NCBI RefSeq assembly: GCF_013041615.1
Contig: NZ_JABEPQ010000001.1
Location: forward strand, 798,976 to 862,975
Length of the DNA: 64,000 nt
Direction: 5' to 3'
Source: Knoellia koreensis
GTDB taxonomy: Bacteria; Actinomycetota; Actinomycetes; Actinomycetales; Dermatophilaceae
A model generated the notes under the pieces. It had not been told where the DNA came from. It was given only the letters and a program-made list of their open reading frames with translations, and did no database searches. Position numbers and translations under genes: made by a program. Each line of letters opens with the position of its first letter. Positions within the stretch are counted from its first letter, which is position 1. Of the stretch, positions 1 through 64,000 are shown piece by piece.

Positions 1-293
1 TCGAGCTGGTGAAGTCACTCATCACGCCCGAGCAGCAGATGAAGTTCGCCGACGCGTTCGGCGTCATGCCGTCGACGACCGAGGGCCTCAAGCAGTTCGG
101 TGAGAAGTACCCGGACAGCAAGGCCTTCGTGGACGGCGCGGCCTACGGGCAGGGACCGGTCAACCTCGCCGGCCTCGACGAGGTCATCGGCAAGTTCAAC
201 AGCCAGCTCGGGACCATGACCGGCACCTCCGGCGACCCGAAGGCATGGCTGTCCGACCTGCAGAAGAACGGCACCGCCGCACTCGCCGGCTGA
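1..293 (+). CDS. Sugar ABC transporter substrate-binding protein, C-terminal fragment
   Basis: The reading frame is open from the window edge (first full codon at base 3) to TGA at 291-293, so only about the last 96 residues are present. The segment ...GVMPSTTEGLKQF... followed by helical Asp/Lys/Trp-containing sequence resembles the C-terminal lobe of extracellular family-1 solute-binding proteins. The assignment rests mainly on context: two MalF/MalG-type permease genes follow in the same direction after about 120 bp. That gap is common after binding-protein genes, which are expressed more strongly than the permeases. The signal peptide, lipobox and ligand-binding residues are outside the window, so the substrate cannot be named. 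Confidence 0.75.
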   Translation, partial: ELVKSLITPEQQMKFADAFGVMPSTTEGLKQFGEKYPDSKAFVDGAAYGQGPVNLAGLDEVIGKFNSQLGTMTGTSGDPKAWLSDLQKNGTAALAG

Positions 294-414
294 CCCGTCC
301 GGCCCGACTCCCCCCGATCGCGGGCGGCGTGCGAACGACCCTCATCTCGCACGCCGTCCGCTCCCACCCGGCCTACCCACCCGGCAGACCCACCCGGCAT
401 ACCCAGGAGAAGTG

Positions 415-1488
415 ATGAGGAGAACCACCCCCGGTGGCAAGGGAATTCGCGGCCGCGAGGGCATCGCCGGATGGCTGTTCGTCAGCCCGATGATCATCAT
501 CCTCGGCCTGTTCCTCGTCATCCCGGTCGTCATGGCCCTGTGGGTGAGCCTCACCAACTGGAACGGCTCGGTGAACCCGTTCCAGGGCGGCCCGGGCGCG
601 CAGTTCGTGGGGGTGCGCAACTACACCGACCTGTTCGCCAAGGACGGCCTGACCCGCTCGAACTTCATGCAGTCGATCGGCAACACGTTCTGGTACGTGC
701 TGTTCGTCGTGCCGCTGCAGACCGCACTCGCGCTCGGCCTGGCGCTGCTGGTCAACACCAAGATGCTCAAGGCCAAGGGCTTCTTCCGCACCGCCTTCTA
801 CTTCCCGTCGGTCACGAGCTCGATCGCGATCTCGACGGTCTTCCTCTTCCTGTTCTCCTCCACCGGTGCCGTCAACGCGCTCCTCGGGGCGATCGGCCTC
901 GGGCAGCCCAACTGGTTCAGCGACTCCCGCGGCCTGGTCCACCTGCTGTTGGGTGCCGTCGGCGTCGACAACCCGTCGTGGGCGCAGGGTGAGGTCCTCG
1001 GGCGCACGCTGTGGGACTGGTTCTCGGGCCCGTCGGTGGCGCTGACGGTCATCATCTTCCTCGTCGTCTGGACGACCTCGGGCACGTTCATGCTGATGTT
1101 CATCGCGGCACTGCAGGACCTGCCGGTCGAGGTCGACGAGGCGGCCGCGCTCGACGGCACGAGCGGCTGGCAGAAGCTGCGCCACGTGACGATCCCGATG
1201 ATCCGGCCCACGCTCTTCCTCGTCATCACCCTCGGCCTCATCGGCACGTGGCAGGTGTTCGACCAGATCTACGTCATGGGCAAGGGCAACCCGGACGGCA
1301 CGACGCTGACCCCGGCCTACCTCAGCTACCAGCAGAGCTTCGGCAACTTCAAGTACGGCTCGGGTGCGGCCATGGCGTTCGTCGTCTTCGCGATCATCGT
1401 CGTCCTCACCCGCATCCAGCGCTGGGCTCTCTCCGACAAGGACGAGCGCCGACCACTCCTGCGCCGGCGGAAGGCGGTCACCCGATGA
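415..1488 (+). CDS. Sugar ABC transporter permease, MalF type
   Basis: Inner-membrane subunit of a carbohydrate importer (binding-protein-dependent transport family). A first hydrophobic segment lies at about residues 18-45 (GWLFVSPMIIILGLF) and further helices follow. The cytoplasmic EAA loop, which contacts the ATPase, is visible at about residues 240-262 (DEAAALDGTSGWQKL..TIPMIRP). A roughly 50-residue segment between two middle helices (about 160-205, Trp-rich) is longer than in many family members. I chose ATG at 415 over the overlapping GTG at 412 because AGGAGA at 405-410 is better spaced from it. The 3' end overlaps the next permease by 4 bp (ATGA), so the two subunits are probably translationally coupled. 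Confidence 0.9.
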   Translation: MRRTTPGGKGIRGREGIAGWLFVSPMIIILGLFLVIPVVMALWVSLTNWNGSVNPFQGGPGAQFVGVRNYTDLFAKDGLTRSNFMQSIGNTFWYVLFVVPLQTALALGLALLVNTKMLKAKGFFRTAFYFPSVTSSIAISTVFLFLFSSTGAVNALLGAIGLGQPNWFSDSRGLVHLLLGAVGVDNPSWAQGEVLGRTLWDWFSGPSVALTVIIFLVVWTTSGTFMLMFIAALQDLPVEVDEAAALDGTSGWQKLRHVTIPMIRPTLFLVITLGLIGTWQVFDQIYVMGKGNPDGTTLTPAYLSYQQSFGNFKYGSGAAMAFVVFAIIVVLTRIQRWALSDKDERRPLLRRRKAVTR

Positions 1489-2336
1489 ACCGCCGCGTCT
1501 CCCCCGTCAAGCAGGTCGTCCTCTACGTGGCGCTGGTGCTCTTCGCGATCCTGTTCATCTACCCGTTCTTCATCCAGATCGCGACGTCGTTCAAGACCGA
1601 CCCCGACGCCGCCGCCCACCCGTTGTCGCTCATCCCGAACCCGTTCGACCTGCACGCGTGGAAGCAGATCTTCGGCCAGGGCTCGGCGTCCGTGCCGTTC
1701 CTCACCTGGATGAAGAACTCGGTCGTCATCGCCGTGGTGGTGACGGTCGCGCGAGTCTTCCTCGACAGCCTCGCCGGATATGCGTTGTCCCGCTTGCGTT
1801 TTCGCGGCCGAGGCTTCGTCTTCGCCGCGCTCCTCGCGGTGATGAGCGTGCCCAGCGTCGCGCTGTTGATCCCCAAGTTCCTCATGGTGAACTACCTCGG
1901 GATCTACGACACCTACACCGCGATGATCCTGCCCCTGATCGTCGACGGCGCGGGCGTCTTCATCATGAAGCAGTTCTTCGACTCGGTGCCAGTCTCCATC
2001 GAGGAGGCGGCCCGCATGGACGGCGCGTCCATCTTCCGCACCTTCTGGTCGGTGGTGCTGCCGATGGCGCGACCGGCGCTGATCACCCTGACGATCCTGT
2101 CGTTCCAGGGGTCGTGGAACGAGTTCACGCACTTCCTCGTGACCACCCAGTCCCTGGAGCACAAGACCCTCGTGACGGGTCTCGCCAGCCTCGTCAGCGG
2201 CCAGCTCGGCACCGGCACGCAGTACCCGCTCAAGCTCGGCGCCGCCCTGCTCACGACGATCCCGGTTGCGGTGATCTTCTTCGCCCTCCAGCGCTACTTC
2301 ATCCGTGGCGCCAACGAGGGCGGCGTCAAGGGCTGA
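1485..2336 (+). CDS. Sugar ABC transporter permease, MalG type
   Basis: Second membrane subunit of the importer, 283 residues and about six helices. An N-terminal transmembrane segment (VLYVALVLFAILFIYPFF) is followed by a periplasmic stretch and the EAA loop at about residues 171-193 (SIEEAARMDGASIFRTF..LPMARP). It ends in GANEGGVKG, a tail typical of MalG-like subunits. The ATG start overlaps the TGA of the upstream permease. No ATP-binding subunit follows: the next gene is on the opposite strand and unrelated. The system therefore probably uses an ATPase encoded elsewhere, as actinobacterial MsiK/SugC-type transporters do. Confidence 0.9.
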   Translation: MNRRVSPVKQVVLYVALVLFAILFIYPFFIQIATSFKTDPDAAAHPLSLIPNPFDLHAWKQIFGQGSASVPFLTWMKNSVVIAVVVTVARVFLDSLAGYALSRLRFRGRGFVFAALLAVMSVPSVALLIPKFLMVNYLGIYDTYTAMILPLIVDGAGVFIMKQFFDSVPVSIEEAARMDGASIFRTFWSVVLPMARPALITLTILSFQGSWNEFTHFLVTTQSLEHKTLVTGLASLVSGQLGTGTQYPLKLGAALLTTIPVAVIFFALQRYFIRGANEGGVKG

Positions 2337-2360
2337 CGTGACCTCCTCGGTCGCCTGGCG

Positions 2361-2819
2361 TCACAGCCGGGGTACGTAGCGCCTGCCCTGGAGGGCGTCG
2401 TGGAGCAACCCGGCGCTGCGCCGGGCGGCGAGCAGCCGCACCCCCTCGGCCTCGAGGTCGCGCAGCACCTCGGCCAGCGCCTCGGCACCGAGGTGGTCGC
2501 CGAGCTCGACGCGCACCTCGCGGTAGGCCTGCCGCATCGCGACCAGCTGCGCGTCGATGTGGCGAGTCGCCAACCAGGCCAACGCGATCGGGTGCCGCCG
2601 CCACGCGGCATACCGCCGGTAGTCGGCCGGGCAGAAGTCGAGCAGCCACGAGACCGCCGGCACCTGCCAGCCCTCCTGCTCCGGGGGCGGCACGAGCGGT
2701 GGCCAGCCGGGCGGGACGGCCGCGGCCCGCGGACGATCGGGTATGCCGCGGGGCCGGCTCCCGTGGTCACCTCGGGGCGCGCTCGACCCGGTTGCGGTGC
2801 CGGGCCGAGCGTCGAACAT
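2361..2819 (-). CDS. LexA-box-controlled protein of unknown function
   Basis: A 152-residue protein without a recognised catalytic motif. The first 45 residues are Pro/Arg/Gly-rich and look disordered; the rest looks helical (WLLDFCPADYRRYAAWRRHP, then a long Ala/Leu/Glu/Arg stretch) and ends RYVPRL. I have a memory of similar WLLD...RYVPRL proteins annotated as hypothetical in other Actinobacteria, but cannot confirm it. The regulation is what stands out. ATG 2819 lies inside a perfect SOS operator (TCGAAC ATGC GTTCGA, 2812-2827), and a TAATAT -10 hexamer on this strand (2832-2827) abuts it, 7 nt before the start. This implies a leaderless, LexA-repressed transcript. The gene is convergent with the upstream ABC permease. 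Confidence 0.75.
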   Translation of the reverse strand: MFDARPGTATGSSAPRGDHGSRPRGIPDRPRAAAVPPGWPPLVPPPEQEGWQVPAVSWLLDFCPADYRRYAAWRRHPIALAWLATRHIDAQLVAMRQAYREVRVELGDHLGAEALAEVLRDLEAEGVRLLAARRSAGLLHDALQGRRYVPRL

Positions 2820-2827
2820 GCGTTCGA
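2812..2827. promoter_or_regulatory. LexA (SOS) operator over a start codon
   Basis: TCGAACATGCGTTCGA is a perfect match to the actinobacterial SOS box form TCGAAC-N4-GTTCGA. Its N4 spacer contains the ATG of the minus-strand gene ending at 2361, and it abuts a minus-strand TAATAT hexamer (2827-2832). A LexA dimer here would cover the transcription start of a leaderless mRNA. Confidence 0.85.
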
Positions 2828-2909
2828 TATTAGGCCATCGCGGCCCCTCGGGTGAACTGCTTCGGAATCCGGTCAGGACCTGACCGGAACGGCTCCTATC
2901 GTCGGTGGC

Positions 2910-3476
2910 ATGACGACGAACCCCACCGCCCAGACCCCGTCCGACCAGAGCCTCACCACTGAGCGCGCCGACCTCGTCGAGACGTTGCGCCGGCACCGCG
3001 ACTTCCTGCGCACCACGGCCGCCGGCCTCACCGATGACCAGGCCCGCACCCGCTCGACCGTGAGCGAGCTGACCGTCGGCGGGCTCATCAAGCACGTCGC
3101 CCAGACCGAGCGGCAGTGGGCGACCTTCATGCGCGAGGGCGCGGGCAGCGCACCCGACATCGACTGGGAGTCCATCGACTGGTCCAACCCGCCCGCGGAG
3201 ATCGCGGCGTTCCAGGACTCCCACCGGATGCTCGAGGACGAGACGCTCGAGGCGCTCCTGGCCGAGTACGCGCAGGTGGGCGAGGAGACCGACTGGCTCG
3301 TGGCCACCCTCGACCTCGACACGCGGTACGACTTGCCGAAGGCCCCGTGGTTCGCGCCGGGCCAGCAGTGGTCGGTGCGCCGGGCGGCCATGCACATCGT
3401 CGCCGAGACCAGCCAGCACGCCGGCCACGCCGACATCATCCGCGAGGCGATCGACGGCCAGAAGACCATGGGCTGA
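2910..3476 (+). CDS. DinB/DUF664 family protein
   Basis: A 188-residue four-helix-bundle protein of the DinB/YfiT superfamily (DUF664 branch; unrelated to DNA polymerase IV). The family's metal-binding histidines are visible: one in the GGLIKHVAQTERQW helix (about residue 57) and a pair near the C-terminus in HIVAETSQHAGHADIIRE (about 161-173). Actinobacterial relatives include mycothiol-dependent enzymes, but nothing here fixes a substrate. No Shine-Dalgarno is visible. The hexamer TATCGT at 2897-2902 lies 7 nt before the ATG and could be the -10 of a leaderless transcript. The gene is divergent from the LexA-box gene, with start codons about 90 bp apart, so SOS control might reach both. Confidence 0.85.
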   Translation: MTTNPTAQTPSDQSLTTERADLVETLRRHRDFLRTTAAGLTDDQARTRSTVSELTVGGLIKHVAQTERQWATFMREGAGSAPDIDWESIDWSNPPAEIAAFQDSHRMLEDETLEALLAEYAQVGEETDWLVATLDLDTRYDLPKAPWFAPGQQWSVRRAAMHIVAETSQHAGHADIIREAIDGQKTMG

Positions 3477-3519
3477 CCCCGGCATACCCAAATCGCGGCA
3501 ACGGAGTTAGCGTGATTTG

Positions 3520-4953
3520 GTGACGCACCCCGCACCCGAGACCACGTCCACCTCCACCACTTCCCAGTCCTCTCCCCCCGACCCCCGGACCCTCGGCCAG
3601 CTGCGCGAGTCCGGCCACGAGAGCAAGCCGCTGCGGCAGGAGATCCGCGACAACCTCGTCGCGAAGCTCGCCGCCGGCGAGGACCCGTGGCCGGGCCTGC
3701 ACGGCTTCGAGGACACGGTGATCCCCCAGCTCGAGCGCGCCCTGCTGGCCGGTCACGACATCGTCCTGCTCGGTGAGCGCGGCCAGGGCAAGACCCGGCT
3801 GCTGCGCAGCCTCGTCGGGCTGCTCGACGAGTGGACGCCCGTCATCGACGGCTCCGAGCTCGGCGAGCACCCCTACTCCCCCATCACCCCCGAGTCGGTC
3901 CGGCGGGTGGCCGAGCTCGGCGACGACCTCCCGGTGACGTGGCGCCACCGCGACGACCGGTATGCCGAGAAGCTCGCCACCCCGGACACCTCGGTCGCCG
4001 ACCTCGTCGGTGACGTCGACCCCATGAAGGTCGCCGAGGGTCGCTCGCTGGGTGACCCCGAGACCATTCACTTCGGGCTGATTCCCCGCAGCCACAGGGG
4101 AATCGTCGCCATCAACGAGCTGCCCGACCTCGCCGAGCGCATCCAGGTCGCAATGCTCAACGTCATGGAGGAGCGCGACATCCAGATCCGCGGCTACGTG
4201 CTGCGGCTGCCGCTCGACGTCCTCGTCGTCGCCAGCGCCAACCCCGAGGACTACACCAACCGCGGGCGCATCATCACCCCGCTCCAGGACCGCTTCGGCG
4301 CCGAGATCCGCACCCACTACCCACGCGAGCTCGAGGCGGAGATGGCCGTGATCCGGCAGGAGGCCGACCTCGTCGCCGAGCTGCCCGACCACCTGGTCGA
4401 GATCCTGGCCCGGTTCACCCGCGGGTTGCGCGAGTCGTCGTCGGTCGACCAGCGATCGGGTGTCTCGGCGCGTTTCGCCATTGCCGGCGCGGAAACCGTT
4501 GCTGCTGCTGCACTTCACCGCGCCACGCGCCAGGGTGAGGACGAGGCTGTCGCCCGCGTCGTCGACCTCGACAGTGCTGTCGAGGTGCTCGGCGGCAAGA
4601 TCGAGTTCGAGACCGGCGAGGAAGGCCGCGAGCAGGACATCCTCACCCACCTGCTGCGCACGGCGATTGCGGAGACCGCCCGCAGCCACCTCGGCGGCAT
4701 CGACCTGGCGCTGCTGGTCTCCGCCCTCGAGGAGGGCGCGACGGTCACCACGGGTGAGCAGGTCACGGCACGGGACGTGCTGGCCGGCCTGCCCGTGCTG
4801 GGCGAGTCCGACCTCTACGACCAGGTCACCGACCGGCTCGGTGCGACGACCGACGGCACGCGCGCAGGCGCCATCGAGCTCGCCCTCGAGGCGCTCTACC
4901 TCGCCCGCCGCATCGACAAGGACAGCGCCGACGGAGAGACGGTCTATGGCTGA
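3520..4953 (+). CDS. MoxR/Mg-chelatase-like AAA+ ATPase
   Basis: AAA+ ATPase of the ChlI/MoxR type, 477 residues, similar as I recall to M. tuberculosis Rv0958. Walker A GERGQGKTR lies at about residues 84-92. The Walker-B position reads GIVAINEL (about 192-199), with Asn where most AAA+ proteins have Asp but with the catalytic Glu kept. Sensor-1 (VASANPED) and an arginine-finger-like PLQDRFGAE follow at about 238-265. It overlaps the following VWA-domain gene by 8 bp. Such pairs act as chaperones that insert metals or remodel partner proteins; the client is unknown. The start is uncertain: GTG 3520 is preferred, TTG 3517 is possible, and neither has a well-placed ribosome site. Confidence 0.85.
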   Translation: MTHPAPETTSTSTTSQSSPPDPRTLGQLRESGHESKPLRQEIRDNLVAKLAAGEDPWPGLHGFEDTVIPQLERALLAGHDIVLLGERGQGKTRLLRSLVGLLDEWTPVIDGSELGEHPYSPITPESVRRVAELGDDLPVTWRHRDDRYAEKLATPDTSVADLVGDVDPMKVAEGRSLGDPETIHFGLIPRSHRGIVAINELPDLAERIQVAMLNVMEERDIQIRGYVLRLPLDVLVVASANPEDYTNRGRIITPLQDRFGAEIRTHYPRELEAEMAVIRQEADLVAELPDHLVEILARFTRGLRESSSVDQRSGVSARFAIAGAETVAAAALHRATRQGEDEAVARVVDLDSAVEVLGGKIEFETGEEGREQDILTHLLRTAIAETARSHLGGIDLALLVSALEEGATVTTGEQVTARDVLAGLPVLGESDLYDQVTDRLGATTDGTRAGAIELALEALYLARRIDKDSADGETVYG

Positions 4954-6964
4954 GCACCGCTCCCGATATGCGCGCTACACCGGTGGCCCCGACCCCCTCG
5001 CGCCGCCGGTCGACCTCGCCGACGCCCTCGACGCGATTGGTGAGGACGTCATGGCGGGCTACTCGGCCGAGCACGCGTTGCGCGAGTACCTGCGCCGCGG
5101 CGGTCGTGACCAGCGTGGCCTCGACGACCTCGCGGCGCGGGTGGCGCAGCGCAAACAGGAGCTGCTGCAACGGCATTCGCTCGACGGCACCATGCGTGAG
5201 GTGCGTGAGCTCCTCGATCGGGCGGTGCTCGAGGAGCGCAAGCAGCTGGCCCGCGACCTCGACGACGAGGCGCGGTTCGCCGAGATGCAGATCGAGAACC
5301 TGCCGCCGTCGACTGCCGGTGCGGTGAGCGAGCTGTCCGGCTACCAGTGGCGGTCGTCGTCGGCGCGAGCGGACTACGAACGGATCAAGGACCTGCTCGG
5401 GCGGGAGGCGCTGGACCAGCGGTTCGCCGGCATGAAGCAGGCGCTCGAGAACGCGAGCGACGAGGACCGTGCCGCGGTCCAGCAGATGCTCGCGGACCTC
5501 AACGACCTGCTCGCGGCACACCGGCGAGGGGACGACACGGCCGAGCAGTTCCGCGAGTTCATGGACAAGCACGGGGACTTCTTTCCCGAGAACCCGCAGG
5601 ACGTCGACGAGCTCATCGACAGCCTGGCCGCCCGGTCCGCCGCCGCGCAGCGCATGCTCAACTCGATGACTCCGGAGCAGCGTGAGGAGCTCATGTCGTT
5701 GTCGGCACAGGCCTTTGGCAGTCCTGCGCTGATGGAGGCACTGTCCGAGCTCGACTCGAACCTGCAGGCGTTGCGACCCGGCGAGGACTGGGGCGGGTCG
5801 GAGCAGTTCGGCGGCTCCGAGGGTCTCGGGCTCGGGGACGGCACCGGGGCGTTCCAGGAGCTGGCATCGCTCGACCAGCTGAGCGAGCAGCTGTCGCAGG
5901 CCTACCCCGGCGCCCGGATGGACGACATCGACCTCGACGCCCTTGCCCGCCTCGTCGGGGAGGACGCCGCCGTCGATGCACGCACGCTGAACGAGCTGGA
6001 GCGCGCGCTGCGGGACTCGGGGCACCTCGGGCGCACGTCCGACGGTCAGCTTCGTCTGTCCCCCAAGGCAATGCGTCAGCTGGGCCGGGCCCTCCTGAGG
6101 GACGTCGCCGAGCGGCTGAGCGGGCGCCAGGGACAACGCGACACCCGCCAGGCCGGAGCCGCAGCCGAACCGAGCGGCGCCACCCGCGAGTGGCAGTTCG
6201 GCGACACCCAGCCGTGGGACGTGACCCGCACCGTCACCAACGCCGTCCTGCGCTCGGCGAGCGAGGGCGCGGACACGCGACACGGCTTACGCCTCGACAT
6301 CCGCGACGTCGAGGTGCAGGAGACCGAGGCACGCTTCCAGGCCGCGGTCGCGCTGCTGGTCGACACGTCGTTCTCGATGGCCATGGACGGGCGGTGGGTG
6401 CCCATGAAACGCACCTCACTGGCGCTGCACCACCTGGTGCAGACGCGGTTCCGCGGCGACCACCTCCAGCTCATCGGGTTCGGGCGCCACGCCGAGGTCA
6501 TGGAGATCGAGCAGCTCACCGCGCTGGAGGCGGAGTGGGCGAAGGGCACGAACCTGCACCACGCGTTGTTGTTGGCGCAGAGGCACTTTCGCAAGCACCC
6601 GACCGCGCAGCCGGTGCTGCTCGTGGTCACCGATGGCGAGCCGACGGCACACCTCGAACCCGACGGCGATGTCTACTTCGACTACCCACCGCACCCGCTG
6701 ACCATCGCCTACACCGTGCGCGAGCTGGACGCCGTGGCCCGGATGGGTGCACAGGCGACGTTCTTCCGGCTCGGTGAGGACCCCGGCCTGGCGCGGTTCA
6801 TCGAGTCGATGGCACGCCGCGTGCAGGGGCGCGTCGTCGCACCCGAGCTCGACGACCTCGGGGCGGCGGTCGTCGGCAGCTACCTGGGGTCGCGGGGCGC
6901 GGGCGGCTCGTACCGGGAGCACTTCGGCGACCTGTTCGGCACGCGCGGCTTCTGGGCCGGCTGA
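4946..6964 (+). CDS. VWA-domain protein, ChlD/Rv0959-like partner of the AAA+ ATPase
   Basis: A 672-residue cytoplasmic protein with no signal peptide. Residues 1-460 are largely helical and charged (Glu/Arg/Gln-rich, probable coiled coils), with a Gly-rich linker near 275-300. The C-terminal von Willebrand A domain keeps an intact MIDAS metal site: DTSFS (about residue 471), the Thr of KGTNLHH (about 533) and Asp of VVTDGEPT (about 562). The ATG overlaps the ATPase stop, so the two are probably coupled in translation and act as a complex like Mg-chelatase I/D subunits or MoxR/VWA chaperones. I chose this start because the longer open frame upstream lies inside the ATPase gene. Confidence 0.88.
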   Translation: MAEHRSRYARYTGGPDPLAPPVDLADALDAIGEDVMAGYSAEHALREYLRRGGRDQRGLDDLAARVAQRKQELLQRHSLDGTMREVRELLDRAVLEERKQLARDLDDEARFAEMQIENLPPSTAGAVSELSGYQWRSSSARADYERIKDLLGREALDQRFAGMKQALENASDEDRAAVQQMLADLNDLLAAHRRGDDTAEQFREFMDKHGDFFPENPQDVDELIDSLAARSAAAQRMLNSMTPEQREELMSLSAQAFGSPALMEALSELDSNLQALRPGEDWGGSEQFGGSEGLGLGDGTGAFQELASLDQLSEQLSQAYPGARMDDIDLDALARLVGEDAAVDARTLNELERALRDSGHLGRTSDGQLRLSPKAMRQLGRALLRDVAERLSGRQGQRDTRQAGAAAEPSGATREWQFGDTQPWDVTRTVTNAVLRSASEGADTRHGLRLDIRDVEVQETEARFQAAVALLVDTSFSMAMDGRWVPMKRTSLALHHLVQTRFRGDHLQLIGFGRHAEVMEIEQLTALEAEWAKGTNLHHALLLAQRHFRKHPTAQPVLLVVTDGEPTAHLEPDGDVYFDYPPHPLTIAYTVRELDAVARMGAQATFFRLGEDPGLARFIESMARRVQGRVVAPELDDLGAAVVGSYLGSRGAGGSYREHFGDLFGTRGFWAG

Positions 6965-7126
6965 GGGCACCACGATCAGGGGCACGGCCCGGTGCGCGCG
7001 CCTGTGAGGGAAGTACGCCTCAGAGCAGGAGGCAGGGACGCGGCACCGGACCGGGCCCGATAGGGAGCATCACGGGGGTCTGCTCCCAGCTCTTGGGTCG
7101 GTCTCGCTCTCCCGGCTCATTCATTT

Positions 7127-7136
7127 GTACTAGTAC
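7127..7136. promoter_or_regulatory. Short palindrome upstream of the SGNH hydrolase
   Basis: GTACTAGTAC is a perfect 10-bp palindrome in the 262-bp gap between the VWA gene and the secreted hydrolase, about 90 bp before the hydrolase start. It could be a repressor site. No regulator gene is adjacent, and palindromes of this length do occur by chance. Confidence 0.25.
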
Positions 7137-7226
7137 GAGTGCACCACTGTCGCAGTCGATCGGCAAGGGCTTGCGCCGCTGCATAGTGTGGAACCGACCA
7201 CTTGGCCGCCTGCCCGAGGGAGTTCG

Positions 7227-8165
7227 ATGATGAGCACCGCGCCGCGCCGCTGGACCCGCGCGCTGACCACCGCCCTGTGGGCGGCCGCCGTCCTGGTGAC
7301 CGGTCCCACCGCCGCATCCGTTGCGGCACAAGGCGACTCGGCTCCGGCAAAGGCCACCAACGCCGCGGCCACGCGCGGGCACGCAGGCGAGCCCGCGGCA
7401 TACGAGCACTATGTCGCCCTCGGCGACTCCTACACCGCCGCGCCGCTCGTGCCGCAGCTGGACATCGCCGGCGGCTGCTACCGCTCGACGAACAACTACC
7501 CGTCCCTCGTCGCGAAGGCGCTCGACATCACCACGTTCGTCGACCGCAGCTGCAGCGGGGCGCAGACCAAGGACATGACCCAGTCCCAGCTCCCCGGCGT
7601 GGCACCGCAGTTCGACGCACTGACACCCGATGTCGACCTCGTGACCGTCAGCATCGGCGGGAACGACTTCACCGTCTTCGGGACGCTCGTCGGCTACTGC
7701 CCGACGCTACGTGCCTCCGACCCGACGGGCACGCCCTGCCGCGACGAGATGCGCAGTGACGGCCGCGACCGGCTGCTCGCCGACGTCCAGCAGACGCGCG
7801 AACGTGTCTCGGCAGTCGTCGCCGCCATCCGCGAGCGATCGCCGAACGCTCGCATCGTCGTCGTCGGTTACCCGCAGATCGCGCCGCGCCAGGGCACCTG
7901 CCCCGACCGCCTGCCCCTGGCCGACGGCGACGTCCGGTATGCCGTCCAGGTCAACAAGCGCCTCACCGACGCCCTGCGTCAGGCGGCCATGAGCAACCAG
8001 GCGGACTACGTCGACGTGTGGTCGGCGAGCCGGGACCACGACATCTGCTCGACCGACCCGTGGATCAACGGCCAGTACACCGATCCCAGCCGGGCGCAGA
8101 ACTACCACCCCTTCGCGAACGAGCAGGTCGCCGTGGCCGGCCTCGTCGAGGACCTGCTGCGCTGA
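7227..8165 (+). CDS. Secreted SGNH/GDSL-type esterase or lipase
   Basis: A 312-residue exported hydrolase. The N-terminus has a Sec-type signal (Arg-rich start, hydrophobic core ALWAAAVLVTGPTAA, likely cleavage near Ala-Ala-Gln at about 34-37). Block I reads VALGDSYTA with the nucleophile Ser at about residue 67. The oxyanion-hole block SIGGNDF is at about 142-148 and the catalytic His block NYHPFANEQ at about 291-299. Paired cysteines in the mature part suggest disulfides, as in actinobacterial secreted lipases. ATG 7227 follows GAGGGA with a 5-nt gap; a second ATG is at 7230. A 51-bp palindromic element lies just after the stop and may end the transcript. The substrate is unknown. Confidence 0.88.
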   Translation: MMSTAPRRWTRALTTALWAAAVLVTGPTAASVAAQGDSAPAKATNAAATRGHAGEPAAYEHYVALGDSYTAAPLVPQLDIAGGCYRSTNNYPSLVAKALDITTFVDRSCSGAQTKDMTQSQLPGVAPQFDALTPDVDLVTVSIGGNDFTVFGTLVGYCPTLRASDPTGTPCRDEMRSDGRDRLLADVQQTRERVSAVVAAIRERSPNARIVVVGYPQIAPRQGTCPDRLPLADGDVRYAVQVNKRLTDALRQAAMSNQADYVDVWSASRDHDICSTDPWINGQYTDPSRAQNYHPFANEQVAVAGLVEDLLR

Positions 8166-8175
8166 CCCTCCCCCG

Positions 8176-8226
8176 CGGTTCGAGGTAATAGCGCCCCCGA
8201 TTCCGGCGCACTATTACCTCGAACCG
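8176..8226. repeat. 51-bp palindromic element, copy 1 (terminator-like)
   Basis: The outer arms CGGTTCGAGGTAATAG (8176-8191) and CTATTACCTCGAACCG (8211-8226) are perfect inverted repeats of 16 bp. The inner part GCGCC...GGCGC pairs further with one bulged base, leaving a CCCGATTCC loop. It starts 10 bp after the SGNH hydrolase stop, where it could act as a terminator. It aligns without gaps to copies at 48692-48742 (reverse orientation, 46/51 identical) and 63123-63173 (39/51). Confidence 0.9.
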
Positions 8227-8304
8227 ACTGCCGTCGACGCCCAGCAGCCCCACCCGTCACAGCCGCCGAAGCGAGCCTTCTGCGCTGGTCATAGGGTGTC
8301 CGAC

Positions 8305-8676
8305 ATGTCCGTTGTCGAACACCACAAGCTCGTCCGCGACCGGGTGCCGCAGCTCATCCGGTCCCGCGGCAGCGAGCCGATCACCCGCAGCCTCTCCCCC
8401 GACGAGTACCGCACCGCGCTGCTCGCCAAGCTCGTCGAGGAGGCCCAGGAGCTGCGTGATGCCACCGAAGCCGAGCGGCTGCCCGAGCTGGCCGACGTGT
8501 GGGAGGTCCTCACCAGCCTCCTCACCGAGCTCGACTTCTCCCTCGACGACGTGTCGCTGGCCGCGCAGTTCAAGCGCACCGTTCGTGGCGGTTTCGACGA
8601 GCGGGTCTTCCTCGTGACCACCTCCGACGACTCGGACCTCCGCGAGACCGACGAGCAGGAGCCCGTCCCCGCCTGA
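8305..8676 (+). CDS. MazG-like all-alpha NTP pyrophosphatase (COG4997 type)
   Basis: A 123-residue protein of the all-alpha NTP pyrophosphohydrolase fold, thought to hydrolyse non-canonical nucleotides. The N-terminus KLVRDRVPQLIRSRG is typical of the COG4997 group. The metal-binding acidic residues are in KLVEEAQELRDA (EExxEL, about residues 44-54) and ELADVWEVL (ExxD, about 60-68). ATG 8305 is preferred to GTG 8296 because AGGG at 8293-8296 gives an 8-nt gap. The gene is convergent with aconitase, and a 35-bp palindrome lies between them. Confidence 0.85.
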   Translation: MSVVEHHKLVRDRVPQLIRSRGSEPITRSLSPDEYRTALLAKLVEEAQELRDATEAERLPELADVWEVLTSLLTELDFSLDDVSLAAQFKRTVRGGFDERVFLVTTSDDSDLRETDEQEPVPA

Positions 8677-8707
8677 GCCGGCCGATCCGGCCCCGATCGC
8701 GACGAAA

Positions 8708-8742
8708 GGGGTATGCCGCGTGGTGACCACGCGGCATACCCC
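8708..8742. terminator. 35-bp palindrome between convergent genes, probable bidirectional terminator
   Basis: Arms of 17 bp (GGGGTATGCCGCGTGGT at 8708-8724, ACCACGCGGCATACCCC at 8726-8742) are perfectly complementary around one central G. The stop codons of the convergent flanking genes are at 8676 and 8787, so it can form a hairpin for either transcript. There is no U-tract, as is usual in high-GC actinobacteria. Each arm is a copy of the abundant GTATGCCG octamer. Confidence 0.8.
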
Positions 8743-8786
8743 TCAGTTGTCGTGTGGGGACGAAACCCCATGCAGCAGAAGCGGAC

Positions 8787-11570
<2,784 letters not shown>

Positions 11571-11619
11571 TTGCGGGCTCCTTCGATGCTCGGGTCCGAC
11601 GTCTTCGTCCGTCACGATT

Positions 11620-11637
11620 TATCTTGACGTCAAGATA
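11620..11637. promoter_or_regulatory. 18-bp perfect palindrome upstream of aconitase
   Basis: TATCTTGACGTCAAGATA equals its own reverse complement and lies 50-67 bp before the acnA start codon. A perfect 18-mer in a 71% GC genome with ten A/T positions is unlikely by chance. It looks like the site of a dimeric regulator; I cannot name it. On the acnA strand the palindrome contains a TTGACG that could double as a -35 element. Confidence 0.65.
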
Positions 11638-11699
11638 TCACGTCGCGAGGACCGCCGCTGCCTTCGATCCTGCTCCACCCCACGCCCGAGCGAAACCCG

Positions 11700-13034
11700 T
11701 CAGGCCCCGTCTTCCGGGGGGTCGCCCGGCGCGAAGAGCGCGATGCACTCGACGTGGTGGGTCATGGGGAACGCGTCGAACGCGCGCAGGGCGCGCAGCG
11801 CATAACCGCGTTCGCGCAGGTATGCCGTGTCGCGGGCCAGCGCTGCCGGGTCGCAGGCGACGTAGGCGATGGCCCGGGCCCCCAGCCCCGCCACCTGGCC
11901 GCACACGCCCCGACCGGCACCGGTGCGCGGCGGGTCGAGGACGACGACGTCGGCAGTGGGCGGCAGGAGCGGGTTACGACGCAGCTTGCGCTGCCTGGTG
12001 GCACGCTGGCGTGCGGCCCCCTTGCGCGCGGGCCGGGCGACGCCGAAGGCGTCATCGACGCGTGCCCCCACGACAAGCGTCGACGGGTATGCCGCGAGGT
12101 TGCCCTCCGCGGCTCGCGTCGCCGACGCGTCGGACTCCACCGCGACGACGCGACCGGTCTCACCAACGCGGGAGGCGAGGGCGGCCGCGAAGAGGCCCAC
12201 GCCGGCATACAGGTCGAGGGCCGTCTCGCCCGGTTGTGGGTCCAGCAGCTCGAGGACGACGTCGACGAAGGTCGCTGCGGCGCCCGGGTGCACCTGCCAG
12301 AAACCGCGCGCCGACACCTCGAAGTTTCCCGAGAAGCCTTGCGCAGCAACGGCTTCCGTCACCGTCGGCGATGCAACGGGTGCGCCGGGGTCGGACGGCA
12401 CCGGCACCTCCACGACCTCGCCGACGGAGGGCGCCACCACGTCGACGGCCCGCTCCCCCGGCCACGTGCGCCCGAGGACGCCGGTCGCCAGCACCCGCGG
12501 GTCGGCGATCAGACAGGTGTCGACGGGGACCACCTCGTGCGAGCGGTACCGGTGCAGACCGGGCACTCCGGCCTCGTCGACCGCGAACTCGACGCGCGTA
12601 CGCCACCCCAGGCCTGACGGCATCTCACCTTGCGCCTCGGCCGGCACCGGCAGCGGCTCGACGACCAGTCCGTGCACCAGGTCGCGGTGCAGCCCGGCCA
12701 AGCGCTCCAGCTGCTCGCGCACCACCGCCGCCTTCAGGTCCCGTTGGTACGCAACGTCGGCCTGCTGGAAGTCGCACCCACCGCACTGCCCCGGGACGGC
12801 ATACCGACACGGGGGCGGCACCCGGTGCGGACTCGGCGTCAGCACCTCGACCGCCTCGGCGCGCACGAACCGCTGCCCCTCGCGCGCCTCGGTCACCCGG
12901 GCGAGTACCCGCTCCCCCGGCAGAGCCAGCCGGACGAAGACGACCCGGCCCTCGTGCCGCGCGACGCAGAAGCCGCCGTGGGCGACCGGTCCGACGTCGA
13001 GCTCGACCTCGTCGCCGACCCGCAGCTCGCTCAC
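11700..13034 (-). CDS. TrmA/RlmD-family RNA (uracil-5-)methyltransferase
   Basis: A 444-residue SAM-dependent RNA methyltransferase. The N-terminal TRAM domain is at about residues 1-60 (VGDEVELDVGPVAHGG). An iron-sulfur-type cysteine group follows (CRYAVPGQCGGCDF, about 76-89). The SAM-binding motif LDLYAGVGLFAAAL is at about 272-285, LDPPRTGAG at about 362-370, and the catalytic cysteine in YVACDPAALARD at about 392. These are the hallmarks of m5U methyltransferases acting on rRNA or tRNA; which nucleotide cannot be told. GTG 13034 overlaps the end of the upstream transporter frame (GTGA). M. tuberculosis has the same pair (Rv2689c-Rv2690c) as I recall. Confidence 0.9.
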   Translation of the reverse strand: MSELRVGDEVELDVGPVAHGGFCVARHEGRVVFVRLALPGERVLARVTEAREGQRFVRAEAVEVLTPSPHRVPPPCRYAVPGQCGGCDFQQADVAYQRDLKAAVVREQLERLAGLHRDLVHGLVVEPLPVPAEAQGEMPSGLGWRTRVEFAVDEAGVPGLHRYRSHEVVPVDTCLIADPRVLATGVLGRTWPGERAVDVVAPSVGEVVEVPVPSDPGAPVASPTVTEAVAAQGFSGNFEVSARGFWQVHPGAAATFVDVVLELLDPQPGETALDLYAGVGLFAAALASRVGETGRVVAVESDASATRAAEGNLAAYPSTLVVGARVDDAFGVARPARKGAARQRATRQRKLRRNPLLPPTADVVVLDPPRTGAGRGVCGQVAGLGARAIAYVACDPAALARDTAYLRERGYALRALRAFDAFPMTHHVECIALFAPGDPPEDGA

Positions 13035-13381
13035 TGACCCAGGCGGACCGAGCCGGCCGTGGGGCCGTCGAACCGCTCCTCCTGGCCCTCCGAGGACTCG
13101 AGCTGCCACGGCACGCTTGCCACCATCACGCCCGGCGTGAAGAGCAGACGACCCTTGAGCCGCAACGCACTCTGGTTGTGCAGCACCTGCTCGTACCACT
13201 TCCCGAGGACGTACTCGGGGATGTAGACGATGACGACGTCACGCGGGTGGCCAGAGCGGATCGACTTCACGTAGTCGACGATCGGACGCGTGATCTCGCG
13301 GTACGGCGAGTCGAGCACCTTGAGCGGCACCGGGATCTCACGCCGGTCCCACTCCTCCTGCAGGGCCTTGGTCTCGTCGGG
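13031..13381 (-). pseudogene. Detached C-terminal part of the APC-family transporter
   Basis: After the TAG at 13384-13382 the same frame stays open for 116 codons to TGA at 13031. It encodes a soluble tail (PDETKALQEEWDRREIPVPL, then KVLDSPYREITRPIVDYV and LLFTPGVMVASVPWQLE). I recognise this tail as the usual continuation of full-length actinobacterial homologues. No start codon with a ribosome site is evident; GTG 13330 is an internal Val codon. It is either a nonsense-separated remnant, translated by readthrough, or an effect of a sequence error. The stop overlaps the methyltransferase start by 4 bp. Confidence 0.75.
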
Positions 13382-15040
13382 CTAGACGTTGACCGTGACG
13401 GCCTCGAGCCGGTTCGGGCGGGTGGCGCGCGCGTAGGCGAGCGCACGCAGCGTCGGCTTGTGGATCTTGGAGACCAGCACGATGGCGTGCACCCGGCTGG
13501 GGAGCAGCTGCTGCTCGACGTCGTCCTCGCTCACCCGCAGCTCGTCCCGCACCCGGTCGTAGTGCTTGTGGATGCGCAGCATGATGAAGAAGAGCACCAC
13601 CATCGCCGCGATGGCGTACCCGGCGCCGTGGACGAACTTGGTCAGCAGCACCACGACGAGCACCGTGCCCGACATCGTCGCGCCCACGGCGTTGATGACC
13701 CGGCTGCGCATCATCCGGGCCCGCTCGGACTTGTCCCGCTCCAGCCGCAGGTGCCGGTTCCAGTGCTTGATCATGCCGATCTGGCTCAGCGTGAACGACA
13801 CGAAGACACCGACGATGTAGAGCTGGATCAGCTTCGTCACCTGGGCGTCGTACAGGATGATCAGGAAGGCGGCGGCACCGGCGAGGATGAGGATGCCGTT
13901 GGAGAACGCGAGGCGGTCACCGCGGGTGTGCAGCTGGCGCGGCAGGTAGCCATCCTTGGCCAGGATCGAGCCCAGCACCGGGAACCCGTTGAATGCCGTG
14001 TTGGCGGCGAGGATGAGAATGACGCCGGCCACGATGGACACGAGGATCACGCCGGGCTGGAAGCCCTGGAACACGGCCTTGGAGACCTGGCCCATGATCG
14101 TGTCCTGGACGTAGTCGGCCGGGACCGGTTTGCCGTTGGCCTGGATCAGCTGCTTCTGCGGGTCCTCGGCGTACTTGATGCCGGTGGCCTTGGCGAGCAG
14201 CAGCATCGACATGAGCATGGTGACGGCGATGAGGCCCATCATCAGCAGGGTCGTCGCGGCGTTCTTGGACTTGGGCTTCTGGAAGGCCGGGACGCCGTTG
14301 GAGATCGCCTCCACACCGGTGAGCGCGGCACAGCCGGAGGAGAAGGCGCGCAGCAGCAGGAACATCATCGCGAACTGTCCGAGTGACTCGAAGCCCGCTT
14401 CGGGCGCCAGCCGCAGCGACGCGCTCTCCGCCTGCGGCAGGTTGCCGCCGAGCTCGCGGATGAGCCCGACGACACCCATGCCGATGACGCTGAGCATGAA
14501 GAGGTAGACCGGGATCGCGAAGGCCTGGCCGGACTCGCGCACGCCGCGCAGGTTCATCGCGGTGAGCAGCGCGACCAGCGCGACCGCCACCCACACCTCG
14601 TGCCCGCGGATGAACGGCAGCGCCGCCGCGGCGTTCTGCACACCGGAGGAGATCGACACCGCGACGGTCAGCACGTAGTCGACCAGCAGCGCAGAGGCCA
14701 CCGTCAGGCCGGCCTTCGGGCCGAGGTTGGTGTTGGCCACCTCGTAGTCGCCACCGCCGGAGGGGTAGGCGTGGACGTTCTGCCGGTAGGAGGCGACCAC
14801 GACGAGCATGACGGCGACGACGCACAGGCCGATCTGCCACGAGTGCGTCAGCGCGAGGAACCCGCCGGCGAGGCCGAGGGTCAGGAAGATCTCGTCGGGC
14901 GCGTACGCCACCGACGACAGTGCGTCGCTGGCGAAGATGGGTAGCGCGAGCTTCTTGGGCAGCAGCGTCTCGCCGAGGCGGTCACTGCGCATCGCACGTC
15001 CGACGAGCACACGCTTGAGGACGCGTCCGGGGGTAGACAC
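13382..15040 (-). CDS. APC-superfamily transporter, interrupted by an in-frame TAG
   Basis: A multi-pass permease, 552 residues up to the stop, with about twelve hydrophobic segments. The N-terminus (LPKKLALPIFASDALSSVAYAPDEIFLTL) is typical of the large actinobacterial APC proteins of the Rv2690c type. The reading frame meets TAG (13384-13382) within AVTVNV*PDETKAL and continues in frame for another 116 codons, so the intact protein would be 668 residues. Membrane segments are complete; only the cytoplasmic tail is lost. The start is GTG 15040 with no Shine-Dalgarno but TAGAGT 7 nt upstream, a leaderless pattern. It is divergent from two TrkA-type genes, which suggests a role in ion or K+ transport; the substrate is not known. 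Confidence 0.8.
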   Translation of the reverse strand: MSTPGRVLKRVLVGRAMRSDRLGETLLPKKLALPIFASDALSSVAYAPDEIFLTLGLAGGFLALTHSWQIGLCVVAVMLVVVASYRQNVHAYPSGGGDYEVANTNLGPKAGLTVASALLVDYVLTVAVSISSGVQNAAAALPFIRGHEVWVAVALVALLTAMNLRGVRESGQAFAIPVYLFMLSVIGMGVVGLIRELGGNLPQAESASLRLAPEAGFESLGQFAMMFLLLRAFSSGCAALTGVEAISNGVPAFQKPKSKNAATTLLMMGLIAVTMLMSMLLLAKATGIKYAEDPQKQLIQANGKPVPADYVQDTIMGQVSKAVFQGFQPGVILVSIVAGVILILAANTAFNGFPVLGSILAKDGYLPRQLHTRGDRLAFSNGILILAGAAAFLIILYDAQVTKLIQLYIVGVFVSFTLSQIGMIKHWNRHLRLERDKSERARMMRSRVINAVGATMSGTVLVVVLLTKFVHGAGYAIAAMVVLFFIMLRIHKHYDRVRDELRVSEDDVEQQLLPSRVHAIVLVSKIHKPTLRALAYARATRPNRLEAVTVNV

Positions 15041-15131
15041 GGCGAACACTCTAGGGCGCGCCGATGGGTGTTGCGCGCCACCCCGGAGACCAGCACCACC
15101 GGGTGGACGGTGCCGGTGTAGCGTCGGCGTC

Positions 15132-15800
15132 GTGCATTTCGTGATCATGGGCTGCGGCCGCGTCGGCTCGTCGCTCGCCCTCAGCCTCGAGGCCCAGGGC
15201 CACGACGTCGCCGTCATCGACCAGGAGGAGTCGGCGTTCCGCCGGCTCGGCTCGGCCTTCGAGGGCCGGCGCATCACCGGGGTCGGCTTCGACCGCGACA
15301 CCCTCGAGGAGGCCGGCATCCGCGACGCCTACGCGTTCGCGGCCGTCTCCAGCGGTGACAACTCCAACATCCTGGCCGCGCGGGTCGCCCGCGAGACCTT
15401 CGGCGTCGAGCACGTCGTGGCCCGCATCTACGACCCCGGCCGCGCCGAGGTCTACCAGCGGCTCGGCATCCCCACGGTGGCCACGGTCAAGTGGACCGCC
15501 GACCAGATGCTGCGCCGGCTGCTGCCCCAGGGCCACGTGCCCGAGCTGGTCGACCCGTCGGGCAACGTCGTCATCGCCGAGGTGCCCGTCAACCCGGGCT
15601 GGGTCGGCCGGCGCATCAGCGACCTCGAGGAAGCGACCGGGTCGCGCGCGGCGTACCTCACCCGCCTCGGCGCGGCGATCCTGCCCGGCGCCGACACGGT
15701 GTTCCAGGAAGGTGACCTCGTGCACCTCGCGACCCTCGCCGGTGAGCTGGCCGGGGTCGAACGCACCCTCGACGCACCGCCCGCCCCGAGCGACCACTGA
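15132..15800 (+). CDS. ceoB: TrkA-family K+ uptake regulatory protein (first of pair)
   Basis: A 222-residue cytoplasmic RCK protein. The N-terminal Rossmann domain begins with the dinucleotide-binding motif IMGCGRVGSSLA (about residues 4-15), with an acidic residue after the second strand (VIDQEE). The C-terminal RCK_C/TrkA_C region spans about 135-215. These proteins gate K+ transporters by binding NAD(H) or nucleotides. GTG 15132 has no ribosome site; TAGCGT ends 7 nt upstream, fitting a leaderless transcript. It is divergent from the APC transporter (about 90 bp between starts) and is followed 15 bp later by a paralogue, the ceoB-ceoC order of mycobacteria. Confidence 0.88.
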   Translation: MHFVIMGCGRVGSSLALSLEAQGHDVAVIDQEESAFRRLGSAFEGRRITGVGFDRDTLEEAGIRDAYAFAAVSSGDNSNILAARVARETFGVEHVVARIYDPGRAEVYQRLGIPTVATVKWTADQMLRRLLPQGHVPELVDPSGNVVIAEVPVNPGWVGRRISDLEEATGSRAAYLTRLGAAILPGADTVFQEGDLVHLATLAGELAGVERTLDAPPAPSDH

Positions 15801-15815
15801 CCAGGAGGACCCTCA

Positions 15816-16496
15816 ATGCGTGTCGTCATCGCCGGGGCCGGCAGCGTGGGCCGTTCGATCGCCCGCGAGCTGCTGCACAACGGCCACCAGGTGCTCCTCA
15901 TGGACAAGGAGCGCAAGGAGATCCAGAGCCGCATCCCCGACGCCAGCTGGCTGCTCGCGGACGCCTGCGAGATCACCTCGCTGCGCGAGGCCGGGCTCGA
16001 GGACTGTGACGTCGTCGTCGCCGCCACCGGTGACGACAAGGTCAACCTCGTCGTCTCGCTGCTCGCCAAGACCGAGTTCGGGGTGCCCCGGACCGTGGCG
16101 CGCGTCAACAACCCGAAGAACGAGTGGATGTTCGACGAGGCCTGGGGCGTCGACGTCGCCGTGTCGACGCCGCGGCTCATGACCGCGCTCGTCGAGGAGG
16201 CCGTCAGCGTCGGCGACCTCGTGCGCATCTTCCAGTTCCAGCAGGGCGCGGCGACCATGGTCGAGCTCACCCTGCCGGCCGACAGCCCGTATGCCGGCAA
16301 GCGCGTCGGCGACGTCGACTTCCCCGGCGAGACCGTCCTCGTCGGCATCATCCGCGAGGACCACCCCATCGCCCCGAGCCGCGACGACTCACTGGAGCCG
16401 CACGACGAGCTGCTGTTCATCAGCACGCCCGACGTCGAGGACGAGCTCGAGTCGATGCTCAGCCCGGGTCAGCGGGTGCCGCGCTCGCAGGACTAG
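15816..16496 (+). CDS. ceoC: TrkA-family K+ uptake regulatory protein (second of pair)
   Basis: A 226-residue paralogue of the preceding gene. The dinucleotide-binding motif is IAGAGSVGRSIARELL at about residues 4-19, followed by LMDKERKE; the C-terminal TrkA_C domain covers about 135-220. A strong ribosome site (AGGAGG) precedes the ATG. The pair probably forms a hetero-oligomeric gating ring on a K+ transporter, possibly the divergently encoded APC protein. The last 38 bp overlap the convergent DUF3159 gene on the other strand, so the two 3' ends are antisense to each other. Confidence 0.9.
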   Translation: MRVVIAGAGSVGRSIARELLHNGHQVLLMDKERKEIQSRIPDASWLLADACEITSLREAGLEDCDVVVAATGDDKVNLVVSLLAKTEFGVPRTVARVNNPKNEWMFDEAWGVDVAVSTPRLMTALVEEAVSVGDLVRIFQFQQGAATMVELTLPADSPYAGKRVGDVDFPGETVLVGIIREDHPIAPSRDDSLEPHDELLFISTPDVEDELESMLSPGQRVPRSQD

Positions 16497-17151
16497 CCGC
16501 GGCGAGGTCGCTCGGCGTCCGCCCGCGGACGAGCAGCACCCCCATCACCGCCACCCCGGCGAGCCACAGCGGCCAGCCGAGGACGACCTTGGCGACGCCG
16601 AGCGCGGCCACCTGACCGGCGAGGTAGAGCGGCACCATGATCGCCAGCCGCACGGCGAACACGGCGATCAGCACGAGCGTGAGCCGGACGCACACGCGCA
16701 CCAGACCGCGGTCGCGCCGCCACCCCAGCGGGTCCTCGGCGAGCTCGGGGTCGCCGGCCGCCACCATGAAGCCCACGAGCGGCCATCGGGTGACGACGGA
16801 GACGACCGCGACCGCAGCCATCACGGCATTCCAGATGATGCCCGGCAGGAACGCGTCCTCCGCGCGGCCGGAACGCAGCGCGAAGAAGGCGGCGATGGCC
16901 GTCGGGAACACCGCCTGCAGCACGTACTTGACGCTCTGGCGCTGCGCGATGCGCACGACCGCGAGCACCACGGTGGCGACCACAGCCGCACCGACGGCGG
17001 TGCGCAGGTCGTCGCGCCACACCCAGGCGATGACGAACGCCAAGGTCGGCAGCGCGGTCTCCAGCGAGCCGCGCCAACCGCCGAGGACGGCCGACAACCG
17101 GTGCCGGATGACCTCCTCGACGGTCGTGCCGGCCGGCTGGTCAGTGGGCAC
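16459..17151 (-). CDS. DUF3159 membrane protein
   Basis: A 230-residue integral membrane protein like M. tuberculosis Rv2693c. Six or so hydrophobic segments are visible (LPTLAFVIAWVW, AVVATVVLAVV, AVMAAVAVVSVV, TLVLIAVFAV, LWLAGVAVMGVLL). The conserved central part carries FPTAIAAFFALRSGRAEDAFLPG and GFMVAAGDPE. The function is unknown. GTG 17151 overlaps the end of the OB-fold gene by 11 bp, so the two are surely co-transcribed. The C-terminus is Ala/Pro-rich and overlaps the 3' end of the convergent TrkA-type gene. Confidence 0.88.
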   Translation of the reverse strand: MPTDQPAGTTVEEVIRHRLSAVLGGWRGSLETALPTLAFVIAWVWRDDLRTAVGAAVVATVVLAVVRIAQRQSVKYVLQAVFPTAIAAFFALRSGRAEDAFLPGIIWNAVMAAVAVVSVVTRWPLVGFMVAAGDPELAEDPLGWRRDRGLVRVCVRLTLVLIAVFAVRLAIMVPLYLAGQVAALGVAKVVLGWPLWLAGVAVMGVLLVRGRTPSDLAAASPASAAPADPG

Positions 17152-17524
17152 GCAGCGGGACGATCTCGTATGCCGGGTTGAAGATGGTCGGGGTGCCCTT
17201 GATCCAGGTGACCCGGCCGTTGGCGCGCACGTAGGTGCCGGGCTCGATCCCCGAGATGGTGCGCCGGCCTAGCCACACGAGGTTGATGGTGCGGCTGCCG
17301 TCGTAGAGGTCGACCACGAGGGCGGGCACGTTGACGCGCGGGCGCAACGTGACGGCCTTGACGGTGCCGGAGACGGTGGCCTCCTGCCGGTCGACGAGGT
17401 CACACATGCGGGTGCACCCCATCCGGGCCGAGTCCTCCTGGAGCTCGTCGGCCTCGATCTGGGTGACGGACTTGGTGAGTCGCTCCCCCAGCTTGCCCAG
17501 TGGGGTCTTGGTGTCGTGCGACAT
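17141..17524 (-). CDS. OB-fold nucleic-acid-binding protein (Rv2694c-like)
   Basis: A 127-residue protein whose second half is an OB-fold of the tRNA/RecG-like anti-codon-binding type (VSGTVKAVTLRPRVNVPALVVDLYDGSRTINLVWLGR..GIEPGTYVRANGRVTW). The N-terminal 40 residues are helical with two cysteines (GCTRMCDL). Its partner or nucleic acid is unknown. In mycobacteria the same gene sits between DUF3159 and DUF3710, as here. ATG 17524 lies 7 bp after the DUF3710 stop, with an AGG about 6 nt before it, and the 3' end overlaps DUF3159. Confidence 0.85.
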   Translation of the reverse strand: MSHDTKTPLGKLGERLTKSVTQIEADELQEDSARMGCTRMCDLVDRQEATVSGTVKAVTLRPRVNVPALVVDLYDGSRTINLVWLGRRTISGIEPGTYVRANGRVTWIKGTPTIFNPAYEIVPLRAH

Positions 17525-17531
17525 GTCGTGC

Positions 17532-18395
17532 CTACCTGACCTCGGTGATCTCTGGGCCCCGTTCGAACGGCTTGAGGTCATCAGCGCGTCGGGGGTTGCC
17601 GGTGTGGTCCGTGCCATCAGTGTGGTCCGTGCCGTCGGTGCCGTCGGTGCCCTCGCCAGCCTCGTCGGCCTGCTCCTGCACCTGCTGCGGCAGGGTGAGG
17701 GTGAGCATCTCGCGGGGCGCCATGGCCTCCTCGCCACGCACCACGACGGTGCCACGCACGAACTCCACGAGGGGCGCGGCCGCGTCGTCGTCGATCGCGG
17801 CGCGCCCGGAGAAGACGGCGCGCAGGAACCAGCGCGGGCCGTCCACCCCGGCGAACCGGGCGGGGGCGAACACGGTGCGCCCGTCGGGGCCGGCCGACGG
17901 CATCCGGGTGCGCAGCTCACGCCCCAGCTCGCCGTGCGCCTCGTCGGCGGTACCGCCCTGGCTGATGATCGACTCGGCGATCTCGGCGCGGATGTCGTCC
18001 CAGATGCCCATGGTCTTCGGGGCGGCGAAGGCCTGCAGCTGCACGGCGCTCTCACCGATGACCGCGGTGGCGCCGACGACCTGGTCGGCGCTCTCGTCGA
18101 TCTCGAGCCGCAGCTCCATGCCGGGCACGCCCTGGATGCGCAGGGCGCCCAGGTCGAGCCGGCCGTCCTCGCCGTCCACCTCCGAGCTGTCGAACGGACC
18201 GAGCTCGTCGCGTCGCCCGCGGGGCGTGCCGGGCTCCGGGTCCGCGGCCGCGTCGTCGCCGGTCTCGTCAGCCGCGTTGGTCACCTCACCCGTGTCGGTC
18301 ACGTCCGCGGTCGTGTCCTCGGCGGCCTCGCCGGTCAGGTCCGTGTCCTGCTGGACGTCCGGCTCGGTGTTCTTGTTGCGTCGAAAGAGTGCCAC
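17532..18395 (-). CDS. DUF3710 protein
   Basis: A 287-residue soluble protein matching the DUF3710 family (Rv2696c-like). The N-terminus MALFRRNKN is followed by about 60 acidic, Thr-rich residues, probably disordered. The folded core starts near GPFDSSEVDGEDGRLDLGAL (about residue 67) and continues through GMELRLEID and FAAPKTMGIWDDIRAEI. An acidic Thr/Asp/Gly repeat (DGTDGTDHTDGTDHTG) stands near the C-terminus. GTG 18395 is used, with AAGGA about 13 nt upstream, a weak site. It lies 9 bp after dut and just before the OB-fold gene in one operon. The function is unknown. Confidence 0.88.
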   Translation of the reverse strand: MALFRRNKNTEPDVQQDTDLTGEAAEDTTADVTDTGEVTNAADETGDDAAADPEPGTPRGRRDELGPFDSSEVDGEDGRLDLGALRIQGVPGMELRLEIDESADQVVGATAVIGESAVQLQAFAAPKTMGIWDDIRAEIAESIISQGGTADEAHGELGRELRTRMPSAGPDGRTVFAPARFAGVDGPRWFLRAVFSGRAAIDDDAAAPLVEFVRGTVVVRGEEAMAPREMLTLTLPQQVQEQADEAGEGTDGTDGTDHTDGTDHTGNPRRADDLKPFERGPEITEVR

Positions 18396-18404
18396 TGCTT
18401 GTCG

Positions 18405-18935
18405 TCAGTCCTTTGTCGTCGCGGTGTGCTGGCCGAAACCACCACTTGCTCCGTGCCCAGTGTCCCCCCGCGGGGTGTCGTCGAGCGAATCGACCTCCAC
18501 AAAGCTCACCCTGGCCACCTCCTGGACGACCAGCTGGGCGATGCGGTCGCCACGGCGCACCGTGAAGGCCTCGCGCGGGTCGAGGTTGACGAGGTTGACC
18601 AGGATCTCCCCCCGGTAGCCGGCGTCGACCGTGCCGGGCGCGTTGACGATGCTGATGCCGTGCCGCGCGGCCAGCCCGGACCGCGGGTGCACGAGCCCCA
18701 CGAACCCCTCGGGGATCGCGAGCGCGACGCCGGTCGGGACAAGGGTCCGCTCGCCGGGTCCCAGCGTCACCTCGGTGGCGGCGTGCAGGTCCGCGCCCGC
18801 GTCACCGGCGTGGGCGTATGCCGGCACGGGCAGCTCGGGGTCGAGTCGCCGCAGTGCCACCTCGACGGTGGCGGGAACGCGAGCGGGGCCAGTCACCAGG
18901 ACTGGCCCCGTCTCGTCTCGTGGGGTGGTGTTCAC
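18405..18935 (-). CDS. dut: dUTP diphosphatase
   Basis: Hydrolyses dUTP to dUMP and pyrophosphate, keeping uracil out of DNA and feeding dTMP synthesis. All five motifs of trimeric dUTPases are visible: I AGDAGADL (about 42-49), II PRSGLA (about 86-91), [17 protein letters not shown] (about 98-111), IV RIAQLV, and V GGFGQHT near the C-terminus (the usual form is GGFGSTG, so two positions differ). Length is 176 residues, with an N-terminal extension of about 20 residues. GTG 18935 immediately follows the TAG of DUF4193 with no gap, implying coupled translation. Confidence 0.95.
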
Positions 18936-19235
18936 CTAGGCCGCGCACTCCCGGCAGACCAGCACGCCGCCCTTCTCACTCGCGAGCTGGCTGCGGTGGT
19001 GCACCAGGAAGCACTTGGAACACGTGAACTCGTCGTTCTGCCGCGGGATGACCCGCACCGAGAGTTCCTCGCCGGACAGATCGGCTCCGGGCAGCTCAAA
19101 GCCCTCGGCCTGCTCGGTCTCGTCGACGTCGACGCTGCTTGCGCTCTTGTCGACGCGACGTGACTTCAGCTCCTCCAGCGAGTCCTCGGACAGGTCGTCG
19201 TCGGTCTTGCGCGGCGCGTCGTAGTCAGTCGCCAT
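18936..19235 (-). CDS. DUF4193 zinc-ribbon protein
   Basis: A 99-residue protein of the actinobacterial DUF4193 family (Rv2699c-like). The first 45 residues are acidic and include EDSLEELKSRR; the C-terminus holds two CxxC pairs (CSKCFLVHHRSQL..CREC) that should bind Zn. It may bind nucleic acid or a protein, but the function is unknown. A ribosome site GGGAGAG precedes the ATG. It heads the operon running DUF4193, dut, DUF3710, OB-fold, DUF3159. Confidence 0.92.
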   Translation of the reverse strand: MATDYDAPRKTDDDLSEDSLEELKSRRVDKSASSVDVDETEQAEGFELPGADLSGEELSVRVIPRQNDEFTCSKCFLVHHRSQLASEKGGVLVCRECAA

Positions 19236-19577
19236 GGTCGCTGTCGCTCTCCCTGTTCTCTCATCAACGTCTGGTCCCCGCTGGCCGGGGAGCGGACTCG
19301 CCGGTGTAACGCAGGTGGCTGCGGTTTTGTGCCCACCGCAGGCGGGGATTGTGCCTCATCTTCCGCGCGGCGTCACCACCGGGTCGGCAAATGGTCCAGC
19401 CGGCCCCGGACCGACCCGTGGACAACGCACCAAGGAATGGTCTGCGTTCACCCAGATTTCACCCATCCGGGGCATCCGAGGGGGTCCCTGCTGCGTTGGC
19501 GTGGTTAGAGTCCTTGCTCCGGACGGCGGCCCCACCCGGGGGCGGTGTGTCCGAGGACCACCGAGAGGGGTGCAGTC
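19236..19577. other. Intergenic region between DUF4193 and a small ORF
   Basis: A 342-bp divergent gap with slightly lower GC than its surroundings. It must hold promoters for DUF4193 (leftward) and the 61-aa gene (rightward). A TAGAGT hexamer at 19506-19511 could be a -10 for the latter. I see no convincing hairpin, RNA gene or operator. Confidence 0.4.
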
Positions 19578-19763
19578 ATGACCGAGTTCCACTCCGAGAT
19601 CTCCCAGCGCGCCGCGCGGGCGACCGAGAGCCTCCAGGCGGCCCGCCGCAGCGGCGACGACTACCTGGTCTCGGTCCACGAGGCCGAGCTGGAGAACCTC
19701 GCCCGGCTCGCCGACGAGCACGGGCTGCGGGTCGCGGCCCTGCGCGACTACTCCGCCGCCTGA
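19578..19763 (+). CDS. Small helical protein of unknown function
   Basis: A 61-residue protein, strongly helical and rich in Ala, Glu and Arg (SEISQRAARATESLQAARRSG, then LVSVHEAELENLARLADEHGL). The good ribosome site (GAGGGG about 7 nt before ATG) and typical high-GC third positions support it as a real gene. No motif, signal peptide or membrane segment is seen. It ends 13 bp from the convergent suhB stop. I do not recognise a characterised family. Confidence 0.65.
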   Translation: MTEFHSEISQRAARATESLQAARRSGDDYLVSVHEAELENLARLADEHGLRVAALRDYSAA

Positions 19764-19776
19764 GGCCCGGCCCGCC

Positions 19777-20631
19777 TCACTCCTGCCCTGCCGCGTCGGC
19801 CGCGGCGCCCAGGACCACCTCGAGCTGGCCGTGCAGCGGCTCGGCCGCGGCGACGACCATCGCTCCCTCCGGCGGGCCGCCTGCGAGACCGGTGAACGTC
19901 CCGCCGGCCTCGGTCAGCACCAGCCACGCGGCTGCCATGTCCCACGGGTTGAGGCCGCGTTCGTAGTAGGCATCGAGGTTCCCGGCCGCCACCGCACAGA
20001 TGTCAAGGGCGGCGCTGCCGATGCGGCGGATGTCCCGGACCTGGGGCAGCACCTCGAGCAACATCGCAGCCTGCCAACGGCGACGCTGCACGGCATACCC
20101 GAAGCCGGTCCCCACGAGGGCCTGGTCCAGGTCGGGTGGCGGCGCCATCGCGAGGCGCCGTTCCCTGCCGTCGGCGCCACTCACCCAGGCTCCGCCTCCG
20201 ACCCGGGCGTGGAAGACCTCGCCGGTGACCGGGTTGACGACCGCACCCGCCACCGGCGCCCACTGTCCGGGCACCCGTGGGTCGCCGACGACGGCCGCCA
20301 CGGACACGGCATACGACGGGATGCGGTAGAGGTAGTTGACGGTGCCGTCGATGGGGTCGACCACCCAGGTGAGGCCGGAGTCGCCGGCGCTGCCGCCCTC
20401 CTCCTCGCCGAGGAAGGCATCGCTAGGGCGCAGCCCCTGGAGCCGGGCGCGGATGAGGTCCTGGGCGCCCTGGTCCATGACCGTCACGACGTCCGTGGCG
20501 GAGGACTTGGTCCGGGCGACGCCGAGGTGGTCGGGTCGTTCGTCGACGACGAAGCGCCCGGCCTCGCCCGCGACGGTCAGGGCGACCTGCTCGAGCTCGG
20601 CGAGCTGGGCGTCGTCGGGTATGCCGTCCAC
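19777..20631 (-). CDS. suhB: Inositol monophosphatase family protein
   Basis: Mg2+-dependent phosphatase of 284 residues. The metal-binding motifs are GEEEGG (about 82-87), WVVDPIDGTVNYLYRIPS (about 96-113) and the C-terminal LNPWDMAAAWLVLTEAGG (about 222-239). It likely dephosphorylates myo-inositol-1-phosphate or related sugars, which feed mycothiol and phosphatidylinositol synthesis in actinobacteria. GTG 20631 lies one base after the ferrochelatase TGA; the longer open frame upstream lies inside hemH. Rv2701c (suhB) holds the matching place in mycobacteria. An ATA Ile codon in DGIPD comes from a GTATGCCG motif. Confidence 0.92.
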   Translation of the reverse strand: MDGIPDDAQLAELEQVALTVAGEAGRFVVDERPDHLGVARTKSSATDVVTVMDQGAQDLIRARLQGLRPSDAFLGEEEGGSAGDSGLTWVVDPIDGTVNYLYRIPSYAVSVAAVVGDPRVPGQWAPVAGAVVNPVTGEVFHARVGGGAWVSGADGRERRLAMAPPPDLDQALVGTGFGYAVQRRRWQAAMLLEVLPQVRDIRRIGSAALDICAVAAGNLDAYYERGLNPWDMAAAWLVLTEAGGTFTGLAGGPPEGAMVVAAAEPLHGQLEVVLGAAADAAGQE

Positions 20632-20632
20632 G

Positions 20633-21793
20633 TCAGTCCCGTCCGCACAGCGCCGGGCGCGCGGTGCGCAGGTTGGGGCAGCACCCAGGGGCGCAGACCG
20701 AGGGTGGCGCCGTGCGTCCGGGCCAGACAGGGCGGACCGGGTCCTCCCCGCGTGCCTCGGCGGCGCGCTCGAGCAGGAGGTCGACGAGACCCGACACGAA
20801 CTCCGGGTCCACCCCGACGGTCGGTACCCGCACCAGCCGCAGCCCGAGCTTCTCGGCGGTGGCGGCGGCCTCGGTGTCGAGGTCGTAGACGACCTCCATG
20901 TGGTCGGACACGAACCCGATCGGCGCCAGCACGACGGTCTGCACGCCGTCGGCCGCGAGCTCCTCGAGCCGGTCGTTGACGTCCGGCTCGAGCCAGGGCT
21001 GGGTCGGCGGGCCGGAGCGGGAGCAGAAGACCAGCTCGCCCTCGAGGTCCGTGTCGAGCGTGGCGTTGACCTCCTCGGTGATGGCGGCACCGAGCTGGAT
21101 GTGCTGGCGTGAGTAGGCGTTTCCGTCCTCGTCACCCGGGCCGGAGGTGTCGTCCATGGCGTCCGGGATCGAGTGGGTGACGCACAGCAGGCGTACCGTT
21201 GCCGGGTCGACGCCCTCGCGCAACAGGCCGCGGACCGCCTCGGTGACGAGCCGGGTGTTGGTGCGCGAGAAACCCGGGTGGTTCGCGTACGGGCGCACCT
21301 TGTCGACCTCGATGGCGGGACCCTGCTCGGACACCTCGGCGTCCGCTGCCGCGAGGTCCTCGCGGTACTGCCGGCACGAGGAGTACGACTGGTAGGCGCT
21401 GGTGAGGACGGTGACGATGCGCCGCATCCCCCGCTCCTGCGCCTCGGCGAACGCCTCCGCGGTGAACGGGGTGAAGTTGCGGTTGCCCCAGATGATCGGC
21501 GTCGAGATGTCGCGTCGGTCGAGCTCGGCGCGCAGTGCGGCGATGAGGGCGCGGTTCTGGTCGTTGATCGGGCTGCGCCCGCCGAAGCCGTAGTAGTGCT
21601 CCCCCACCTGCTCGAGCCGCTCGTCGGGAATGCCGCGCCCCGCCGTCACTCGGCGCAGGAACGGCAGGACGTCCTCGGCCTTCTCGGGGCCACCGAACGA
21701 CAGCAGGAGTATGCCGTCGTATGGCTCGAGCGGGCCTGCGTCCGGCTGGTCGGACTGCTCGGCTTGTTCGGGATGCTGGGGTTGCTGGGTCAT
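20633..21793 (-). CDS. hemH: Ferrochelatase (coproporphyrin ferrochelatase type)
   Basis: Inserts Fe2+ into the porphyrin in heme synthesis; in actinobacteria the substrate is normally coproporphyrin III (CpfC). The 386-residue protein starts with ILLLSFGGPEKAEDVLPFL and contains YYGFGGRSPIN and FCSRSGPPTQPWLEPDV. Cysteines that could ligate the [2Fe-2S] cluster known from actinobacterial enzymes are in SSCRQY (mid-protein) and CAPGCCPN near the C-terminus. The first 22 residues are Gln/Pro-rich. ATG 21793 is 11 bp after the TRIC-like gene's stop, and suhB follows directly, so the three form an operon. Confidence 0.95.
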   Translation of the reverse strand: MTQQPQHPEQAEQSDQPDAGPLEPYDGILLLSFGGPEKAEDVLPFLRRVTAGRGIPDERLEQVGEHYYGFGGRSPINDQNRALIAALRAELDRRDISTPIIWGNRNFTPFTAEAFAEAQERGMRRIVTVLTSAYQSYSSCRQYREDLAAADAEVSEQGPAIEVDKVRPYANHPGFSRTNTRLVTEAVRGLLREGVDPATVRLLCVTHSIPDAMDDTSGPGDEDGNAYSRQHIQLGAAITEEVNATLDTDLEGELVFCSRSGPPTQPWLEPDVNDRLEELAADGVQTVVLAPIGFVSDHMEVVYDLDTEAAATAEKLGLRLVRVPTVGVDPEFVSGLVDLLLERAAEARGEDPVRPVWPGRTAPPSVCAPGCCPNLRTARPALCGRD

Positions 21794-21803
21794 CGGTGGG
21801 CTC

Positions 21804-22439
21804 TCATGGGTTGGCTCCGGTGCGCAGTGGCTTGGGTGCGTTGAGGTCGAGCACGACCGCGATGATGCGGACGGCGAAGACGAGCAGGACACAGCCCCAC
21901 ACGACGACGGGGTTGATGACGTCGTAGTGGTGGGCGAGGACGACGAGGGTCGAGCCGAGCAGCGCGGGCAGCGCGTACATCTCGCGGCGCAGCACCTCGG
22001 GGACCTGGCCGGCGAGGACGTCGCGGATCATGCCGCCGCCGATGGCGGTGACCACCCCGACGAGCACCGAGGTGACGCCGTCCATGCCCTCCCCGAGTGA
22101 GGTGAGCGAGCCGCCGATGGCGAACACCGCCAGGCCCGCGGCGTCGAGGACCCGCACGAACCGGCCGATCCGCTCGACACCCGGGTGGAAGAAGAAGGTG
22201 ACCAGACCGGCAGCGAGCGCGCAGCTGAGCAGGCGCCAGTCGGAGACGCCCACCGGCGGCACCCGGCCGATGAGGACGTCCCGGATGACACCGCCGCCGA
22301 GCGCGGCGGCCGCGGCCAGGACCAGCACCCCGAAGAGGTCGAGCCGCTTGCGCACCGCGACCAGCCCGCCCGACAGCGCGAACGCGAACACCCCGACGAG
22401 GTCGAGGACCAGCTGCAGGTGGGTGTCGAGGGTGAGCAT
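21804..22439 (-). CDS. UPF0126/TRIC-type membrane protein
   Basis: A 211-residue protein of the YadS/YicG (UPF0126) family, built from two three-helix repeats. Each repeat carries the family signature: ALGGGVIRDVLIG (about 46-58) and AIGGGMIRDVLAG (about 132-144). Bacterial TRIC homologues are trimeric cation channels; transport of glycine has also been proposed for YadS-type members. The ATG lacks a clear ribosome site; TACTTT lies 10 nt upstream. It is divergent from sepH. Confidence 0.9.
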   Translation of the reverse strand: MLTLDTHLQLVLDLVGVFAFALSGGLVAVRKRLDLFGVLVLAAAAALGGGVIRDVLIGRVPPVGVSDWRLLSCALAAGLVTFFFHPGVERIGRFVRVLDAAGLAVFAIGGSLTSLGEGMDGVTSVLVGVVTAIGGGMIRDVLAGQVPEVLRREMYALPALLGSTLVVLAHHYDVINPVVVWGCVLLVFAVRIIAVVLDLNAPKPLRTGANP

Positions 22440-22550
22440 GGCAGGGTCAAAAGTACCCGTGCGGCGTGGTCGCTTTCTCCGTGCCCTCGGGGATGGCAGA
22501 GTCGGGCGCAGGACGCCCGACGGGGCTGACCTGCAATTCTGGGAGAGGTA

Positions 22551-23756
22551 ATGCGAGACCTGCGGCTGGTCGGAGTGCACGAGGACGGACAGCACCTGTT
22601 GCTGGCCGATGCCGAGGGCGAGCGCTTCCGGATCCAGCTCGATGACCCCCTGCGCGCCGCGGTGCGCCGTGACCGACCCCGGTTGGGCCAGCTCCAGATC
22701 GAGATCGACGGCGGCATGCGGCCCCGCGAGGTGCAGGCCCTGATCCGAGCCGGCCTGTCGACCGAGGAGGTCTCCGAGCGCTCGGGGTGGACCGTCGAGA
22801 AGGTGGCCCGCTACGAGGGCCCGATCCTTGCCGAGCGCGAGTACGTCGCCGGCCTCGCCCGTGGCGTCCGGTTGCGGGGCCGCGGTGGTGGGGGCGCGTC
22901 CGCTCCGACGCTTTCCGCGCGGGTCAGCCAGCGCCTGTCGGGCCGCGGTGTCGACCCCGCCGTCGCGGACTGGGACTCCGCCCGCGACGAGAACGGCGGC
23001 TGGACCGTCGTGCTGACCTTCCCCGCCGGCGGCCGGGAACGCCAGGCCCGGTGGGCGTTCGACGTCCAGGCCCGGACGGTGTCGGCCGTCGACGACGAGG
23101 CGCGCTGGCTGAGCGAGGACGACACGAACGGCGACGCCTCCCCCGTGCCCGCACCGCACCTGGTCGCGAGCCCGGCGCGGGCCACGACCGTCTACGACGT
23201 CGAGGCCGAGGGTGGGGTGGCCTCCCCGCGGCCCAGCACCCGGAAGAAGGGCGCGGCCGCGACACCCGAACCACTAGGTGACCAGCCCCTTGACCTCATG
23301 TCGGCCATGCGTGAGCGGGCCGCCCACCGTGGGCGTCCGCGGCGGCGCAAGAACTCCCCCGCGCAGACACCGGTCGACACCGCGCCCCGCGAGGACGCGC
23401 TGCCGCTGGAGGACCTCGCCTACGACCCCGAGGTGCACGGCGAACCGCCGTCGGCCAAGGGCACCCACCCGGAGGACCAGCCAGACGCCATCGCCGAAAC
23501 CGACACCGAGGCCGAGGCCACGGTTGGCGACGACGTCCTGCCGGCCCACGAGGCGGCGCCGGAGGCTGAGGGGGAACCTGCGTCCACCGAGACCACCGAC
23601 GCGCATGACACCGAGGTGGCTGACGCGGCGGACGAGGCAGCCGAGGACGACCCGGCCGATGACGAGCCCGTCGTCAAGCCGGCCCGCCGCAGGAGCGGTC
23701 GCCCCGGGGTGCCCAGCTGGGACGACGTCATGTTCGGCGCCAAGCCCCGCGACTGA
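22551..23756 (+). CDS. sepH: Cell division protein SepH (DUF3071)
   Basis: Actinobacterial FtsZ-assembly factor. The N-terminal DUF3071 domain (RDLRLVGVHEDGQHLLLADAEGERF) and a helix-turn-helix-like segment (MRPREVQALIRAGLSTEEV, about 56-75) are characteristic. The C-terminal half is a long acidic, Pro/Ala/Glu-rich disordered tail ending VPSWDDVMFG, a conserved closing motif. Length is 401 residues. A strong ribosome site (GGGAGAGG) precedes the ATG. In Streptomyces, SepH stimulates FtsZ filament formation through its HTH region. Confidence 0.93.
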   Translation: MRDLRLVGVHEDGQHLLLADAEGERFRIQLDDPLRAAVRRDRPRLGQLQIEIDGGMRPREVQALIRAGLSTEEVSERSGWTVEKVARYEGPILAEREYVAGLARGVRLRGRGGGGASAPTLSARVSQRLSGRGVDPAVADWDSARDENGGWTVVLTFPAGGRERQARWAFDVQARTVSAVDDEARWLSEDDTNGDASPVPAPHLVASPARATTVYDVEAEGGVASPRPSTRKKGAAATPEPLGDQPLDLMSAMRERAAHRGRPRRRKNSPAQTPVDTAPREDALPLEDLAYDPEVHGEPPSAKGTHPEDQPDAIAETDTEAEATVGDDVLPAHEAAPEAEGEPASTETTDAHDTEVADAADEAAEDDPADDEPVVKPARRRSGRPGVPSWDDVMFGAKPRD

Positions 23757-23779
23757 GCGCACACCGCGCCCGCAGGGCG

Positions 23780-24454
23780 TCAGGCCGGTGGGACGGGGCA
23801 GATCTCGAGGTCGAAGGGCAGCACGTCGGGCGAGGGCGATGCGACCCGTGCGGCGGCTGAGTTCATCCGGCGCATGAAGTGCCGGCGGCACAGCACCTCG
23901 TACTCCACCAGCGTCTCGGTGCCCGCCTGGGTGTCCCCCACGACGACCTGCTCACCCTCGACGACCATGACGCCGTCGACGACCCGGGCGTTGTGCGTCG
24001 CGCGCTTCCCGCACCAGCACAGAGCCTCGACCTGCAGCACCTGCACACGGTCGGCGAGCTCGATGAGCCGGCGTGACCCCGGGAAGAGCTGGGTACGGAA
24101 GTCGGCGGTGATGCCGAACGCGAACACGTCGATGCCCATCTCGTCGACGAGCCGGGCCAGCTGCTCGATCTGCTCCGGGGAGTAGAACTGCGCCTCGTCG
24201 CAGATGAGGTAGTCCACCCGCTGCCCCGAGGTCGCGTGCTCGACGACCGTGTCCCAGAAGTCCAGGTCGTCGTGCACCTCGTGGGCCCGGGTCGCGAGGC
24301 CGAGCCGGGAGGAGAGCATGTCCTCGCCGGCGCGGTCGAGCTTGCTGAAGATGAGGCCGCCGCGTCCCCTCGCCCGGTGGTTGTGGTCCATCTGCAGGGC
24401 GAGGGTGGACTTGCCGGAGTCCATGGTGCCGGAGAAGAAGACGAGCTCAGCCAC
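23780..24454 (-). CDS. tdk: Thymidine kinase (type II)
   Basis: Salvage kinase making dTMP from thymidine and ATP; 224 residues. The P-loop is SGTMDSGKST (about residues 9-18). The acidic Walker-B-like DEAQFYS follows at about 88-94. The zinc site uses CWCG (about 148-151) and a later C..H pair in VLCRRH. GTG 24454 has no ribosome site, but TAGGGT ends 8 nt before it, a leaderless pattern. It is convergent with sepH (24 bp apart) and lies downstream of the phosphodiesterase gene. Confidence 0.95.
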   Translation of the reverse strand: MAELVFFSGTMDSGKSTLALQMDHNHRARGRGGLIFSKLDRAGEDMLSSRLGLATRAHEVHDDLDFWDTVVEHATSGQRVDYLICDEAQFYSPEQIEQLARLVDEMGIDVFAFGITADFRTQLFPGSRRLIELADRVQVLQVEALCWCGKRATHNARVVDGVMVVEGEQVVVGDTQAGTETLVEYEVLCRRHFMRRMNSAAARVASPSPDVLPFDLEICPVPPA

Positions 24455-24497
24455 GAGAGGTAACCCTATGGCGTGGCGACGCCGGACCGGGCACCAC

Positions 24498-25640
24498 TCA
24501 GACGCGTGGTGCCACGCTGAACAGCGGCACCGTCGACTCGTCGGCGGTGAGCGAGCCGTGCAGCCCGACGAGGGCGAGCAGCTGCGGCCGCGCCCGTCGG
24601 GAGTCGACGATCGCGAAGTTGTCGCGCATGGCCACCACGAGGTCGCCGATGCGTTCGGTGTTGCGTGGCGCGACCGGACCGAACCACCCCTCGGCGACGG
24701 CCTCGTCCCGGCGCCGGATCCAGGCCCGCTCCCCCACCCGTCCCTGCCAGGTGGCGGCGACGTCCTCGACGGCCCCCGGCTCGGTGTAGAGCTGCAACGC
24801 CCGCGGCTCCCCGCCGACGTGCCGCACCCCGGCGGCCAGCTGGGGGTCGTGGGCGAGGTCGATGCGCAGGGCGTGCGGTGCGTCGACCATGCCGTGGTCG
24901 GCGGTGACGAGCACCGCCGTGTCGGGCGGCACGCTGCGCACGAGGCGTGCGATCTCGGCGTCGATCGCCTCGAGCTCGTCACCCCACTCCCACGACTGGC
25001 AGCCGTGCACGTGGCCGACCCTGTCGAGGTCACCCCAGTAGAGGTAGACGAGCGAGCGCGGGTCTCGCCGAAGGGCGGCCAGGGTCGCATCGACCCGTCC
25101 GGAGAGGTCGTCGGCCGCGGCGAACCGGCCACCGCGCACCGCCGCCTGCGTGAGGCCCGACCCGTCGAAGAAGGCCGGCCCGATGCGCGTCACCGCGACC
25201 CCGTCGCGTTCCGCGGCCTCGAAGACGGTCGCCTCCGGCTGCCACGCGAGCGGGTCCGGGCCGTCCTCCCACGACAGCTCGTTGACGAGCCGGTCCTCCC
25301 CCGGCACCAGCACCTCGTACCCGAGGAGGCCGTGCGCCCCGGGCGGCAGCCCGGTGCCGAAGGTGCCCATCGACGTCGCCGTCGTCGACGGGAAGCCGGC
25401 CGTGAGGCGGTGGGCCGCGGGCAGCAACGAACGCAGGAACGGCGCGTGCCCACCGCGCCGCCGGATCAGCTCATAACCCAGCCCGTCCACGAGGACGACC
25501 ACCGCACGACGGGCCGGCGCCAGCTCCAAGGGCGCCCGGCCGGCATACCCGGCGACTCCAAGGCTTGCCGCGACCGACGGGAGCACGGCCGCAAGTCCCG
25601 CGTCGTCGTAACGCGGTGGGACGAGTCCCTCGTGCGGCAT
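24498..25640 (-). CDS. Alkaline-phosphatase-superfamily nucleotide pyrophosphatase/phosphodiesterase
   Basis: A 380-residue metallohydrolase. The first metal Asp is in VVVLVDGLGYEL (about residue 53). The nucleophilic Thr lies in GFPSTTATSMGTFGTG (about 86-88). Further metal ligands are in WGDLDRVGHVHG (about 197-208) and TADHGMVDAPH (about 248-258), with a late His in LHGSLTADES. This pattern fits type I phosphodiesterase/nucleotide pyrophosphatase proteins. No signal peptide is seen, so it appears cytoplasmic. In other actinobacteria this gene lies with DUF5998 and sepH, as here. Confidence 0.88.
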   Translation of the reverse strand: MPHEGLVPPRYDDAGLAAVLPSVAASLGVAGYAGRAPLELAPARRAVVVLVDGLGYELIRRRGGHAPFLRSLLPAAHRLTAGFPSTTATSMGTFGTGLPPGAHGLLGYEVLVPGEDRLVNELSWEDGPDPLAWQPEATVFEAAERDGVAVTRIGPAFFDGSGLTQAAVRGGRFAAADDLSGRVDATLAALRRDPRSLVYLYWGDLDRVGHVHGCQSWEWGDELEAIDAEIARLVRSVPPDTAVLVTADHGMVDAPHALRIDLAHDPQLAAGVRHVGGEPRALQLYTEPGAVEDVAATWQGRVGERAWIRRRDEAVAEGWFGPVAPRNTERIGDLVVAMRDNFAIVDSRRARPQLLALVGLHGSLTADESTVPLFSVAPRV

Positions 25641-25681
25641 CGGGTCAGGACACCGCCGTGTCGGACGGACTGTGCACCTGC

Positions 25682-26287
25682 TCAGCTCCCGATGCTCGCG
25701 GAGAGCTCGCGGGCGAAACCGAGCGCCTGCTGCAGGGCAGCCTCACCCTCGGCCGCAGCGCTGATGCGCAGCGAGATGTCGTCGGAGCTGATGCTGCCTT
25801 CGTACCCGTGGTCGGCGTCGCAGTCGGGGTCTCCGCAGGTGGCGGGCAGCAGGTCGACCCGGTTCACCGCACCCCAGCCGAGGGTCAGCGTGATCTCGCG
25901 ACCGAGCGAACCGGGTTGGTACTTCTGGGGATTGGCGACCACGTGGGTGAGCATCACGCCCCGCACTGCGCTCAGCGGGATGCTCTCGGTGGTCGCCGTC
26001 GCGGTGTCCTCGTGGTCGGGCCGCTCGTCCGTGTGGTCGTCGGCGTGGGCGATGACCAGGCGGGTGCCGGTGAGTGCCAGCACGGTGATGTGCCGGCGGA
26101 CCACGTCGTGGTCGAAGGTGGTCTCCTGGTGGACGAGGTGCGACACCACGGACTCGCCCGCGAGTGCTGCCTGCACGACGTCGCCGACGAGGGCCGGGTA
26201 GTAGCCGGCCTGCTCGATCGCACGGGTCAGCTCACCGGGGAGCGGCGCGAGCGGGGCGGAGGCACTGGACGGGAAGGACGAACCCAT
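25682..26287 (-). CDS. DUF5998 protein
   Basis: A 201-residue soluble protein matching the actinobacterial DUF5998 family. The core includes LTRAIEQAGYYPALVGDVV, SHLVHQETTFDHDVVRRHITVL and WGAVNRVDLLPATCGDPDCDADHGYEG. The CGDPDCDADH segment could bind a metal. Domain function is unknown. ATG 26287 is chosen because homology begins shortly after; the longer frame runs into unrelated sequence. It lies between the phosphodiesterase and the acetyltransferase fusion, all on the same strand. Confidence 0.85.
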   Translation of the reverse strand: MGSSFPSSASAPLAPLPGELTRAIEQAGYYPALVGDVVQAALAGESVVSHLVHQETTFDHDVVRRHITVLALTGTRLVIAHADDHTDERPDHEDTATATTESIPLSAVRGVMLTHVVANPQKYQPGSLGREITLTLGWGAVNRVDLLPATCGDPDCDADHGYEGSISSDDISLRISAAAEGEAALQQALGFARELSASIGS

Positions 26288-26352
26288 GCGCCCATCTTGC
26301 CCTAGCCGCGATGACCCTGCCGCGTCGTCCCCACGTCTGCCCGGGCACGACG

Positions 26353-29016
26353 TCAGGTGAGGCTGCGGCGGCCCTGGTCCTTGCGCTGCGGCGCGGGTGC
26401 GACCGTCACCTCGGCGCCCAGGACGTCGACCCCGGCCGGCTGGGCGTTGACGGGGTTGAGGGTGAGCCGCGCGATCTCGGGCAGGTTGTCGGCGAGGACC
26501 GACACGCGGGCGACGAGGTCGGCGAGCGCGGCCCGGTTGACGGGTGCGGCCCCGCGGTGGCCGTGCAGCATCGGTGCCGCCTTGACCGAGGAGATGAGGT
26601 CGGAGACGTCGACGTCGGTGAGGGGCGGGATGCGGTGGCCGATGTCGCCGAGCAGCTCGGTGGGCGGCCCGGCGATGCTGAACGACACGACGGGACCGAA
26701 CAGCGGGTCCTCCTCGCTGCGCAGCACGCACGAGACGCCCGGGGTCGCCATCCGCTGGACGACGAAGGTGTTGGCGGCCAGCGGCGCCAGCCGGTCGTTG
26801 AGGGCGGCGTAGGCGTCGCGCAGCTGGTCGGGCGTGCGCAGGTCGACCCGGATGCCGGACATGCCGGGTGAGTGCCGCACCAGTGGCGCGACCGACTTCA
26901 CCACCACGGGGTAGCCGAGGGTGTCCGCGGCGGCGACCGCCTCATCCGCCGACGTGACCGAGACACTGGCCCACACGTCGATGCCGTAGGCACCGAGCAG
27001 CTCGCGCACCTCGTCCTCGGTGAGCCGTCGGCCGTCCGGTGCCTCGTGCAGCACCCGCTCGACCAGTCGTTCGGCCGCCTCGAGGTCGATGCCGGCCGGG
27101 TGGACGGGCACACCGTGGTCGCGCGAGCGCCACTCGGCATACCTCGTCGCGGCGGCGAGGGCGCGCACGGCGTCCTCGGGCATGGAGTATGCCGGGACGA
27201 CCTCATCGCGACCGTCGTCGGTGCGCCCGGACAGCCGCTCCACGACGCCGCGCATGCCGAGGAACGTTGCCAGACAAGGCTTTTCGCTCTTCAGGGCGGC
27301 ATCGCGCACGGCAGTGGCGACGTCCTCGTCGAGGGTCACCAGGGGCGGGATGAAGCAGGTCAGCACACTGTCGACCTCGGGGTCGGCGAAGGCCGTCGCG
27401 AGCGCCTGGGCGAACTCCTCCCCCTTGGCGTCGCTGGGCAGCGACACCGGCCCGTGCGACACCTCGAGGCCCCAGCTGACGCACGCCTCGGCGGTGAGCG
27501 CGCCGAGGGCGTCGGAGTTGCCGACCACGGCGACACGGTTGCCACCCGGCAGCGGCTGGTTGGTGACGAGCTGGGCGACGTCGAACATCTGGTGCACGTT
27601 CTCGACGCGGATGACACCGGCCTGGCGCAGCATCGCGTCGAACGCCTCGGGGCGGACCCGACTGGTGCGGGCGCGGTGTCCGGGTGGGACGCCGTAGGTG
27701 GAGACACCGGACTTCACGACGATGACCGGCTTGATGGTGGCCAGCCGCCGCGCGATGCGGGAGAACTTGCGCGGGTTGCCCATCGACTCGAGGTAGAGGC
27801 CGACCGTGTCGGTGTTGTCGTCGTCGATCCAGTACTGCATGAAGTCGTTGCCCGAGACGTCGACCCGGTTGCCTGCGGAGGCGAAGACGGAGATGCCGAG
27901 GCCGCGGCGGGTGGCCGAGGCGAGGACGGCGATGCCGAGCGCGCCACTCTGGGCGAACAACCCGAGCCGGCCCGGCGGTGGCATCTGCGGCGCGAGCGAG
28001 GCATTGAGCTTGACCGTCTCGTCGGTGTTGATGACGCCGAAGGAGTTGGGCCCGAGGACCCGCATGCCGTTCTCGCGGGCGGTGGTGAGCAGGTCGGCCT
28101 GGAGCTCGGCGCCCTCCTCCCCCGACTCGGCGAAGCCGGCCGACACGACCAGGAGGGTGCGCACCCCTGCCTCGGCGCAGTCGGCGACGACCTCGGGCAC
28201 CTCTTGCGCCGGCACCGCGACGACGGCCAGGTCGACGTGGTCGGAGATCTCGGAGACCCGGGTGTGCGCCGGCAGGCCCAGCACCTCGAGTGCCTCGCGG
28301 TTGACGGCGTGCACCGATCCGGTGAACCCCGCGGCGAGGATGTTGGCGAGGATGTGGTGGCCGATCGAGTCGCTGCGCCGGCTGGCCCCCACGACCGCGA
28401 TCGAGTCGGGGAACAGCACCGAGCGCATGCTGACCGACTCGGCGCGGTGCTCACGCGACAGCCGCACCGCCTCGGACCGCTCGGTGGGCTGGATGTCGAA
28501 CCGCAGCGACACCACGCCGTCCTCGAACCGGCGCGTGACCTCGTAGCCGGCCTCGCTGAAGACCGAGATCATCTTGGCGTTCTGCGGCAGCACCTCGGCC
28601 GTGAACTCCTCGACCCCGGACTCCCACGCGATGACGGCGAGGTGCTCGAGCAGCACCGAGCCGATTCCCTTGCCCTGGTAGGAGTCCGCGATGTTGAACG
28701 CGACCTCGGCGCTGGTCGGCGTGATGCGGTCGTAGCGGCCGATGCCGATGATCTGCCCTCGCACGGTGGCCACGAGAGCCACCCGGTCGGTGTAGTCGAC
28801 GTTGGTGAACCGCTCAACGTCGCGGTCGCTCAGCCGCCGCAGCGGCGCGAAGAACCGCATGTAGATCGACTCTTCGGACTGCCCGGCGTGGAACCGGTGG
28901 ACCGCCTCGGCGTCGGCGGGGGTGATCGGCCGGATGTGGGCGACCGACCCGTCCCGCAGGACGACATCGGCCTCCCACTGCCTGGGGTACCCGGGCGGGA
29001 GGTCGACCGCGGTCAT
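26353..29016 (-). CDS. GNAT acetyltransferase fused to acyl-CoA synthetase (Pat-like)
   Basis: An 887-residue fusion. An N-terminal GNAT domain (about 20-190) carries the acetyl-CoA loop ADSYQGKGIGSVLLEHL. It is followed by an NDP-forming acyl-CoA synthetase-like CoA-binding domain (VVGASRRSDSIGHHIL, about 210 onward), a succinyl-CoA-ligase-like middle part with LFAQSGALG, and a C-terminal ATP-grasp domain. Such proteins acetylate lysines of acyl-CoA synthetases (Pat family). The GNAT-first order is the one I associate with actinobacterial Pat proteins, the reverse of enterobacterial Pat. The active-site His expected of a working synthetase was not located. No ribosome site precedes ATG 29016. 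Confidence 0.9.
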   Translation of the reverse strand: MTAVDLPPGYPRQWEADVVLRDGSVAHIRPITPADAEAVHRFHAGQSEESIYMRFFAPLRRLSDRDVERFTNVDYTDRVALVATVRGQIIGIGRYDRITPTSAEVAFNIADSYQGKGIGSVLLEHLAVIAWESGVEEFTAEVLPQNAKMISVFSEAGYEVTRRFEDGVVSLRFDIQPTERSEAVRLSREHRAESVSMRSVLFPDSIAVVGASRRSDSIGHHILANILAAGFTGSVHAVNREALEVLGLPAHTRVSEISDHVDLAVVAVPAQEVPEVVADCAEAGVRTLLVVSAGFAESGEEGAELQADLLTTARENGMRVLGPNSFGVINTDETVKLNASLAPQMPPPGRLGLFAQSGALGIAVLASATRRGLGISVFASAGNRVDVSGNDFMQYWIDDDNTDTVGLYLESMGNPRKFSRIARRLATIKPVIVVKSGVSTYGVPPGHRARTSRVRPEAFDAMLRQAGVIRVENVHQMFDVAQLVTNQPLPGGNRVAVVGNSDALGALTAEACVSWGLEVSHGPVSLPSDAKGEEFAQALATAFADPEVDSVLTCFIPPLVTLDEDVATAVRDAALKSEKPCLATFLGMRGVVERLSGRTDDGRDEVVPAYSMPEDAVRALAAATRYAEWRSRDHGVPVHPAGIDLEAAERLVERVLHEAPDGRRLTEDEVRELLGAYGIDVWASVSVTSADEAVAAADTLGYPVVVKSVAPLVRHSPGMSGIRVDLRTPDQLRDAYAALNDRLAPLAANTFVVQRMATPGVSCVLRSEEDPLFGPVVSFSIAGPPTELLGDIGHRIPPLTDVDVSDLISSVKAAPMLHGHRGAAPVNRAALADLVARVSVLADNLPEIARLTLNPVNAQPAGVDVLGAEVTVAPAPQRKDQGRRSLT

Positions 29017-29064
29017 GGCGCAAGCATGTCACGAGGCGAGGTCACGACGACCGACCCCACCGGC

Positions 29065-30558
29065 CTACTGCCGGAAGGCCACGCTGCGAAAGCTCGTCCC
29101 GGAGTCGTTGCTCACCACGTAGTGCCCCGCCTCGGCCTGCACCGCGTAGACGAGACGGCCGCCACCGGCACCGGCCCAGGTCCAGTCGCCGCTGTCACCG
29201 GTCCCCTTCGGCTGGGTCCAGGTGCGGCCGCCGTCGGTGCTCGAGCGCAGCTGGGTCGCCGGGTCGCTGCCGGAGTCGGTGCTCGGCAACGCTCCCGTCA
29301 CGGCGACCAGGTGCTTGAGGTCGGGCGCGGTGACCCACATGCCGCCCGCCGTGGGCGTCCCGAGGTCCGGCTCGGGGGTCGCCGTGGTCCACGTGGCGCC
29401 GTGGTCGGTTGAGGTGGCGAGGGCGTATGCCGCGTCGGCCTGGCCGTCGGCGCGGCAGACCGCCACGAGACCGCCGGGGGTGTTGGCCGTGGCCCAGACC
29501 CACACGCCGCCGGTGGGTGCGCAACCGGCGGGACGGGGCAGCTGGGTGGCCGTGCCGGAGACCCGCCGGGCGGCCGAGGCGGCCCGGCCGTCGGCCGGGT
29601 TGGTGCTGACGTAGGCGTCCGCGCCGTCCATGCTCAGCCAGGCCGTCTCGACCGGGCCGGGCGTCGGCAGCGTGGCCACCTTCGTCGCGCGCGTGGCCGA
29701 CGTGCCGGCCGACCAGACCTCCAGTCCGGTGCACCCGCGCTGCGCCGGGTCGGTGTCGACCTTGCACTCCTGCGCCGTGACCAGCCACACCTTGCCGCCG
29801 CCGGCCTCGAGCGACAGGACGATGCCGCCACCCACGTCGAACGGGGTGAAGCTCCGGCCACCGTCAGTGGTCCGCATCGTGGTACCGCCGTAGGCGTAGC
29901 CGATGTCGGCCGTGGCGAACCGCAGCCCGGCGAACTGCTCGGGCGCGGTGGCGACCTTGCGCGGCATACCCTGCGCATTGCCCTTGAGCGTCGCCCGGGC
30001 GGTCCAGGTGGCGCCGTTGTCCTCGGAGCCGACGACGGACACACAGGGCTGGTCGCCCGGCTGGCAGTTCGCCGAGCCGAGGGCCCGCAGCTTGCCGTCG
30101 GCACCGGTGGTCAGCGACACGAGACCGAACGTGGCCGGTGCCGGCAACGGTCCCTTGTGGGTCGACGGCGCACTGGTCGTGGCACCCGTGGGCGGCGGCG
30201 AGCTGACGGGTGCGGTCGGCGCACTCTGGGTCGTCGTCGGTCGCGGACCCGCACTCGTCACGCTGGCCCGGGTCTGCCGTGACGACGACGCGACCGCCGG
30301 GTCGCGGTCGGCGTCGCCACCCTGGCGGTCCACGAGCCCGCCCCACGCGACGGCGCCCACGACGACCGCGGCAGCCGCCGCGCCGGCATACGGCAGCCAC
30401 CGGCGGCGCACCGGTCGGCGCGCCTCGGTGACGATGCCCTCCCACCGGTCGGGTGCGGGCGCGAGGTCGCGCACGTCGGCCCGCTCCGCGGCGAAGAACT
30501 CGTCCACCGGGTCGCGTTGGTCGCCGGCCCCGGGCAGGTCGGACAGGTCGCGGTTCAT
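29065..30558 (-). CDS. Membrane-anchored beta-propeller protein paired with a sigma factor
   Basis: A 497-residue single-pass protein. Residues 1-50 are cytoplasmic and charged (DEFFAAERADVRDLAPAPDRW). One transmembrane helix (YAGAAAAAVVVGAVAWGGLV, about 57-76) is followed by a Thr/Pro/Ser-rich stalk of about 65 residues. The outside domain holds BNR/sialidase-type repeats (SEDNGATWTAR, TTDGGRSFTPF, STDHGATWTTA, STDGGRTWTQP, SNDSGTSFRSV), suggesting a beta-propeller. The ATG overlaps the sigma-factor stop by 4 bp. The topology and context suggest an anti-sigma factor with an extracellular sensor, although I see no zinc-binding anti-sigma motif. Confidence 0.75.
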   Translation of the reverse strand: MNRDLSDLPGAGDQRDPVDEFFAAERADVRDLAPAPDRWEGIVTEARRPVRRRWLPYAGAAAAAVVVGAVAWGGLVDRQGGDADRDPAVASSSRQTRASVTSAGPRPTTTQSAPTAPVSSPPPTGATTSAPSTHKGPLPAPATFGLVSLTTGADGKLRALGSANCQPGDQPCVSVVGSEDNGATWTARATLKGNAQGMPRKVATAPEQFAGLRFATADIGYAYGGTTMRTTDGGRSFTPFDVGGGIVLSLEAGGGKVWLVTAQECKVDTDPAQRGCTGLEVWSAGTSATRATKVATLPTPGPVETAWLSMDGADAYVSTNPADGRAASAARRVSGTATQLPRPAGCAPTGGVWVWATANTPGGLVAVCRADGQADAAYALATSTDHGATWTTATPEPDLGTPTAGGMWVTAPDLKHLVAVTGALPSTDSGSDPATQLRSSTDGGRTWTQPKGTGDSGDWTWAGAGGGRLVYAVQAEAGHYVVSNDSGTSFRSVAFRQ

Positions 30559-31106
30559 CGGGTCTCTCCCAGCATCCGCGCCATGCGTTGGCGCGCGTCG
30601 AACAGGTCTCTCTTGACCGTGCCGTCGGACTTCTCCAGTTGACGGGCCACGGTCGCCACCGGCAGGTCGGCGAAGTAGTGCAGCAGCACCACCACCCGCA
30701 GCCGGTCGGGCAGCGCCTCCACGGCCTCCCTCACGGTGATGCGGGTGGCGTGGTCGAGGTCGGGGGTCGCGACGTCGCGTCCCGCCTCGTGACGTTGGTA
30801 TGCCGCCGCCTCACGACCGCGCTTGCGCCAGTGGTCGCGCACGAGGTTGGCGGTGACGGTGTAGAGCCACGGCCGCGGGTCGTCGACCTTGGCGAACTCG
30901 CGGTAGAGCTTGACGAACGCCTCGCTCGCCAGGTCGTGCGCCAGGTCAGGGTCGCCGACCAGCTTGTTGGCCCAGCCCGCCAGCCGTGCGTAGTGCACGT
31001 CGTAGATCTCGCGCAGCGCGGAGTCGGCGTCGACCGCGTCGTGCGCAGGCACAGCCCAACCTCCCCGGAGTCCTGGCGCGAGGGCCGGCGCGGCCACAGT
31101 GGTCAT
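30555..31106 (-). CDS. ECF-type RNA polymerase sigma factor
   Basis: A 183-residue sigma-70 family protein with region 2 (LREIYDVHYARLAGWANKLVGDPDLAHDLASEAFVK, about 31-66, then DPRPWLYTVTANLVRDHWRKR) and region 4 (ALPDRLRVVVLLHYFADLPVATVARQLEKSDGTVKRDL, about 127-164). Region 3 is absent, as in ECF sigma factors. The first 25 residues are low-complexity, so the true start may lie downstream; no good ribosome site precedes ATG 31106. The next gene overlaps by 4 bp and is a likely anti-sigma factor. The promoters it recognises cannot be told from this window. Confidence 0.88.
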   Translation of the reverse strand: MTTVAAPALAPGLRGGWAVPAHDAVDADSALREIYDVHYARLAGWANKLVGDPDLAHDLASEAFVKLYREFAKVDDPRPWLYTVTANLVRDHWRKRGREAAAYQRHEAGRDVATPDLDHATRITVREAVEALPDRLRVVVLLHYFADLPVATVARQLEKSDGTVKRDLFDARQRMARMLGETR

Positions 31107-31161
31107 GCCCTTGTGACGCCGGTGTCCTCGGCTCGGTTGGCCAGTCTGTCAGGCTGGGCCC

Positions 31162-31806
31162 GTGGAGCTTCGGGAGGTGCTGCGACGCCGCAGGATGGTG
31201 CGGCGTTTCGACGCCGGGCGCGCCGTGTCACCGGAGGCGTTGGACCGCGTCCTGTATGCCGCGTTGCGGGCTCCCAGCGCCGGCTTCAGCCAGGGGTGGG
31301 ACTTCGTCGTCCTCACCTCGGCGGCCGAGCGAAAGGCGTTCTGGTCAGCGACGAGGGACCCCGACTCGGACCGCGAGCCGGATGCCTGGCTGCGCGGCGT
31401 CTCGGCCGCCCCGGTGCTGGTGCTGTGCCTGTCCGACCCCGACGCCTACCTCGACCGCTATGCCTTGCCGGACAAGGGCTGGACCGACCGCGACCCGGCC
31501 CGGTGGCCGGTCCCCTACTGGGACGTCGACACCGGCATGGCGGCCGAGAACATGCTCCTCGCGGCGGTCGACGCGGGCCTCGGCGCGCTGTTCTTCGGGG
31601 TGCCCCCGGAGGCGCACGGGCGCGTCAAGGAGGCACACGGCATACCGGCCAACCGGCGACTGGTCGGGGTCGTGGCGCTCGGGCACGCAGGCGAGCGGGT
31701 CGGGGGTTCGGCCGCGAAGCGGCCACGGCGGCCCGAGCGTGAGGTGGTCCACTGGGGGCACTTCGGGGTCAGCGGCGCGTCGGGGTCGGAGCCGCAGGGC
31801 GGTTAG
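31162..31806 (+). CDS. Nitroreductase-family protein
   Basis: A 214-residue FMN-dependent oxidoreductase family member. The N-terminus [16 protein letters not shown] is the typical FMN-phosphate-binding start, followed by [21 protein letters not shown]. The helix [23 protein letters not shown] (about 131-153) is the family's second signature. The last 35 residues are variable. It could reduce nitro compounds, quinones or a specific metabolite. GTG 31162 lacks a ribosome site and may be leaderless. It is divergent from the sigma factor and ends 12-45 bp before parC, depending on that start. Confidence 0.85.
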
Positions 31807-31850
31807 GCGAGGATGGGGTGTTCCCTTCGGCACAGGAGATCACCACCCGC

Positions 31851-34304
31851 ATGGCCCGCACCCGCAAGACCACCGCTCCCGCCGACGACGGCGACTTCGA
31901 GGAGCGCATCGCCGACATCGACGTCTCGGACGAGATGCGCAACGCCTACATCGAGTACTCCGTCTCGGTCATCAAGGCCCGCGCCCTCCCCGACGCGCGG
32001 GACGGGCTCAAGCCGGTGCAGCGGCGCATCCTCTACTCCATGCGGGAGATGGGGCTGCGGCCCGACCGCGGCCACGTGAAGTCCTCGCGCGTCGTCGGCG
32101 ACGTCATGGGCAAGTACCACCCGCACGGCGACACTGCGATCTACGACGCCCTGGTGCGGATGGCGCAGCCGTTCACGATGCGGCTGCCGCTCGTCGACGG
32201 GCACGGCAACTTCGGCTCGCTCGACGACGGCCCGGCGGCCTCGCGGTACACCGAGGCGCGACCCGCGTTCGCCGCCGACCTCATGACCGAGGGGCTCGGT
32301 GAGGACACCGTCGACTTCGTCCCCAACTACGACGACCAGCTGATGCAGCCGGACGTCCTGCCGGCGGCCTACCCCAACCTGCTCGTCAACGGTGTCAGCG
32401 GCATCGCGGTCGGGTTCGCGACGAACATGGCGCCGCACAACCTCGTCGAGGTCATCGGCGCGGCGCGGCACCTGCTCGCCCACCCCAGTGCTTCGCTCGA
32501 CGACCTCATGAAGTTCGTGCCCGGGCCGGACCTGCCGCTCGGCGGGCGGATCGTGGGGCTCGACGGCATCCGTGACGCCTACCTCACCGGCAAGGGGTCG
32601 TTCCGCACCCGCGCCACCACCCGCATCGAGAAGGTGTCGCCGCGCCGCCAGGGCATCGTCGTCACCGAGCTGCCCTACCTCGTGGGCCCGGAGAAGGTGA
32701 TCGAGAAGATCAAGGACGCGGTGCAGTCCAAGAAGCTCCAGGGCATCGCCGACGTCAAGGACCTCACCGACCGCAAGCACGGGCTGCGGCTGGTCGTCGA
32801 GGTGAAGAACGGGTTCAACCCCGACGCGGTGCTCGAGCAGCTCTACAAGCTGACACCGATGGAGGACTCGTTCCCCATCAACAACGTCGCGCTGGTCGAC
32901 GGACAACCGAGGACGTTGGGGCTCAAGGACATCCTGCGGGTGTTCCTCGACTTCCGGATCGACGTGGTGCGGCGGCGCACCGAGTTCCGCCTCGGCAAGA
33001 ACAAGGACCGGCTGCACCTCGTCGAGGGTCTGCTCATCGCGATCCTCGACATCGACGAGGTCATCCAGCTGATCCGGTCCTCGGACGACTCGGCCATGGC
33101 CCGCACCCGGTTGATGGAGGTCTTCGACCTGACCGAGGTGCAGGCCAACTACATCCTCGAGCTGCAGCTGCGCCGGCTGACGAAGTTCTCGCGCATCGAG
33201 CTGGAGTCGGAGAAGACCGAGCTCGAGCGGCTCATCGAGGAGCTCGAGGCGATCCTCGGCGACGAGAAGCTGCTGACCAAGCTGGTCTCGACCGAGCTCG
33301 CCGAGGTCGCCAAGAAGCACGGCACGCCGCGGCGGACCGTGCTGCTCGAGTCCGCGGGCGTGCCGGCCACAGTGACGTCGCCCCTCGAGGTCGCCGACGA
33401 CCCGTGCTGGGTGCTGCTGTCCTCGACCGGGCTCATGGCACGGACGACGACGGCCGACGCCCTGCCGTCCGGTGGTGGCCGCAGCAAGCACGACGTCATC
33501 GTCGGGGCCGTCCGGACGACGGCCCGCGGTGACGTCGGGCTGCTCACCTCGCGCGGCCGGATGATCCGGCTCAGCGCGCTCGAGCTGCCCACGCTGCCGC
33601 CGACCAACGACGCCCCCAACCTCTCCGGTGGCGCACCGCTCGCGGCATACGTCGACCTGCCCGCGGGCGAGGAGCCGCTGACCATCGTCTCGGTCTCCCC
33701 CGACTCCGCCGGCGTCGCCCTGGGCACCGCCCAGGGCGTGGTGAAGCGGGTGACGACCGACTACCCCGGCCGCAACGACTTCGAGGTGATCTCCCTCAAG
33801 GATGGCGACGAGGTCGTCGGCGCCGTCGAACTGTCTTCTGGCACAGAGGATCTCGTCTTCATCACCTCCGACGCGCAGCTGCTCCACTTCGGCGCTGCGG
33901 CTGTGCGCCCGCAGGGTCGCGCGGCGGGCGGCATGGCCGGCATCAAGCTCGGGTCGGGCGCACGGGTCGTGTTCTTCGGGGCGGTGCCGGCGGGCGCCGA
34001 CGCCGTCGTCGTCACCTCCTCGGGGTCGTCGGGTGCGCTGCCCGGCACCGAGCCTGGGTCGCTCAAGGTGACGCCGTATGCCGAGTACCCCGCCAAGGGG
34101 CGCGCCACCGGTGGTGTGCGTTGCCACCGGTTCCTGCGCGGCGAGGACACGCTGGTCCTGGCCTGGGCCGGGCGGGTGCCCGCGAAGGCGGCCGGCGGGA
34201 ACGGGGTCGCCATCGAGCTGCCCGAGGCCACCGGCAAGCGCGATGGGTCCGGTACACCGGCGTCCACCGCGATCGCCCGCATCGCCTCCGCACACGAGGC
34301 CTGA
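31851..34304 (+). CDS. parC: DNA topoisomerase IV subunit A
   Basis: Type IIA topoisomerase cleavage subunit, 817 residues. The winged-helix and catalytic region includes [21 protein letters not shown], the KYHPHGD loop and [12 protein letters not shown] with the catalytic Tyr (about residue 128). A C-terminal beta-pinwheel covers about 500-800, but I see no QRRGGKG-type GyrA box, which favours ParC over GyrA. Its partner parE lies 9 kb away in the window on the other strand. ATG 31851 has AGGAGA 11 nt upstream; GTG 31818 would add 11 residues and is possible. It removes links between daughter chromosomes. Confidence 0.92.
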
Positions 34305-34587
34305 CCGCGGATCTCGCACCTCCACCGCCCGGCTGCCGGGCCAGATGAAGGTGCGATGAACGAGGCGACCGGTGACGCTCATCGGTTATGACCGGAGGTG
34401 AGCGTTTTGTGCTCACTCACCGCCTGGAACCACACGTGTCCCGAACCCGCAAGCCGAGACCGGTTTACGCAATCGTTACCGATTCGATGATTGCGGGATG
34501 ACCGCGTAAACGTTTACATGGGGTCGGTTCCCCTCAGAGCTGAGGCATGTCCGCCTCAGCCCGAACGCGAGAAATGGAGGCGGGCAC
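34305..34587. promoter_or_regulatory. Promoter/operator region of the sugar ABC operon
   Basis: A 283-bp gap of lower GC (about 58%) than the genes. It holds nested inverted repeats: GTTTACGC at 34463-34470 paired with GCGTAAAC near 34504-34511, AATCG/CGATT within 34471-34484, and the perfect 12-mer GTAAACGTTTAC at 34506-34517. The cluster lies 70-125 bp before the binding-protein gene and fits control by the LacI-type regulator at the end of the operon. Confidence 0.65.
34506..34517. promoter_or_regulatory. LacI-family operator
   Basis: GTAAACGTTTAC is a perfect palindrome with a central CG, the classic form of LacI/GalR-family sites. It lies 71 bp upstream of the substrate-binding-protein start. 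The only LacI-type regulator in the window is encoded at the 3' end of the same gene cluster, so autoregulation is likely. Confidence 0.7.
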
Positions 34588-35874
34588 ATGGCCCTCCGAT
34601 TGACCAAGCGGCGCACCCTCGGGGTGTTGGCCGGGGCCGTGTCCGTGGCGCTCGTCGCCGCGGGCTGCGGTGGCGGTGACGACGGTGGCAACAGCGCTGC
34701 CTCGCAGGGCGCAGACGCCCGCGGACCCATCACCTACGTCCAGGGCAAGGACAACTCCAACCTTCTCGGCCCGATGGCCGAGAAGTGGAACGCCGCCCAC
34801 CCCAACGAGAAGGTGACGGTCAAGGAGCAGTCCGACCAGGCCGACCAGCAGCACGACGACCTCGTGCAGAACTTCCAGGCCAAGAGTGACGCCTACGACG
34901 TCGTCTCGGTCGACGTGGTGTGGACGGCCGAGTTCGCCGCCAAGGGCTGGCTGACGCCGCTCAAGGACAAGTTCGCCCTCCCCACCGACGGGTTCCTCGA
35001 GCCGACCATCAAGGCCGCGACCTACAACAACACGCTGTACGCCGCACCGACCTCGTCCGATGGCGCGATGCTCTACTACCGCTCGGACCTGGTGAAGACC
35101 CCGCCGAAGACGATCGACGAGATGTGGAGCATGTGCTCGATCGCCAAGAAGAACGGCATGGACTGCTTTGCGGGCCAGTTCGCCAAGTACGAGGGCCTCA
35201 CCTGCAACGCCACCGAGTGGATGAACGCCTACGGCGCCAAGGTGGTCGATGACGCGGGCAAGCCGACCGTCGACTCGCCCGAGGCCGCCAAGGGCCTGCA
35301 GGCACTTGCCGACAACTACAAGAACGGCAACATCCCCAAGCAGGCGATCACCTTCCAGGAGGAGCAGAGCCGGCAGGCGTTCCAGGACGGCAAGCTGCTG
35401 TTCCTGCGCAACTGGCCGTACGTCTACAACCTGGCCTCGACCGACGCCTCGTCGAAGGTCAAGGGCAAGTTCAAGGTCGCCCCGCTTCCCGGTGTCGACG
35501 GCCCGGGTACCTCCACCCTCGGTGGTCACATGGCCGCGATCAGCGCGTTCTCCAAGAACAAGGCGACCGCGCTGGACTTCCTGAAGTTCCTCACCAGCGA
35601 GGAGCAGCAGAAGACCAACATGGAGAAGGGCTCGCTCGCTCCGGTCATCGGCTCGATCTACGACGACCAGGCGCTCGTGGCCAAGTACCCGTACCTGCCG
35701 GTCCTCAAGGAGTCCATCGCCAACGCGGTGTCCCGCCCCGTCACGCCCTTCTACCCGAAGGTGACCGAGGCGATCCAGACCAACGCCTTCGCCGCCATTC
35801 AGGGCCAGAAGACCCCGCAGCAGGCGGTCAAGGACATGCAGGCCGCCATGCAGGCCGCCTCGGGCGGTAACTGA
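34588..35874 (+). CDS. Sugar ABC transporter substrate-binding lipoprotein
   Basis: A 428-residue extracellular family-1 binding protein. The signal peptide (LTKRRTLGVLAGAVSVALV) ends in a lipobox AAGC with the lipidated Cys at about residue 27, followed by a Gly/Asp-rich linker. The mature part shows the usual two-lobe pattern (DVVSVDVVWTAEFAAKGWLTPL, LYYRSDLVKTPPKTIDEM, FLRNWPYVYNL). Overall it resembles trehalose/maltose-type binding proteins of actinobacteria (ThuE/LpqY group), but the sugar is an inference. GGAGG lies 7 nt before the ATG. LacI-type operators lie upstream and a strong hairpin lies downstream. Confidence 0.9.
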   Translation: MALRLTKRRTLGVLAGAVSVALVAAGCGGGDDGGNSAASQGADARGPITYVQGKDNSNLLGPMAEKWNAAHPNEKVTVKEQSDQADQQHDDLVQNFQAKSDAYDVVSVDVVWTAEFAAKGWLTPLKDKFALPTDGFLEPTIKAATYNNTLYAAPTSSDGAMLYYRSDLVKTPPKTIDEMWSMCSIAKKNGMDCFAGQFAKYEGLTCNATEWMNAYGAKVVDDAGKPTVDSPEAAKGLQALADNYKNGNIPKQAITFQEEQSRQAFQDGKLLFLRNWPYVYNLASTDASSKVKGKFKVAPLPGVDGPGTSTLGGHMAAISAFSKNKATALDFLKFLTSEEQQKTNMEKGSLAPVIGSIYDDQALVAKYPYLPVLKESIANAVSRPVTPFYPKVTEAIQTNAFAAIQGQKTPQQAVKDMQAAMQAASGGN

Positions 35875-35903
35875 CCCAAGCCGAGGTCCAGCAGGACCAT
35901 CGG

Positions 35904-35947
35904 GGTCCGGTGCGGACGACGTGGAGCCACGTCGTCCGCACCGGACC
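35904..35947 (+). terminator. Long intercistronic hairpin after the binding-protein gene
   Basis: Arms of 21 bp (35904-35924, beginning GGTCCGGTGCGG, and 35927-35947, ending CCGCACCGGACC) are perfectly complementary and separated only by AG. The hairpin lies 30 bp after the binding-protein stop. Such structures between binding-protein and permease genes partly terminate transcription or protect the upstream mRNA from 3' exonucleases, giving excess binding protein. Confidence 0.8.
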
Positions 35948-35980
35948 GGCCAGCCACCACCATCCGTTCGTGCAGCACGC

Positions 35981-36000
35981 CCCCGGTCCGTCGACCGGGG
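35981..36000 (+). terminator. Second short hairpin before the permease gene
   Basis: CCCCGGTC-CGTC-GACCGGGG gives an 8-bp perfect stem with a tetraloop, 25 bp before the permease ATG. It may add to attenuation between the binding-protein and permease genes. Confidence 0.5.
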
Positions 36001-36025
36001 TTGACCGCCCGGCAAGGGAGCAGGC

Positions 36026-37099
36026 ATGAGTGCAGTAACTGAACCGACGAAGACGTCGGCGACCGGCGCCCCGCGTAAGCAGCGCAAGGACAAAGGGCTC
36101 AACGCGGGCCAGGGACGAGCCGGGCTGCTCCTCGTGGCCCCCACGATGCTCTTCCTCGCGGTCATCATCATCTACCCGCTGATCAACGCCGTGGTCCTCT
36201 CCTTCGAGAAGGACGAGGGCCTCGACCCGGCCACGGGCATGTTCGTCGCCGGCGGCAGCGCGGGTGTCTCCAACTACACCCACTGGCTCCTCCAGCGCTG
36301 CGGCGACGTGTCCTGCCCACCGGGCACGCTCGGCAACCAGTTCTACAGCGCCTTCTGGGTGACCCTGTTCTTCACCGTCGTCAGCGTGGTCATCGAGGTC
36401 ATCCTCGGCATGTGGTTCGCCATGATCATGAACCGCGACTTCAAGGGCCGCGCCCTCGTGCGTGCAGCCATCCTCGTTCCGTGGGCGATCCCCACCGCTG
36501 TCACCGCCAAGCTCTGGTACTTCATCTTCGCCTACGACGGAATCGCCAACAAGCTGCTCGGCGTCGTCGGCATCAACCCGCAACTGTGGACCAGCGACCC
36601 CTGGGCGGCGAAGTTCGCCATCGTCATCGCCGACGTCTGGAAGACGACGCCGTTCATGGCACTGCTCATCCTCGCGGGGTTGCAGCTCATCCCCGGCGAC
36701 GTCTACGAGGCCTCGCAGATCGACGGCGCCAGCAAGTGGCAGACCTTCACCAAGATCACCCTGCCCCTGGTCAAGACCCCCCTCATGGTCGCCGTCCTCT
36801 TCCGCACGCTCGACGTCCTGCGCATCTACGACCTGCCAGCCATCCTCACCGGTGGTGCCGGCGGCACGACCTCGCTGTCGATGCTGGTCATCAAACAGAT
36901 CCGCCAGGGCGGGTTCAACAACGCCTCCGCCCTGTCGACGATCGTGTTCCTGCTGATCGCATTCGTGGCCTTCCTGTTCATCAAGTTCGGCGGTGCCGAC
37001 GTCATCCAACGCCCGCCGTCGAGCAAGAAGCCCAAGAAGGACGCAGACACCCAGACCGGCAACCCGGTCGCCGCCAACGCCACGTCGACGGGAGCCTGA
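36026..37099 (+). CDS. Sugar ABC transporter permease, MalF type
   Basis: A 357-residue membrane subunit. The first helix (GLLLVAPTMLFLAVIIIYPLINAVVL) is at about residues 32-57 and the EAA loop (YEASQIDGASKWQTFTKITLP) at about 229-249. A periplasmic loop after the first helix holds a CGDVSCPPG disulfide-type pair, and the C-terminus is a Lys-rich cytoplasmic tail (SSKKPKKDADTQTG). GGGAG precedes the ATG. It is followed by the MalG-type permease with a 1-bp gap. Confidence 0.92.
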   Translation: MSAVTEPTKTSATGAPRKQRKDKGLNAGQGRAGLLLVAPTMLFLAVIIIYPLINAVVLSFEKDEGLDPATGMFVAGGSAGVSNYTHWLLQRCGDVSCPPGTLGNQFYSAFWVTLFFTVVSVVIEVILGMWFAMIMNRDFKGRALVRAAILVPWAIPTAVTAKLWYFIFAYDGIANKLLGVVGINPQLWTSDPWAAKFAIVIADVWKTTPFMALLILAGLQLIPGDVYEASQIDGASKWQTFTKITLPLVKTPLMVAVLFRTLDVLRIYDLPAILTGGAGGTTSLSMLVIKQIRQGGFNNASALSTIVFLLIAFVAFLFIKFGGADVIQRPPSSKKPKKDADTQTGNPVAANATSTGA

Positions 37100-37100
37100 C

Positions 37101-38006
37101 ATGAGCGCCGCCACCAGCACCACCACCACCGGCGCCGGGTCGACCACTCCGCAGGAGATCACCCAGCGCAGCGACCGCGGGCAGAAGATCCGCATGTACC
37201 TCGGTCTGGCCCTCATCGTCATCTGGGGCCTGGCACCGTTCTACTGGATGGTCGTCACGGCTTTCCGCGACGTGCAGTTCACCTTCGACACCACGCCGTG
37301 GCCGACGCACATCACGCTCGACAACTTCCGCACCGCGTTCTCGACCGAGCGCGGCAACCACTTCGGCGCCGCCCTGGTGCACTCGATCATCATCGGTATC
37401 GTCACCACCGCCGTCGCCATGGTCGTCGGCGTGTTCGCGTCGTACGCACTCGCGCGGCTCAACTTCCCGGGCAAGTACATCGTCCTCGGCATCATCCTCG
37501 GTTCGTCGATGTTCCCCGGCGTCGCGCTCGTCACCCCGCTGTTCAAGCTCTTCCGCGACATCGGCTGGTTGACGGGTGCCAACTACCAGGCGCTGATCAT
37601 CCCCAACATCTCGTTCGCCCTGCCGCTGACGATCTACACGCTGACGGCATTTCTGGCCGAAATGCCCTGGGAATTGGAGGAATCCGCGCGGATCGACGGC
37701 GCGACCCAGGGCCAGGCGTTCCGCAAGATCATGCTGCCGCTGGCTGCACCTGGGCTCTTCACCACGGCGATCCTGGCCTTCATCGCCAGTTGGAACGAGT
37801 ACCTCCTGGCCCAGCAGTTCTCCACCAAGCAGACCCAGACAGTCACGGTGGCGATCGCCCAGTTCACCGGTGCCCAACCGCACCAGGAGCCCTACACCGC
37901 GGTCATGGCGGCGGGCACCATCGTCACCGTCCCGCTCATCATCATGGTGCTGATCTTCCAGCGGGCCATCGTCTCCGGTCTGACCGCGGGAGGTGTCAAG
38001 GGCTAG
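37101..38006 (+). CDS. Sugar ABC transporter permease, MalG type
   Basis: A 301-residue partner of the previous permease, with about 25 Thr/Ser-rich residues before the first helix (YLGLALIVIWGLAPFYWMVV). The EAA loop reads WELEESARIDGATQGQAFRKIMLPL (about 191-215) and the tail is GLTAGGVKG. GGGAG lies 6 nt before ATG 37101. No ATP-binding cassette gene follows: the next genes encode a small membrane protein and the LacI-type regulator. The ATPase must be shared, like MsiK/SugC. Confidence 0.92.
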   Translation: MSAATSTTTTGAGSTTPQEITQRSDRGQKIRMYLGLALIVIWGLAPFYWMVVTAFRDVQFTFDTTPWPTHITLDNFRTAFSTERGNHFGAALVHSIIIGIVTTAVAMVVGVFASYALARLNFPGKYIVLGIILGSSMFPGVALVTPLFKLFRDIGWLTGANYQALIIPNISFALPLTIYTLTAFLAEMPWELEESARIDGATQGQAFRKIMLPLAAPGLFTTAILAFIASWNEYLLAQQFSTKQTQTVTVAIAQFTGAQPHQEPYTAVMAAGTIVTVPLIIMVLIFQRAIVSGLTAGGVKG

Positions 38007-38034
38007 GGCTCACCCCCAGCCCGAGGCAACAGCC

Positions 38035-38298
38035 ATGCCACTGTTCAGCCCACCCGGCGGCGCCACGCAGGACCCGCGCCGCCGGGCCCAGATCCGCGGA
38101 CAACGCCTCGACATGCTCCTGGGCATCCTCGGGACCTTCTCGTTCCTCGCCACCATCCAGCTCGTCGTGCTCGAGCTGCGCGGCCAGCCGGCGGTGGGTC
38201 CGGCCATCCTGCTCGCCGTGCTCCTGCTCGCGACCTGGCTCACCTGGCGGGCCCGCCGCAACAACGCCAGCCGCAGCACCACCGCAGGCAGCAGGTAG
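38035..38298 (+). CDS. Small two-helix membrane protein in the sugar operon
   Basis: An 87-residue protein with two hydrophobic segments (LLGILGTFSFLATIQLVVL and GPAILLAVLLLATWLTW) flanked by basic residues (DPRRRAQIRGQRL before, RARRNNASR after). GAGG lies 8 nt before ATG 38035. It lies 28 bp after the permease gene and 37 bp before the LacI gene, so it is probably part of the operon. The function is unknown; a small accessory to the transporter is one possibility. Confidence 0.65.
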   Translation: MPLFSPPGGATQDPRRRAQIRGQRLDMLLGILGTFSFLATIQLVVLELRGQPAVGPAILLAVLLLATWLTWRARRNNASRSTTAGSR

Positions 38299-38335
38299 CA
38301 GGTAGCACCACCGGACACGCGCGAAAGGGGGCGGT

Positions 38336-39364
38336 ATGAGCACCATCGGTGATGTGGCACGCGCCGCCGGCGTGTCCGTCGCGACCGTGTCCCGCGCCCT
38401 GCGTGGCCTCGAACGGGTCAAGCCGGAGACCCGCGACCGCGTCCTCAAGGCCGCCGCCGACCTGCACTACAGCGCCTCCCCCGCCGCCACCAGCCTGGTG
38501 TCCGGGCGCACCCGTGGCATCGCCGTCGTCACCCCGTACTTCAACCGGTGGTTCTTCGCGACCGTCATCAGCGGCCTGGAGAAGGTCCTGCGCGAGGAGG
38601 GCTACCACGTCCTGCTCTGCGACCTCGAGGGCCACACGTTCGACACCCGCCTGCCCGTCACCCAGGGCATGTTCTGGAAGCGCGCCGACGCCGTGGTCCT
38701 GCTCAACGTCCCGCTCGACGAGACCGAACGCGCCCTGCTCGACCGGCTCGGGCTTCCAGTAGTCACCGTCGGCAACCGCCAGGCGATGTGGCCGTCGGTG
38801 CGGATCGACGACAAGGCCGCCATGCGCATCGCCACCGAGCACGCAATCGCGTTGGGGCACAAGCGGATTGCGTATGCCGGGACGGTCCCTGCGTCGGTCA
38901 CGCACCTGCAGACACCGTTCGACCGGCGTGAGGAGTTCGCGGCCGTGATGGCCGAGCACGGGCTCACCGCACCGGCCGAGTGGGTCCTCGAGTGCGACTG
39001 GACGGCCGAGGACGCGCGGGAGCACGCCGAGACGATGTTCGCCTCGGCACACCTGCCCACCTGTGTCGTGGCGGCATCGGACGAGATCGCCTTCGGGGTG
39101 CTGAGCGCCGCCCGCCGCAGCGGGCTCGAGGTCCCCGGTGACGTGTCGGTCATCGGCGTCGACGACCACGTGCTGGCCGACATCTTCGACCTGACGACGG
39201 TGCGTCAGGACGTCCTCGCGCAAGGCCAGCAGGCCGGCATACTCGTGCTCGAGGCGCTCGACGGGCACCCGCGGGACGCCGACGAGGTCCTCGACGTCTC
39301 GCTCGTCGTCCGCGGCTCGACCGCGCCGGCGCCCTCAGCTCAGGTCGCGGGCACGCGCTCCTAG
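38336..39364 (+). CDS. LacI-family transcriptional regulator
   Basis: A 342-residue repressor. The N-terminal helix-turn-helix is complete (TIGDVARAAGVSVATVSRAL, residues 3-22), with the hinge at about 45-60. The periplasmic-binding-like effector domain follows (GIAVVTPYFNRWFFATVISG to the conserved VIGVDDHVLADIFDLTTVRQD). It probably senses the sugar imported by the upstream system and binds the GTAAACGTTTAC-type sites at 34463-34517. AAGGGGG precedes the ATG. The TAG stop shares a CTAG tetranucleotide with the stop of the convergent permease gene. Confidence 0.93.
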   Translation: MSTIGDVARAAGVSVATVSRALRGLERVKPETRDRVLKAAADLHYSASPAATSLVSGRTRGIAVVTPYFNRWFFATVISGLEKVLREEGYHVLLCDLEGHTFDTRLPVTQGMFWKRADAVVLLNVPLDETERALLDRLGLPVVTVGNRQAMWPSVRIDDKAAMRIATEHAIALGHKRIAYAGTVPASVTHLQTPFDRREEFAAVMAEHGLTAPAEWVLECDWTAEDAREHAETMFASAHLPTCVVAASDEIAFGVLSAARRSGLEVPGDVSVIGVDDHVLADIFDLTTVRQDVLAQGQQAGILVLEALDGHPRDADEVLDVSLVVRGSTAPAPSAQVAGTRS

Positions 39365-40800
39365 TTGACTCCGCCCTCGCGCTCGGTCAGCTCCTCCGGG
39401 TCGCGCAGGTAGGTCTTCTTGGCCCGCAGGGCCCGGTTCGCGAACCAGGTGATGGCCCAGAGCACGACGCCCAGGGCGAGCAGCCAGCCGGCGATCGTGT
39501 ACTGGAACGTGTCGCGACCGGTCCACGGACCGACGAAGAACGCGCACAGCACCGCGCCGATGATCGGCAGCACCGTCGGCGCGACGAAGTGCCGCCGGTC
39601 GATGCGGTCGCGACGCAGCACCAGGACGCAGATGTTGACGATGGTGAACACGCCGAGCAGCAACAGCGCCGTGGTGCCACCGAGGGCGGCGATCACGTCA
39701 CTGTCCCCCGCCCGGGTCACCAGGATGATGAGCCCGAACGCGATCGCTGTGGTGAACAGGATTGACAGGTAAGGCGTCTGCCGGCCGGAGTGGACCTTGC
39801 CGAGGAACGGCGGCAGGACCTCCTGGCGCGCCATGCCGTAGAGCAGCCGGCTCGCCATCAGCATGTTGATGAGGGCCGAGTTGGCGACGGCGAACATCGA
39901 GATGAACGGCAGCAGCTTCTCGATCGGGATCGACGGTGCGGCCGTCTCGACGACCTTCACCAGCGGGGTGTCGCTGTCACCCAGCTCCCCGACGGGCACG
40001 ATCGCCACAGCGAATAGCGCCACGAGGACGTAGATGAGCCCGGTGATGCTGATGCCCGTGATCATCATCTTCGGGAAGTTCCGGACCGGGTCGTGCGTCT
40101 CCTCGGCCATGTTGACCGAGTCCTCGAAGCCGACCATCGCGAAGAACGCCAACGACGTCGCCGCCGTCACCGCGAGGAACGCGCTCTTGTCGCTCGGGCT
40201 GTCGAAGACCATGGTCCGGCTGAAGTCGGTCTTGCCCTCGAAGATCGCGAAGAACCCGACGAGGATCACCAGCAGCAGACCGGACAGCTCGACGAGGGTC
40301 AGGACGATGTTGGCCTTGACGCTCTCACCGACGCCGCGGAAGTTGATCGCGGCCACCAAGGCCATGAACCCCAACGCGATCAGCATCACGAGGTTGGTGT
40401 TGTCGCTGTCCAGCCCGAAGCCCTTGGCGAGGTTGGACGCGAAGGCCCGCGACGCCGTCGACGCACTGGTGATGCCGGAGCACATGACGGTGAAGCAGAC
40501 GATGAACGTCACGAAGTGGATGCCGAACGCCTTGTGCGTGTAGAGCGCGGCACCGGCCGCCCGTGGGTACTTCGTCACCAGCTCGAGGTAGGAGAACGCC
40601 GTGATCATCGCGATGCCGAAGGCGACGAGGAACGGCACCCACGCCGCGCCACCGACCTCGGCGGCGACGTCGCCGGTGAGCGCGTAGACACCCGTGCCGA
40701 GGATGTCCCCCACGATGAACAGCAGCAGCAGCTTGGGGCCCATGACCCGCTTGAGCTCGGTCTGCTCCTCACCGGTGTCGGCAGTCTGCTCCACGGTCAC
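39361..40800 (-). CDS. APC-family amino acid permease
   Basis: A 479-residue transporter with about twelve membrane segments. The first helix contains the substrate-binding GTGVYALTG motif (about 35-43) and the sixth reads FFAMVGFEDSVNMAEETHDPVRNFP (about 217-241), typical of amino acid/polyamine/organocation transporters of the cationic-amino-acid group. The specific substrate cannot be told. It is convergent with the LacI gene (stop codons overlap) and lies upstream of and away from parE on the same strand. Confidence 0.9.
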   Translation of the reverse strand: MTVEQTADTGEEQTELKRVMGPKLLLLFIVGDILGTGVYALTGDVAAEVGGAAWVPFLVAFGIAMITAFSYLELVTKYPRAAGAALYTHKAFGIHFVTFIVCFTVMCSGITSASTASRAFASNLAKGFGLDSDNTNLVMLIALGFMALVAAINFRGVGESVKANIVLTLVELSGLLLVILVGFFAIFEGKTDFSRTMVFDSPSDKSAFLAVTAATSLAFFAMVGFEDSVNMAEETHDPVRNFPKMMITGISITGLIYVLVALFAVAIVPVGELGDSDTPLVKVVETAAPSIPIEKLLPFISMFAVANSALINMLMASRLLYGMARQEVLPPFLGKVHSGRQTPYLSILFTTAIAFGLIILVTRAGDSDVIAALGGTTALLLLGVFTIVNICVLVLRRDRIDRRHFVAPTVLPIIGAVLCAFFVGPWTGRDTFQYTIAGWLLALGVVLWAITWFANRALRAKKTYLRDPEELTEREGGVN

Positions 40801-40920
40801 GGCGTACCTCCGAAGGGTCGCGGAGGCCGCCCTTCACGGCCTCAGCTGCCCTTACAGTGGCGCAGATCACACGGTGAGGCAACGACAAACGCCGGTATGC
40901 CGGGTCGCGGGCCGTGCGGG

Positions 40921-43068
40921 TCAGGCGTCGATGCGCTCGGCCCCGAGGTCGCCGGAGGACTCCACGATGAAGTCCTTGCGGGGCGCGACGTCGTTGCCCA
41001 TGAGCAGCTCGAAGACCCGCTCGGCGTCCTCGGCGTCGCGCAGCGTGACGCGGCGCAGGGTGCGGTGGCGCGGGTCCATGGTGGTCTCGGCCAGCTGGTC
41101 GGCGTCCATCTCGCCCAGGCCCTTGTAACGCTGGAGCGGCTGTTTGACGTTCTTGCCGCGCTTGTTCAGCGAGGCCATCTGCTGGCGCATCTCCTTCTCG
41201 GAGTAGGTGTAGATGAGCTCGTTCTTCTTCGACCCCGCGTTGACGACCTCGATGCGGTGCAACGGGGGCACAGCGGCATACACCCGTCCCGCCTCGACGA
41301 GCGGGCGCATGTAACGGAAGAACAGGGTCAGCAGCAGCGTGCGGATGTGGGCCCCGTCGACATCCGCGTCGGTCATGATGATGACCTTTCCGTAGCGCGC
41401 GGCGTCGAGGTCGAAGCTGCGACCCGAGCCGGCGCCGATCACCTGGATGATCGCCGCGCACTCGGCGTTCTTGAGCATGTCCGAGACGGACGCCTTCTGG
41501 ACGTTGAGGATCTTGCCGCGGATCGGCAGCAGCGCCTGGAAGTCGCTGCTGCGAGCCAGCTTCGCCGTGCCGAGCGCGCTGTCACCCTCGACGATGAACA
41601 GCTCGGACTTGTCGACGTCGGTGGAGCGGCAGTCGGCAAGCTTGGCGGGCAGGGTGCTGGACTCCAGGGCGTTCTTGCGGCGCTGGGTCTCCTTGTGCAG
41701 CCGCGCGCTGATGCGCGACTTCATCTCCGAGACGACCTTCTCGAGCAACTTGTCGACCTCGGCCTTGCCACCGCGCGCGGGCTTGGTGATGCGGGCGGTG
41801 AGCTCCTGCTCGACTACCTTCGACACGATCTGGCGCACCGCCGCCGTGCCGAGCACCTCCTTGGTCTGGCCCTCGAACTGCGGCTCGGCGAGGCGCACCG
41901 TCACGACCGCCGTGAGGCCGGCGAGGACGTCGTCCTTCTCCGGCTTGTCCGAGCCGACCTTGAGCCGGCGGCTGTTGACCTCGAGCTGCTTGCGGAAGAC
42001 CTTGAGCACCGACTGCTCGAAGCCGGACAGGTGGGTGCCGCCCTTGGGCGTGGCGATGATGTTGACGAACGAGCTGACCTTCGCGTCGTAGCCCGTGCCC
42101 CAGCGGACCGCGATGTCGACACCGCACTCGCGCTCGACCTCGGTCGGCGTCATGTGCCCCTTGGAGTCCAGCACCGGCACCGTCTCGGTGAAGGTACCTG
42201 TGCCCTGCAACCGCCACACGTCCGTGACCGGTGCATCCGGGGCGAGGTACTCGACGAACTCGGAGATGCCACCGTCGTGGACGAACACCTCCTCGTGGGG
42301 GCCGTCCTCGCCCGGTGTGCCCGGGAGGCGGCGCTCGTCGCGGACGACCAGCGTGAGGCCGGGCACGAGGAACGACGTCTGCCGCGCCCGCGCCGCCAGC
42401 TGCTCGTAGTCGAACTTCGCGTCCTTGAGGAAGATCTGCGGGTCGGCCCAGTAGCGGATGCGGGTGCCGGTGACGCCGCGCTTGGCCTTGCCGACGACCG
42501 CCAGCTCGGAGGAACGCTCGTAGGGCGTGAACTCGTGGTCGGGGCTCTTGTCGCCGCTCGCCACGTCGGGGAAGTAGCCGGGCTCACCGCGCCGGAAGCT
42601 CATCGCGTACGTCTTGCCGCCGCGGTCGACCTCGACGTCGAGCCGTGACGACAACGCGTTGACGACGGACGCGCCGACGCCGTGGAGGCCACCGGACGCG
42701 GTGTAGGAACCACCACCGAACTTGCCACCCGCGTGCAGCTTGGTGAAGACCACCTCGACACCCGTGAGCCCCGTGCGCGGCTCGATGTCGACAGGTATGC
42801 CGCGGGCCTGGTCACGGACCTCGACCGACCCGTCCTGGTGCAGGATGATGTCGATCCGGTCGCCGTACCCGCCGAGCGCCTCGTCGACGGCGTTGTCGAT
42901 GATCTCCCACAGGCAGTGCATGAGGCCGCGGCTGTCGGTGGAGCCGATGTACATGCCGGGGCGCTTGCGGACCGCCTCGAGGCCCTCGAGGACCTGCAGG
43001 TGGTGGGCGCTGTAGTCGCTGGACGACTTGGTCGTCGCGGCCTTCTTGGCGGTGGTGGCGGTGGCCAA
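40921..43068 (-). CDS. parE: DNA topoisomerase IV subunit B
   Basis: ATPase subunit of the type IIA topoisomerase, 715 residues. The GHKL domain shows VRKRPGMYIGSTDSRGLMH (about 34-52), EIIDNAVDEALGG with the metal-binding Asn, and GLHGVGASVVNALS. The Toprim domain has VEGDSALGTAKLARS and the Asp triad region IIMTDADVDGAHIRTLLLTLFFR. The N-terminal 18 residues are Ala/Thr/Lys-rich. The start appears to be TTG 43068, with AGGAGA 10 nt upstream. An ATA Ile codon in RGIPV lies in a GTATGCCG motif. It partners the parC gene at 31851. Confidence 0.93.
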   Translation of the reverse strand: MATATTAKKAATTKSSSDYSAHHLQVLEGLEAVRKRPGMYIGSTDSRGLMHCLWEIIDNAVDEALGGYGDRIDIILHQDGSVEVRDQARGIPVDIEPRTGLTGVEVVFTKLHAGGKFGGGSYTASGGLHGVGASVVNALSSRLDVEVDRGGKTYAMSFRRGEPGYFPDVASGDKSPDHEFTPYERSSELAVVGKAKRGVTGTRIRYWADPQIFLKDAKFDYEQLAARARQTSFLVPGLTLVVRDERRLPGTPGEDGPHEEVFVHDGGISEFVEYLAPDAPVTDVWRLQGTGTFTETVPVLDSKGHMTPTEVERECGVDIAVRWGTGYDAKVSSFVNIIATPKGGTHLSGFEQSVLKVFRKQLEVNSRRLKVGSDKPEKDDVLAGLTAVVTVRLAEPQFEGQTKEVLGTAAVRQIVSKVVEQELTARITKPARGGKAEVDKLLEKVVSEMKSRISARLHKETQRRKNALESSTLPAKLADCRSTDVDKSELFIVEGDSALGTAKLARSSDFQALLPIRGKILNVQKASVSDMLKNAECAAIIQVIGAGSGRSFDLDAARYGKVIIMTDADVDGAHIRTLLLTLFFRYMRPLVEAGRVYAAVPPLHRIEVVNAGSKKNELIYTYSEKEMRQQMASLNKRGKNVKQPLQRYKGLGEMDADQLAETTMDPRHRTLRRVTLRDAEDAERVFELLMGNDVAPRKDFIVESSGDLGAERIDA

Positions 43069-43401
43069 GGTCGCTGGTTCTCCTGTGGTGTGGTGACACG
43101 CCCGGGTCGCTCACCCGGACGCACGCCACGCTATCCCGGCGCACCCACGAACCCACGCAGGCACGCGGCATACCCCGTCATCTGCCGCCTCGTCCGGGTC
43201 GCACCCATCCACCGGACACCCGAGCCGCGAATCACCCGTAGCGACATGACATCGCCCACATGCCGACCCAATGCCGGGCGGGAAGAACCGGGCGTGCTTG
43301 ACTGTTTCCACCGATACCGGTGAAGGGAAGTCCTCCCCATGGTGGACAACCCGGAAACGGGGTAGGACGTCTCCTAGAGACCAACACGAAGGAAGGCTGA
43401 C
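43069..43401. other. Intergenic region between parE and DUF7455
   Basis: A 333-bp divergent gap. It includes a GTATGCCG-family site at about 43166-43173, a short inverted repeat CACCG-ATAC-CGGTG near 43309-43322, and a TTGACT hexamer (43298-43303) without a convincing -10 at normal spacing. I see no RNA gene or ORF of substance. Confidence 0.4.
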
Positions 43402-43623
43402 GTGACCACTGCACTGGCACCCGAACTGACCGCGGCTGACCGCTGCGACCGCTGCGGCGCCCAGGCCTACGTGCGCGCTCGCCTTCACGCCGGCGGGGAA
43501 CTGCTCTTCTGCGCCCACCACGGACGCGAGCACCTGCCGAAGCTGCGCGAGCACGCCGACATCGTCGACGAGACCGAGCGACTCCACGAGACGCCGGCCA
43601 CGGCTCCCGACGACGAGCGGTAA
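43402..43623 (+). CDS. DUF7455 small zinc-finger-like protein
   Basis: A 73-residue protein with the pattern CDRCGAQAYVRARLHAGGEL followed by CAHHGREH, giving C-x2-C and C-x2-H ligands for one metal. Near-identical short proteins are conserved across actinobacteria (Rv2708c-like as I recall, near sigB). The function is unknown. GTG 43402 follows GGAAGG by 5 nt. It stands upstream of the DUF456 gene and divergent from parE. Confidence 0.88.
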   Translation: MTTALAPELTAADRCDRCGAQAYVRARLHAGGELLFCAHHGREHLPKLREHADIVDETERLHETPATAPDDER

Positions 43624-43644
43624 CCGCCAATAGGCTTCCGCACC

Positions 43645-44127
43645 ATGGAGGCCGCACTCTGGGTCCCCGCCCTCCTGATCGCGATCGGGATGGTGGGGAT
43701 CGTCATACCTGTCATCCCCGGGCTGCTGTTGTGCCTGGGTGCCGTGCTCCTGTGGGCGTGGGACGCCGGCACGACGCTCGGGTGGTGGGTCTTCGGCGTC
43801 AGCGCCGCGTTCTACCTGGCGGGCGTGGCGCTGCAGTATGCCGTGCCCGGCCGGCGCATGCGGGCGGCCGGTGTGCGTCGCTCGACGCTGGTGCTGGCCG
43901 TGCTGCTGGCGATCGTCGGGTTCTTCGTCATCCCCGTGGTGGGGGCGATCGTCGGGTTCGTCGGCGGGATCTTCCTCGTCGAGCTCGGGCACTCACGCAC
44001 CAAGGCGGCCGCGTGGGCGTCGACGAAGAGCGCTCTGCGCGCGGTGGCCACCTCGATGGGGATCGAGCTCCTGGCGGGGCTCGCGATCGCGGTGACCTGG
44101 GTGGTCGGAGTGCTGCTCAGCCGCTGA
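43645..44127 (+). CDS. DUF456 membrane protein
   Basis: A 160-residue membrane protein of the DUF456 family. Hydrophobic segments are WVPALLIAIGMVGIVIPVIPGLLLCLGAVLLW, WVFGVSAAFYLAGVAL and the glycine-rich LAIVGFFVIPVVGAIVGFVGG (the family signature, about 90-110), ending with a fourth helix. No catalytic motif; function unknown. ATG 43645 has no ribosome site, but TAGGCT lies 8 nt upstream. It starts 21 bp after the DUF7455 gene. Confidence 0.88.
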   Translation: MEAALWVPALLIAIGMVGIVIPVIPGLLLCLGAVLLWAWDAGTTLGWWVFGVSAAFYLAGVALQYAVPGRRMRAAGVRRSTLVLAVLLAIVGFFVIPVVGAIVGFVGGIFLVELGHSRTKAAAWASTKSALRAVATSMGIELLAGLAIAVTWVVGVLLSR

Positions 44128-44172
44128 GCCGGGGGGCCTCCCGCCGGGGGGCTGGGTCCTGGTGAGTCCTGG

Positions 44173-44580
44173 TCAGTACTCGTCGTGGCGACGGTCCCAG
44201 CGCTGCTCCATGCGGTCCATGAAGCCACCGCCACGCTGGGTCTTCTGCTTCGGTGACTTCGGCGACGCGGCCCGGCGGACCGTGCCGTCGTCCTGCACCG
44301 TGCCCAGCTTGGCCTTGCGCCGCTGGGGCGTCACGGCATACGCCACGGCCGCCACCATCAGGGCGAACCCGACCGCGCCCACGGCCCAGATCTGGGTGTT
44401 GACCCCGACCAGGACCAGCGCGAGCCCGACGATGCCGCCCACGACTCCGACGGCGATGCGCCGGCGCGCAGCAGCGCGTGCACCACTGCCCTGCATCTGC
44501 GAGGCGAACTTGGGGTCCTCGGCGTAGAGGGCCTGCTCCATCTGCTCGAGGAGCTGCTGTTCGTGCTCTGACAGCGGCAC
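44173..44580 (-). CDS. DUF3040 membrane protein
   Basis: A 135-residue protein of the DUF3040 family. The cytoplasmic N-terminus MPLSEHEQQLLEQMEQALYAEDPKFA is the family hallmark. Two adjacent helices follow (AVGVVGGIVGLALVLVGV and WAVGAVGFALMVAAVAYAV), then a basic C-terminus (SPKQKTQRGGGFMDRMEQRWDRR). GTG 44580 has AGGAGG 5 nt before it. It is convergent with DUF456, and dinB lies upstream on the same strand. The function is unknown. Confidence 0.92.
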   Translation of the reverse strand: MPLSEHEQQLLEQMEQALYAEDPKFASQMQGSGARAAARRRIAVGVVGGIVGLALVLVGVNTQIWAVGAVGFALMVAAVAYAVTPQRRKAKLGTVQDDGTVRRAASPKSPKQKTQRGGGFMDRMEQRWDRRHDEY

Positions 44581-44727
44581 CGTGACCTCCTGCGTTTTCG
44601 TGCGTCCACCTCGTACAACGCTCGACGGGTCCGGATCGTTGCCTCGGCGTCATTGCCTTCACCTCGGCGCCGACCCGGGGGCCGTGTGCGCTGCTGAACT
44701 CAGGATATGTCCCCCGGCGAGGTTGCA

Positions 44728-45975
44728 CTACCCGTTCGGTGGGGTCCGGTGGCGAGCGTCACGGATGAGGCTGGCGGGACGGATGCTGCCTGCCCCGAAC
44801 CGGGCGCTGGCCCGGTCGACCGCGCGGTCGGCCTCGCGCCACCCCGCGTCGGGCTCGTCGAGGAGTCCCTGGATGGGGGCGCCCTCGGTGTCGATCAGGC
44901 CCTCCATGCGCACCCCGACCAGCCGGATGCGGGCCCGTTGGAGCCCGAGGGCGTCGTAGAGGGACTTGGCGGTGGCGTAGATGTCCCGGCTGACGTCGGT
45001 GGGGTCGCGCAGGGTGCGGCTGCGGGTGATGGTCGTGAAGTCGGCGAACCGCACCTTGATGCTCACCGTGCGCCCGACCAAGCCGGCCGAGCGGACGCGC
45101 GCGGCCGTGCGGTCGCTCAGCTTGAGCAGCTCGCGGTGGATGTATGCCGGGTCGTCGACGTCGTGCTCGAAGGTCTCGTCCGAGCCGATGGACTTCTCAC
45201 GGCGGACGGGTTCGACGTGGCGGGGGTCGCGGCCCCAGGCGAGGTCGTGCAGGTGGGGCCCGGTGGTGTCGCCGAGGGCGCGGCGCAGGGTGTCGAGCGG
45301 GGTGTGCGCGATGTCGGCGACGGTGTGCAGGCCCAGGCGAACCAGAGCCTCCTCGGTCTTGTCACCGACGCCCCAGAGGGCGCCGACCGGGAGCTGCTGG
45401 ACGAACCCGACGACCTCGTCGCGGGGCACGACGACCATGCCGTCGGGCTTGGCGAGACCGGAGGCGAGCTTGGCGACGAACTTGGTGGGTGCCACGCCGA
45501 CCGAGCAGGTGATGCCCTGCTCGTCGTGGACGGTGTCGCGGATCTGCTGGGCGATCTGCGCGGGGCTGCCGAGCCGGCGGACCGAACCGGCGACGTCGAG
45601 GAACGCCTCGTCCTGGGAGAGCGGCTCGACGATGGGCGTGATCGTGGCGAAGGTCGCCATCACCGCCTTGGAGATGCGGCTGTAGAGCTGGTGGTCGGGC
45701 TGGACCACGGTGGCCTGCGGGCACAGGCGGCGGGCCCGGGACATCGGCATCGCGGAGGCCACCCCGAACTTGCGCGCCTCGTAGGTGGCGGACAGCACGA
45801 CGCCGCGGTTGCCGCCACCGCCGATGATGACGGGGGTGCCGACGAGCTCGGGCCGGCTGAGCAGGGAGGCCGAGGCGTAGAAGGCGTCCATGTCGACGTG
45901 CAGGACGGTGCAGCCGGTGTCGTCCGGCGGGTGCTCGTCGGTGCGTTGCGGGAGTGCGTACTGGCGGCGGCTCAT
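44728..45975 (-). CDS. dinB: DNA polymerase IV (Y family)
   Basis: Error-prone translesion polymerase, 415 residues. Catalytic acidic residues are intact: LHVDMDAFYAS (about 25-35) and LSQDEAFLDV (about 126-135), so it is not an inactive ImuB-like paralogue. The helix-hairpin-helix segment GVGDKTEEALVRLGLHTVADI and the little-finger domain (EKSIGSDETFEHDV) follow. The C-terminus lacks an obvious beta-clamp pentapeptide. No LexA box was found directly upstream; the methyltransferase stop is 27 bp before the ATG, so the two may be co-transcribed. Confidence 0.94.
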   Translation of the reverse strand: MSRRQYALPQRTDEHPPDDTGCTVLHVDMDAFYASASLLSRPELVGTPVIIGGGGNRGVVLSATYEARKFGVASAMPMSRARRLCPQATVVQPDHQLYSRISKAVMATFATITPIVEPLSQDEAFLDVAGSVRRLGSPAQIAQQIRDTVHDEQGITCSVGVAPTKFVAKLASGLAKPDGMVVVPRDEVVGFVQQLPVGALWGVGDKTEEALVRLGLHTVADIAHTPLDTLRRALGDTTGPHLHDLAWGRDPRHVEPVRREKSIGSDETFEHDVDDPAYIHRELLKLSDRTAARVRSAGLVGRTVSIKVRFADFTTITRSRTLRDPTDVSRDIYATAKSLYDALGLQRARIRLVGVRMEGLIDTEGAPIQGLLDEPDAGWREADRAVDRASARFGAGSIRPASLIRDARHRTPPNG

Positions 45976-46002
45976 CGCGGCCTGCTGGTCTTCGTGGGGT
46001 CT

Positions 46003-46794
46003 CTATCGGGGGGCTCGGTGGGCGAGCACGTGCACGGTGGTGCCGAGCTGGCCGAGGAAGCCGAACTGCGGGTGGCTCGCGGCCGCCTGCTCGAGCTGGA
46101 GCAGGGCTGCGCGGTCGGCCTCGGAGTCGACGAACGCCGACGGGACGAGGTCGCTGAACAACCGCACCCCGTGGACCTGGTCGACGGTGAGGCCGGACTG
46201 CTCGACCATCGCGGCGAGCTGGTCGGCGTCGAACCGGCGCGGCAGCGGGTCGTGGGCGCCCCACCGGCCGTCGACGCTGGTGAGGGCCTCGTGGGCCTGG
46301 GCGAACTGCCCGGCGAGCGCGCGGGCGAGCACGACCGCGAGACGTTGGGCGGACACGAGGCTGAGGTGGCCGCCGGGCGCGAGCACCGCGGCGAGGGCGG
46401 CCAGGGTGGAGCGTGGGTCGTCGACGACCTCGAGGGTGCCGTGGCAGCAGACGAGGTCGAACGGCTCCTCACCGACGACCCCGGTAAGGCTCGCGAGGCT
46501 CTCGGCGTCGCCCTGGACGGCGTGGACCCGGTCGGCGACACCGCGTTCGCCGCTGCGGCGCGAGAGCGAGGCGAGCGCGTCCGGGCTGGTGTCGACCACG
46601 ACGACGTCGTGGCCGAGCTCGGCGAGGGGGACGGCGAGGCCGCCGGTGCCGCCGCCGAGGTCGAGCACCCGCAGCGTGCGCCCGAGTGCGGCCTGCTGCC
46701 GCTCGGCGAGGTCACGCACCGCGGTCCAGACGGCAGAGGTGCGCAGCGAGGTGTCGACAGCGCTGCGTCTCGTGCGCCACTGCTCCTCGGCCAC
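46003..46794 (-). CDS. Class I SAM-dependent methyltransferase
   Basis: A 263-residue methyltransferase. Motif I LRVLDLGGGTGGLAVPLAELG (about 47-67), the acidic VVVVDTSPDAL, and FDLVCCHGTLEVVDDP (motif IV region) define a Rossmann-type SAM-binding fold. The substrate is unknown; the sequence resembles small-molecule or tRNA (CmoA/UbiE-like) enzymes only in general. I chose GTG 46794 because AGGAGG lies 6 nt upstream; ATG 46827 is an alternative with no ribosome site. It lies directly upstream of dinB and downstream of the 72-bp repeat array. Confidence 0.85.
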   Translation of the reverse strand: MAEEQWRTRRSAVDTSLRTSAVWTAVRDLAERQQAALGRTLRVLDLGGGTGGLAVPLAELGHDVVVVDTSPDALASLSRRSGERGVADRVHAVQGDAESLASLTGVVGEEPFDLVCCHGTLEVVDDPRSTLAALAAVLAPGGHLSLVSAQRLAVVLARALAGQFAQAHEALTSVDGRWGAHDPLPRRFDADQLAAMVEQSGLTVDQVHGVRLFSDLVPSAFVDSEADRAALLQLEQAAASHPQFGFLGQLGTTVHVLAHRAPR

Positions 46795-46944
46795 TGCTGT
46801 CCTCCTCGCGTCTCTGGCGGAACTCATCCGGGGTTGCGATCGGCGCCGGGGCGTGAGGGTGCCGCGCGCATGCTCGGGTCCGGTGTGGCAAACCCTAGTC
46901 GGCGCCACCGTCACACCCCCGCCGCGTCCACCCCCCGCGTGCCT

Positions 46945-47311
46945 CCCCGACTTCGGGCCACCCAGGCTTGACCAGCCACCCCACACCGAGTCTCAGTGGC
47001 CCAAAGTCCCGGGTTCCCCGACTCGTTGCCGTACACCCGGCACCCCGCCCCCAAACCGCCGCCCCATGCCGAGCCACCGGCAACCAGTCCGGCCTCCCCG
47101 ACTCCGGGCCACCCAAGCTTGACCAGCCACCGCACACCAAGCCCCAGTGGCCCAAAGTCCCCGGGTTCCCCGACTTTGGGCCACCCAAGCTTGACCAGCC
47201 ACCGCACACCAAGCCCCAGTGGCCCAAAGTCGCCAGGTTCCCCGACTCCGGGCCACCCAAGCTTGACCAGCCACCGCACACCAAGCCCCAGTGGCCCAAA
47301 GTCGCCGGGTG
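46945..47311. repeat. 72-bp tandem repeat array with hairpin-forming units
   Basis: Three contiguous near-identical 72-bp units start at 47096, 47168 and 47240 (HindIII sites AAGCTT exactly 72 bp apart at 47115, 47187 and 47259). A diverged 71-bp copy lies at 46945-47015, with an 80-bp unrelated piece between. Each unit contains GTGGCCCAAAGTC near its end and a GACTTTGGGCCAC or GACTCCGGGCCAC at the next unit's start, so junctions can fold into stems of up to 13 bp. The array fills the gap downstream of the dnaE2 stop and upstream of the methyltransferase. Confidence 0.92.
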
Positions 47312-47320
47312 GCAGCAGAG

Positions 47321-50300
47321 TCAGTGTCCGGAGCTGCCGGGGCTGGAGTGCCACAGCTTGCGGGGCGGGTCGAGCCGGTCAGCGCCGGACCCGCCGGCAC
47401 CACCCAGGCCACCAGAACCGCCCAGGCCACCAGGACCGCCGGGGACGGCCGCACCCTGGCCGAGGCGGTGCGAGCCGCGGACGTCCTCGCCAGGTGGTCG
47501 GGTGTCGGCGTACGGCGACTGCTTGAACCCCGAGGCGTGCACCAGCACCCGTCGCCCCGATCGGACCTCGGCCCGGTGTGCCTCCTCCAACGCCTCCGCC
47601 TGCTCGGTGGCGGCGCGCTCGGACTCGTCCATCGCGGCATACACGGCCTCAACTCCCCCGGCCTGCCACGCCTCCCACAGCGGCGTGAGCTCCCAGGCGC
47701 CGGTGGCGCGCAGCGAGATGCCGCGCTGGCCGGTGCGGCGCACGACGCCGCGCACGAGCAGCATCCAGGAGTGGAAAACCGTTGCGGCGTAAGGGCCTTG
47801 GACGTCCTCGAAGAAGGTGGCGTCGACCGGTCCGGTGGAGTCGTCGAGGGTGAGGAACACGACCCGGCGGCCGGTGCGGATCGGTGGGGTCTGGGTGGCG
47901 ACCTTGACCCCGGCCGCCCAGACGGTGGAGCGGCTGCGCGCCTTCAACAGGTCGCGGCTGCGGGTGACGCCGAGGGCGTCGAGCATCGGCGCGTAGAACT
48001 CCACGACGTGGGCGCTGGCGTCGAGGCCGAGGATGTCGAGCTCGGCGCGGACGCGTTCGGGACCACTGAGCTCGGGCAACCCGGTGCCGGGGGTGAGCTC
48101 GGGCTGGTCGCCCAGGTCGAGCATGAGCTGGGTCGGCTGCTGGTCGGCGGGCAACGCAGGGGCGGCGGCCTGGGACTGCGCCGCGGTCCGTGCCCGCACC
48201 ATGGAGCCGGTCGTGATGCCGGCCTCCCCGGGCGGCACCTCGAGCGCGAGCTGGTCCTGCGCCCCGGGCACCTGCGCCCCAGGCACCTGCGCCGACCGGC
48301 CACGCCCGCGCCCACGCCCCGGCGCGACCCGCCGGCTCGAACGGGTCACCGCCCGGCTCCACCGGTCGAGCTCGGCGACGTGCAGCAGCAGGTCGCGCCG
48401 GGTGGTGCGGCCCCGCCGCCCCAGCGCTGCCGCCCCCGCACCCGACGCCAGCCCGGGCACTCCGCCGCCCACCGCCCCGATGCCGTAGAGCCGGTCGAAC
48501 GCGCCCGCCAGCACGAGTCGTTCGGCGACCGGCCGCGACACCCGCGCGCGGTGCCAGAAGTCGGGCAACCCGGCATACGGCTGCCCGGCGACGACGCGCG
48601 CGACCTCCGCCTCGCTGATCCCGCGGACGTCGGCGAGCGAGATGCGTATGCCGTAGTCGCTCGCGTCGGGCAGGTCGCCGCTGGTCGCGTCGGTTCGAGG
48701 TAATACCGCGCCGGATTCGGGGGCGGTATCACCTCGAACCGCTGTGGGGTCCGCCAAAAGCTCGACCCGGTAGGTGTCGCCGGAGGCGTTGACGTCGAGC
48801 CCGAGGACGGTGATGCCGAGCGAGCGGGCGTCGTCGAGGATGAGTCGCTTGGGGTACATGCCCGGGTCGTGCGTCAGCACCCCCGCGAGGAACGCCGCCG
48901 GGTGGTGGGTCTTGAGCCAGGCCGAGTGGTAGGTCGGCAGCGCGAACGCGGCAGCGTGGGCCTTGCAGAACCCGAACGAGGCGAACGCCTTGAGCACCTC
49001 CCAGATGCGGTCGCACTCCTCCCGGGAATAGCCCCGCGCCAGCGCCGCCGGCCGCCACCACGCCTCGATCTCCACCTGCCCCTTGGGAGTGCCGAGCGCG
49101 CGCCGCACCTCGTCGGCCTGGGCCAGCGACACCCCGGTCGTCTCGGCGACGATCATCAGCACCTGCTCGTGGAAGACGACGACACCCTCGGTCTCCTCCA
49201 GCGCCGCGACGAGCGTCGGGTGCAGGTAGGACACCTCGCGCCAGCCGTGCCGGGCCTCGAGGAACGGCGTGATCATGTCGGACTTCACCGGCCCGGGGCG
49301 GAACAGCGAGATGTCGATGACGAGGTCCTCGAACCGCTCCGGCCCGAACTTGCCGATCAGCTCGCGCTGCCCCGGGCTCTCGATCTGGAAGCACCCCAGC
49401 GTGTGGCTGGTGCGGATCAGCCGGAACGTCGCCTCGTCGTCGAGCGGCACCTGCGCCTGGTCGTCGAGGTCGACCTCGACCCCGTCGACCCGGGCCACCT
49501 CGGCCACGGCGTGCGCCATCGCCGACTGCATCCGGATGCCGAGGACGTCGAGCTTGAGCAGCCCGAGGTGCTCGACGTCGTCCTTGTCGAACTGGCTCAT
49601 CGGGAACCCCAGCCAGCTCGCCTCCACCGGCGTGCGGTCGAGCAGCGCCCCGTCGGACAGGATCACCCCGCACGGGTGCAGCGCGATGTGCCGCGGCAGC
49701 CCGTCGAGCCGCTCGACGAGGTCGAACAGGGTGCGCAGCCGCGGGCTGTCGAGCCCCCGCGCCCGCAGCTCGGGCAGCTCGTTGATGGCGTTGCGGACAT
49801 CGCGGGCGCGGATGTGCGGGAACGCCTTGGCGATCTCGTCGATCTCCACCGGCGACATGCCGAGCGCAGCCCCGACGTCACGGATCGCGTGCCGCACCTT
49901 GTAGGTGTCCATCATCGACACGCACGTCACCCGGTCGCCACCGAACCGCTCGAGAATGCGCTCGTAGACCTCGGTGCGCCGGGCCGACTCGACGTCGATG
50001 TCGATGTCCGGCAGCTCGGCCCGCAGCGGCGAGCAGAACCGCTCCATGATGAGGCCGTAGCGGATCGGGTCGACCCCGCTGATGCCCAGCAGGTAGTTGA
50101 CCAGCGACCCGGCACCCGACCCGCGCGCCGCCACCCGCACCCCCATCTCGCGGATGAGGTCGACGACGTCGCCGACGGTGAGGAAGTACGACGCGTACCC
50201 CAGCTCGGCGATCACCTTGAGCTCGTCGACGAGCCGACGCTCGATCGTGGCCAGCTCGCCCTCGCCCGCCCCGGGGTAGCGCCACGCCACCTTTTCCCGG

Positions 50301-51340
50301 CACCGGTGCTCGAGGCGCACCTGCGGGCTCTCCCCGGGCTCGAGCCCGAGCACCTCCGGCTCGGGCAGGTGGACCGACCCGATGCCCAGGTCGTGCCGCG
50401 CCGACTGCGCGCACTCGAGCCCGAGCGCGAGGGTGCGCGCGAGCAGCGCGTCGGCGCGCGACCGGTCACCCCCGGTCACCTCGAGCGCCACCGCCCGCAT
50501 CGTGTCGGTGGTGGCGAGGTGGGCGGCGTCGGTGACCCGGTCGAGGTGACGGGTGTCGAGCGCGACCAGCCGCCGGGCCGCGTCGAGGACGTCGACGAGC
50601 GCGGACTCCCCCGGGTCGACGTGGCGCACCGCGGCGGTGAGCACCGCGGGCAGCCCCTCGGCATCGGCCAGTCCCAGCATCCGGGCGGCGTGGCCGCGCG
50701 ACGCGGGGGTGCCGGCCGGCCCCCCGTGGCAGACCACCTCGATGACCAGCGCCCCCTCGGGCAGCTCGCGCCGCCACCGGGCCAGCCGTTCGCGCGCCAC
50801 GTCGGGGCGTCCCGCCAGCACCGCCCGCCCCACGTCGGAGTCGGGCCCGAGCAGCACCACGAGCGGACTCGGCTCCCCCGCCGGCACCGCGCACCGCCCC
50901 GCCACCACACCAAGCGAGCTCACCGGCTCACCCCGCTCACCCCGCAGGTGAGTGTCGGTCACCAAACGGCACAACGCGGCATACCCGGCCCCTGCGGGCA
51001 CGCCCACCGAGCGGCCGCGCGCAAGGACGGTGACGCGTGGGTGGCGGGGGTCGACGATCGCACCTCCGCGCACGGGAGTGCGTGGGTATGCCGCGGGGCT
51101 GGGTGCGGCGCCCGGCTCACCGTCGGGGCCGATGGCAAGGTCGACCCCGAGGACCGGCGAGATGCCCGCGGCGGTGGCGGCGCGGACGAACCGGACCGCG
51201 CCGTAGAGCCCGTCTCGGTCGGTGAGCGCGAGCACCGGCTGGCGCTGCTGGGCGGCGCGCTCGACGAGCGCCTCGGGGGTCGCGGTGCCGTAACGCATCG
51301 AGAACCCGGACGCGACGTGGAGGTGGACGAACTCGGTCAT
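47321..51340 (-). CDS. dnaE2: Error-prone DNA polymerase DnaE2
   Basis: SOS mutasome polymerase of the C family, 1339 residues. The N-terminal PHP domain starts EFVHLHVASGFSMRYG. The catalytic aspartates are in LPDIDIDVES (two) and LKLDVLGI (third), after GVRVAARGSGAGSLVNYLLG. The C-terminus RVLVHASGFKQSPYADTRPPG ... PRKLWHSSPG is the DnaE2 signature. A 51-bp palindromic element (48692-48742) adds 17 in-frame codons at about residues 867-883, between the DVNASGDTY strand and GIRISLADVRG. A Gly-rich stretch near the C-terminus is unusual. The ATG overlaps the HEPN gene stop (ATGA). The operon has a LexA box at 52393, but no imuA or imuB is present. Confidence 0.95.
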   Translation of the reverse strand: MTEFVHLHVASGFSMRYGTATPEALVERAAQQRQPVLALTDRDGLYGAVRFVRAATAAGISPVLGVDLAIGPDGEPGAAPSPAAYPRTPVRGGAIVDPRHPRVTVLARGRSVGVPAGAGYAALCRLVTDTHLRGERGEPVSSLGVVAGRCAVPAGEPSPLVVLLGPDSDVGRAVLAGRPDVARERLARWRRELPEGALVIEVVCHGGPAGTPASRGHAARMLGLADAEGLPAVLTAAVRHVDPGESALVDVLDAARRLVALDTRHLDRVTDAAHLATTDTMRAVALEVTGGDRSRADALLARTLALGLECAQSARHDLGIGSVHLPEPEVLGLEPGESPQVRLEHRCREKVAWRYPGAGEGELATIERRLVDELKVIAELGYASYFLTVGDVVDLIREMGVRVAARGSGAGSLVNYLLGISGVDPIRYGLIMERFCSPLRAELPDIDIDVESARRTEVYERILERFGGDRVTCVSMMDTYKVRHAIRDVGAALGMSPVEIDEIAKAFPHIRARDVRNAINELPELRARGLDSPRLRTLFDLVERLDGLPRHIALHPCGVILSDGALLDRTPVEASWLGFPMSQFDKDDVEHLGLLKLDVLGIRMQSAMAHAVAEVARVDGVEVDLDDQAQVPLDDEATFRLIRTSHTLGCFQIESPGQRELIGKFGPERFEDLVIDISLFRPGPVKSDMITPFLEARHGWREVSYLHPTLVAALEETEGVVVFHEQVLMIVAETTGVSLAQADEVRRALGTPKGQVEIEAWWRPAALARGYSREECDRIWEVLKAFASFGFCKAHAAAFALPTYHSAWLKTHHPAAFLAGVLTHDPGMYPKRLILDDARSLGITVLGLDVNASGDTYRVELLADPTAVRGDTAPESGAVLPRTDATSGDLPDASDYGIRISLADVRGISEAEVARVVAGQPYAGLPDFWHRARVSRPVAERLVLAGAFDRLYGIGAVGGGVPGLASGAGAAALGRRGRTTRRDLLLHVAELDRWSRAVTRSSRRVAPGRGRGRGRSAQVPGAQVPGAQDQLALEVPPGEAGITTGSMVRARTAAQSQAAAPALPADQQPTQLMLDLGDQPELTPGTGLPELSGPERVRAELDILGLDASAHVVEFYAPMLDALGVTRSRDLLKARSRSTVWAAGVKVATQTPPIRTGRRVVFLTLDDSTGPVDATFFEDVQGPYAATVFHSWMLLVRGVVRRTGQRGISLRATGAWELTPLWEAWQAGGVEAVYAAMDESERAATEQAEALEEAHRAEVRSGRRVLVHASGFKQSPYADTRPPGEDVRGSHRLGQGAAVPGGPGGLGGSGGLGGAGGSGADRLDPPRKLWHSSPGSSGH
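48692..48742 (-). repeat. 51-bp palindromic element, copy 2, in frame inside dnaE2
   Basis: The arms CGGTTCGAGGTAATACCGC (48692-48710) and GCGGTATCACCTCGAACCG (48724-48742) pair over 19 bp with one mismatch. In reverse orientation it aligns without gaps to copy 1 with five differences, including the shared central GCCCCCGAATCCGG. It encodes the 17 residues around AVRGDTAPESGAVLPRT in DnaE2. Confidence 0.92.
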
Positions 51341-51867
51341 GGCGAGCCAGAACCCTTGGGAGACAAGGCGGTTGGTGCGAGTGCAGTGGGCACCAGCTGG
51401 TCGTGCGGGATGCCGGCGACGGGCAACCCGAGGGTGCGACAGACCAGCTCGAGGAACGTCTCGGCCTGGCGCAGCAGGTCGTCGGCCGCGCGAGCAGTCG
51501 AGGGTGCGGGGTGAGACGCGACGAGCTCGAAGAAGCCGGCCCACTCGGCGAGCTCGGGCGCCACCGACGGCAGCAGCTCCCACAGGGAACGCGGCCCCTC
51601 GTGGCCCCGCGAGGTGGTGCGGGCGGCGACGACCGCGGCGGCGGCCCGCAGCGCGCCGAGCTGGGCGAGCCGGTGCCGGGCCGTGAGGTCGCGGCTGTGA
51701 CAGGCCTCGAGCAGCGAGTGCCGCGACCGGTCGAGCAGCTCGAGGGCGCTGGCCGCACTGGTGCCCGCGACCCGGGCGGGTGCAGTGGTCATCGTGGTGG
51801 CAGTCATCGTCGTGGCAGTCATCGTCGTGGCAGTCATCGTCGTGGCAGTCATCGTCGTGGCAGTCAT
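51337..51867 (-). CDS. SAV_6107-type HEPN-domain protein
   Basis: A 176-residue helical protein. The body (ALELLDRSRHSLLEACHSRD, ALRAAAAVVAART, LLPSVAPELAEWAGFFELV, TARAADDLLRQAETFLELV) fits the SAV_6107-like HEPN family found in actinobacterial dnaE2 operons. HEPN proteins are often RNases or partners of nucleotidyltransferases; a typical RxxxxH motif is not obvious. The N-terminus is a run of five MTATT pentapeptides from a 15-bp DNA repeat. I chose ATG 51867 because a GAGG ribosome site lies 6 nt before it; each repeat offers another start. It is 11 bp after the DUF6504 gene and overlaps dnaE2 by 4 bp. Confidence 0.82.
   Translation of the reverse strand: MTATTMTATTMTATTMTATTMTATTMTTAPARVAGTSAASALELLDRSRHSLLEACHSRDLTARHRLAQLGALRAAAAVVAARTTSRGHEGPRSLWELLPSVAPELAEWAGFFELVASHPAPSTARAADDLLRQAETFLELVCRTLGLPVAGIPHDQLVPTALAPTALSPKGSGSP
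51793..51867 (-). repeat. 15-bp tandem repeat encoding (MTATT)5 at a gene start
   Basis: Five tandem 15-bp units (ATGACTGCCACGACG on the minus strand), four identical and the last with one synonymous change, form the first 25 codons of the HEPN gene. Each unit starts with ATG, so unit loss or gain would shift the number of possible starts but never the frame. Confidence 0.92.
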
Positions 51868-51878
51868 CGTCGTCTCCC

Positions 51879-52226
51879 TCAGTCCGCGACCCGCAGCAGC
51901 TGCCAGCCCGGGGCGTCCCCGCGGTCGAAGCCGAGGTCGAAGACCCCGACCCGGCCGAGGCGTCCGGCGCTGGCCTCGACGCGCCACACCTGGCGTTCGC
52001 GGGCGTCGGTGAGGACGTCGCCACCCTCGCGGGCGTCCCGCCACCAGGCCCGGCGCTCCTGCCAGTGGTCGAGGACGGTGCGCACGACGTAGAGCCGGCC
52101 CTGCCAGAGGAAGGACTCCGGCGCGGTGGCCGTCGTCGTGGACGCGCCCCCTCTGCCCCCGTCACCGGTCTCGCCGGCACCGCCGGTCTGCTTGACGTCG
52201 ATGGTCTCGTCGTACCGGCGCACCAC
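51879..52226 (-). CDS. DUF6504 protein, first gene of the SOS dnaE2 operon
   Basis: A 115-residue protein starting MVRRYDETIDVKQ and containing FLWQGRLYVVRTVLDHWQERRAWW, then ERQVWRVEASAGRLGRVGVFDLGFD; this is the DUF6504 pattern seen beside translesion polymerases in actinobacteria. It may bind the mutasome, but no function is known. A central Gly/Thr-rich stretch (GGAGETGDGGRGGASTTTATA) is probably a flexible insert. GTG 52226 follows GGAG by 6 nt. The frame is open to GTG 52424, but that would place the LexA box inside the coding region. It heads the operon with the HEPN gene and dnaE2. Confidence 0.82.
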   Translation of the reverse strand: MVRRYDETIDVKQTGGAGETGDGGRGGASTTTATAPESFLWQGRLYVVRTVLDHWQERRAWWRDAREGGDVLTDARERQVWRVEASAGRLGRVGVFDLGFDRGDAPGWQLLRVAD

Positions 52227-52263
52227 GGCAGGCTCCTTCGTCAGGGCAGGGTGAAGTGGGATG

Positions 52264-52311
52264 GGCTCTGGCCCCGCGGGCGGGGTCGAGGCGCCGGGCG
52301 GGGCCAGAGCC
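52264..52311 (-). promoter_or_regulatory. Hairpin in the leader of the SOS dnaE2 operon
   Basis: GGCTCTGGCCCCGC (52264-52277) and GCGGGGCCAGAGCC (52298-52311) form a perfect 14-bp stem with a 20-nt loop. It lies between the LexA box and the first start codon of the operon, so any SOS transcript starting near the box would carry it. It may be an attenuator or stability element. Confidence 0.55.
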
Positions 52312-52392
52312 GAGCGGTCGCCTGGTCGGTACGGCGGCGGGGGAACACCGTCGTACCATCGGCGGGAAACCACTCGTTCGAACAAGCACCTC

Positions 52393-52408
52393 TCGAACAC
52401 TTGTTCGA
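52393..52408. promoter_or_regulatory. LexA (SOS) operator of the dnaE2 operon
   Basis: TCGAACACTTGTTCGA is a perfect TCGAAC-N4-GTTCGA SOS box. It lies 167 bp upstream of the chosen DUF6504 start. An 8-bp palindrome GTTCGAAC at 52376-52383 may be a degenerate second half-site. The divergent ybaK gene starts 104 bp to the right and could be affected too. Confidence 0.85.
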
Positions 52409-52511
52409 TGTCTCGAAGGTACACCCCACCCCGGACACCGCGTCAAGTGGTCCGGGCGAACTCCGCCAGAAACATCTGGTCGCGGCGCGGCCCTCCCCCT
52501 AGTCTTCGTCC

Positions 52512-53084
52512 ATGGTGCCGCCGGACATGCCCGAAGTCGCAGCCGACTTCGCCCTGCCCCCAGTCCCGGGAGCCACCTCCAAGGCTGCCCCCGACCTCAC
52601 GAATCACGCTGGGGTGCAACGGGTTCTGGCCGCCCTCGCGGTCCAGCACGTGACGCCCGAGGTGGTCACCCTGCCCGACGCGGTCCGCACCGCCCAGGCC
52701 GCCGCCGACGCCCTCGGCATCACCCCGGGCGAGATCGCCAACTCGCTCGTCTTCCGCGGCACCTGCGCGTCGGGCGGCGTCTCCCCCGTGCTCGTCCTCA
52801 CCTCCGGCGCCCACCGGGTCGACGTCGTCAAGGTGGCCGACCTGGTCGATGAGGTGGCCCGGCTCGACCGCGCCGACGCCGACTTCGTCCGCGACACGAC
52901 CGGCTTCGCCATCGGCGGCGTCGCACCCGTCGGCCACACGCAACAGGTCCCCACCTACGTCGACGTCTCGCTCAGCCGCTACCCCTATGTCTGGGCAGCG
53001 GCCGGCCACAGCCACACCGTCTTCCGCACCACCTACGAGGAGCTCCTCCGCGTCACCGGCGGCCGCGCCATCGAGGTGGCGTAA
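52512..53084 (+). CDS. YbaK/EbsC-family aminoacyl-tRNA deacylase-like protein
   Basis: A 190-residue protein. The core from about residue 33 (GVQRVLAALAVQHVTPEVVTL) to the end follows the YbaK/ProX editing fold, with GDEIANSLVF-like GEIANSLVFRG, TSGAHRVDVVKVADL and the conserved GFAIGGVAPVGH (about 136-147). Members hydrolyse mischarged tRNA such as Cys-tRNAPro. The first 30 residues are extra. ATG 52512 lacks a ribosome site but TAGTCT ends 6 nt before it (leaderless pattern). It is divergent from the SOS operon. Confidence 0.88.
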   Translation: MVPPDMPEVAADFALPPVPGATSKAAPDLTNHAGVQRVLAALAVQHVTPEVVTLPDAVRTAQAAADALGITPGEIANSLVFRGTCASGGVSPVLVLTSGAHRVDVVKVADLVDEVARLDRADADFVRDTTGFAIGGVAPVGHTQQVPTYVDVSLSRYPYVWAAAGHSHTVFRTTYEELLRVTGGRAIEVA

Positions 53085-53105
53085 CCCTTCCGCGCAGGAC
53101 GGCTG

Positions 53106-53171
53106 AACTTTGGCCCAAAGTTTCCCTGTGCCTGGAAGGTTCCCAGCACACACGAACTTTGGCCCAAAGTT
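53106..53171. repeat. Paired 17-bp palindromes AACTTTGGCCCAAAGTT
   Basis: Two identical copies of AACTTTGGCCCAAAGTT (53106-53122 and 53155-53171), each palindromic around its central base, lie 49 bp apart just after the ybaK stop. Each can form an 8-bp hairpin, or the pair one larger structure. The core GGCCCAAAGT also occurs in the 72-bp repeats at 46945-47311. Confidence 0.85.
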
Positions 53172-53183
53172 CCGCACGACGTC

Positions 53184-53240
53184 GTATGCCGCGGGGGCAC
53201 GACGGCGCGCCCGCGCACCGAACGTGCGCACGCGGCATAC
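53184..53240 (+). terminator. GTATGCCGCG inverted repeat downstream of ybaK
   Basis: GTATGCCGCG at 53184-53193 and CGCGGCATAC at 53231-53240 are perfect inverted repeats with a GC-rich 37-bp middle. They probably form the base of a terminator-type stem between ybaK and the HAD gene, again built from the window-wide GTATGCCG motif. Confidence 0.5.
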
Positions 53241-53264
53241 CCACGACTCCCCCACAATGAGCGC

Positions 53265-54077
53265 ATGACGACACCGAGGCCGGTCGACTGCTGGCTCACC
53301 GACATGGACGGCGTGCTCGTGCACGAGGAGACCGCGATCCCGGGTGCGGCCGAGTTCATCGCGGCGCTGCGCGAGAGCGGGCGGCGGTTCCTCGTGATGA
53401 CGAACAACTCGATCTACACCCCGCGCGACCTGAGCGCGCGGCTGGCGGCCAGCGGGATCGACGTGCCGGAGGACGCGATCTGGACCTCGGCGATGGCGAC
53501 CGCGCAGTTCCTCGACGACCAGCGCCCGGGCGGCAGCGCCTACGTCGTCGGCGAGGCCGGTCTGACGACCGCGCTCTACGAGGTCGGCTACACGATGAGC
53601 GAGCGCGACCCCGACTACGTGGTGCTCGGGGAGACCCGCACCTACTCGTTCGAGGCGATCACCAAGGCGATCCGGCTGATCGAGGGCGGCGCGCGGTTCA
53701 TCGCGACCAACCCGGACGTGAGCGGCCCCAGCCAGCAGGGCACCCTGCCGGCCACCGGCTCCGTCGCCGCGCTCATCACCGCCGCGACCGGCCGCAAGCC
53801 CTACTACGTCGGCAAGCCCAACCCGCTGATGATGCGCAGCGCCCTCAACCGGATCGACGCACACTCCGAGACCACGGTCATGGTCGGCGACCGGATGGAC
53901 ACCGATGTCGTGAGCGGGCTCGAGGCCGGGCTGCGGACGATCCTGGTGCTCACCGGGTCGACGTCGCGGGCGCGGGTCGAGAACTTCCCGTACCGGCCCA
54001 CGCGCGTGGTCGAGTCGGTGGCCGACATCGTGCCGCTGGTGACCGAGTTTGCGCCCGTCACGGGCCCGGAATACTGA
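53265..54077 (+). CDS. HAD-IIA family phosphatase (NagD-like)
   Basis: A 270-residue haloacid-dehalogenase phosphatase. Motif I is DMDGVL with the nucleophile Asp (about residues 14-19), motif II VMTNNS (about 44-49), motif III Lys in YVGKPNP (about 184-190) and motif [12 protein letters not shown] (about 206-215). The C2-type cap lies between motifs II and III. Relatives dephosphorylate nucleotides or sugar phosphates; the substrate is unknown. ATG 53265 has no ribosome site, and CACAAT lies 6 nt before it, fitting a leaderless transcript. Confidence 0.9.
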
Positions 54078-54422
54078 GTTTGCTACTTCTGAGTACTCCT
54101 ACGGATGCACCGCACCTGCGGCCCGCGGCAGGCTCGGTGCCGTCGCAGTCGGGGGAATGCGGCACAGCGGGACACGGACCCGTGGACGCCTCGTGGGGGA
54201 ACGATGGCGGACCGGGTTCGTGTCCCGCGCCGCGTGTCTGCCGTAAGTAGCTCTGCAAGCATGTGCCAAGCCATCAGCGGCTTGCCCCCCATCCACGTCA
54301 TCCATAGCTTGAGTTGCGGTCGCGCCATCGCATGTACTCGCCTGAACGGATGAAGTTCGGTGGGTAAAAGCAGCCCCGACTCACTATTACGTGGAGAATG
54401 GGCCGTTGAAGGGGGCAGTTCA
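54078..54422. other. Lower-GC intergenic region before the lipoprotein gene
   Basis: A 345-bp stretch of clearly lower GC than most of the window, starting just after the HAD gene stop. It holds no convincing ORF, RNA gene or repeat. It probably contains the promoter of the lipoprotein gene and may be part of a transferred segment extending to about 55440. Confidence 0.4.
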
Positions 54423-55337
54423 ATGATCGACTTTCATGGTGAACCGTTGACGCGACTCCGGTTCCACGCCGTGGCCCTGTTGGGTGCCATCGGCCTGCTC
54501 CTGGGTGGGTGCTCGCCTGACGAATCAACGTCCCAGCCAGCCGATGCCAAGTCCACCGCCGGGACCTCGACAACGCCCTCAACACCAGTGACCACTGTTT
54601 CCCGCTCGCCAGCGGACGCTGCTTTCTTGTCGGAGGCTAATGCCGCGCTCGACAACACCATGAGCTCGGAGTACCTGCTTGGCAGGCGCAAACTCATCTG
54701 CGACCGACTCACCTCCGACCACACGGCCACAGGATGGCAGGCTGTTTTCGATGCTGAGCATTCTCAGGCGAATGAACCGGTCGTCACTATCGCCTTCCTC
54801 CAAGCCGCGGTGAAGAGCGGGTGCCCAAAGCTCGCTGCCACGATGCCCAAGGCGATGGAGCCAGCTCCGATCGGCATGACGAAATCTGAAGCCGCGTACG
54901 TACAGGCCGCAGACACGGGTGGAGGTTTGACCTCCGACGAGATCTTGGCGGGTGGACGCGAAACATGCGCAACTCTGACCAACTACGCCGGTGAACAACT
55001 GGTCCGATATCTGATCGAAGAAAACTTCCCCGATGAGGATGCCATCCGCTTCCTATGCCCCATGTACCGCTCTGCGTTGGCCCAGTCAAAACTGGGTTTC
55101 GGTGACGGGAACTACCAAGTGGGCAATCGCGGCAGCAACTTGCTGACCATCAAGCCGGGCACGTACAGATCCCCACCCGGGACCCGCAACTGCTATTGGG
55201 AGCGTTCGACTCCAGAAGGAGTGACTATCGACAACGACTTCGTGACCAACGCCCCCGCCGGCGTCTTGGTCAAGATCAGGCCCGGCGATGGCGCGTTCAC
55301 GTCGAGCGAATGTGGCTCATGGTTGCGGGTGAAGTAA
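54423..55337 (+). CDS. DUF732-like lipoprotein
   Basis: A 304-residue exported lipoprotein. The signal peptide (RLRFHAVALLGAIGLLL) ends in the lipobox LGGC (Cys at about 30), followed by a Ser/Thr-rich linker. Two DUF732-like helical segments (ADAAFLSEANAALDNTMSSE and DEILAGGRETCATLTNYAGE) precede a C-terminal beta-rich domain around LLTIKPGTYRSPPGTRNCYWERS, a pattern I recall from secreted actinobacterial proteins of unknown role. GC content and codon choice (TTG, GCT, AAA, ACT) differ from neighbours, suggesting transfer. AAGGGGG precedes the ATG. Confidence 0.78.
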   Translation: MIDFHGEPLTRLRFHAVALLGAIGLLLGGCSPDESTSQPADAKSTAGTSTTPSTPVTTVSRSPADAAFLSEANAALDNTMSSEYLLGRRKLICDRLTSDHTATGWQAVFDAEHSQANEPVVTIAFLQAAVKSGCPKLAATMPKAMEPAPIGMTKSEAAYVQAADTGGGLTSDEILAGGRETCATLTNYAGEQLVRYLIEENFPDEDAIRFLCPMYRSALAQSKLGFGDGNYQVGNRGSNLLTIKPGTYRSPPGTRNCYWERSTPEGVTIDNDFVTNAPAGVLVKIRPGDGAFTSSECGSWLRVK

Positions 55338-55449
55338 GCGTCAGATCATTCACGCACACCCGCATCGTTGGATGGTGTAACCCGGCGGCGACCGCAAGAC
55401 CATGGCCAGAAGGGGGTATTCGCTTCTCTAGTTGCGACCGCCGCGTGGC

Positions 55450-55842
55450 TCAGTCGATCGTCCAGTCGAGGGTGTAGCTGTGCTCGCCGTCGGCGGCGAC
55501 CTCGAGCCGGAGCCGGCCGGTGATCCCGGCCAGGTCGCCAGTGCCGGACCCGGGCGCCACCTGGTAGATCTGCTCCTGGCCGCCCGGCTGCATCGTGCCG
55601 AACTGCTGGAACGCCAGCGACCCCGAACGCTCCCCCAGCGTGCCCTCCGCCACCTCTACCGCGACGTACCCGGCCACGCCGTTCGCCGGGTCGCCCGCCG
55701 AGAGCATCAGCCCGCGGCCGGTGCCCTGCAGGTCGCCGTGCCACGTCTTGGTGATCGTCATCGACCCCAGCGGAGGCTCGACCGCGGTGGCCGGCCCCAT
55801 CTCCACATCGAAGGTGCCTCGCGCCGTTCCCGATTCGCTCAT
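55450..55842 (-). CDS. DUF3224 protein
   Basis: A 130-residue protein of the DUF3224 family, predicted to form a small beta-barrel like allene oxide cyclase. Conserved parts are RGTFDVEMG, ITKTWHGDLQGTGRGLML, GYVAVEVAEGTLGERSGSLAFQQ and LRLEVAADGEHSYTLDW. No signal peptide or known catalytic residue. The ATG at 55842 is preferred over a weak upstream GTG-type start. It stands alone between the lower-GC lipoprotein gene and metF. Confidence 0.88.
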   Translation of the reverse strand: MSESGTARGTFDVEMGPATAVEPPLGSMTITKTWHGDLQGTGRGLMLSAGDPANGVAGYVAVEVAEGTLGERSGSLAFQQFGTMQPGGQEQIYQVAPGSGTGDLAGITGRLRLEVAADGEHSYTLDWTID

Positions 55843-55898
55843 GCCCGCCACCCTGCCACGGGCAGGTGACACCCGAGGGTTACGGAAAGGCGAAACCT

Positions 55899-56810
55899 CT
55901 ACAGCGAAAGGTTGCGGTGCACCTCGAGCGTCGCCGTGGACCGGTTCATGGTGATGAAGTGCAGCCCAGGCGCACCCTCGGACAGCATCCGCTCGGCGAG
56001 CTCGGTCGCGATCTGTACGCCGACCTCGCGCGTCGCCGCCGGGTCGCCGGCCACCCGCTCGAGCCGCTCCACCACCGCCCGTGGCAACGGCGTGCCCATG
56101 AGCTGCGACATCCGCGCCACCTGCTTGAAGTTCGTCACCGGCATGAGCCCGGGCGTGATCGGCAGCGGCCGCCGCTCGGCCACCCGGTCGCGCAGCCGCA
56201 GGTAGGTGTCGGCGTCGAACACCATCTGCGTGATCGCGAAGGTTGCCCCCGCGTCGGCCTTCTTCACGAGGATCTCGACGTCGTGGTCGAGGTCGGGCGA
56301 AGCCGGGTGCACGTCCGGGAACGCCGCCACCCCGATCGTGAAGTCACCGAGCGAGCGCACGAGCGAGACGAGGTCGGTCGCGTGGTTGAGCCCCTCTGGG
56401 TGCGGCGTCCACTCCCCGCCGGGGTCACCCGGCGGGTCACCGCGCAGGGCGAGGACGTTGCGGACTCCGCTCGCGGCATACATGCCGATCACCTGGCGCA
56501 GCGCGGCGACGGAGGCGCCGACGGCGGTGAGGTGAGCCAACGGGGTGAGCGTCGTCTCGCGGGCGATGCGCTCGGTGACGCGAACGGTGCGGTCCTGGCT
56601 GGTGCCGCCCGCGCCGTAGGTGACGGACACGAAGTCGGGGCGCACCGACTCGAGCCGCCGGATGGCGTCCCAGAGCACCTGCTCGCCCGCGTCGTCCTTG
56701 GGTGGGAAGAACTCGAAGCTGATCGACGGCTGGGGTCGCGAGAGCATGCCGGGGATCGACCGGGTCAGCGACTCCGGCCGGGCAAGACGTGACGATTGCC
56801 CCAGCGCCAT
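55899..56810 (-). CDS. metF: Methylenetetrahydrofolate reductase
   Basis: Reduces 5,10-methylene-THF to 5-methyl-THF for methionine synthesis, using FAD. A 303-residue TIM barrel with the typical start SFEFFPPKDD (about 31-40; catalytic Glu at the strand end), SVTYGAGGTSQDRT (about 62-75), NVLALRGDPPGD (about 119-130) and ITQMVFDADTYLRL. The initial 28 residues (MALGQSSRLARPESLTR...) may be a start-site over-extension. TAGTCT ends 7 nt before ATG 56810, a leaderless promoter pattern. It is divergent from the polyprenyl synthase, as metF-like Rv2172c is from idsA2. Confidence 0.92.
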   Translation of the reverse strand: MALGQSSRLARPESLTRSIPGMLSRPQPSISFEFFPPKDDAGEQVLWDAIRRLESVRPDFVSVTYGAGGTSQDRTVRVTERIARETTLTPLAHLTAVGASVAALRQVIGMYAASGVRNVLALRGDPPGDPGGEWTPHPEGLNHATDLVSLVRSLGDFTIGVAAFPDVHPASPDLDHDVEILVKKADAGATFAITQMVFDADTYLRLRDRVAERRPLPITPGLMPVTNFKQVARMSQLMGTPLPRAVVERLERVAGDPAATREVGVQIATELAERMLSEGAPGLHFITMNRSTATLEVHRNLSL

Positions 56811-56908
56811 GGCGGTGAGACTAGTCGAGCGCCCACACCGTAGGCTCGAGGCCTGCGCAGTCCGAGACGGGCCGCGCCCGCACCACCGCCCCCGTCCTGG
56901 AGGAAACC

Positions 56909-57997
56909 GTGTCCGCCAACCCGCTCGACGCCGCCTCGCTGCGCGCCCGGGTGCAGGCGTGCGTCGACACGACGATCGCCCGCGAGCGCGAGGTGCTCGC
57001 CGAGGTCGGCCCCGACACCATCGAGCTGGTCGACGCCGTGGCCCGCCTCCTCCAGGGCGGAAAGCGGTTGCGCGCCGCCTTCCTCTACTGGGGCTACCGG
57101 GCGGCCGGCGGCCCCGACTCCGACTCCCTCGTCCAGGTGGCGACCGCGATGGAGTTCTTCCAGGCGGCCGCGTTGATCCACGACGATGTCATGGACGACA
57201 GCGACACCCGCAGGGGTATGCCGGCTGCTCACCGCTCGCTTGCGGCGCACCACGAGCGTGAGGCCTGGGCCGGTGACGCGGGACGGTTCGGCGTGGCCGG
57301 GGCGATCCTCGCGGGGAACCTGTGCCTGGGCTGGACCGAGGAGCTCTACGCCACCTCCGGGCTGCCGGCGGCGGACCTGGAGCGCGGGCGGCCGGTGTTC
57401 GACCGGATGCGCACCCAGCTCATGGGCGGGCAGTTCCTCGACGTCGTGGAGTCGGCGCGCTCCTGGGACGGCATGGAGACCGACGAGCGCATCGCCCGGG
57501 CGGAGCGGGTGATCCGCTACAAGTCGGCCAAGTACACCGTCGAGCACCCCGTGCTCATCGGGGCGTCCGCGGGCGGAGCCGGCTCCGACGACCTGACCGC
57601 CCTGTCGGCGTATGGCCTCGACCTGGGGCAGGCGTTCCAGCTGCGCGACGACCTGCTCGGTGTCTTCGGTGACCCTGCGACCACGGGCAAGCCGGCCGGC
57701 GACGACCTGCGCGAGGGCAAGCGGACCGTGCTCGTCGCGCACACCCTGGCCGGCACCGACGGTGCGGGTCGCTCGGCCCTGTCCAAGGGTCTGGGCGACC
57801 CGGACCTCGACGCCGACACGGTCGAGGCGCTGCGGACCGTCATCACCGACAGCGGCGCGGTGGCCGCGGTCGAGGCCGACATCACGCGGCTCGCCGGATC
57901 GGCGCGCGCGTCCCTGAAGTCCGCGACCGGCCTGACCGCCGAGGGCGTCGAGGTGCTCGACGCCCTCATCGACAGCGCCACCAGCCGCACCTACTGA
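56909..57997 (+). CDS. Polyprenyl (geranylgeranyl-type) diphosphate synthase
   Basis: Trans-prenyltransferase of 362 residues, elongating isoprenoid diphosphates for carotenoids, menaquinone or lipid carriers. The IPP-binding GGKRLRA is at about 51-57. The first Asp-rich motif LIHDDVMDDSDTRR is at about 91-104 and the second QLRDDLLGVFGD at about 247-258. Residues before the first DDxxD (AMEFFQAAAL) suggest a medium-chain product such as GGPP, but chain length cannot be fixed. GGAGG precedes GTG 56909. The position corresponds to idsA2 (Rv2173) in mycobacteria. Confidence 0.92.
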   Translation: MSANPLDAASLRARVQACVDTTIAREREVLAEVGPDTIELVDAVARLLQGGKRLRAAFLYWGYRAAGGPDSDSLVQVATAMEFFQAAALIHDDVMDDSDTRRGMPAAHRSLAAHHEREAWAGDAGRFGVAGAILAGNLCLGWTEELYATSGLPAADLERGRPVFDRMRTQLMGGQFLDVVESARSWDGMETDERIARAERVIRYKSAKYTVEHPVLIGASAGGAGSDDLTALSAYGLDLGQAFQLRDDLLGVFGDPATTGKPAGDDLREGKRTVLVAHTLAGTDGAGRSALSKGLGDPDLDADTVEALRTVITDSGAVAAVEADITRLAGSARASLKSATGLTAEGVEVLDALIDSATSRTY

Positions 57998-58032
57998 CCC
58001 AGCGGCGCTCCCCAAGATGGGGGCGGGCTGCC

Positions 58033-58446
58033 TCAGAAGGCGAGCTCCATGGCGCGGCGACGCACCTCGGTCTTGAAGCCGGCCTCGAGCGCGTCGACCG
58101 GGGTGCCACCACCGGGCAGGGTCTCGTCGCGGGTGAACAGCCACCGCAACGTCTCCTCGTCGGTCATGCCGCCGTCGGAGAGCACCGTGAACGTGCCGCG
58201 CAGGTGGGGCAGCACCCGTTCGCCGAGGAACTGCTCGGGCACGCCGATGATGCGTCGCTCCCCGACCCGGTGACCGAGCAGCTCGCGCTCGTCGAGCATG
58301 CGACGCACCTGCGACAGCGGCACACCCAGCCGTTCCGCCACGTCGGGCACCGGCAGCCAGGACCCGACGAGGCTCTCAAGGTCGACCTGGGCGCCACCTG
58401 CCAGTGCGGCGTCGTCCGTGCGGGGCATGGTCGGTTCGTCACTCAC
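58033..58446 (-). CDS. Rv2175c-like DNA-binding protein
   Basis: A 137-residue protein with a winged or MerR/excisionase-like helix-turn-helix (WLPVPDVAERLGVPLSQVRRMLDERELLGHRVGERR, about 31-65) and a C-terminal helical domain (LRWLFTRDETLPGGGTPVDAL). Rv2175c of M. tuberculosis binds DNA and is phosphorylated by PknL; here too a PASTA kinase gene lies nearby (60184). The Thr-rich N-terminus (SDEPTMPRTDDAALAG) holds possible phosphosites. GTG 58446 is the likely start; no ribosome site is visible. It is convergent with the polyprenyl synthase. Confidence 0.85.
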   Translation of the reverse strand: MSDEPTMPRTDDAALAGGAQVDLESLVGSWLPVPDVAERLGVPLSQVRRMLDERELLGHRVGERRIIGVPEQFLGERVLPHLRGTFTVLSDGGMTDEETLRWLFTRDETLPGGGTPVDALEAGFKTEVRRRAMELAF

Positions 58447-58765
58447 GAGACCAAGCGTGCCAGTCGCCGTCCGCGCGCACCCACCGGGGCGTATGCCGCG
58501 GGCGCACCGGCCGAACGCGGTGGACCCACACCGGTCGCGGACACCGGCCACCACGACCGCCGCGGCGAACTGACCGGCGGTAGCCGAACCCCGCGGACCC
58601 GGCGGACCGGTCTACGCAGTTGGGGTGAATTACATCGATGTAAGTCGAGATACATCGCGTTTCATGGTGTAACTTTCACATGCGTCACACTCGCCCCACT
58701 CACCACATCTGACCCGACTGTCCCGCACGACGGTCGGGCGGACCGCCCGAAAGGCAGCTCCCTCC
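58447..58765. other. Intergenic region upstream of the LysM/transglycosylase gene
   Basis: A 319-bp divergent gap. Its centre (58625-58690) is AT-rich and holds the 14-bp perfect palindrome TTACATCGATGTAA, a second TACATCG nearby, and GTGTAACTTTCACATGCGTCAC, which has the GTAAC/GTCAC look of MtrA-type sites but not at the usual spacing. I searched for a c-di-AMP (ydaO) riboswitch, common before such genes, and could not support one. Confidence 0.45.
58630..58643. promoter_or_regulatory. 14-bp palindrome upstream of a cell-wall hydrolase gene
   Basis: TTACATCGATGTAA is a perfect palindrome about 125 bp before the LysM gene start, in the only AT-rich part of the gap. It is a good candidate operator; the regulator is not identifiable. 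Confidence 0.5.
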
Positions 58766-60088
58766 ATGGCCCCCGTTGCCGCCGCGCCCGCTCTCCCCCC
58801 GGCAGTTGCGCTGACACGTCCCGCGGTCGTCCAGAAGGCCAAGCCGGCTCCGTACGGCTGGACCACCTACACCGTGCGGGGCGGTGACACCCTGGCCGGC
58901 ATCGCCGTGCGTACCGGCACCACGCCGGGCGCCCTCGCGGCCCGCAACAAGCTCAAGGCCGGGGGCAACCACCTGTCGATCGGGCAGAAGCTGTCCGTCC
59001 CCAAGACCGCCGGTCAGGCACGCGCCGAGGCCGCCAGGGCCAAGGCGGCCGCCGCGGCCCGCGCCGCAGCCATCCGCCGCGCCACGTACGTCGTGCGCTC
59101 CGGCGACACCCTGTCGGCCATCGCCTCGCGCAAGGGTGTCTCCCTGGCCTCGCTGCTCAAGACCAACAAGCTGTCGAGCCGCTCGATGATCCACCCCGGT
59201 CAGAAGCTGCGGATCCCCGGCGCCGGCGGCGCCGCCCGCGTCGGCGGCGGCAGCGCCCCGGCCGTCTCCACCGCCACCTACAAGGTCCGCAGCGGTGACA
59301 CCCTGTCGGCGATCGCGGCCCGCACCAAGACCTCGCTCGCCACGATCTACCGGCTCAACCGGCTCAGCTCGCGCAGCGTCATCCACCCGGGCCAGTCGAT
59401 CAAGGTCAGGGGCACCACGAAGTCGAGCTCGGGCGCGAAGGCGGGCACCACGGCATACACGGTCCGCTCGGGTGACACCCTCTCGGGCATCGCCGCACGC
59501 AAGGGCGTCTCGCTCGCCGCGCTGCTCAAGGCCAACGGCCTCTCCAGCCGTTCGGTGATCTACCCGGGCAAGAAGCTGCGCGTCCCCGGCGGCGCCACCA
59601 AGACTTCGACCAACAACACGTTCGCGGGGCGCAGCTACCCGCAGGCCACGGTCAGCTCGGCCAACAGGAACCGCGCCGCCCTCGCCAGCGCGTCCGTGCC
59701 GAGCCGCAGCCAGACGCGGGCGATGATCGTCGCCACCGCGCGTCGGCACGGTGTCGACCCCAGGCTGGCGCTCGCCGTGGCGTGGCAGGAGTCCGGCTGG
59801 AACCAGCGTCAGGTGTCGGTCGCCAACGCGATCGGGGTCATGCAGGTCATCCCCAGCTCGGGCCAGTGGGCCTCCGACATGGTCGGCCGCCGCCTCAACC
59901 TGATGAACACCCAGGACAACATCACGGCCGGTGTCGCGATCCTGCGCTCGCTGCAGCGGTCGGCCAAGAACACCGACCAGGCCATCGCCGGCTACTACCA
60001 GGGCCTGTACTCGGTGCAGAAGAACGGCATGTACGCCGACACCAAGTCCTACGTCGCCGCCGTGAAGGCCCACCGCAGCCGGATGTGA
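58766..60088 (+). CDS. LysM-repeat lytic transglycosylase-like protein
   Basis: A 440-residue peptidoglycan-acting protein with four LysM modules (YTVRGGDTLAGIA near 34, YVVRSGDTLSAIA near 109, YKVRSGDTLSAIA near 170, YTVRSGDTLSGIA near 229) joined by Ala/Lys- or Gly/Ser-rich linkers. A C-terminal SLT domain carries the catalytic Glu in VAWQESGWNQRQV (about 336) and AIGVMQVIP. It should bind and cut glycan strands outside the cell. However, the N-terminus (MAPVAAAPALPPAVAL) lacks the basic residues and helix of a signal peptide, and the frame is closed upstream at 58670 with no other start. The export signal may be lost or atypical. Confidence 0.85.
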   Translation: MAPVAAAPALPPAVALTRPAVVQKAKPAPYGWTTYTVRGGDTLAGIAVRTGTTPGALAARNKLKAGGNHLSIGQKLSVPKTAGQARAEAARAKAAAAARAAAIRRATYVVRSGDTLSAIASRKGVSLASLLKTNKLSSRSMIHPGQKLRIPGAGGAARVGGGSAPAVSTATYKVRSGDTLSAIAARTKTSLATIYRLNRLSSRSVIHPGQSIKVRGTTKSSSGAKAGTTAYTVRSGDTLSGIAARKGVSLAALLKANGLSSRSVIYPGKKLRVPGGATKTSTNNTFAGRSYPQATVSSANRNRAALASASVPSRSQTRAMIVATARRHGVDPRLALAVAWQESGWNQRQVSVANAIGVMQVIPSSGQWASDMVGRRLNLMNTQDNITAGVAILRSLQRSAKNTDQAIAGYYQGLYSVQKNGMYADTKSYVAAVKAHRSRM

Positions 60089-60183
60089 CCGCCGGGCGGT
60101 GGGCCGCCCGACGAACGGTTCGGGATCGCGGCCCACCGCCCTGCCTGCACGGGTTGCCTGCGTTCAGCACCTACACTTTGCGG

Positions 60184-62169
60184 GTGTCTTCCGGTGTGAC
60201 CGAGTCGCTGCTCGGGCGTGTGTTCGACGGGCGCTACCGCGTCCAGTCGCACATCGCCGACGGCGGAATGGCCTCGGTCTACCTCGCCCTCGACACCCGT
60301 CTGGAGCGGGACGTCGCGCTCAAGGTGCTGCGCCGCGACCTCGCCCAGGACGACGCGTTCGTCAGCCGGTTCCGCCGTGAGGCGCGCTCCGCGGCCCGTC
60401 TCTCGCACCCCAACGTCGTCGCCGTCTTCGACCAGGGCGAGGACGACGGCAACATGTTCCTGGCCATGGAGTACGTCCCCGGCCAGACCCTGCGCGAGGT
60501 CATGAAGGCCGAGGGCCCCCTCACGCCGCGTGCGGCCCTCGACATCATCACGCCCGTGCTCCAGGCGCTCGGCGCTGCGCACCGCGCCGGCATCATCCAC
60601 CGTGACGTCAAGCCCGAGAACGTCATCCTGCGCGAGGACGACGGCACCGTGAAGGTCGCCGACTTCGGTCTCGCCCGCGCCGTGAGCGCGCAGACCGTCA
60701 CCTCCCAGACGGGCGTGCTCCTCGGCACGGTCGCCTACCTCTCCCCCGAGCAGGTCGAGCGCGGCATCGCCGACGCACGCAGTGACGTGTATGCCGCGGG
60801 CCTGATCCTGTTCGAGATGCTCACCGGGTCGAAGGCCTTCACCGGTGACACCCCGATCCACATCGCCTACCAGCACGTCCACGGCTCGGTGCCGGTGCCG
60901 TCGTCGCGTGTCGCGTCCGTGCCCACGGAGCTCGACGAACTGGTCGCGCTGGCCACTTCGCGCGACCCCGACGACCGGCCGGCCGACGCGCAGGAGCTGC
61001 TCGAGGCCGTGCGGGTGGCCCGGGCCGGCCTGTCCCCCGCAGAGCTCGACCGGCGTCCCGAGGGAGCGGCTGCCGTGGGCGGCGGTGCGAGCACGGTCGC
61101 CGTCGAGCGCACCAGCGCCCTGCCGAACGGCATACCTGCCGACGACGCGACTGCGGCCACCACGACGCCGGCCAGGCGTCCGCTGCCACCCGTCGCGCTC
61201 CCGATCGACCACACGCCGACGTCACCACCGATCCCCCCACCGGGGCGGGACGTCGTCGCCCGCACCGACGGTGGCGGGCGCGGCGGACGTCGGCGTATGC
61301 CGTGGGTCCTGGCTGCGCTGGCCGTCGCCCTCATCGCGGGGCTGACCGGGTGGTGGTTCCTCGCCGGGCCCGGCTCGCCGACGGTGGTGCCGAAGACGGT
61401 GGGCACGACGTTCGCGCAGGCCAAGGCCGCGCTCGCGACGGCGCACCTCGACGCCAAGGAGCAGCAGCAGTTCGACGAGACGGTGCCCAAGGGGCAGGTC
61501 ATGTCGACGAACCCCGGCGCGGGTGCTGAGGTGAAGCGCGGCACCGACGTCACCGTGACCGTGTCGAAGGGGCCGGAGCGGTATGCCGTGCCGAACGTCG
61601 TCAAGAAGTCCGAGGCCGAGGCGCGTGACCAGGTCACCGCGCAGAAGCTGACGGTCGGGTCGGTGAAGCAGGCGTTCAGCGAGACGGTGGACTCCGGGCT
61701 CGTCATCAGCAGCGACCCCAAGGCCGGCACGTCGCTCAAGCGCGGCGCCAAGGTCAACCTCGTCGTGAGCAAGGGCCGCCAGCCGATCGAGGTGACCGAC
61801 TGGACCGGCAAGCCCGCGGACCAGGCCATCAACGACCTCACCGGCAAGGGGCTGCAGGTCGACGCCACCGAGCAGCGCAACGACGACAAGGTGCCCAAGG
61901 GCAGTGTCATCAGCCAGAGCCCGGCCGGCACCACGGCATACAAGGGCGACAAGGTGAAGCTCGTCGTCTCCAAGGGTCCGGTGCTGGTCAAGGTGCCGGA
62001 CGTCCAGGGCAAGCAGGAGCCGGAGGCCATCAAGATCCTCAAGGACGCCGGGTTCGAGGTGAAGGTCGAGCGGTTCATGGGTGGCATCTTCGGCACTGTG
62101 CGCAGCCAGGACCCGGCCGCGAACTCCGAGCAGCCCAAGGGCACCACCATCACGCTCGTCGTCGTCTGA
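60184..62169 (+). CDS. Ser/Thr protein kinase with PASTA repeats (PknL/PknB type)
   Basis: A 661-residue membrane kinase. The kinase domain (about 13-275) has the Gly loop DGGMASVYLAL, Lys of VALKVL, catalytic HRDVKPENVIL, DFGLARAV with the activation loop SQTVTSQTGVLLGT, and APE-equivalent SPE. A Pro/Thr-rich juxtamembrane part leads to one helix (WVLAALAVALIAGLTGWWFL, about 376-395). Four extracellular PASTA repeats follow (each ending VTVSKG/LVVSKG-like), which bind peptidoglycan or muropeptides. GTG 60184 has TACACT 6 nt upstream (leaderless pattern). It is near the Rv2175c-like gene, a known PknL substrate type. Confidence 0.93.
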   Translation: MSSGVTESLLGRVFDGRYRVQSHIADGGMASVYLALDTRLERDVALKVLRRDLAQDDAFVSRFRREARSAARLSHPNVVAVFDQGEDDGNMFLAMEYVPGQTLREVMKAEGPLTPRAALDIITPVLQALGAAHRAGIIHRDVKPENVILREDDGTVKVADFGLARAVSAQTVTSQTGVLLGTVAYLSPEQVERGIADARSDVYAAGLILFEMLTGSKAFTGDTPIHIAYQHVHGSVPVPSSRVASVPTELDELVALATSRDPDDRPADAQELLEAVRVARAGLSPAELDRRPEGAAAVGGGASTVAVERTSALPNGIPADDATAATTTPARRPLPPVALPIDHTPTSPPIPPPGRDVVARTDGGGRGGRRRMPWVLAALAVALIAGLTGWWFLAGPGSPTVVPKTVGTTFAQAKAALATAHLDAKEQQQFDETVPKGQVMSTNPGAGAEVKRGTDVTVTVSKGPERYAVPNVVKKSEAEARDQVTAQKLTVGSVKQAFSETVDSGLVISSDPKAGTSLKRGAKVNLVVSKGRQPIEVTDWTGKPADQAINDLTGKGLQVDATEQRNDDKVPKGSVISQSPAGTTAYKGDKVKLVVSKGPVLVKVPDVQGKQEPEAIKILKDAGFEVKVERFMGGIFGTVRSQDPAANSEQPKGTTITLVVV

Positions 62170-62184
62170 TCGCCCGGTCCTTCG

Positions 62185-63102
62185 TTGTCCACGCGCTTTC
62201 CCGCGGGCCGGCTCGCCACCCTGCTGCTGGTCTCGGTCACGGCGGTCTGGGGTTCGACGTTCTTCCTCATCCGCGACCTCGTGGCAACCGTGCCGTCGGC
62301 GGACTTCCTGGCGGTGCGGTTCGCGATCGCGGCCGTGGTCATGGCGGTGGTGTTCCGTCGTCAGCTGCTGGCGTTGACGCGGCGCGAGGTGATGATCGGG
62401 GTCGTGCTGGGGGTGCTCTACGGGCTAGCCCAACTGCTGCAGACGATCGGGCTCGAGCACACGGACGCGTCGGTGTCCGGGTTCGTGACGGGCACCTATG
62501 TCGTGCTGACGCCGATCTTTGCTGCGGTGCTGTTCCGCGACCGGCTGCCGTGGACGACGTGGGTGGCGGTGCTGCTGGCGACTGCGGGGTTGGCGGTGCT
62601 GTCGCTGCGGGGGCTGTCGGTGGGGTTCGGCGAGGCGCTGACGCTGGGGTCGGCGGCGCTCTATGCGCTGCACATCGTGGGGCTGGGGCGGTGGTCGACT
62701 GCGGGGTCTGCGACCGGGTTGGCGACGGTGCAGGCGTTCGTCATCGCGGTCGTGGCGGGGATCGCCGCGGTGCCCGGTGGGCTGACGCTGCCGGCTGATG
62801 GGGGGCAGTGGGCGTCGTTGCTCTACATGGCGATCGTGGCCGGCGCGGTGGCGCTGTGGGCGCAGACCTGGGCGCAGGCGCATCTGCCAGCGACGCGCGC
62901 GGCGATCGTGATGACGATGGAGCCGGTGTTCGCCGCGTTCTTCGCGGTGCTCTTCGGTGGTGAGTCCCTGACCGCGCGGATGCTCGTCGGTGGCGCGCTG
63001 GTGCTGACGGCGATGTACGTGGTCGAGCTGCTCGGCCGCCGCTCCCCCGAGGCGAGCGCCGAGGAGGACCCACCCGCGGAGCTGCTCCACCACGAGGTCT
63101 GA
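62185..63102 (+). CDS. EamA/DMT-family transporter
   Basis: A 305-residue membrane protein with ten helices in two EamA repeats. The first begins TLLLVSVTAVWGSTFFLIRDLV (typical AVWGSTF signature) and the second LGSAALYALHIVGLGRWS, ending in VIMTMEPVFAAFFAVLFGGESL (conserved MEPV..A motif). Members export metabolites or amino acids; the substrate is unknown. The start appears to be TTG 62185 with no ribosome site, 15 bp after the kinase gene, so it may be read through from that transcript. Upstream GTG or ATG starts are absent in this frame. Confidence 0.85.
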   Translation: MSTRFPAGRLATLLLVSVTAVWGSTFFLIRDLVATVPSADFLAVRFAIAAVVMAVVFRRQLLALTRREVMIGVVLGVLYGLAQLLQTIGLEHTDASVSGFVTGTYVVLTPIFAAVLFRDRLPWTTWVAVLLATAGLAVLSLRGLSVGFGEALTLGSAALYALHIVGLGRWSTAGSATGLATVQAFVIAVVAGIAAVPGGLTLPADGGQWASLLYMAIVAGAVALWAQTWAQAHLPATRAAIVMTMEPVFAAFFAVLFGGESLTARMLVGGALVLTAMYVVELLGRRSPEASAEEDPPAELLHHEV

Positions 63103-63122
63103 GTCGCCCCATGGATCCCCGG

Positions 63123-63173
63123 CGATTCGAGGTATTACTGCCCCCGATTCCCCGGCGTGTTTACCTCGAACCG
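63123..63173 (-). repeat. 51-bp palindromic element, copy 3, ending a threonine aldolase gene
   Basis: CGATTCGAGGTA (63123-63134) and TACCTCGAACCG (63162-63173) form a 12-bp stem with one G-T pair, around a middle with the shared GCCCCCGATTCC core. It aligns without gaps to copy 1 (39/51). The right arm read on the minus strand (GGT TCG AGG TAA) encodes the last residues and the stop of the threonine aldolase. Confidence 0.85.
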
Positions 63174-64000
63174 CGCTCGAGCAGCGGCACGAGCTCGCTG
63201 ATCGCGAGGTCGGTGGCCGCGTCGTCGACGTCGAGGTGCCAGACGAGGCGCACTGCCGTGGTGCTCACCGGATAGAGGCGTATGCCGCGTGCGGCCGCAG
63301 CCGTGACGAAGTCACCGGGCGTCCACCCGGCACCGGCCACGTCGAGGAGCACGATGTTGGTCTGAACCCATTGCGGGTCAACGGAATCCGGCCGCGCCAC
63401 AGCCGCCGCCTCGGCGAAGCGCCGGGCCCGCGCGTGGTCGTCGGCGAGCCGCTCAACGTGGTGGTCGAGCGCGTGCAGCCCGGCCGCCGCGAGGATGCCG
63501 ACCTGGCGCATGCCACCGCCGAACCGCTTGCGCCAGATCCGCGCCTCCTGCATGTGGTCGGCGCTGCCGAGCAGCACCGACCCGACCGGGGCACCGAGGC
63601 CCTTGGAGAGGCAGACGCTGACCGTGTCGAAGAGGCGGCCATAGGTCTCGAACGGCACACCAGTCGCGACGTGGGCGTTCCAGATGCGCGCGCCGTCGAG
63701 GTGCATCGCGACGCCGCGTTCCTTGGTGCCGGCTCGCAGGGCCTCGATCTGGTCGAGCGGCTGCACCGTGCCACCGCCGAAGTTGTGGGTGTTCTCCACG
63801 ACCACGAGGCGCGTGTTGACCTGGTAGGCGCCGCCGTCGGGGATCATCAGCGCGAGTGGCTGGGCGGCGTTGAGCTCGCCGTGCGGCGCGATCCACGAGC
63901 GGGCCGAGATGTTGGAAAGCACTGCGGCTGCGCCCATTTCGGCCCGCAGCACGTGCGCGAGGGAGTCGGCGATGAGCTCCTCCCCCGGCTTGACGTGTAG
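63161..64000 (-). CDS. L-threonine aldolase (5' end outside the window)
   Basis: PLP enzyme splitting L-threonine or allo-threonine into glycine and acetaldehyde; about 279 residues are present and the N-terminus is cut off at base 64000. The PLP-binding Lys is in VCLSKGLGAPVGSVLLG, and upstream come VVVENTHNFGGGTV and MHLDGARIWNAHVATG with the cofactor Asp. The C-terminal ...LLERGSR and the TAA stop come from a 51-bp palindromic element. It is convergent with the DMT transporter. Confidence 0.9.
   Translation of the reverse strand, partial: LHVKPGEELIADSLAHVLRAEMGAAAVLSNISARSWIAPHGELNAAQPLALMIPDGGAYQVNTRLVVVENTHNFGGGTVQPLDQIEALRAGTKERGVAMHLDGARIWNAHVATGVPFETYGRLFDTVSVCLSKGLGAPVGSVLLGSADHMQEARIWRKRFGGGMRQVGILAAAGLHALDHHVERLADDHARARRFAEAAAVARPDSVDPQWVQTNIVLLDVAGAGWTPGDFVTAAAARGIRLYPVSTTAVRLVWHLDVDDAATDLAISELVPLLERGSR

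Follow-up and report, generated by a model that had tools for sequence, protein, structure and literature searches.

The window analysed here, a stretch of 64,000 nucleotides from the genome of Knoellia koreensis, holds three similar 51-bp palindromes at dispersed positions. This raises the question of whether they are independent terminators or copies of one element and, if they are copies, what moves them. We followed the palindromes through the source genome (G000, 4.28 Mb) and a genus set of 11 genomes that includes it, and then through nuclease loci from public genome records. The labels DnaE2, EamA, PurF, PurM and thiolase are presumed from sequence resemblance rather than a family search.

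Three related palindromes in the window

The initial annotation had described three 51-bp palindromes that can be aligned without a gap, and all three are real (Table 1). Copy 2 had been placed at 48692-48742, one base off; its identity to copy 1 at that position is 14/51. In the correct register copies 1 and 2 agree at 46/51 positions, the same value as before, and copies 1 and 3 at 40/51 instead of the earlier 39/51. Copies 2 and 3 also agree at 40/51. The arm type said to be common to all three is shared by copies 1 and 2, but the arms of copy 3 deviate (CGATTCGAGGTATTA). With up to three mismatches, the arm GGTTCGAGGTAATA occurs seven times in the window vs a shuffle mean of 0.78, and none of 100 window shuffles reached seven. 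TATGCCG-type words in the window were not markedly in excess (57 vs 44.6 expected). On each strand all three copies folded better than 200/200 shuffles, with z-scores of -4.0 to -9.1 over both strands (copy 2 folded as 48692-48742).

Table 1. Palindromes and other inverted repeats of the window and of the source genome
Feature	Position	Strand	Description
Copy 1	8176..8226	+	solo palindrome, 51 bp, CGGTTCGAGGTA...TACCTCGAACCG, 10 bp beyond the end of ORF 7188-8165
Copy 2	48691..48741	-	solo palindrome, in frame within the long minus-strand ORF 47321-52180
Copy 3	63123..63173	+	solo palindrome, between convergent ORFs
Inverted repeat	8707-8743		perfect, 18 bp, AGGGGTATGCCGCGTGGT / ACCACGCGGCATACCCCT, 1-nt loop
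Inverted repeat	35904-35947		perfect, 21 bp, 2-nt loop, unlike the TTCGAGGT family
Tandem copies	L069 927-977 and 1002-1052 (G000:C8:557926 and 558001)		two TTCGAGGT-family copies, 24 bp apart
Long model match	G000:C8:459194-459286		93 bp long, not 51

The three settings are as first described: copy 1 is intergenic, copy 2 lies in frame within a gene and copy 3 at a gene end. Copy 1 has plus-strand ORFs on either side. The ORF around copy 2 is presumably a DNA polymerase III alpha gene of the DnaE2 type, and the minus-strand ORF 63161-63952 ends on a TAA that lies in copy 3. The arms of copy 1 contain GGTTCGA, which matches the T-loop consensus of tRNAs. The match is probably coincidental; several other arm families lack GGTTCGA. 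In Rfam, one copy matched mir-4436 twice below threshold, which we judged to be chance, and there was a tRNA match of 29.1 bits (cut-off 29) that is cut by the end of L005 and lies away from the palindrome.

Hairpins like the inverted repeat at 8707-8743 occur in stretches of G001, G004, G005, G007 and G010 (counted irrespective of position) and beside the nuclease loci L089 and L092. This repeat is possibly a conserved terminator or a further dispersed palindrome family.

A palindrome family with a maintained stem

We built a covariance model from 15 copies, which match it by construction. The proposal of a copied element with many genome copies was borne out by this search: at E <= 1e-4 we found at least 26 sites in G000, not just the three of the window (scoring covered 150 of the 3848 first-look candidates). 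An exact search of the 4.28 Mb gave 24 occurrences of the half-arm GGTTCGAGGTA, with an arm pair counted twice, and none of the reversed control pattern. At E <= 0.001 the model matched in 10/11 genus genomes, G000 included, with 27-76 matches on both strands in each of G000, G001, G002, G004, G005 and G007.

The stem is maintained through compensatory change. The covariation score was 0.223 vs 0.120 for shuffled alignments, and 0/500 shuffles reached it. Both-side changes were seen at 7/19 stem pairs, a number that 25/500 shuffles reached as well. The two tandem copies in L069 recall the composite (BIME) arrays of REPs. The 93-bp model match may be a palindrome interrupted in the middle by an insertion.

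Paired copies bracket a probable nuclease gene

Six pairs of copies about 1.0-1.1 kb apart were opened, one each in G000, G002, G003, G004, G005 and G007. Every pair encloses a single gene, whose product has 310-327 aa, and the five other proteins are 57-68% identical to the first. No such gene was found between copies at other spacings, which were 75 bp and 2.1 kb for pairs in G000 and 558 bp and about 5 kb for pairs in G007.

A look for a TnpA-REP (Y1) or other transposase had been suggested; between the paired copies we found an AbiEi/DUF559-type gene instead. The protein has an AbiEi-like N-terminus, which we assume to be of the winged-helix type, and a DUF559/PD-(D/E)xK-like nuclease C-terminus. 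Among 29 nucleases, Pfam AbiEi_4 was matched in seven and DUF559 in eight at E <= 0.01; the DUF559 matches are weak, and the five inspected scores were under the curated cut-off. E211, D242, E253, H259 and D268 are invariant across the 29 aligned sequences, and from the motif we take them to form a PD-(D/E)xK-type site. The PADLOC models AbiEi and mREase_II matched weakly (3.7e-5 to 1.4e-4).

The Pfam scan of the bracketed proteins returned only DUF559, AbiEi_4, AbiEi_1 and SAM_SMF, with sub-threshold MTES_1575 and DUF2686, and no Y1 HUH domain (Pfam01797 Transposase_17). NCBIfam gave no match to the nuclease. A PDB sequence search gave two weak hits to an ankyrin protein (E 0.06), which were judged to be chance. 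No nuclease homologue was confirmed in viral contigs, and none was found on plasmids at 1e-8.

From nuclease homologues back to palindromes

For the reverse test we combined 24 genus hits with 35 loci from public genome records, which include MAGs. Removal of fragment hits (L086, L091, L096 and L099) and genus-duplicate loci (L101, L104, L107 and L110) left 51 loci. The best palindrome on each flank was sought independently of its sequence. A locus was counted when both flanks had a palindrome with at least 14/18 pairs and the arms matched at 10/12 positions or more. This was the case at 34/51 actinobacterial nuclease loci. Under the same rule 1/156 window tiles and 0/150 tiles beside nuclease loci were counted (1/306; the tiles overlap and are non-independent). 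The 14/18 threshold was set after data inspection; with a stricter 15/18 pairs the result was 29/51 loci vs 0/306 tiles. A looser rule, applied without a control to the remaining 17 loci, adds L117, L125, L127 and L130. At 13/51 loci neither rule recognised a matching pair, which counts against the explanation proposed below. In an unannotated 7.6-kb record we later found a further homologue, with 43.8% identity; its flank palindromes have 15/18 and 14/18 pairs, and their arms are alike, as judged by eye. The palindromes and the nuclease gene are associated.

The arm sequences are diverse among loci (TTCGAGGT, TTCGATGT, TTTGGG, TGGCCGACGA, TCTTTGAGGG, AGTTGAGTGCC and, in Kribbella, ACGTCCGAAGAAG), and they are coupled to the nuclease. 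Nuclease identity correlated with arm similarity (Mantel r 0.548, reached by 0/2000 permutations; 33/34 loci, L134 omitted), which means coupling and not recognition, because shared ancestry alone could yield such a correlation.

Further arm families in the genus

The palindromes with TCTTTGA arms were first met on the flanks of two nuclease loci, L094 and L098. Of the 11 genomes, seven have the pattern TCTTTGA...TCAAAGA and none has its reverse. The counts were 13 in G001 (one site double-counted), 11 in G003, 10 in G004, six each in G006 and G010, five in G007 and four in G008. Nearly all copies are 46 bp long, and the inner stems are genome-specific; among 30 distinct copies most inner pairs are kept via changes on both sides. 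One pair in G006, 1.1 kb apart, was opened for its spacing and encloses a gene with AbiEi_4 (E 1.7e-8) and a DUF559-like part. This gene was absent from the 24 genus protein hits, and hhalign aligned it to the first family with 95% probability. With this pair, 7/7 opened pairs of about 1 kb bracket an AbiEi-like/DUF559-like gene. Counting against the pattern, the TCTTTGA copies in G003, G004, G007 and G010 include no pair about 1 kb apart among the matches listed.

The distribution of other arms follows the resident nuclease in part. Copies with TTCGATGT arms number 13 in G007 (two of them unit flanks) and five in G001, and the nucleases there have a TTCGATGT flank. There are none in seven genomes, but G002 has two and G005 one, although the nucleases detected there have other flanks. 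The covariance model found 12 matches in G006, where the unit is broken, four in G009, which has no nuclease at 1e-10, two in G008 and none in G010, whose nuclease has TTTGGGGG flanks. G003 has a nuclease flanked by TTCGAGGTG, yet only five model matches, both strands counted. The TGGCCGAC family, which belongs to another nuclease of G000, is represented by the two copies on the flanks and a single solo copy that is clear and exact. These last two cases, like the TTCGATGT copies of G002 and G005, count against a strict correspondence. The other three TGGCCGAC matches in G000, like the four found elsewhere in the genus, appear to be coding sequence that fits the pattern by chance.

Dispersal, placement and possible recurrent sites

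We compared 103 copies in the fetched loci. In 34 copy pairs the two members differ at no more than two positions and have unrelated flanks, and no such pair has homologous flanks (the pairs share members and are non-independent). The flank identity of these 34 pairs is 0.21-0.62 at positions 5-12 and has a mean of 0.29 at positions 13-40. The near-identical copies extend over 44-46 bp, loop included, and their ends are sharp. Base pairing ends 3 bp beyond the core. Counting against movement, no target-site duplication was found around the copies. Outside the palindromes of two families we found no conserved tetranucleotide, only a bias of C on the left and G on the right: 44-64% at positions 4-10 in the TTCGAKGT family and 52-65% at positions 4-7 in the TCTTTGA family vs 35% at random centres.

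With a simple GC3 gene finder we classified 34 copies, namely 23/26 G000 sites, among them one unit flank, and 11 sites of G003. Sixteen lie between codirectional, 12 between convergent and two between divergent genes, and four are inside genes. Thus, as a raw count, 30/34 are outside genes or overlap a gene end only. This placement does not agree with the emphasis of the initial annotation on a length of exactly 17 codons. That length is no family rule either, because 5/15 aligned copies are 50 bp and the other ten 51 bp.

Ten relatives were searched in the stretches round the orthologous genes. The covariance model found no full-length copy there (best E 0.0042, 22 bases); in that search none of the window's own copies is worse than 1.6e-15. 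A simple palindrome finder missed copy 3 itself, so the absence rests on the covariance model and the site comparisons. The gene that holds copy 2 was found in 9/10 relatives, and the palindrome is absent in 9/9. The linker at this site is variable in length. In the nearest relative it has one residue more even though it has no palindrome, so the comparison does not establish a simple insertion. The neighbour of copy 3 was found in 10/10 relatives, with no palindrome in the 6/6 displayed, and the neighbour of copy 1 in only three. Empty sites were looked for in the relatives: no palindrome is present there, but divergence of the flanks (DNA identity of about 84% at best) is too great for base-exact empty alleles. 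The view that the palindromes are copied and probably mobile, and not independent terminators, is supported: there are at least 26 sites, near-identical copies in unrelated flanks, no full-length copy in the stretches of the relatives, and no T-run after the outer stem.

The whole unit differs in its presence among genomes. At the purF-purM junction it is found in 7/11 (frame broken in G006). The junction of G003 is empty, with 63 bases from the purF stop codon to a purM-like motif, and in G008, G009 and G010 other sequence is present. Within the seven purF-site units the agreement of the left with the right palindrome is 0.83, vs 0.66-0.67 between units, where it makes no difference whether like or opposite ends are compared. 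This suggests either joint change of both ends or replacement of one unit by another at this junction. In L072/L081 and L087, units with TTCGAGGTG (G003) and TGGCCGACGA (G000) adjoin the same thiolase-like gene. This gene and the purF-purM junction are possible recurrent target sites.

Discussion

We propose, with a probability of roughly 0.6, that the 51-bp palindromes are solo, non-autonomous ends of a palindrome-gene-palindrome unit and that the nuclease mobilises them in the fashion of REP/RAYT systems. The autonomous unit of about 1.0-1.1 kb would consist of a palindrome, one gene for a protein of 310-340 aa and a second palindrome. The AbiEi-like N-terminal part would read the outer arm sequence, and the nuclease would cut the hairpin, either extruded or single-stranded, at its base. 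Once freed or copied, the hairpin may then be joined elsewhere, usually near gene ends in C-rich/G-rich DNA, and no target-site duplication would arise. The autonomous unit would be delimited by two hairpins, and a single hairpin would move as a solo copy.

The palindromes could instead be operators at which the AbiEi-like domain represses the gene that encodes it, and the solo copies would mark the rest of its regulon. Autoregulation via inverted repeats is known for AbiEi antitoxins (excerpts of PMC7319586), the N-terminus is AbiEi-like and the arms track the protein. We nevertheless consider this unlikely, since the second copy sits downstream of the gene and only two of the 34 classified copies lie between divergent genes. 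Moreover, an operator does not need stem compensation, yet the inner pairs change on both sides, and the near-identity of copies extends through the loop. A role in defence or as a selfish cutter, with the palindromes as targets or self marks and not as cargo, is a still weaker candidate. It would suit the PADLOC matches and the units with unlike palindromes at the same chromosomal junction, but it leaves the sharp-ended solo copies at unrelated sites unexplained, and the neighbours read beside opened pairs look like housekeeping genes (presumably purF and a thiolase).

A role of the palindromes in intrinsic termination or mRNA stabilisation, with the hairpins shared through recombination and the nuclease gaining incidental insulation, seems to us improbable, slightly more so than the defence role, although the hairpins are strong and lie mainly at gene 3' ends. 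Within the element, TTTTT follows the inner G+C stem in 6/15 aligned copies, none of them in the window, so some copies could terminate transcription both ways. Past the outer stem, however, T makes up 3-14% of positions 4-8 in the TTCGAKGT family and 7-23% in the TCTTTGA family against a background of about 15%, and a terminator scan found none round copy 1 or round one AAAAACGCC-type copy. The outer arm sequence is conserved beyond the stem and follows the nuclease lineage, and 34/51 nuclease loci vs 1/306 tiles is not incidental. Ordinary terminators are unlikely to explain the pattern. Least probable of the four is that another, unseen transposase moves the palindromes, with the nuclease gene carried along as a passenger that benefits from having two ends. 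We infer movement by the nuclease and did not observe it, and there are genomes with TCTTTGA copies but, among the matches listed, no pair about 1 kb apart. Against this, the opened pairs of about 1 kb hold this one gene family and no other, and the bracketed family recurs in distant branches with unlike arms.

Mobilisation by the nuclease remains our preferred reading, and REP/RAYT systems are its closest parallel. REPs prefer gene 3' ends and have enzyme-specific repeat sequences, and both features fit here. In these systems (REPtrons) the enzyme gene lies between two REPs and more copies are dispersed in the genome (excerpts of PMC2817692 and PMC3733652), as with the palindromes here, which bracket an enzyme gene and are dispersed mainly outside genes. 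The resemblance to REPs noted in the initial annotation therefore holds for the architecture but not for the enzyme, which is AbiEi/DUF559-like and not a Y1 HUH transposase. The GTAG tag is absent as well at the palindrome ends of the two families compared. Since no HUH domain was found in the bracketed proteins and there is no such tag, we do not count the unit as a REP/RAYT member. According to published abstracts, REPs are 20-40 bp long with more than 100 copies, whereas the palindromes here are about 50 bp, number tens of copies or fewer and occur in Actinomycetota.

Rickettsia palindromic elements (RPE) insert in frame. Like these and other CGTC repeats, the present family consists of short palindromes, some within genes, but it has no CGTC tag in the alignment or the flank counts and has a consistent partner gene. 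CGTC repeats, RPE among them, are reported to lack a dedicated transposase (excerpts of PMC3733652). The AbiEi-like N-terminal part is shared with the type IV toxin-antitoxin system AbiE; however, here the C-terminus is nuclease-like and a single gene, not a bicistron with AbiEii, lies between the palindromes of the opened pairs. A Caulobacter DUF559 protein has been described as a Vsr-like PD-(D/E)XK protein (excerpts of PMC12907096). The DUF559-like C-terminus of our proteins resembles such Vsr/DUF559 endonucleases by weak profile match, and differs in being fused to an AbiEi-like part and in having cognate palindromes on both sides. Short palindromic repeats, as far as excerpts of PMC2817692 and PMC3733652 go, are tied to HUH enzymes or have no known enzyme. 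In the retrieved parts of the open-licence PMC literature (bioRxiv not included) there is no description of an AbiEi/DUF559 nuclease paired with palindromes.

The wider reading is that these units form a class of transposable elements whose sole enzyme, an AbiEi-DUF559 (winged-helix plus PD-(D/E)xK) nuclease, excises or copies hairpins of about 50 bp. Such a class would be an analogue of REP/RAYT made from restriction/antitoxin-type parts and present in many Actinomycetota lineages, each with its own hairpin; we give this an even chance. In distant Actinomycetota, a distinct type of enzyme is found again and again between palindromes of its own. If our explanation is true, part of an uncharacterised protein family would gain a function, and if the nuclease moves the palindromes, this would be a new chemistry for mobile DNA. 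The many lineages, each with its own hairpin, are a natural series for recognition tests.
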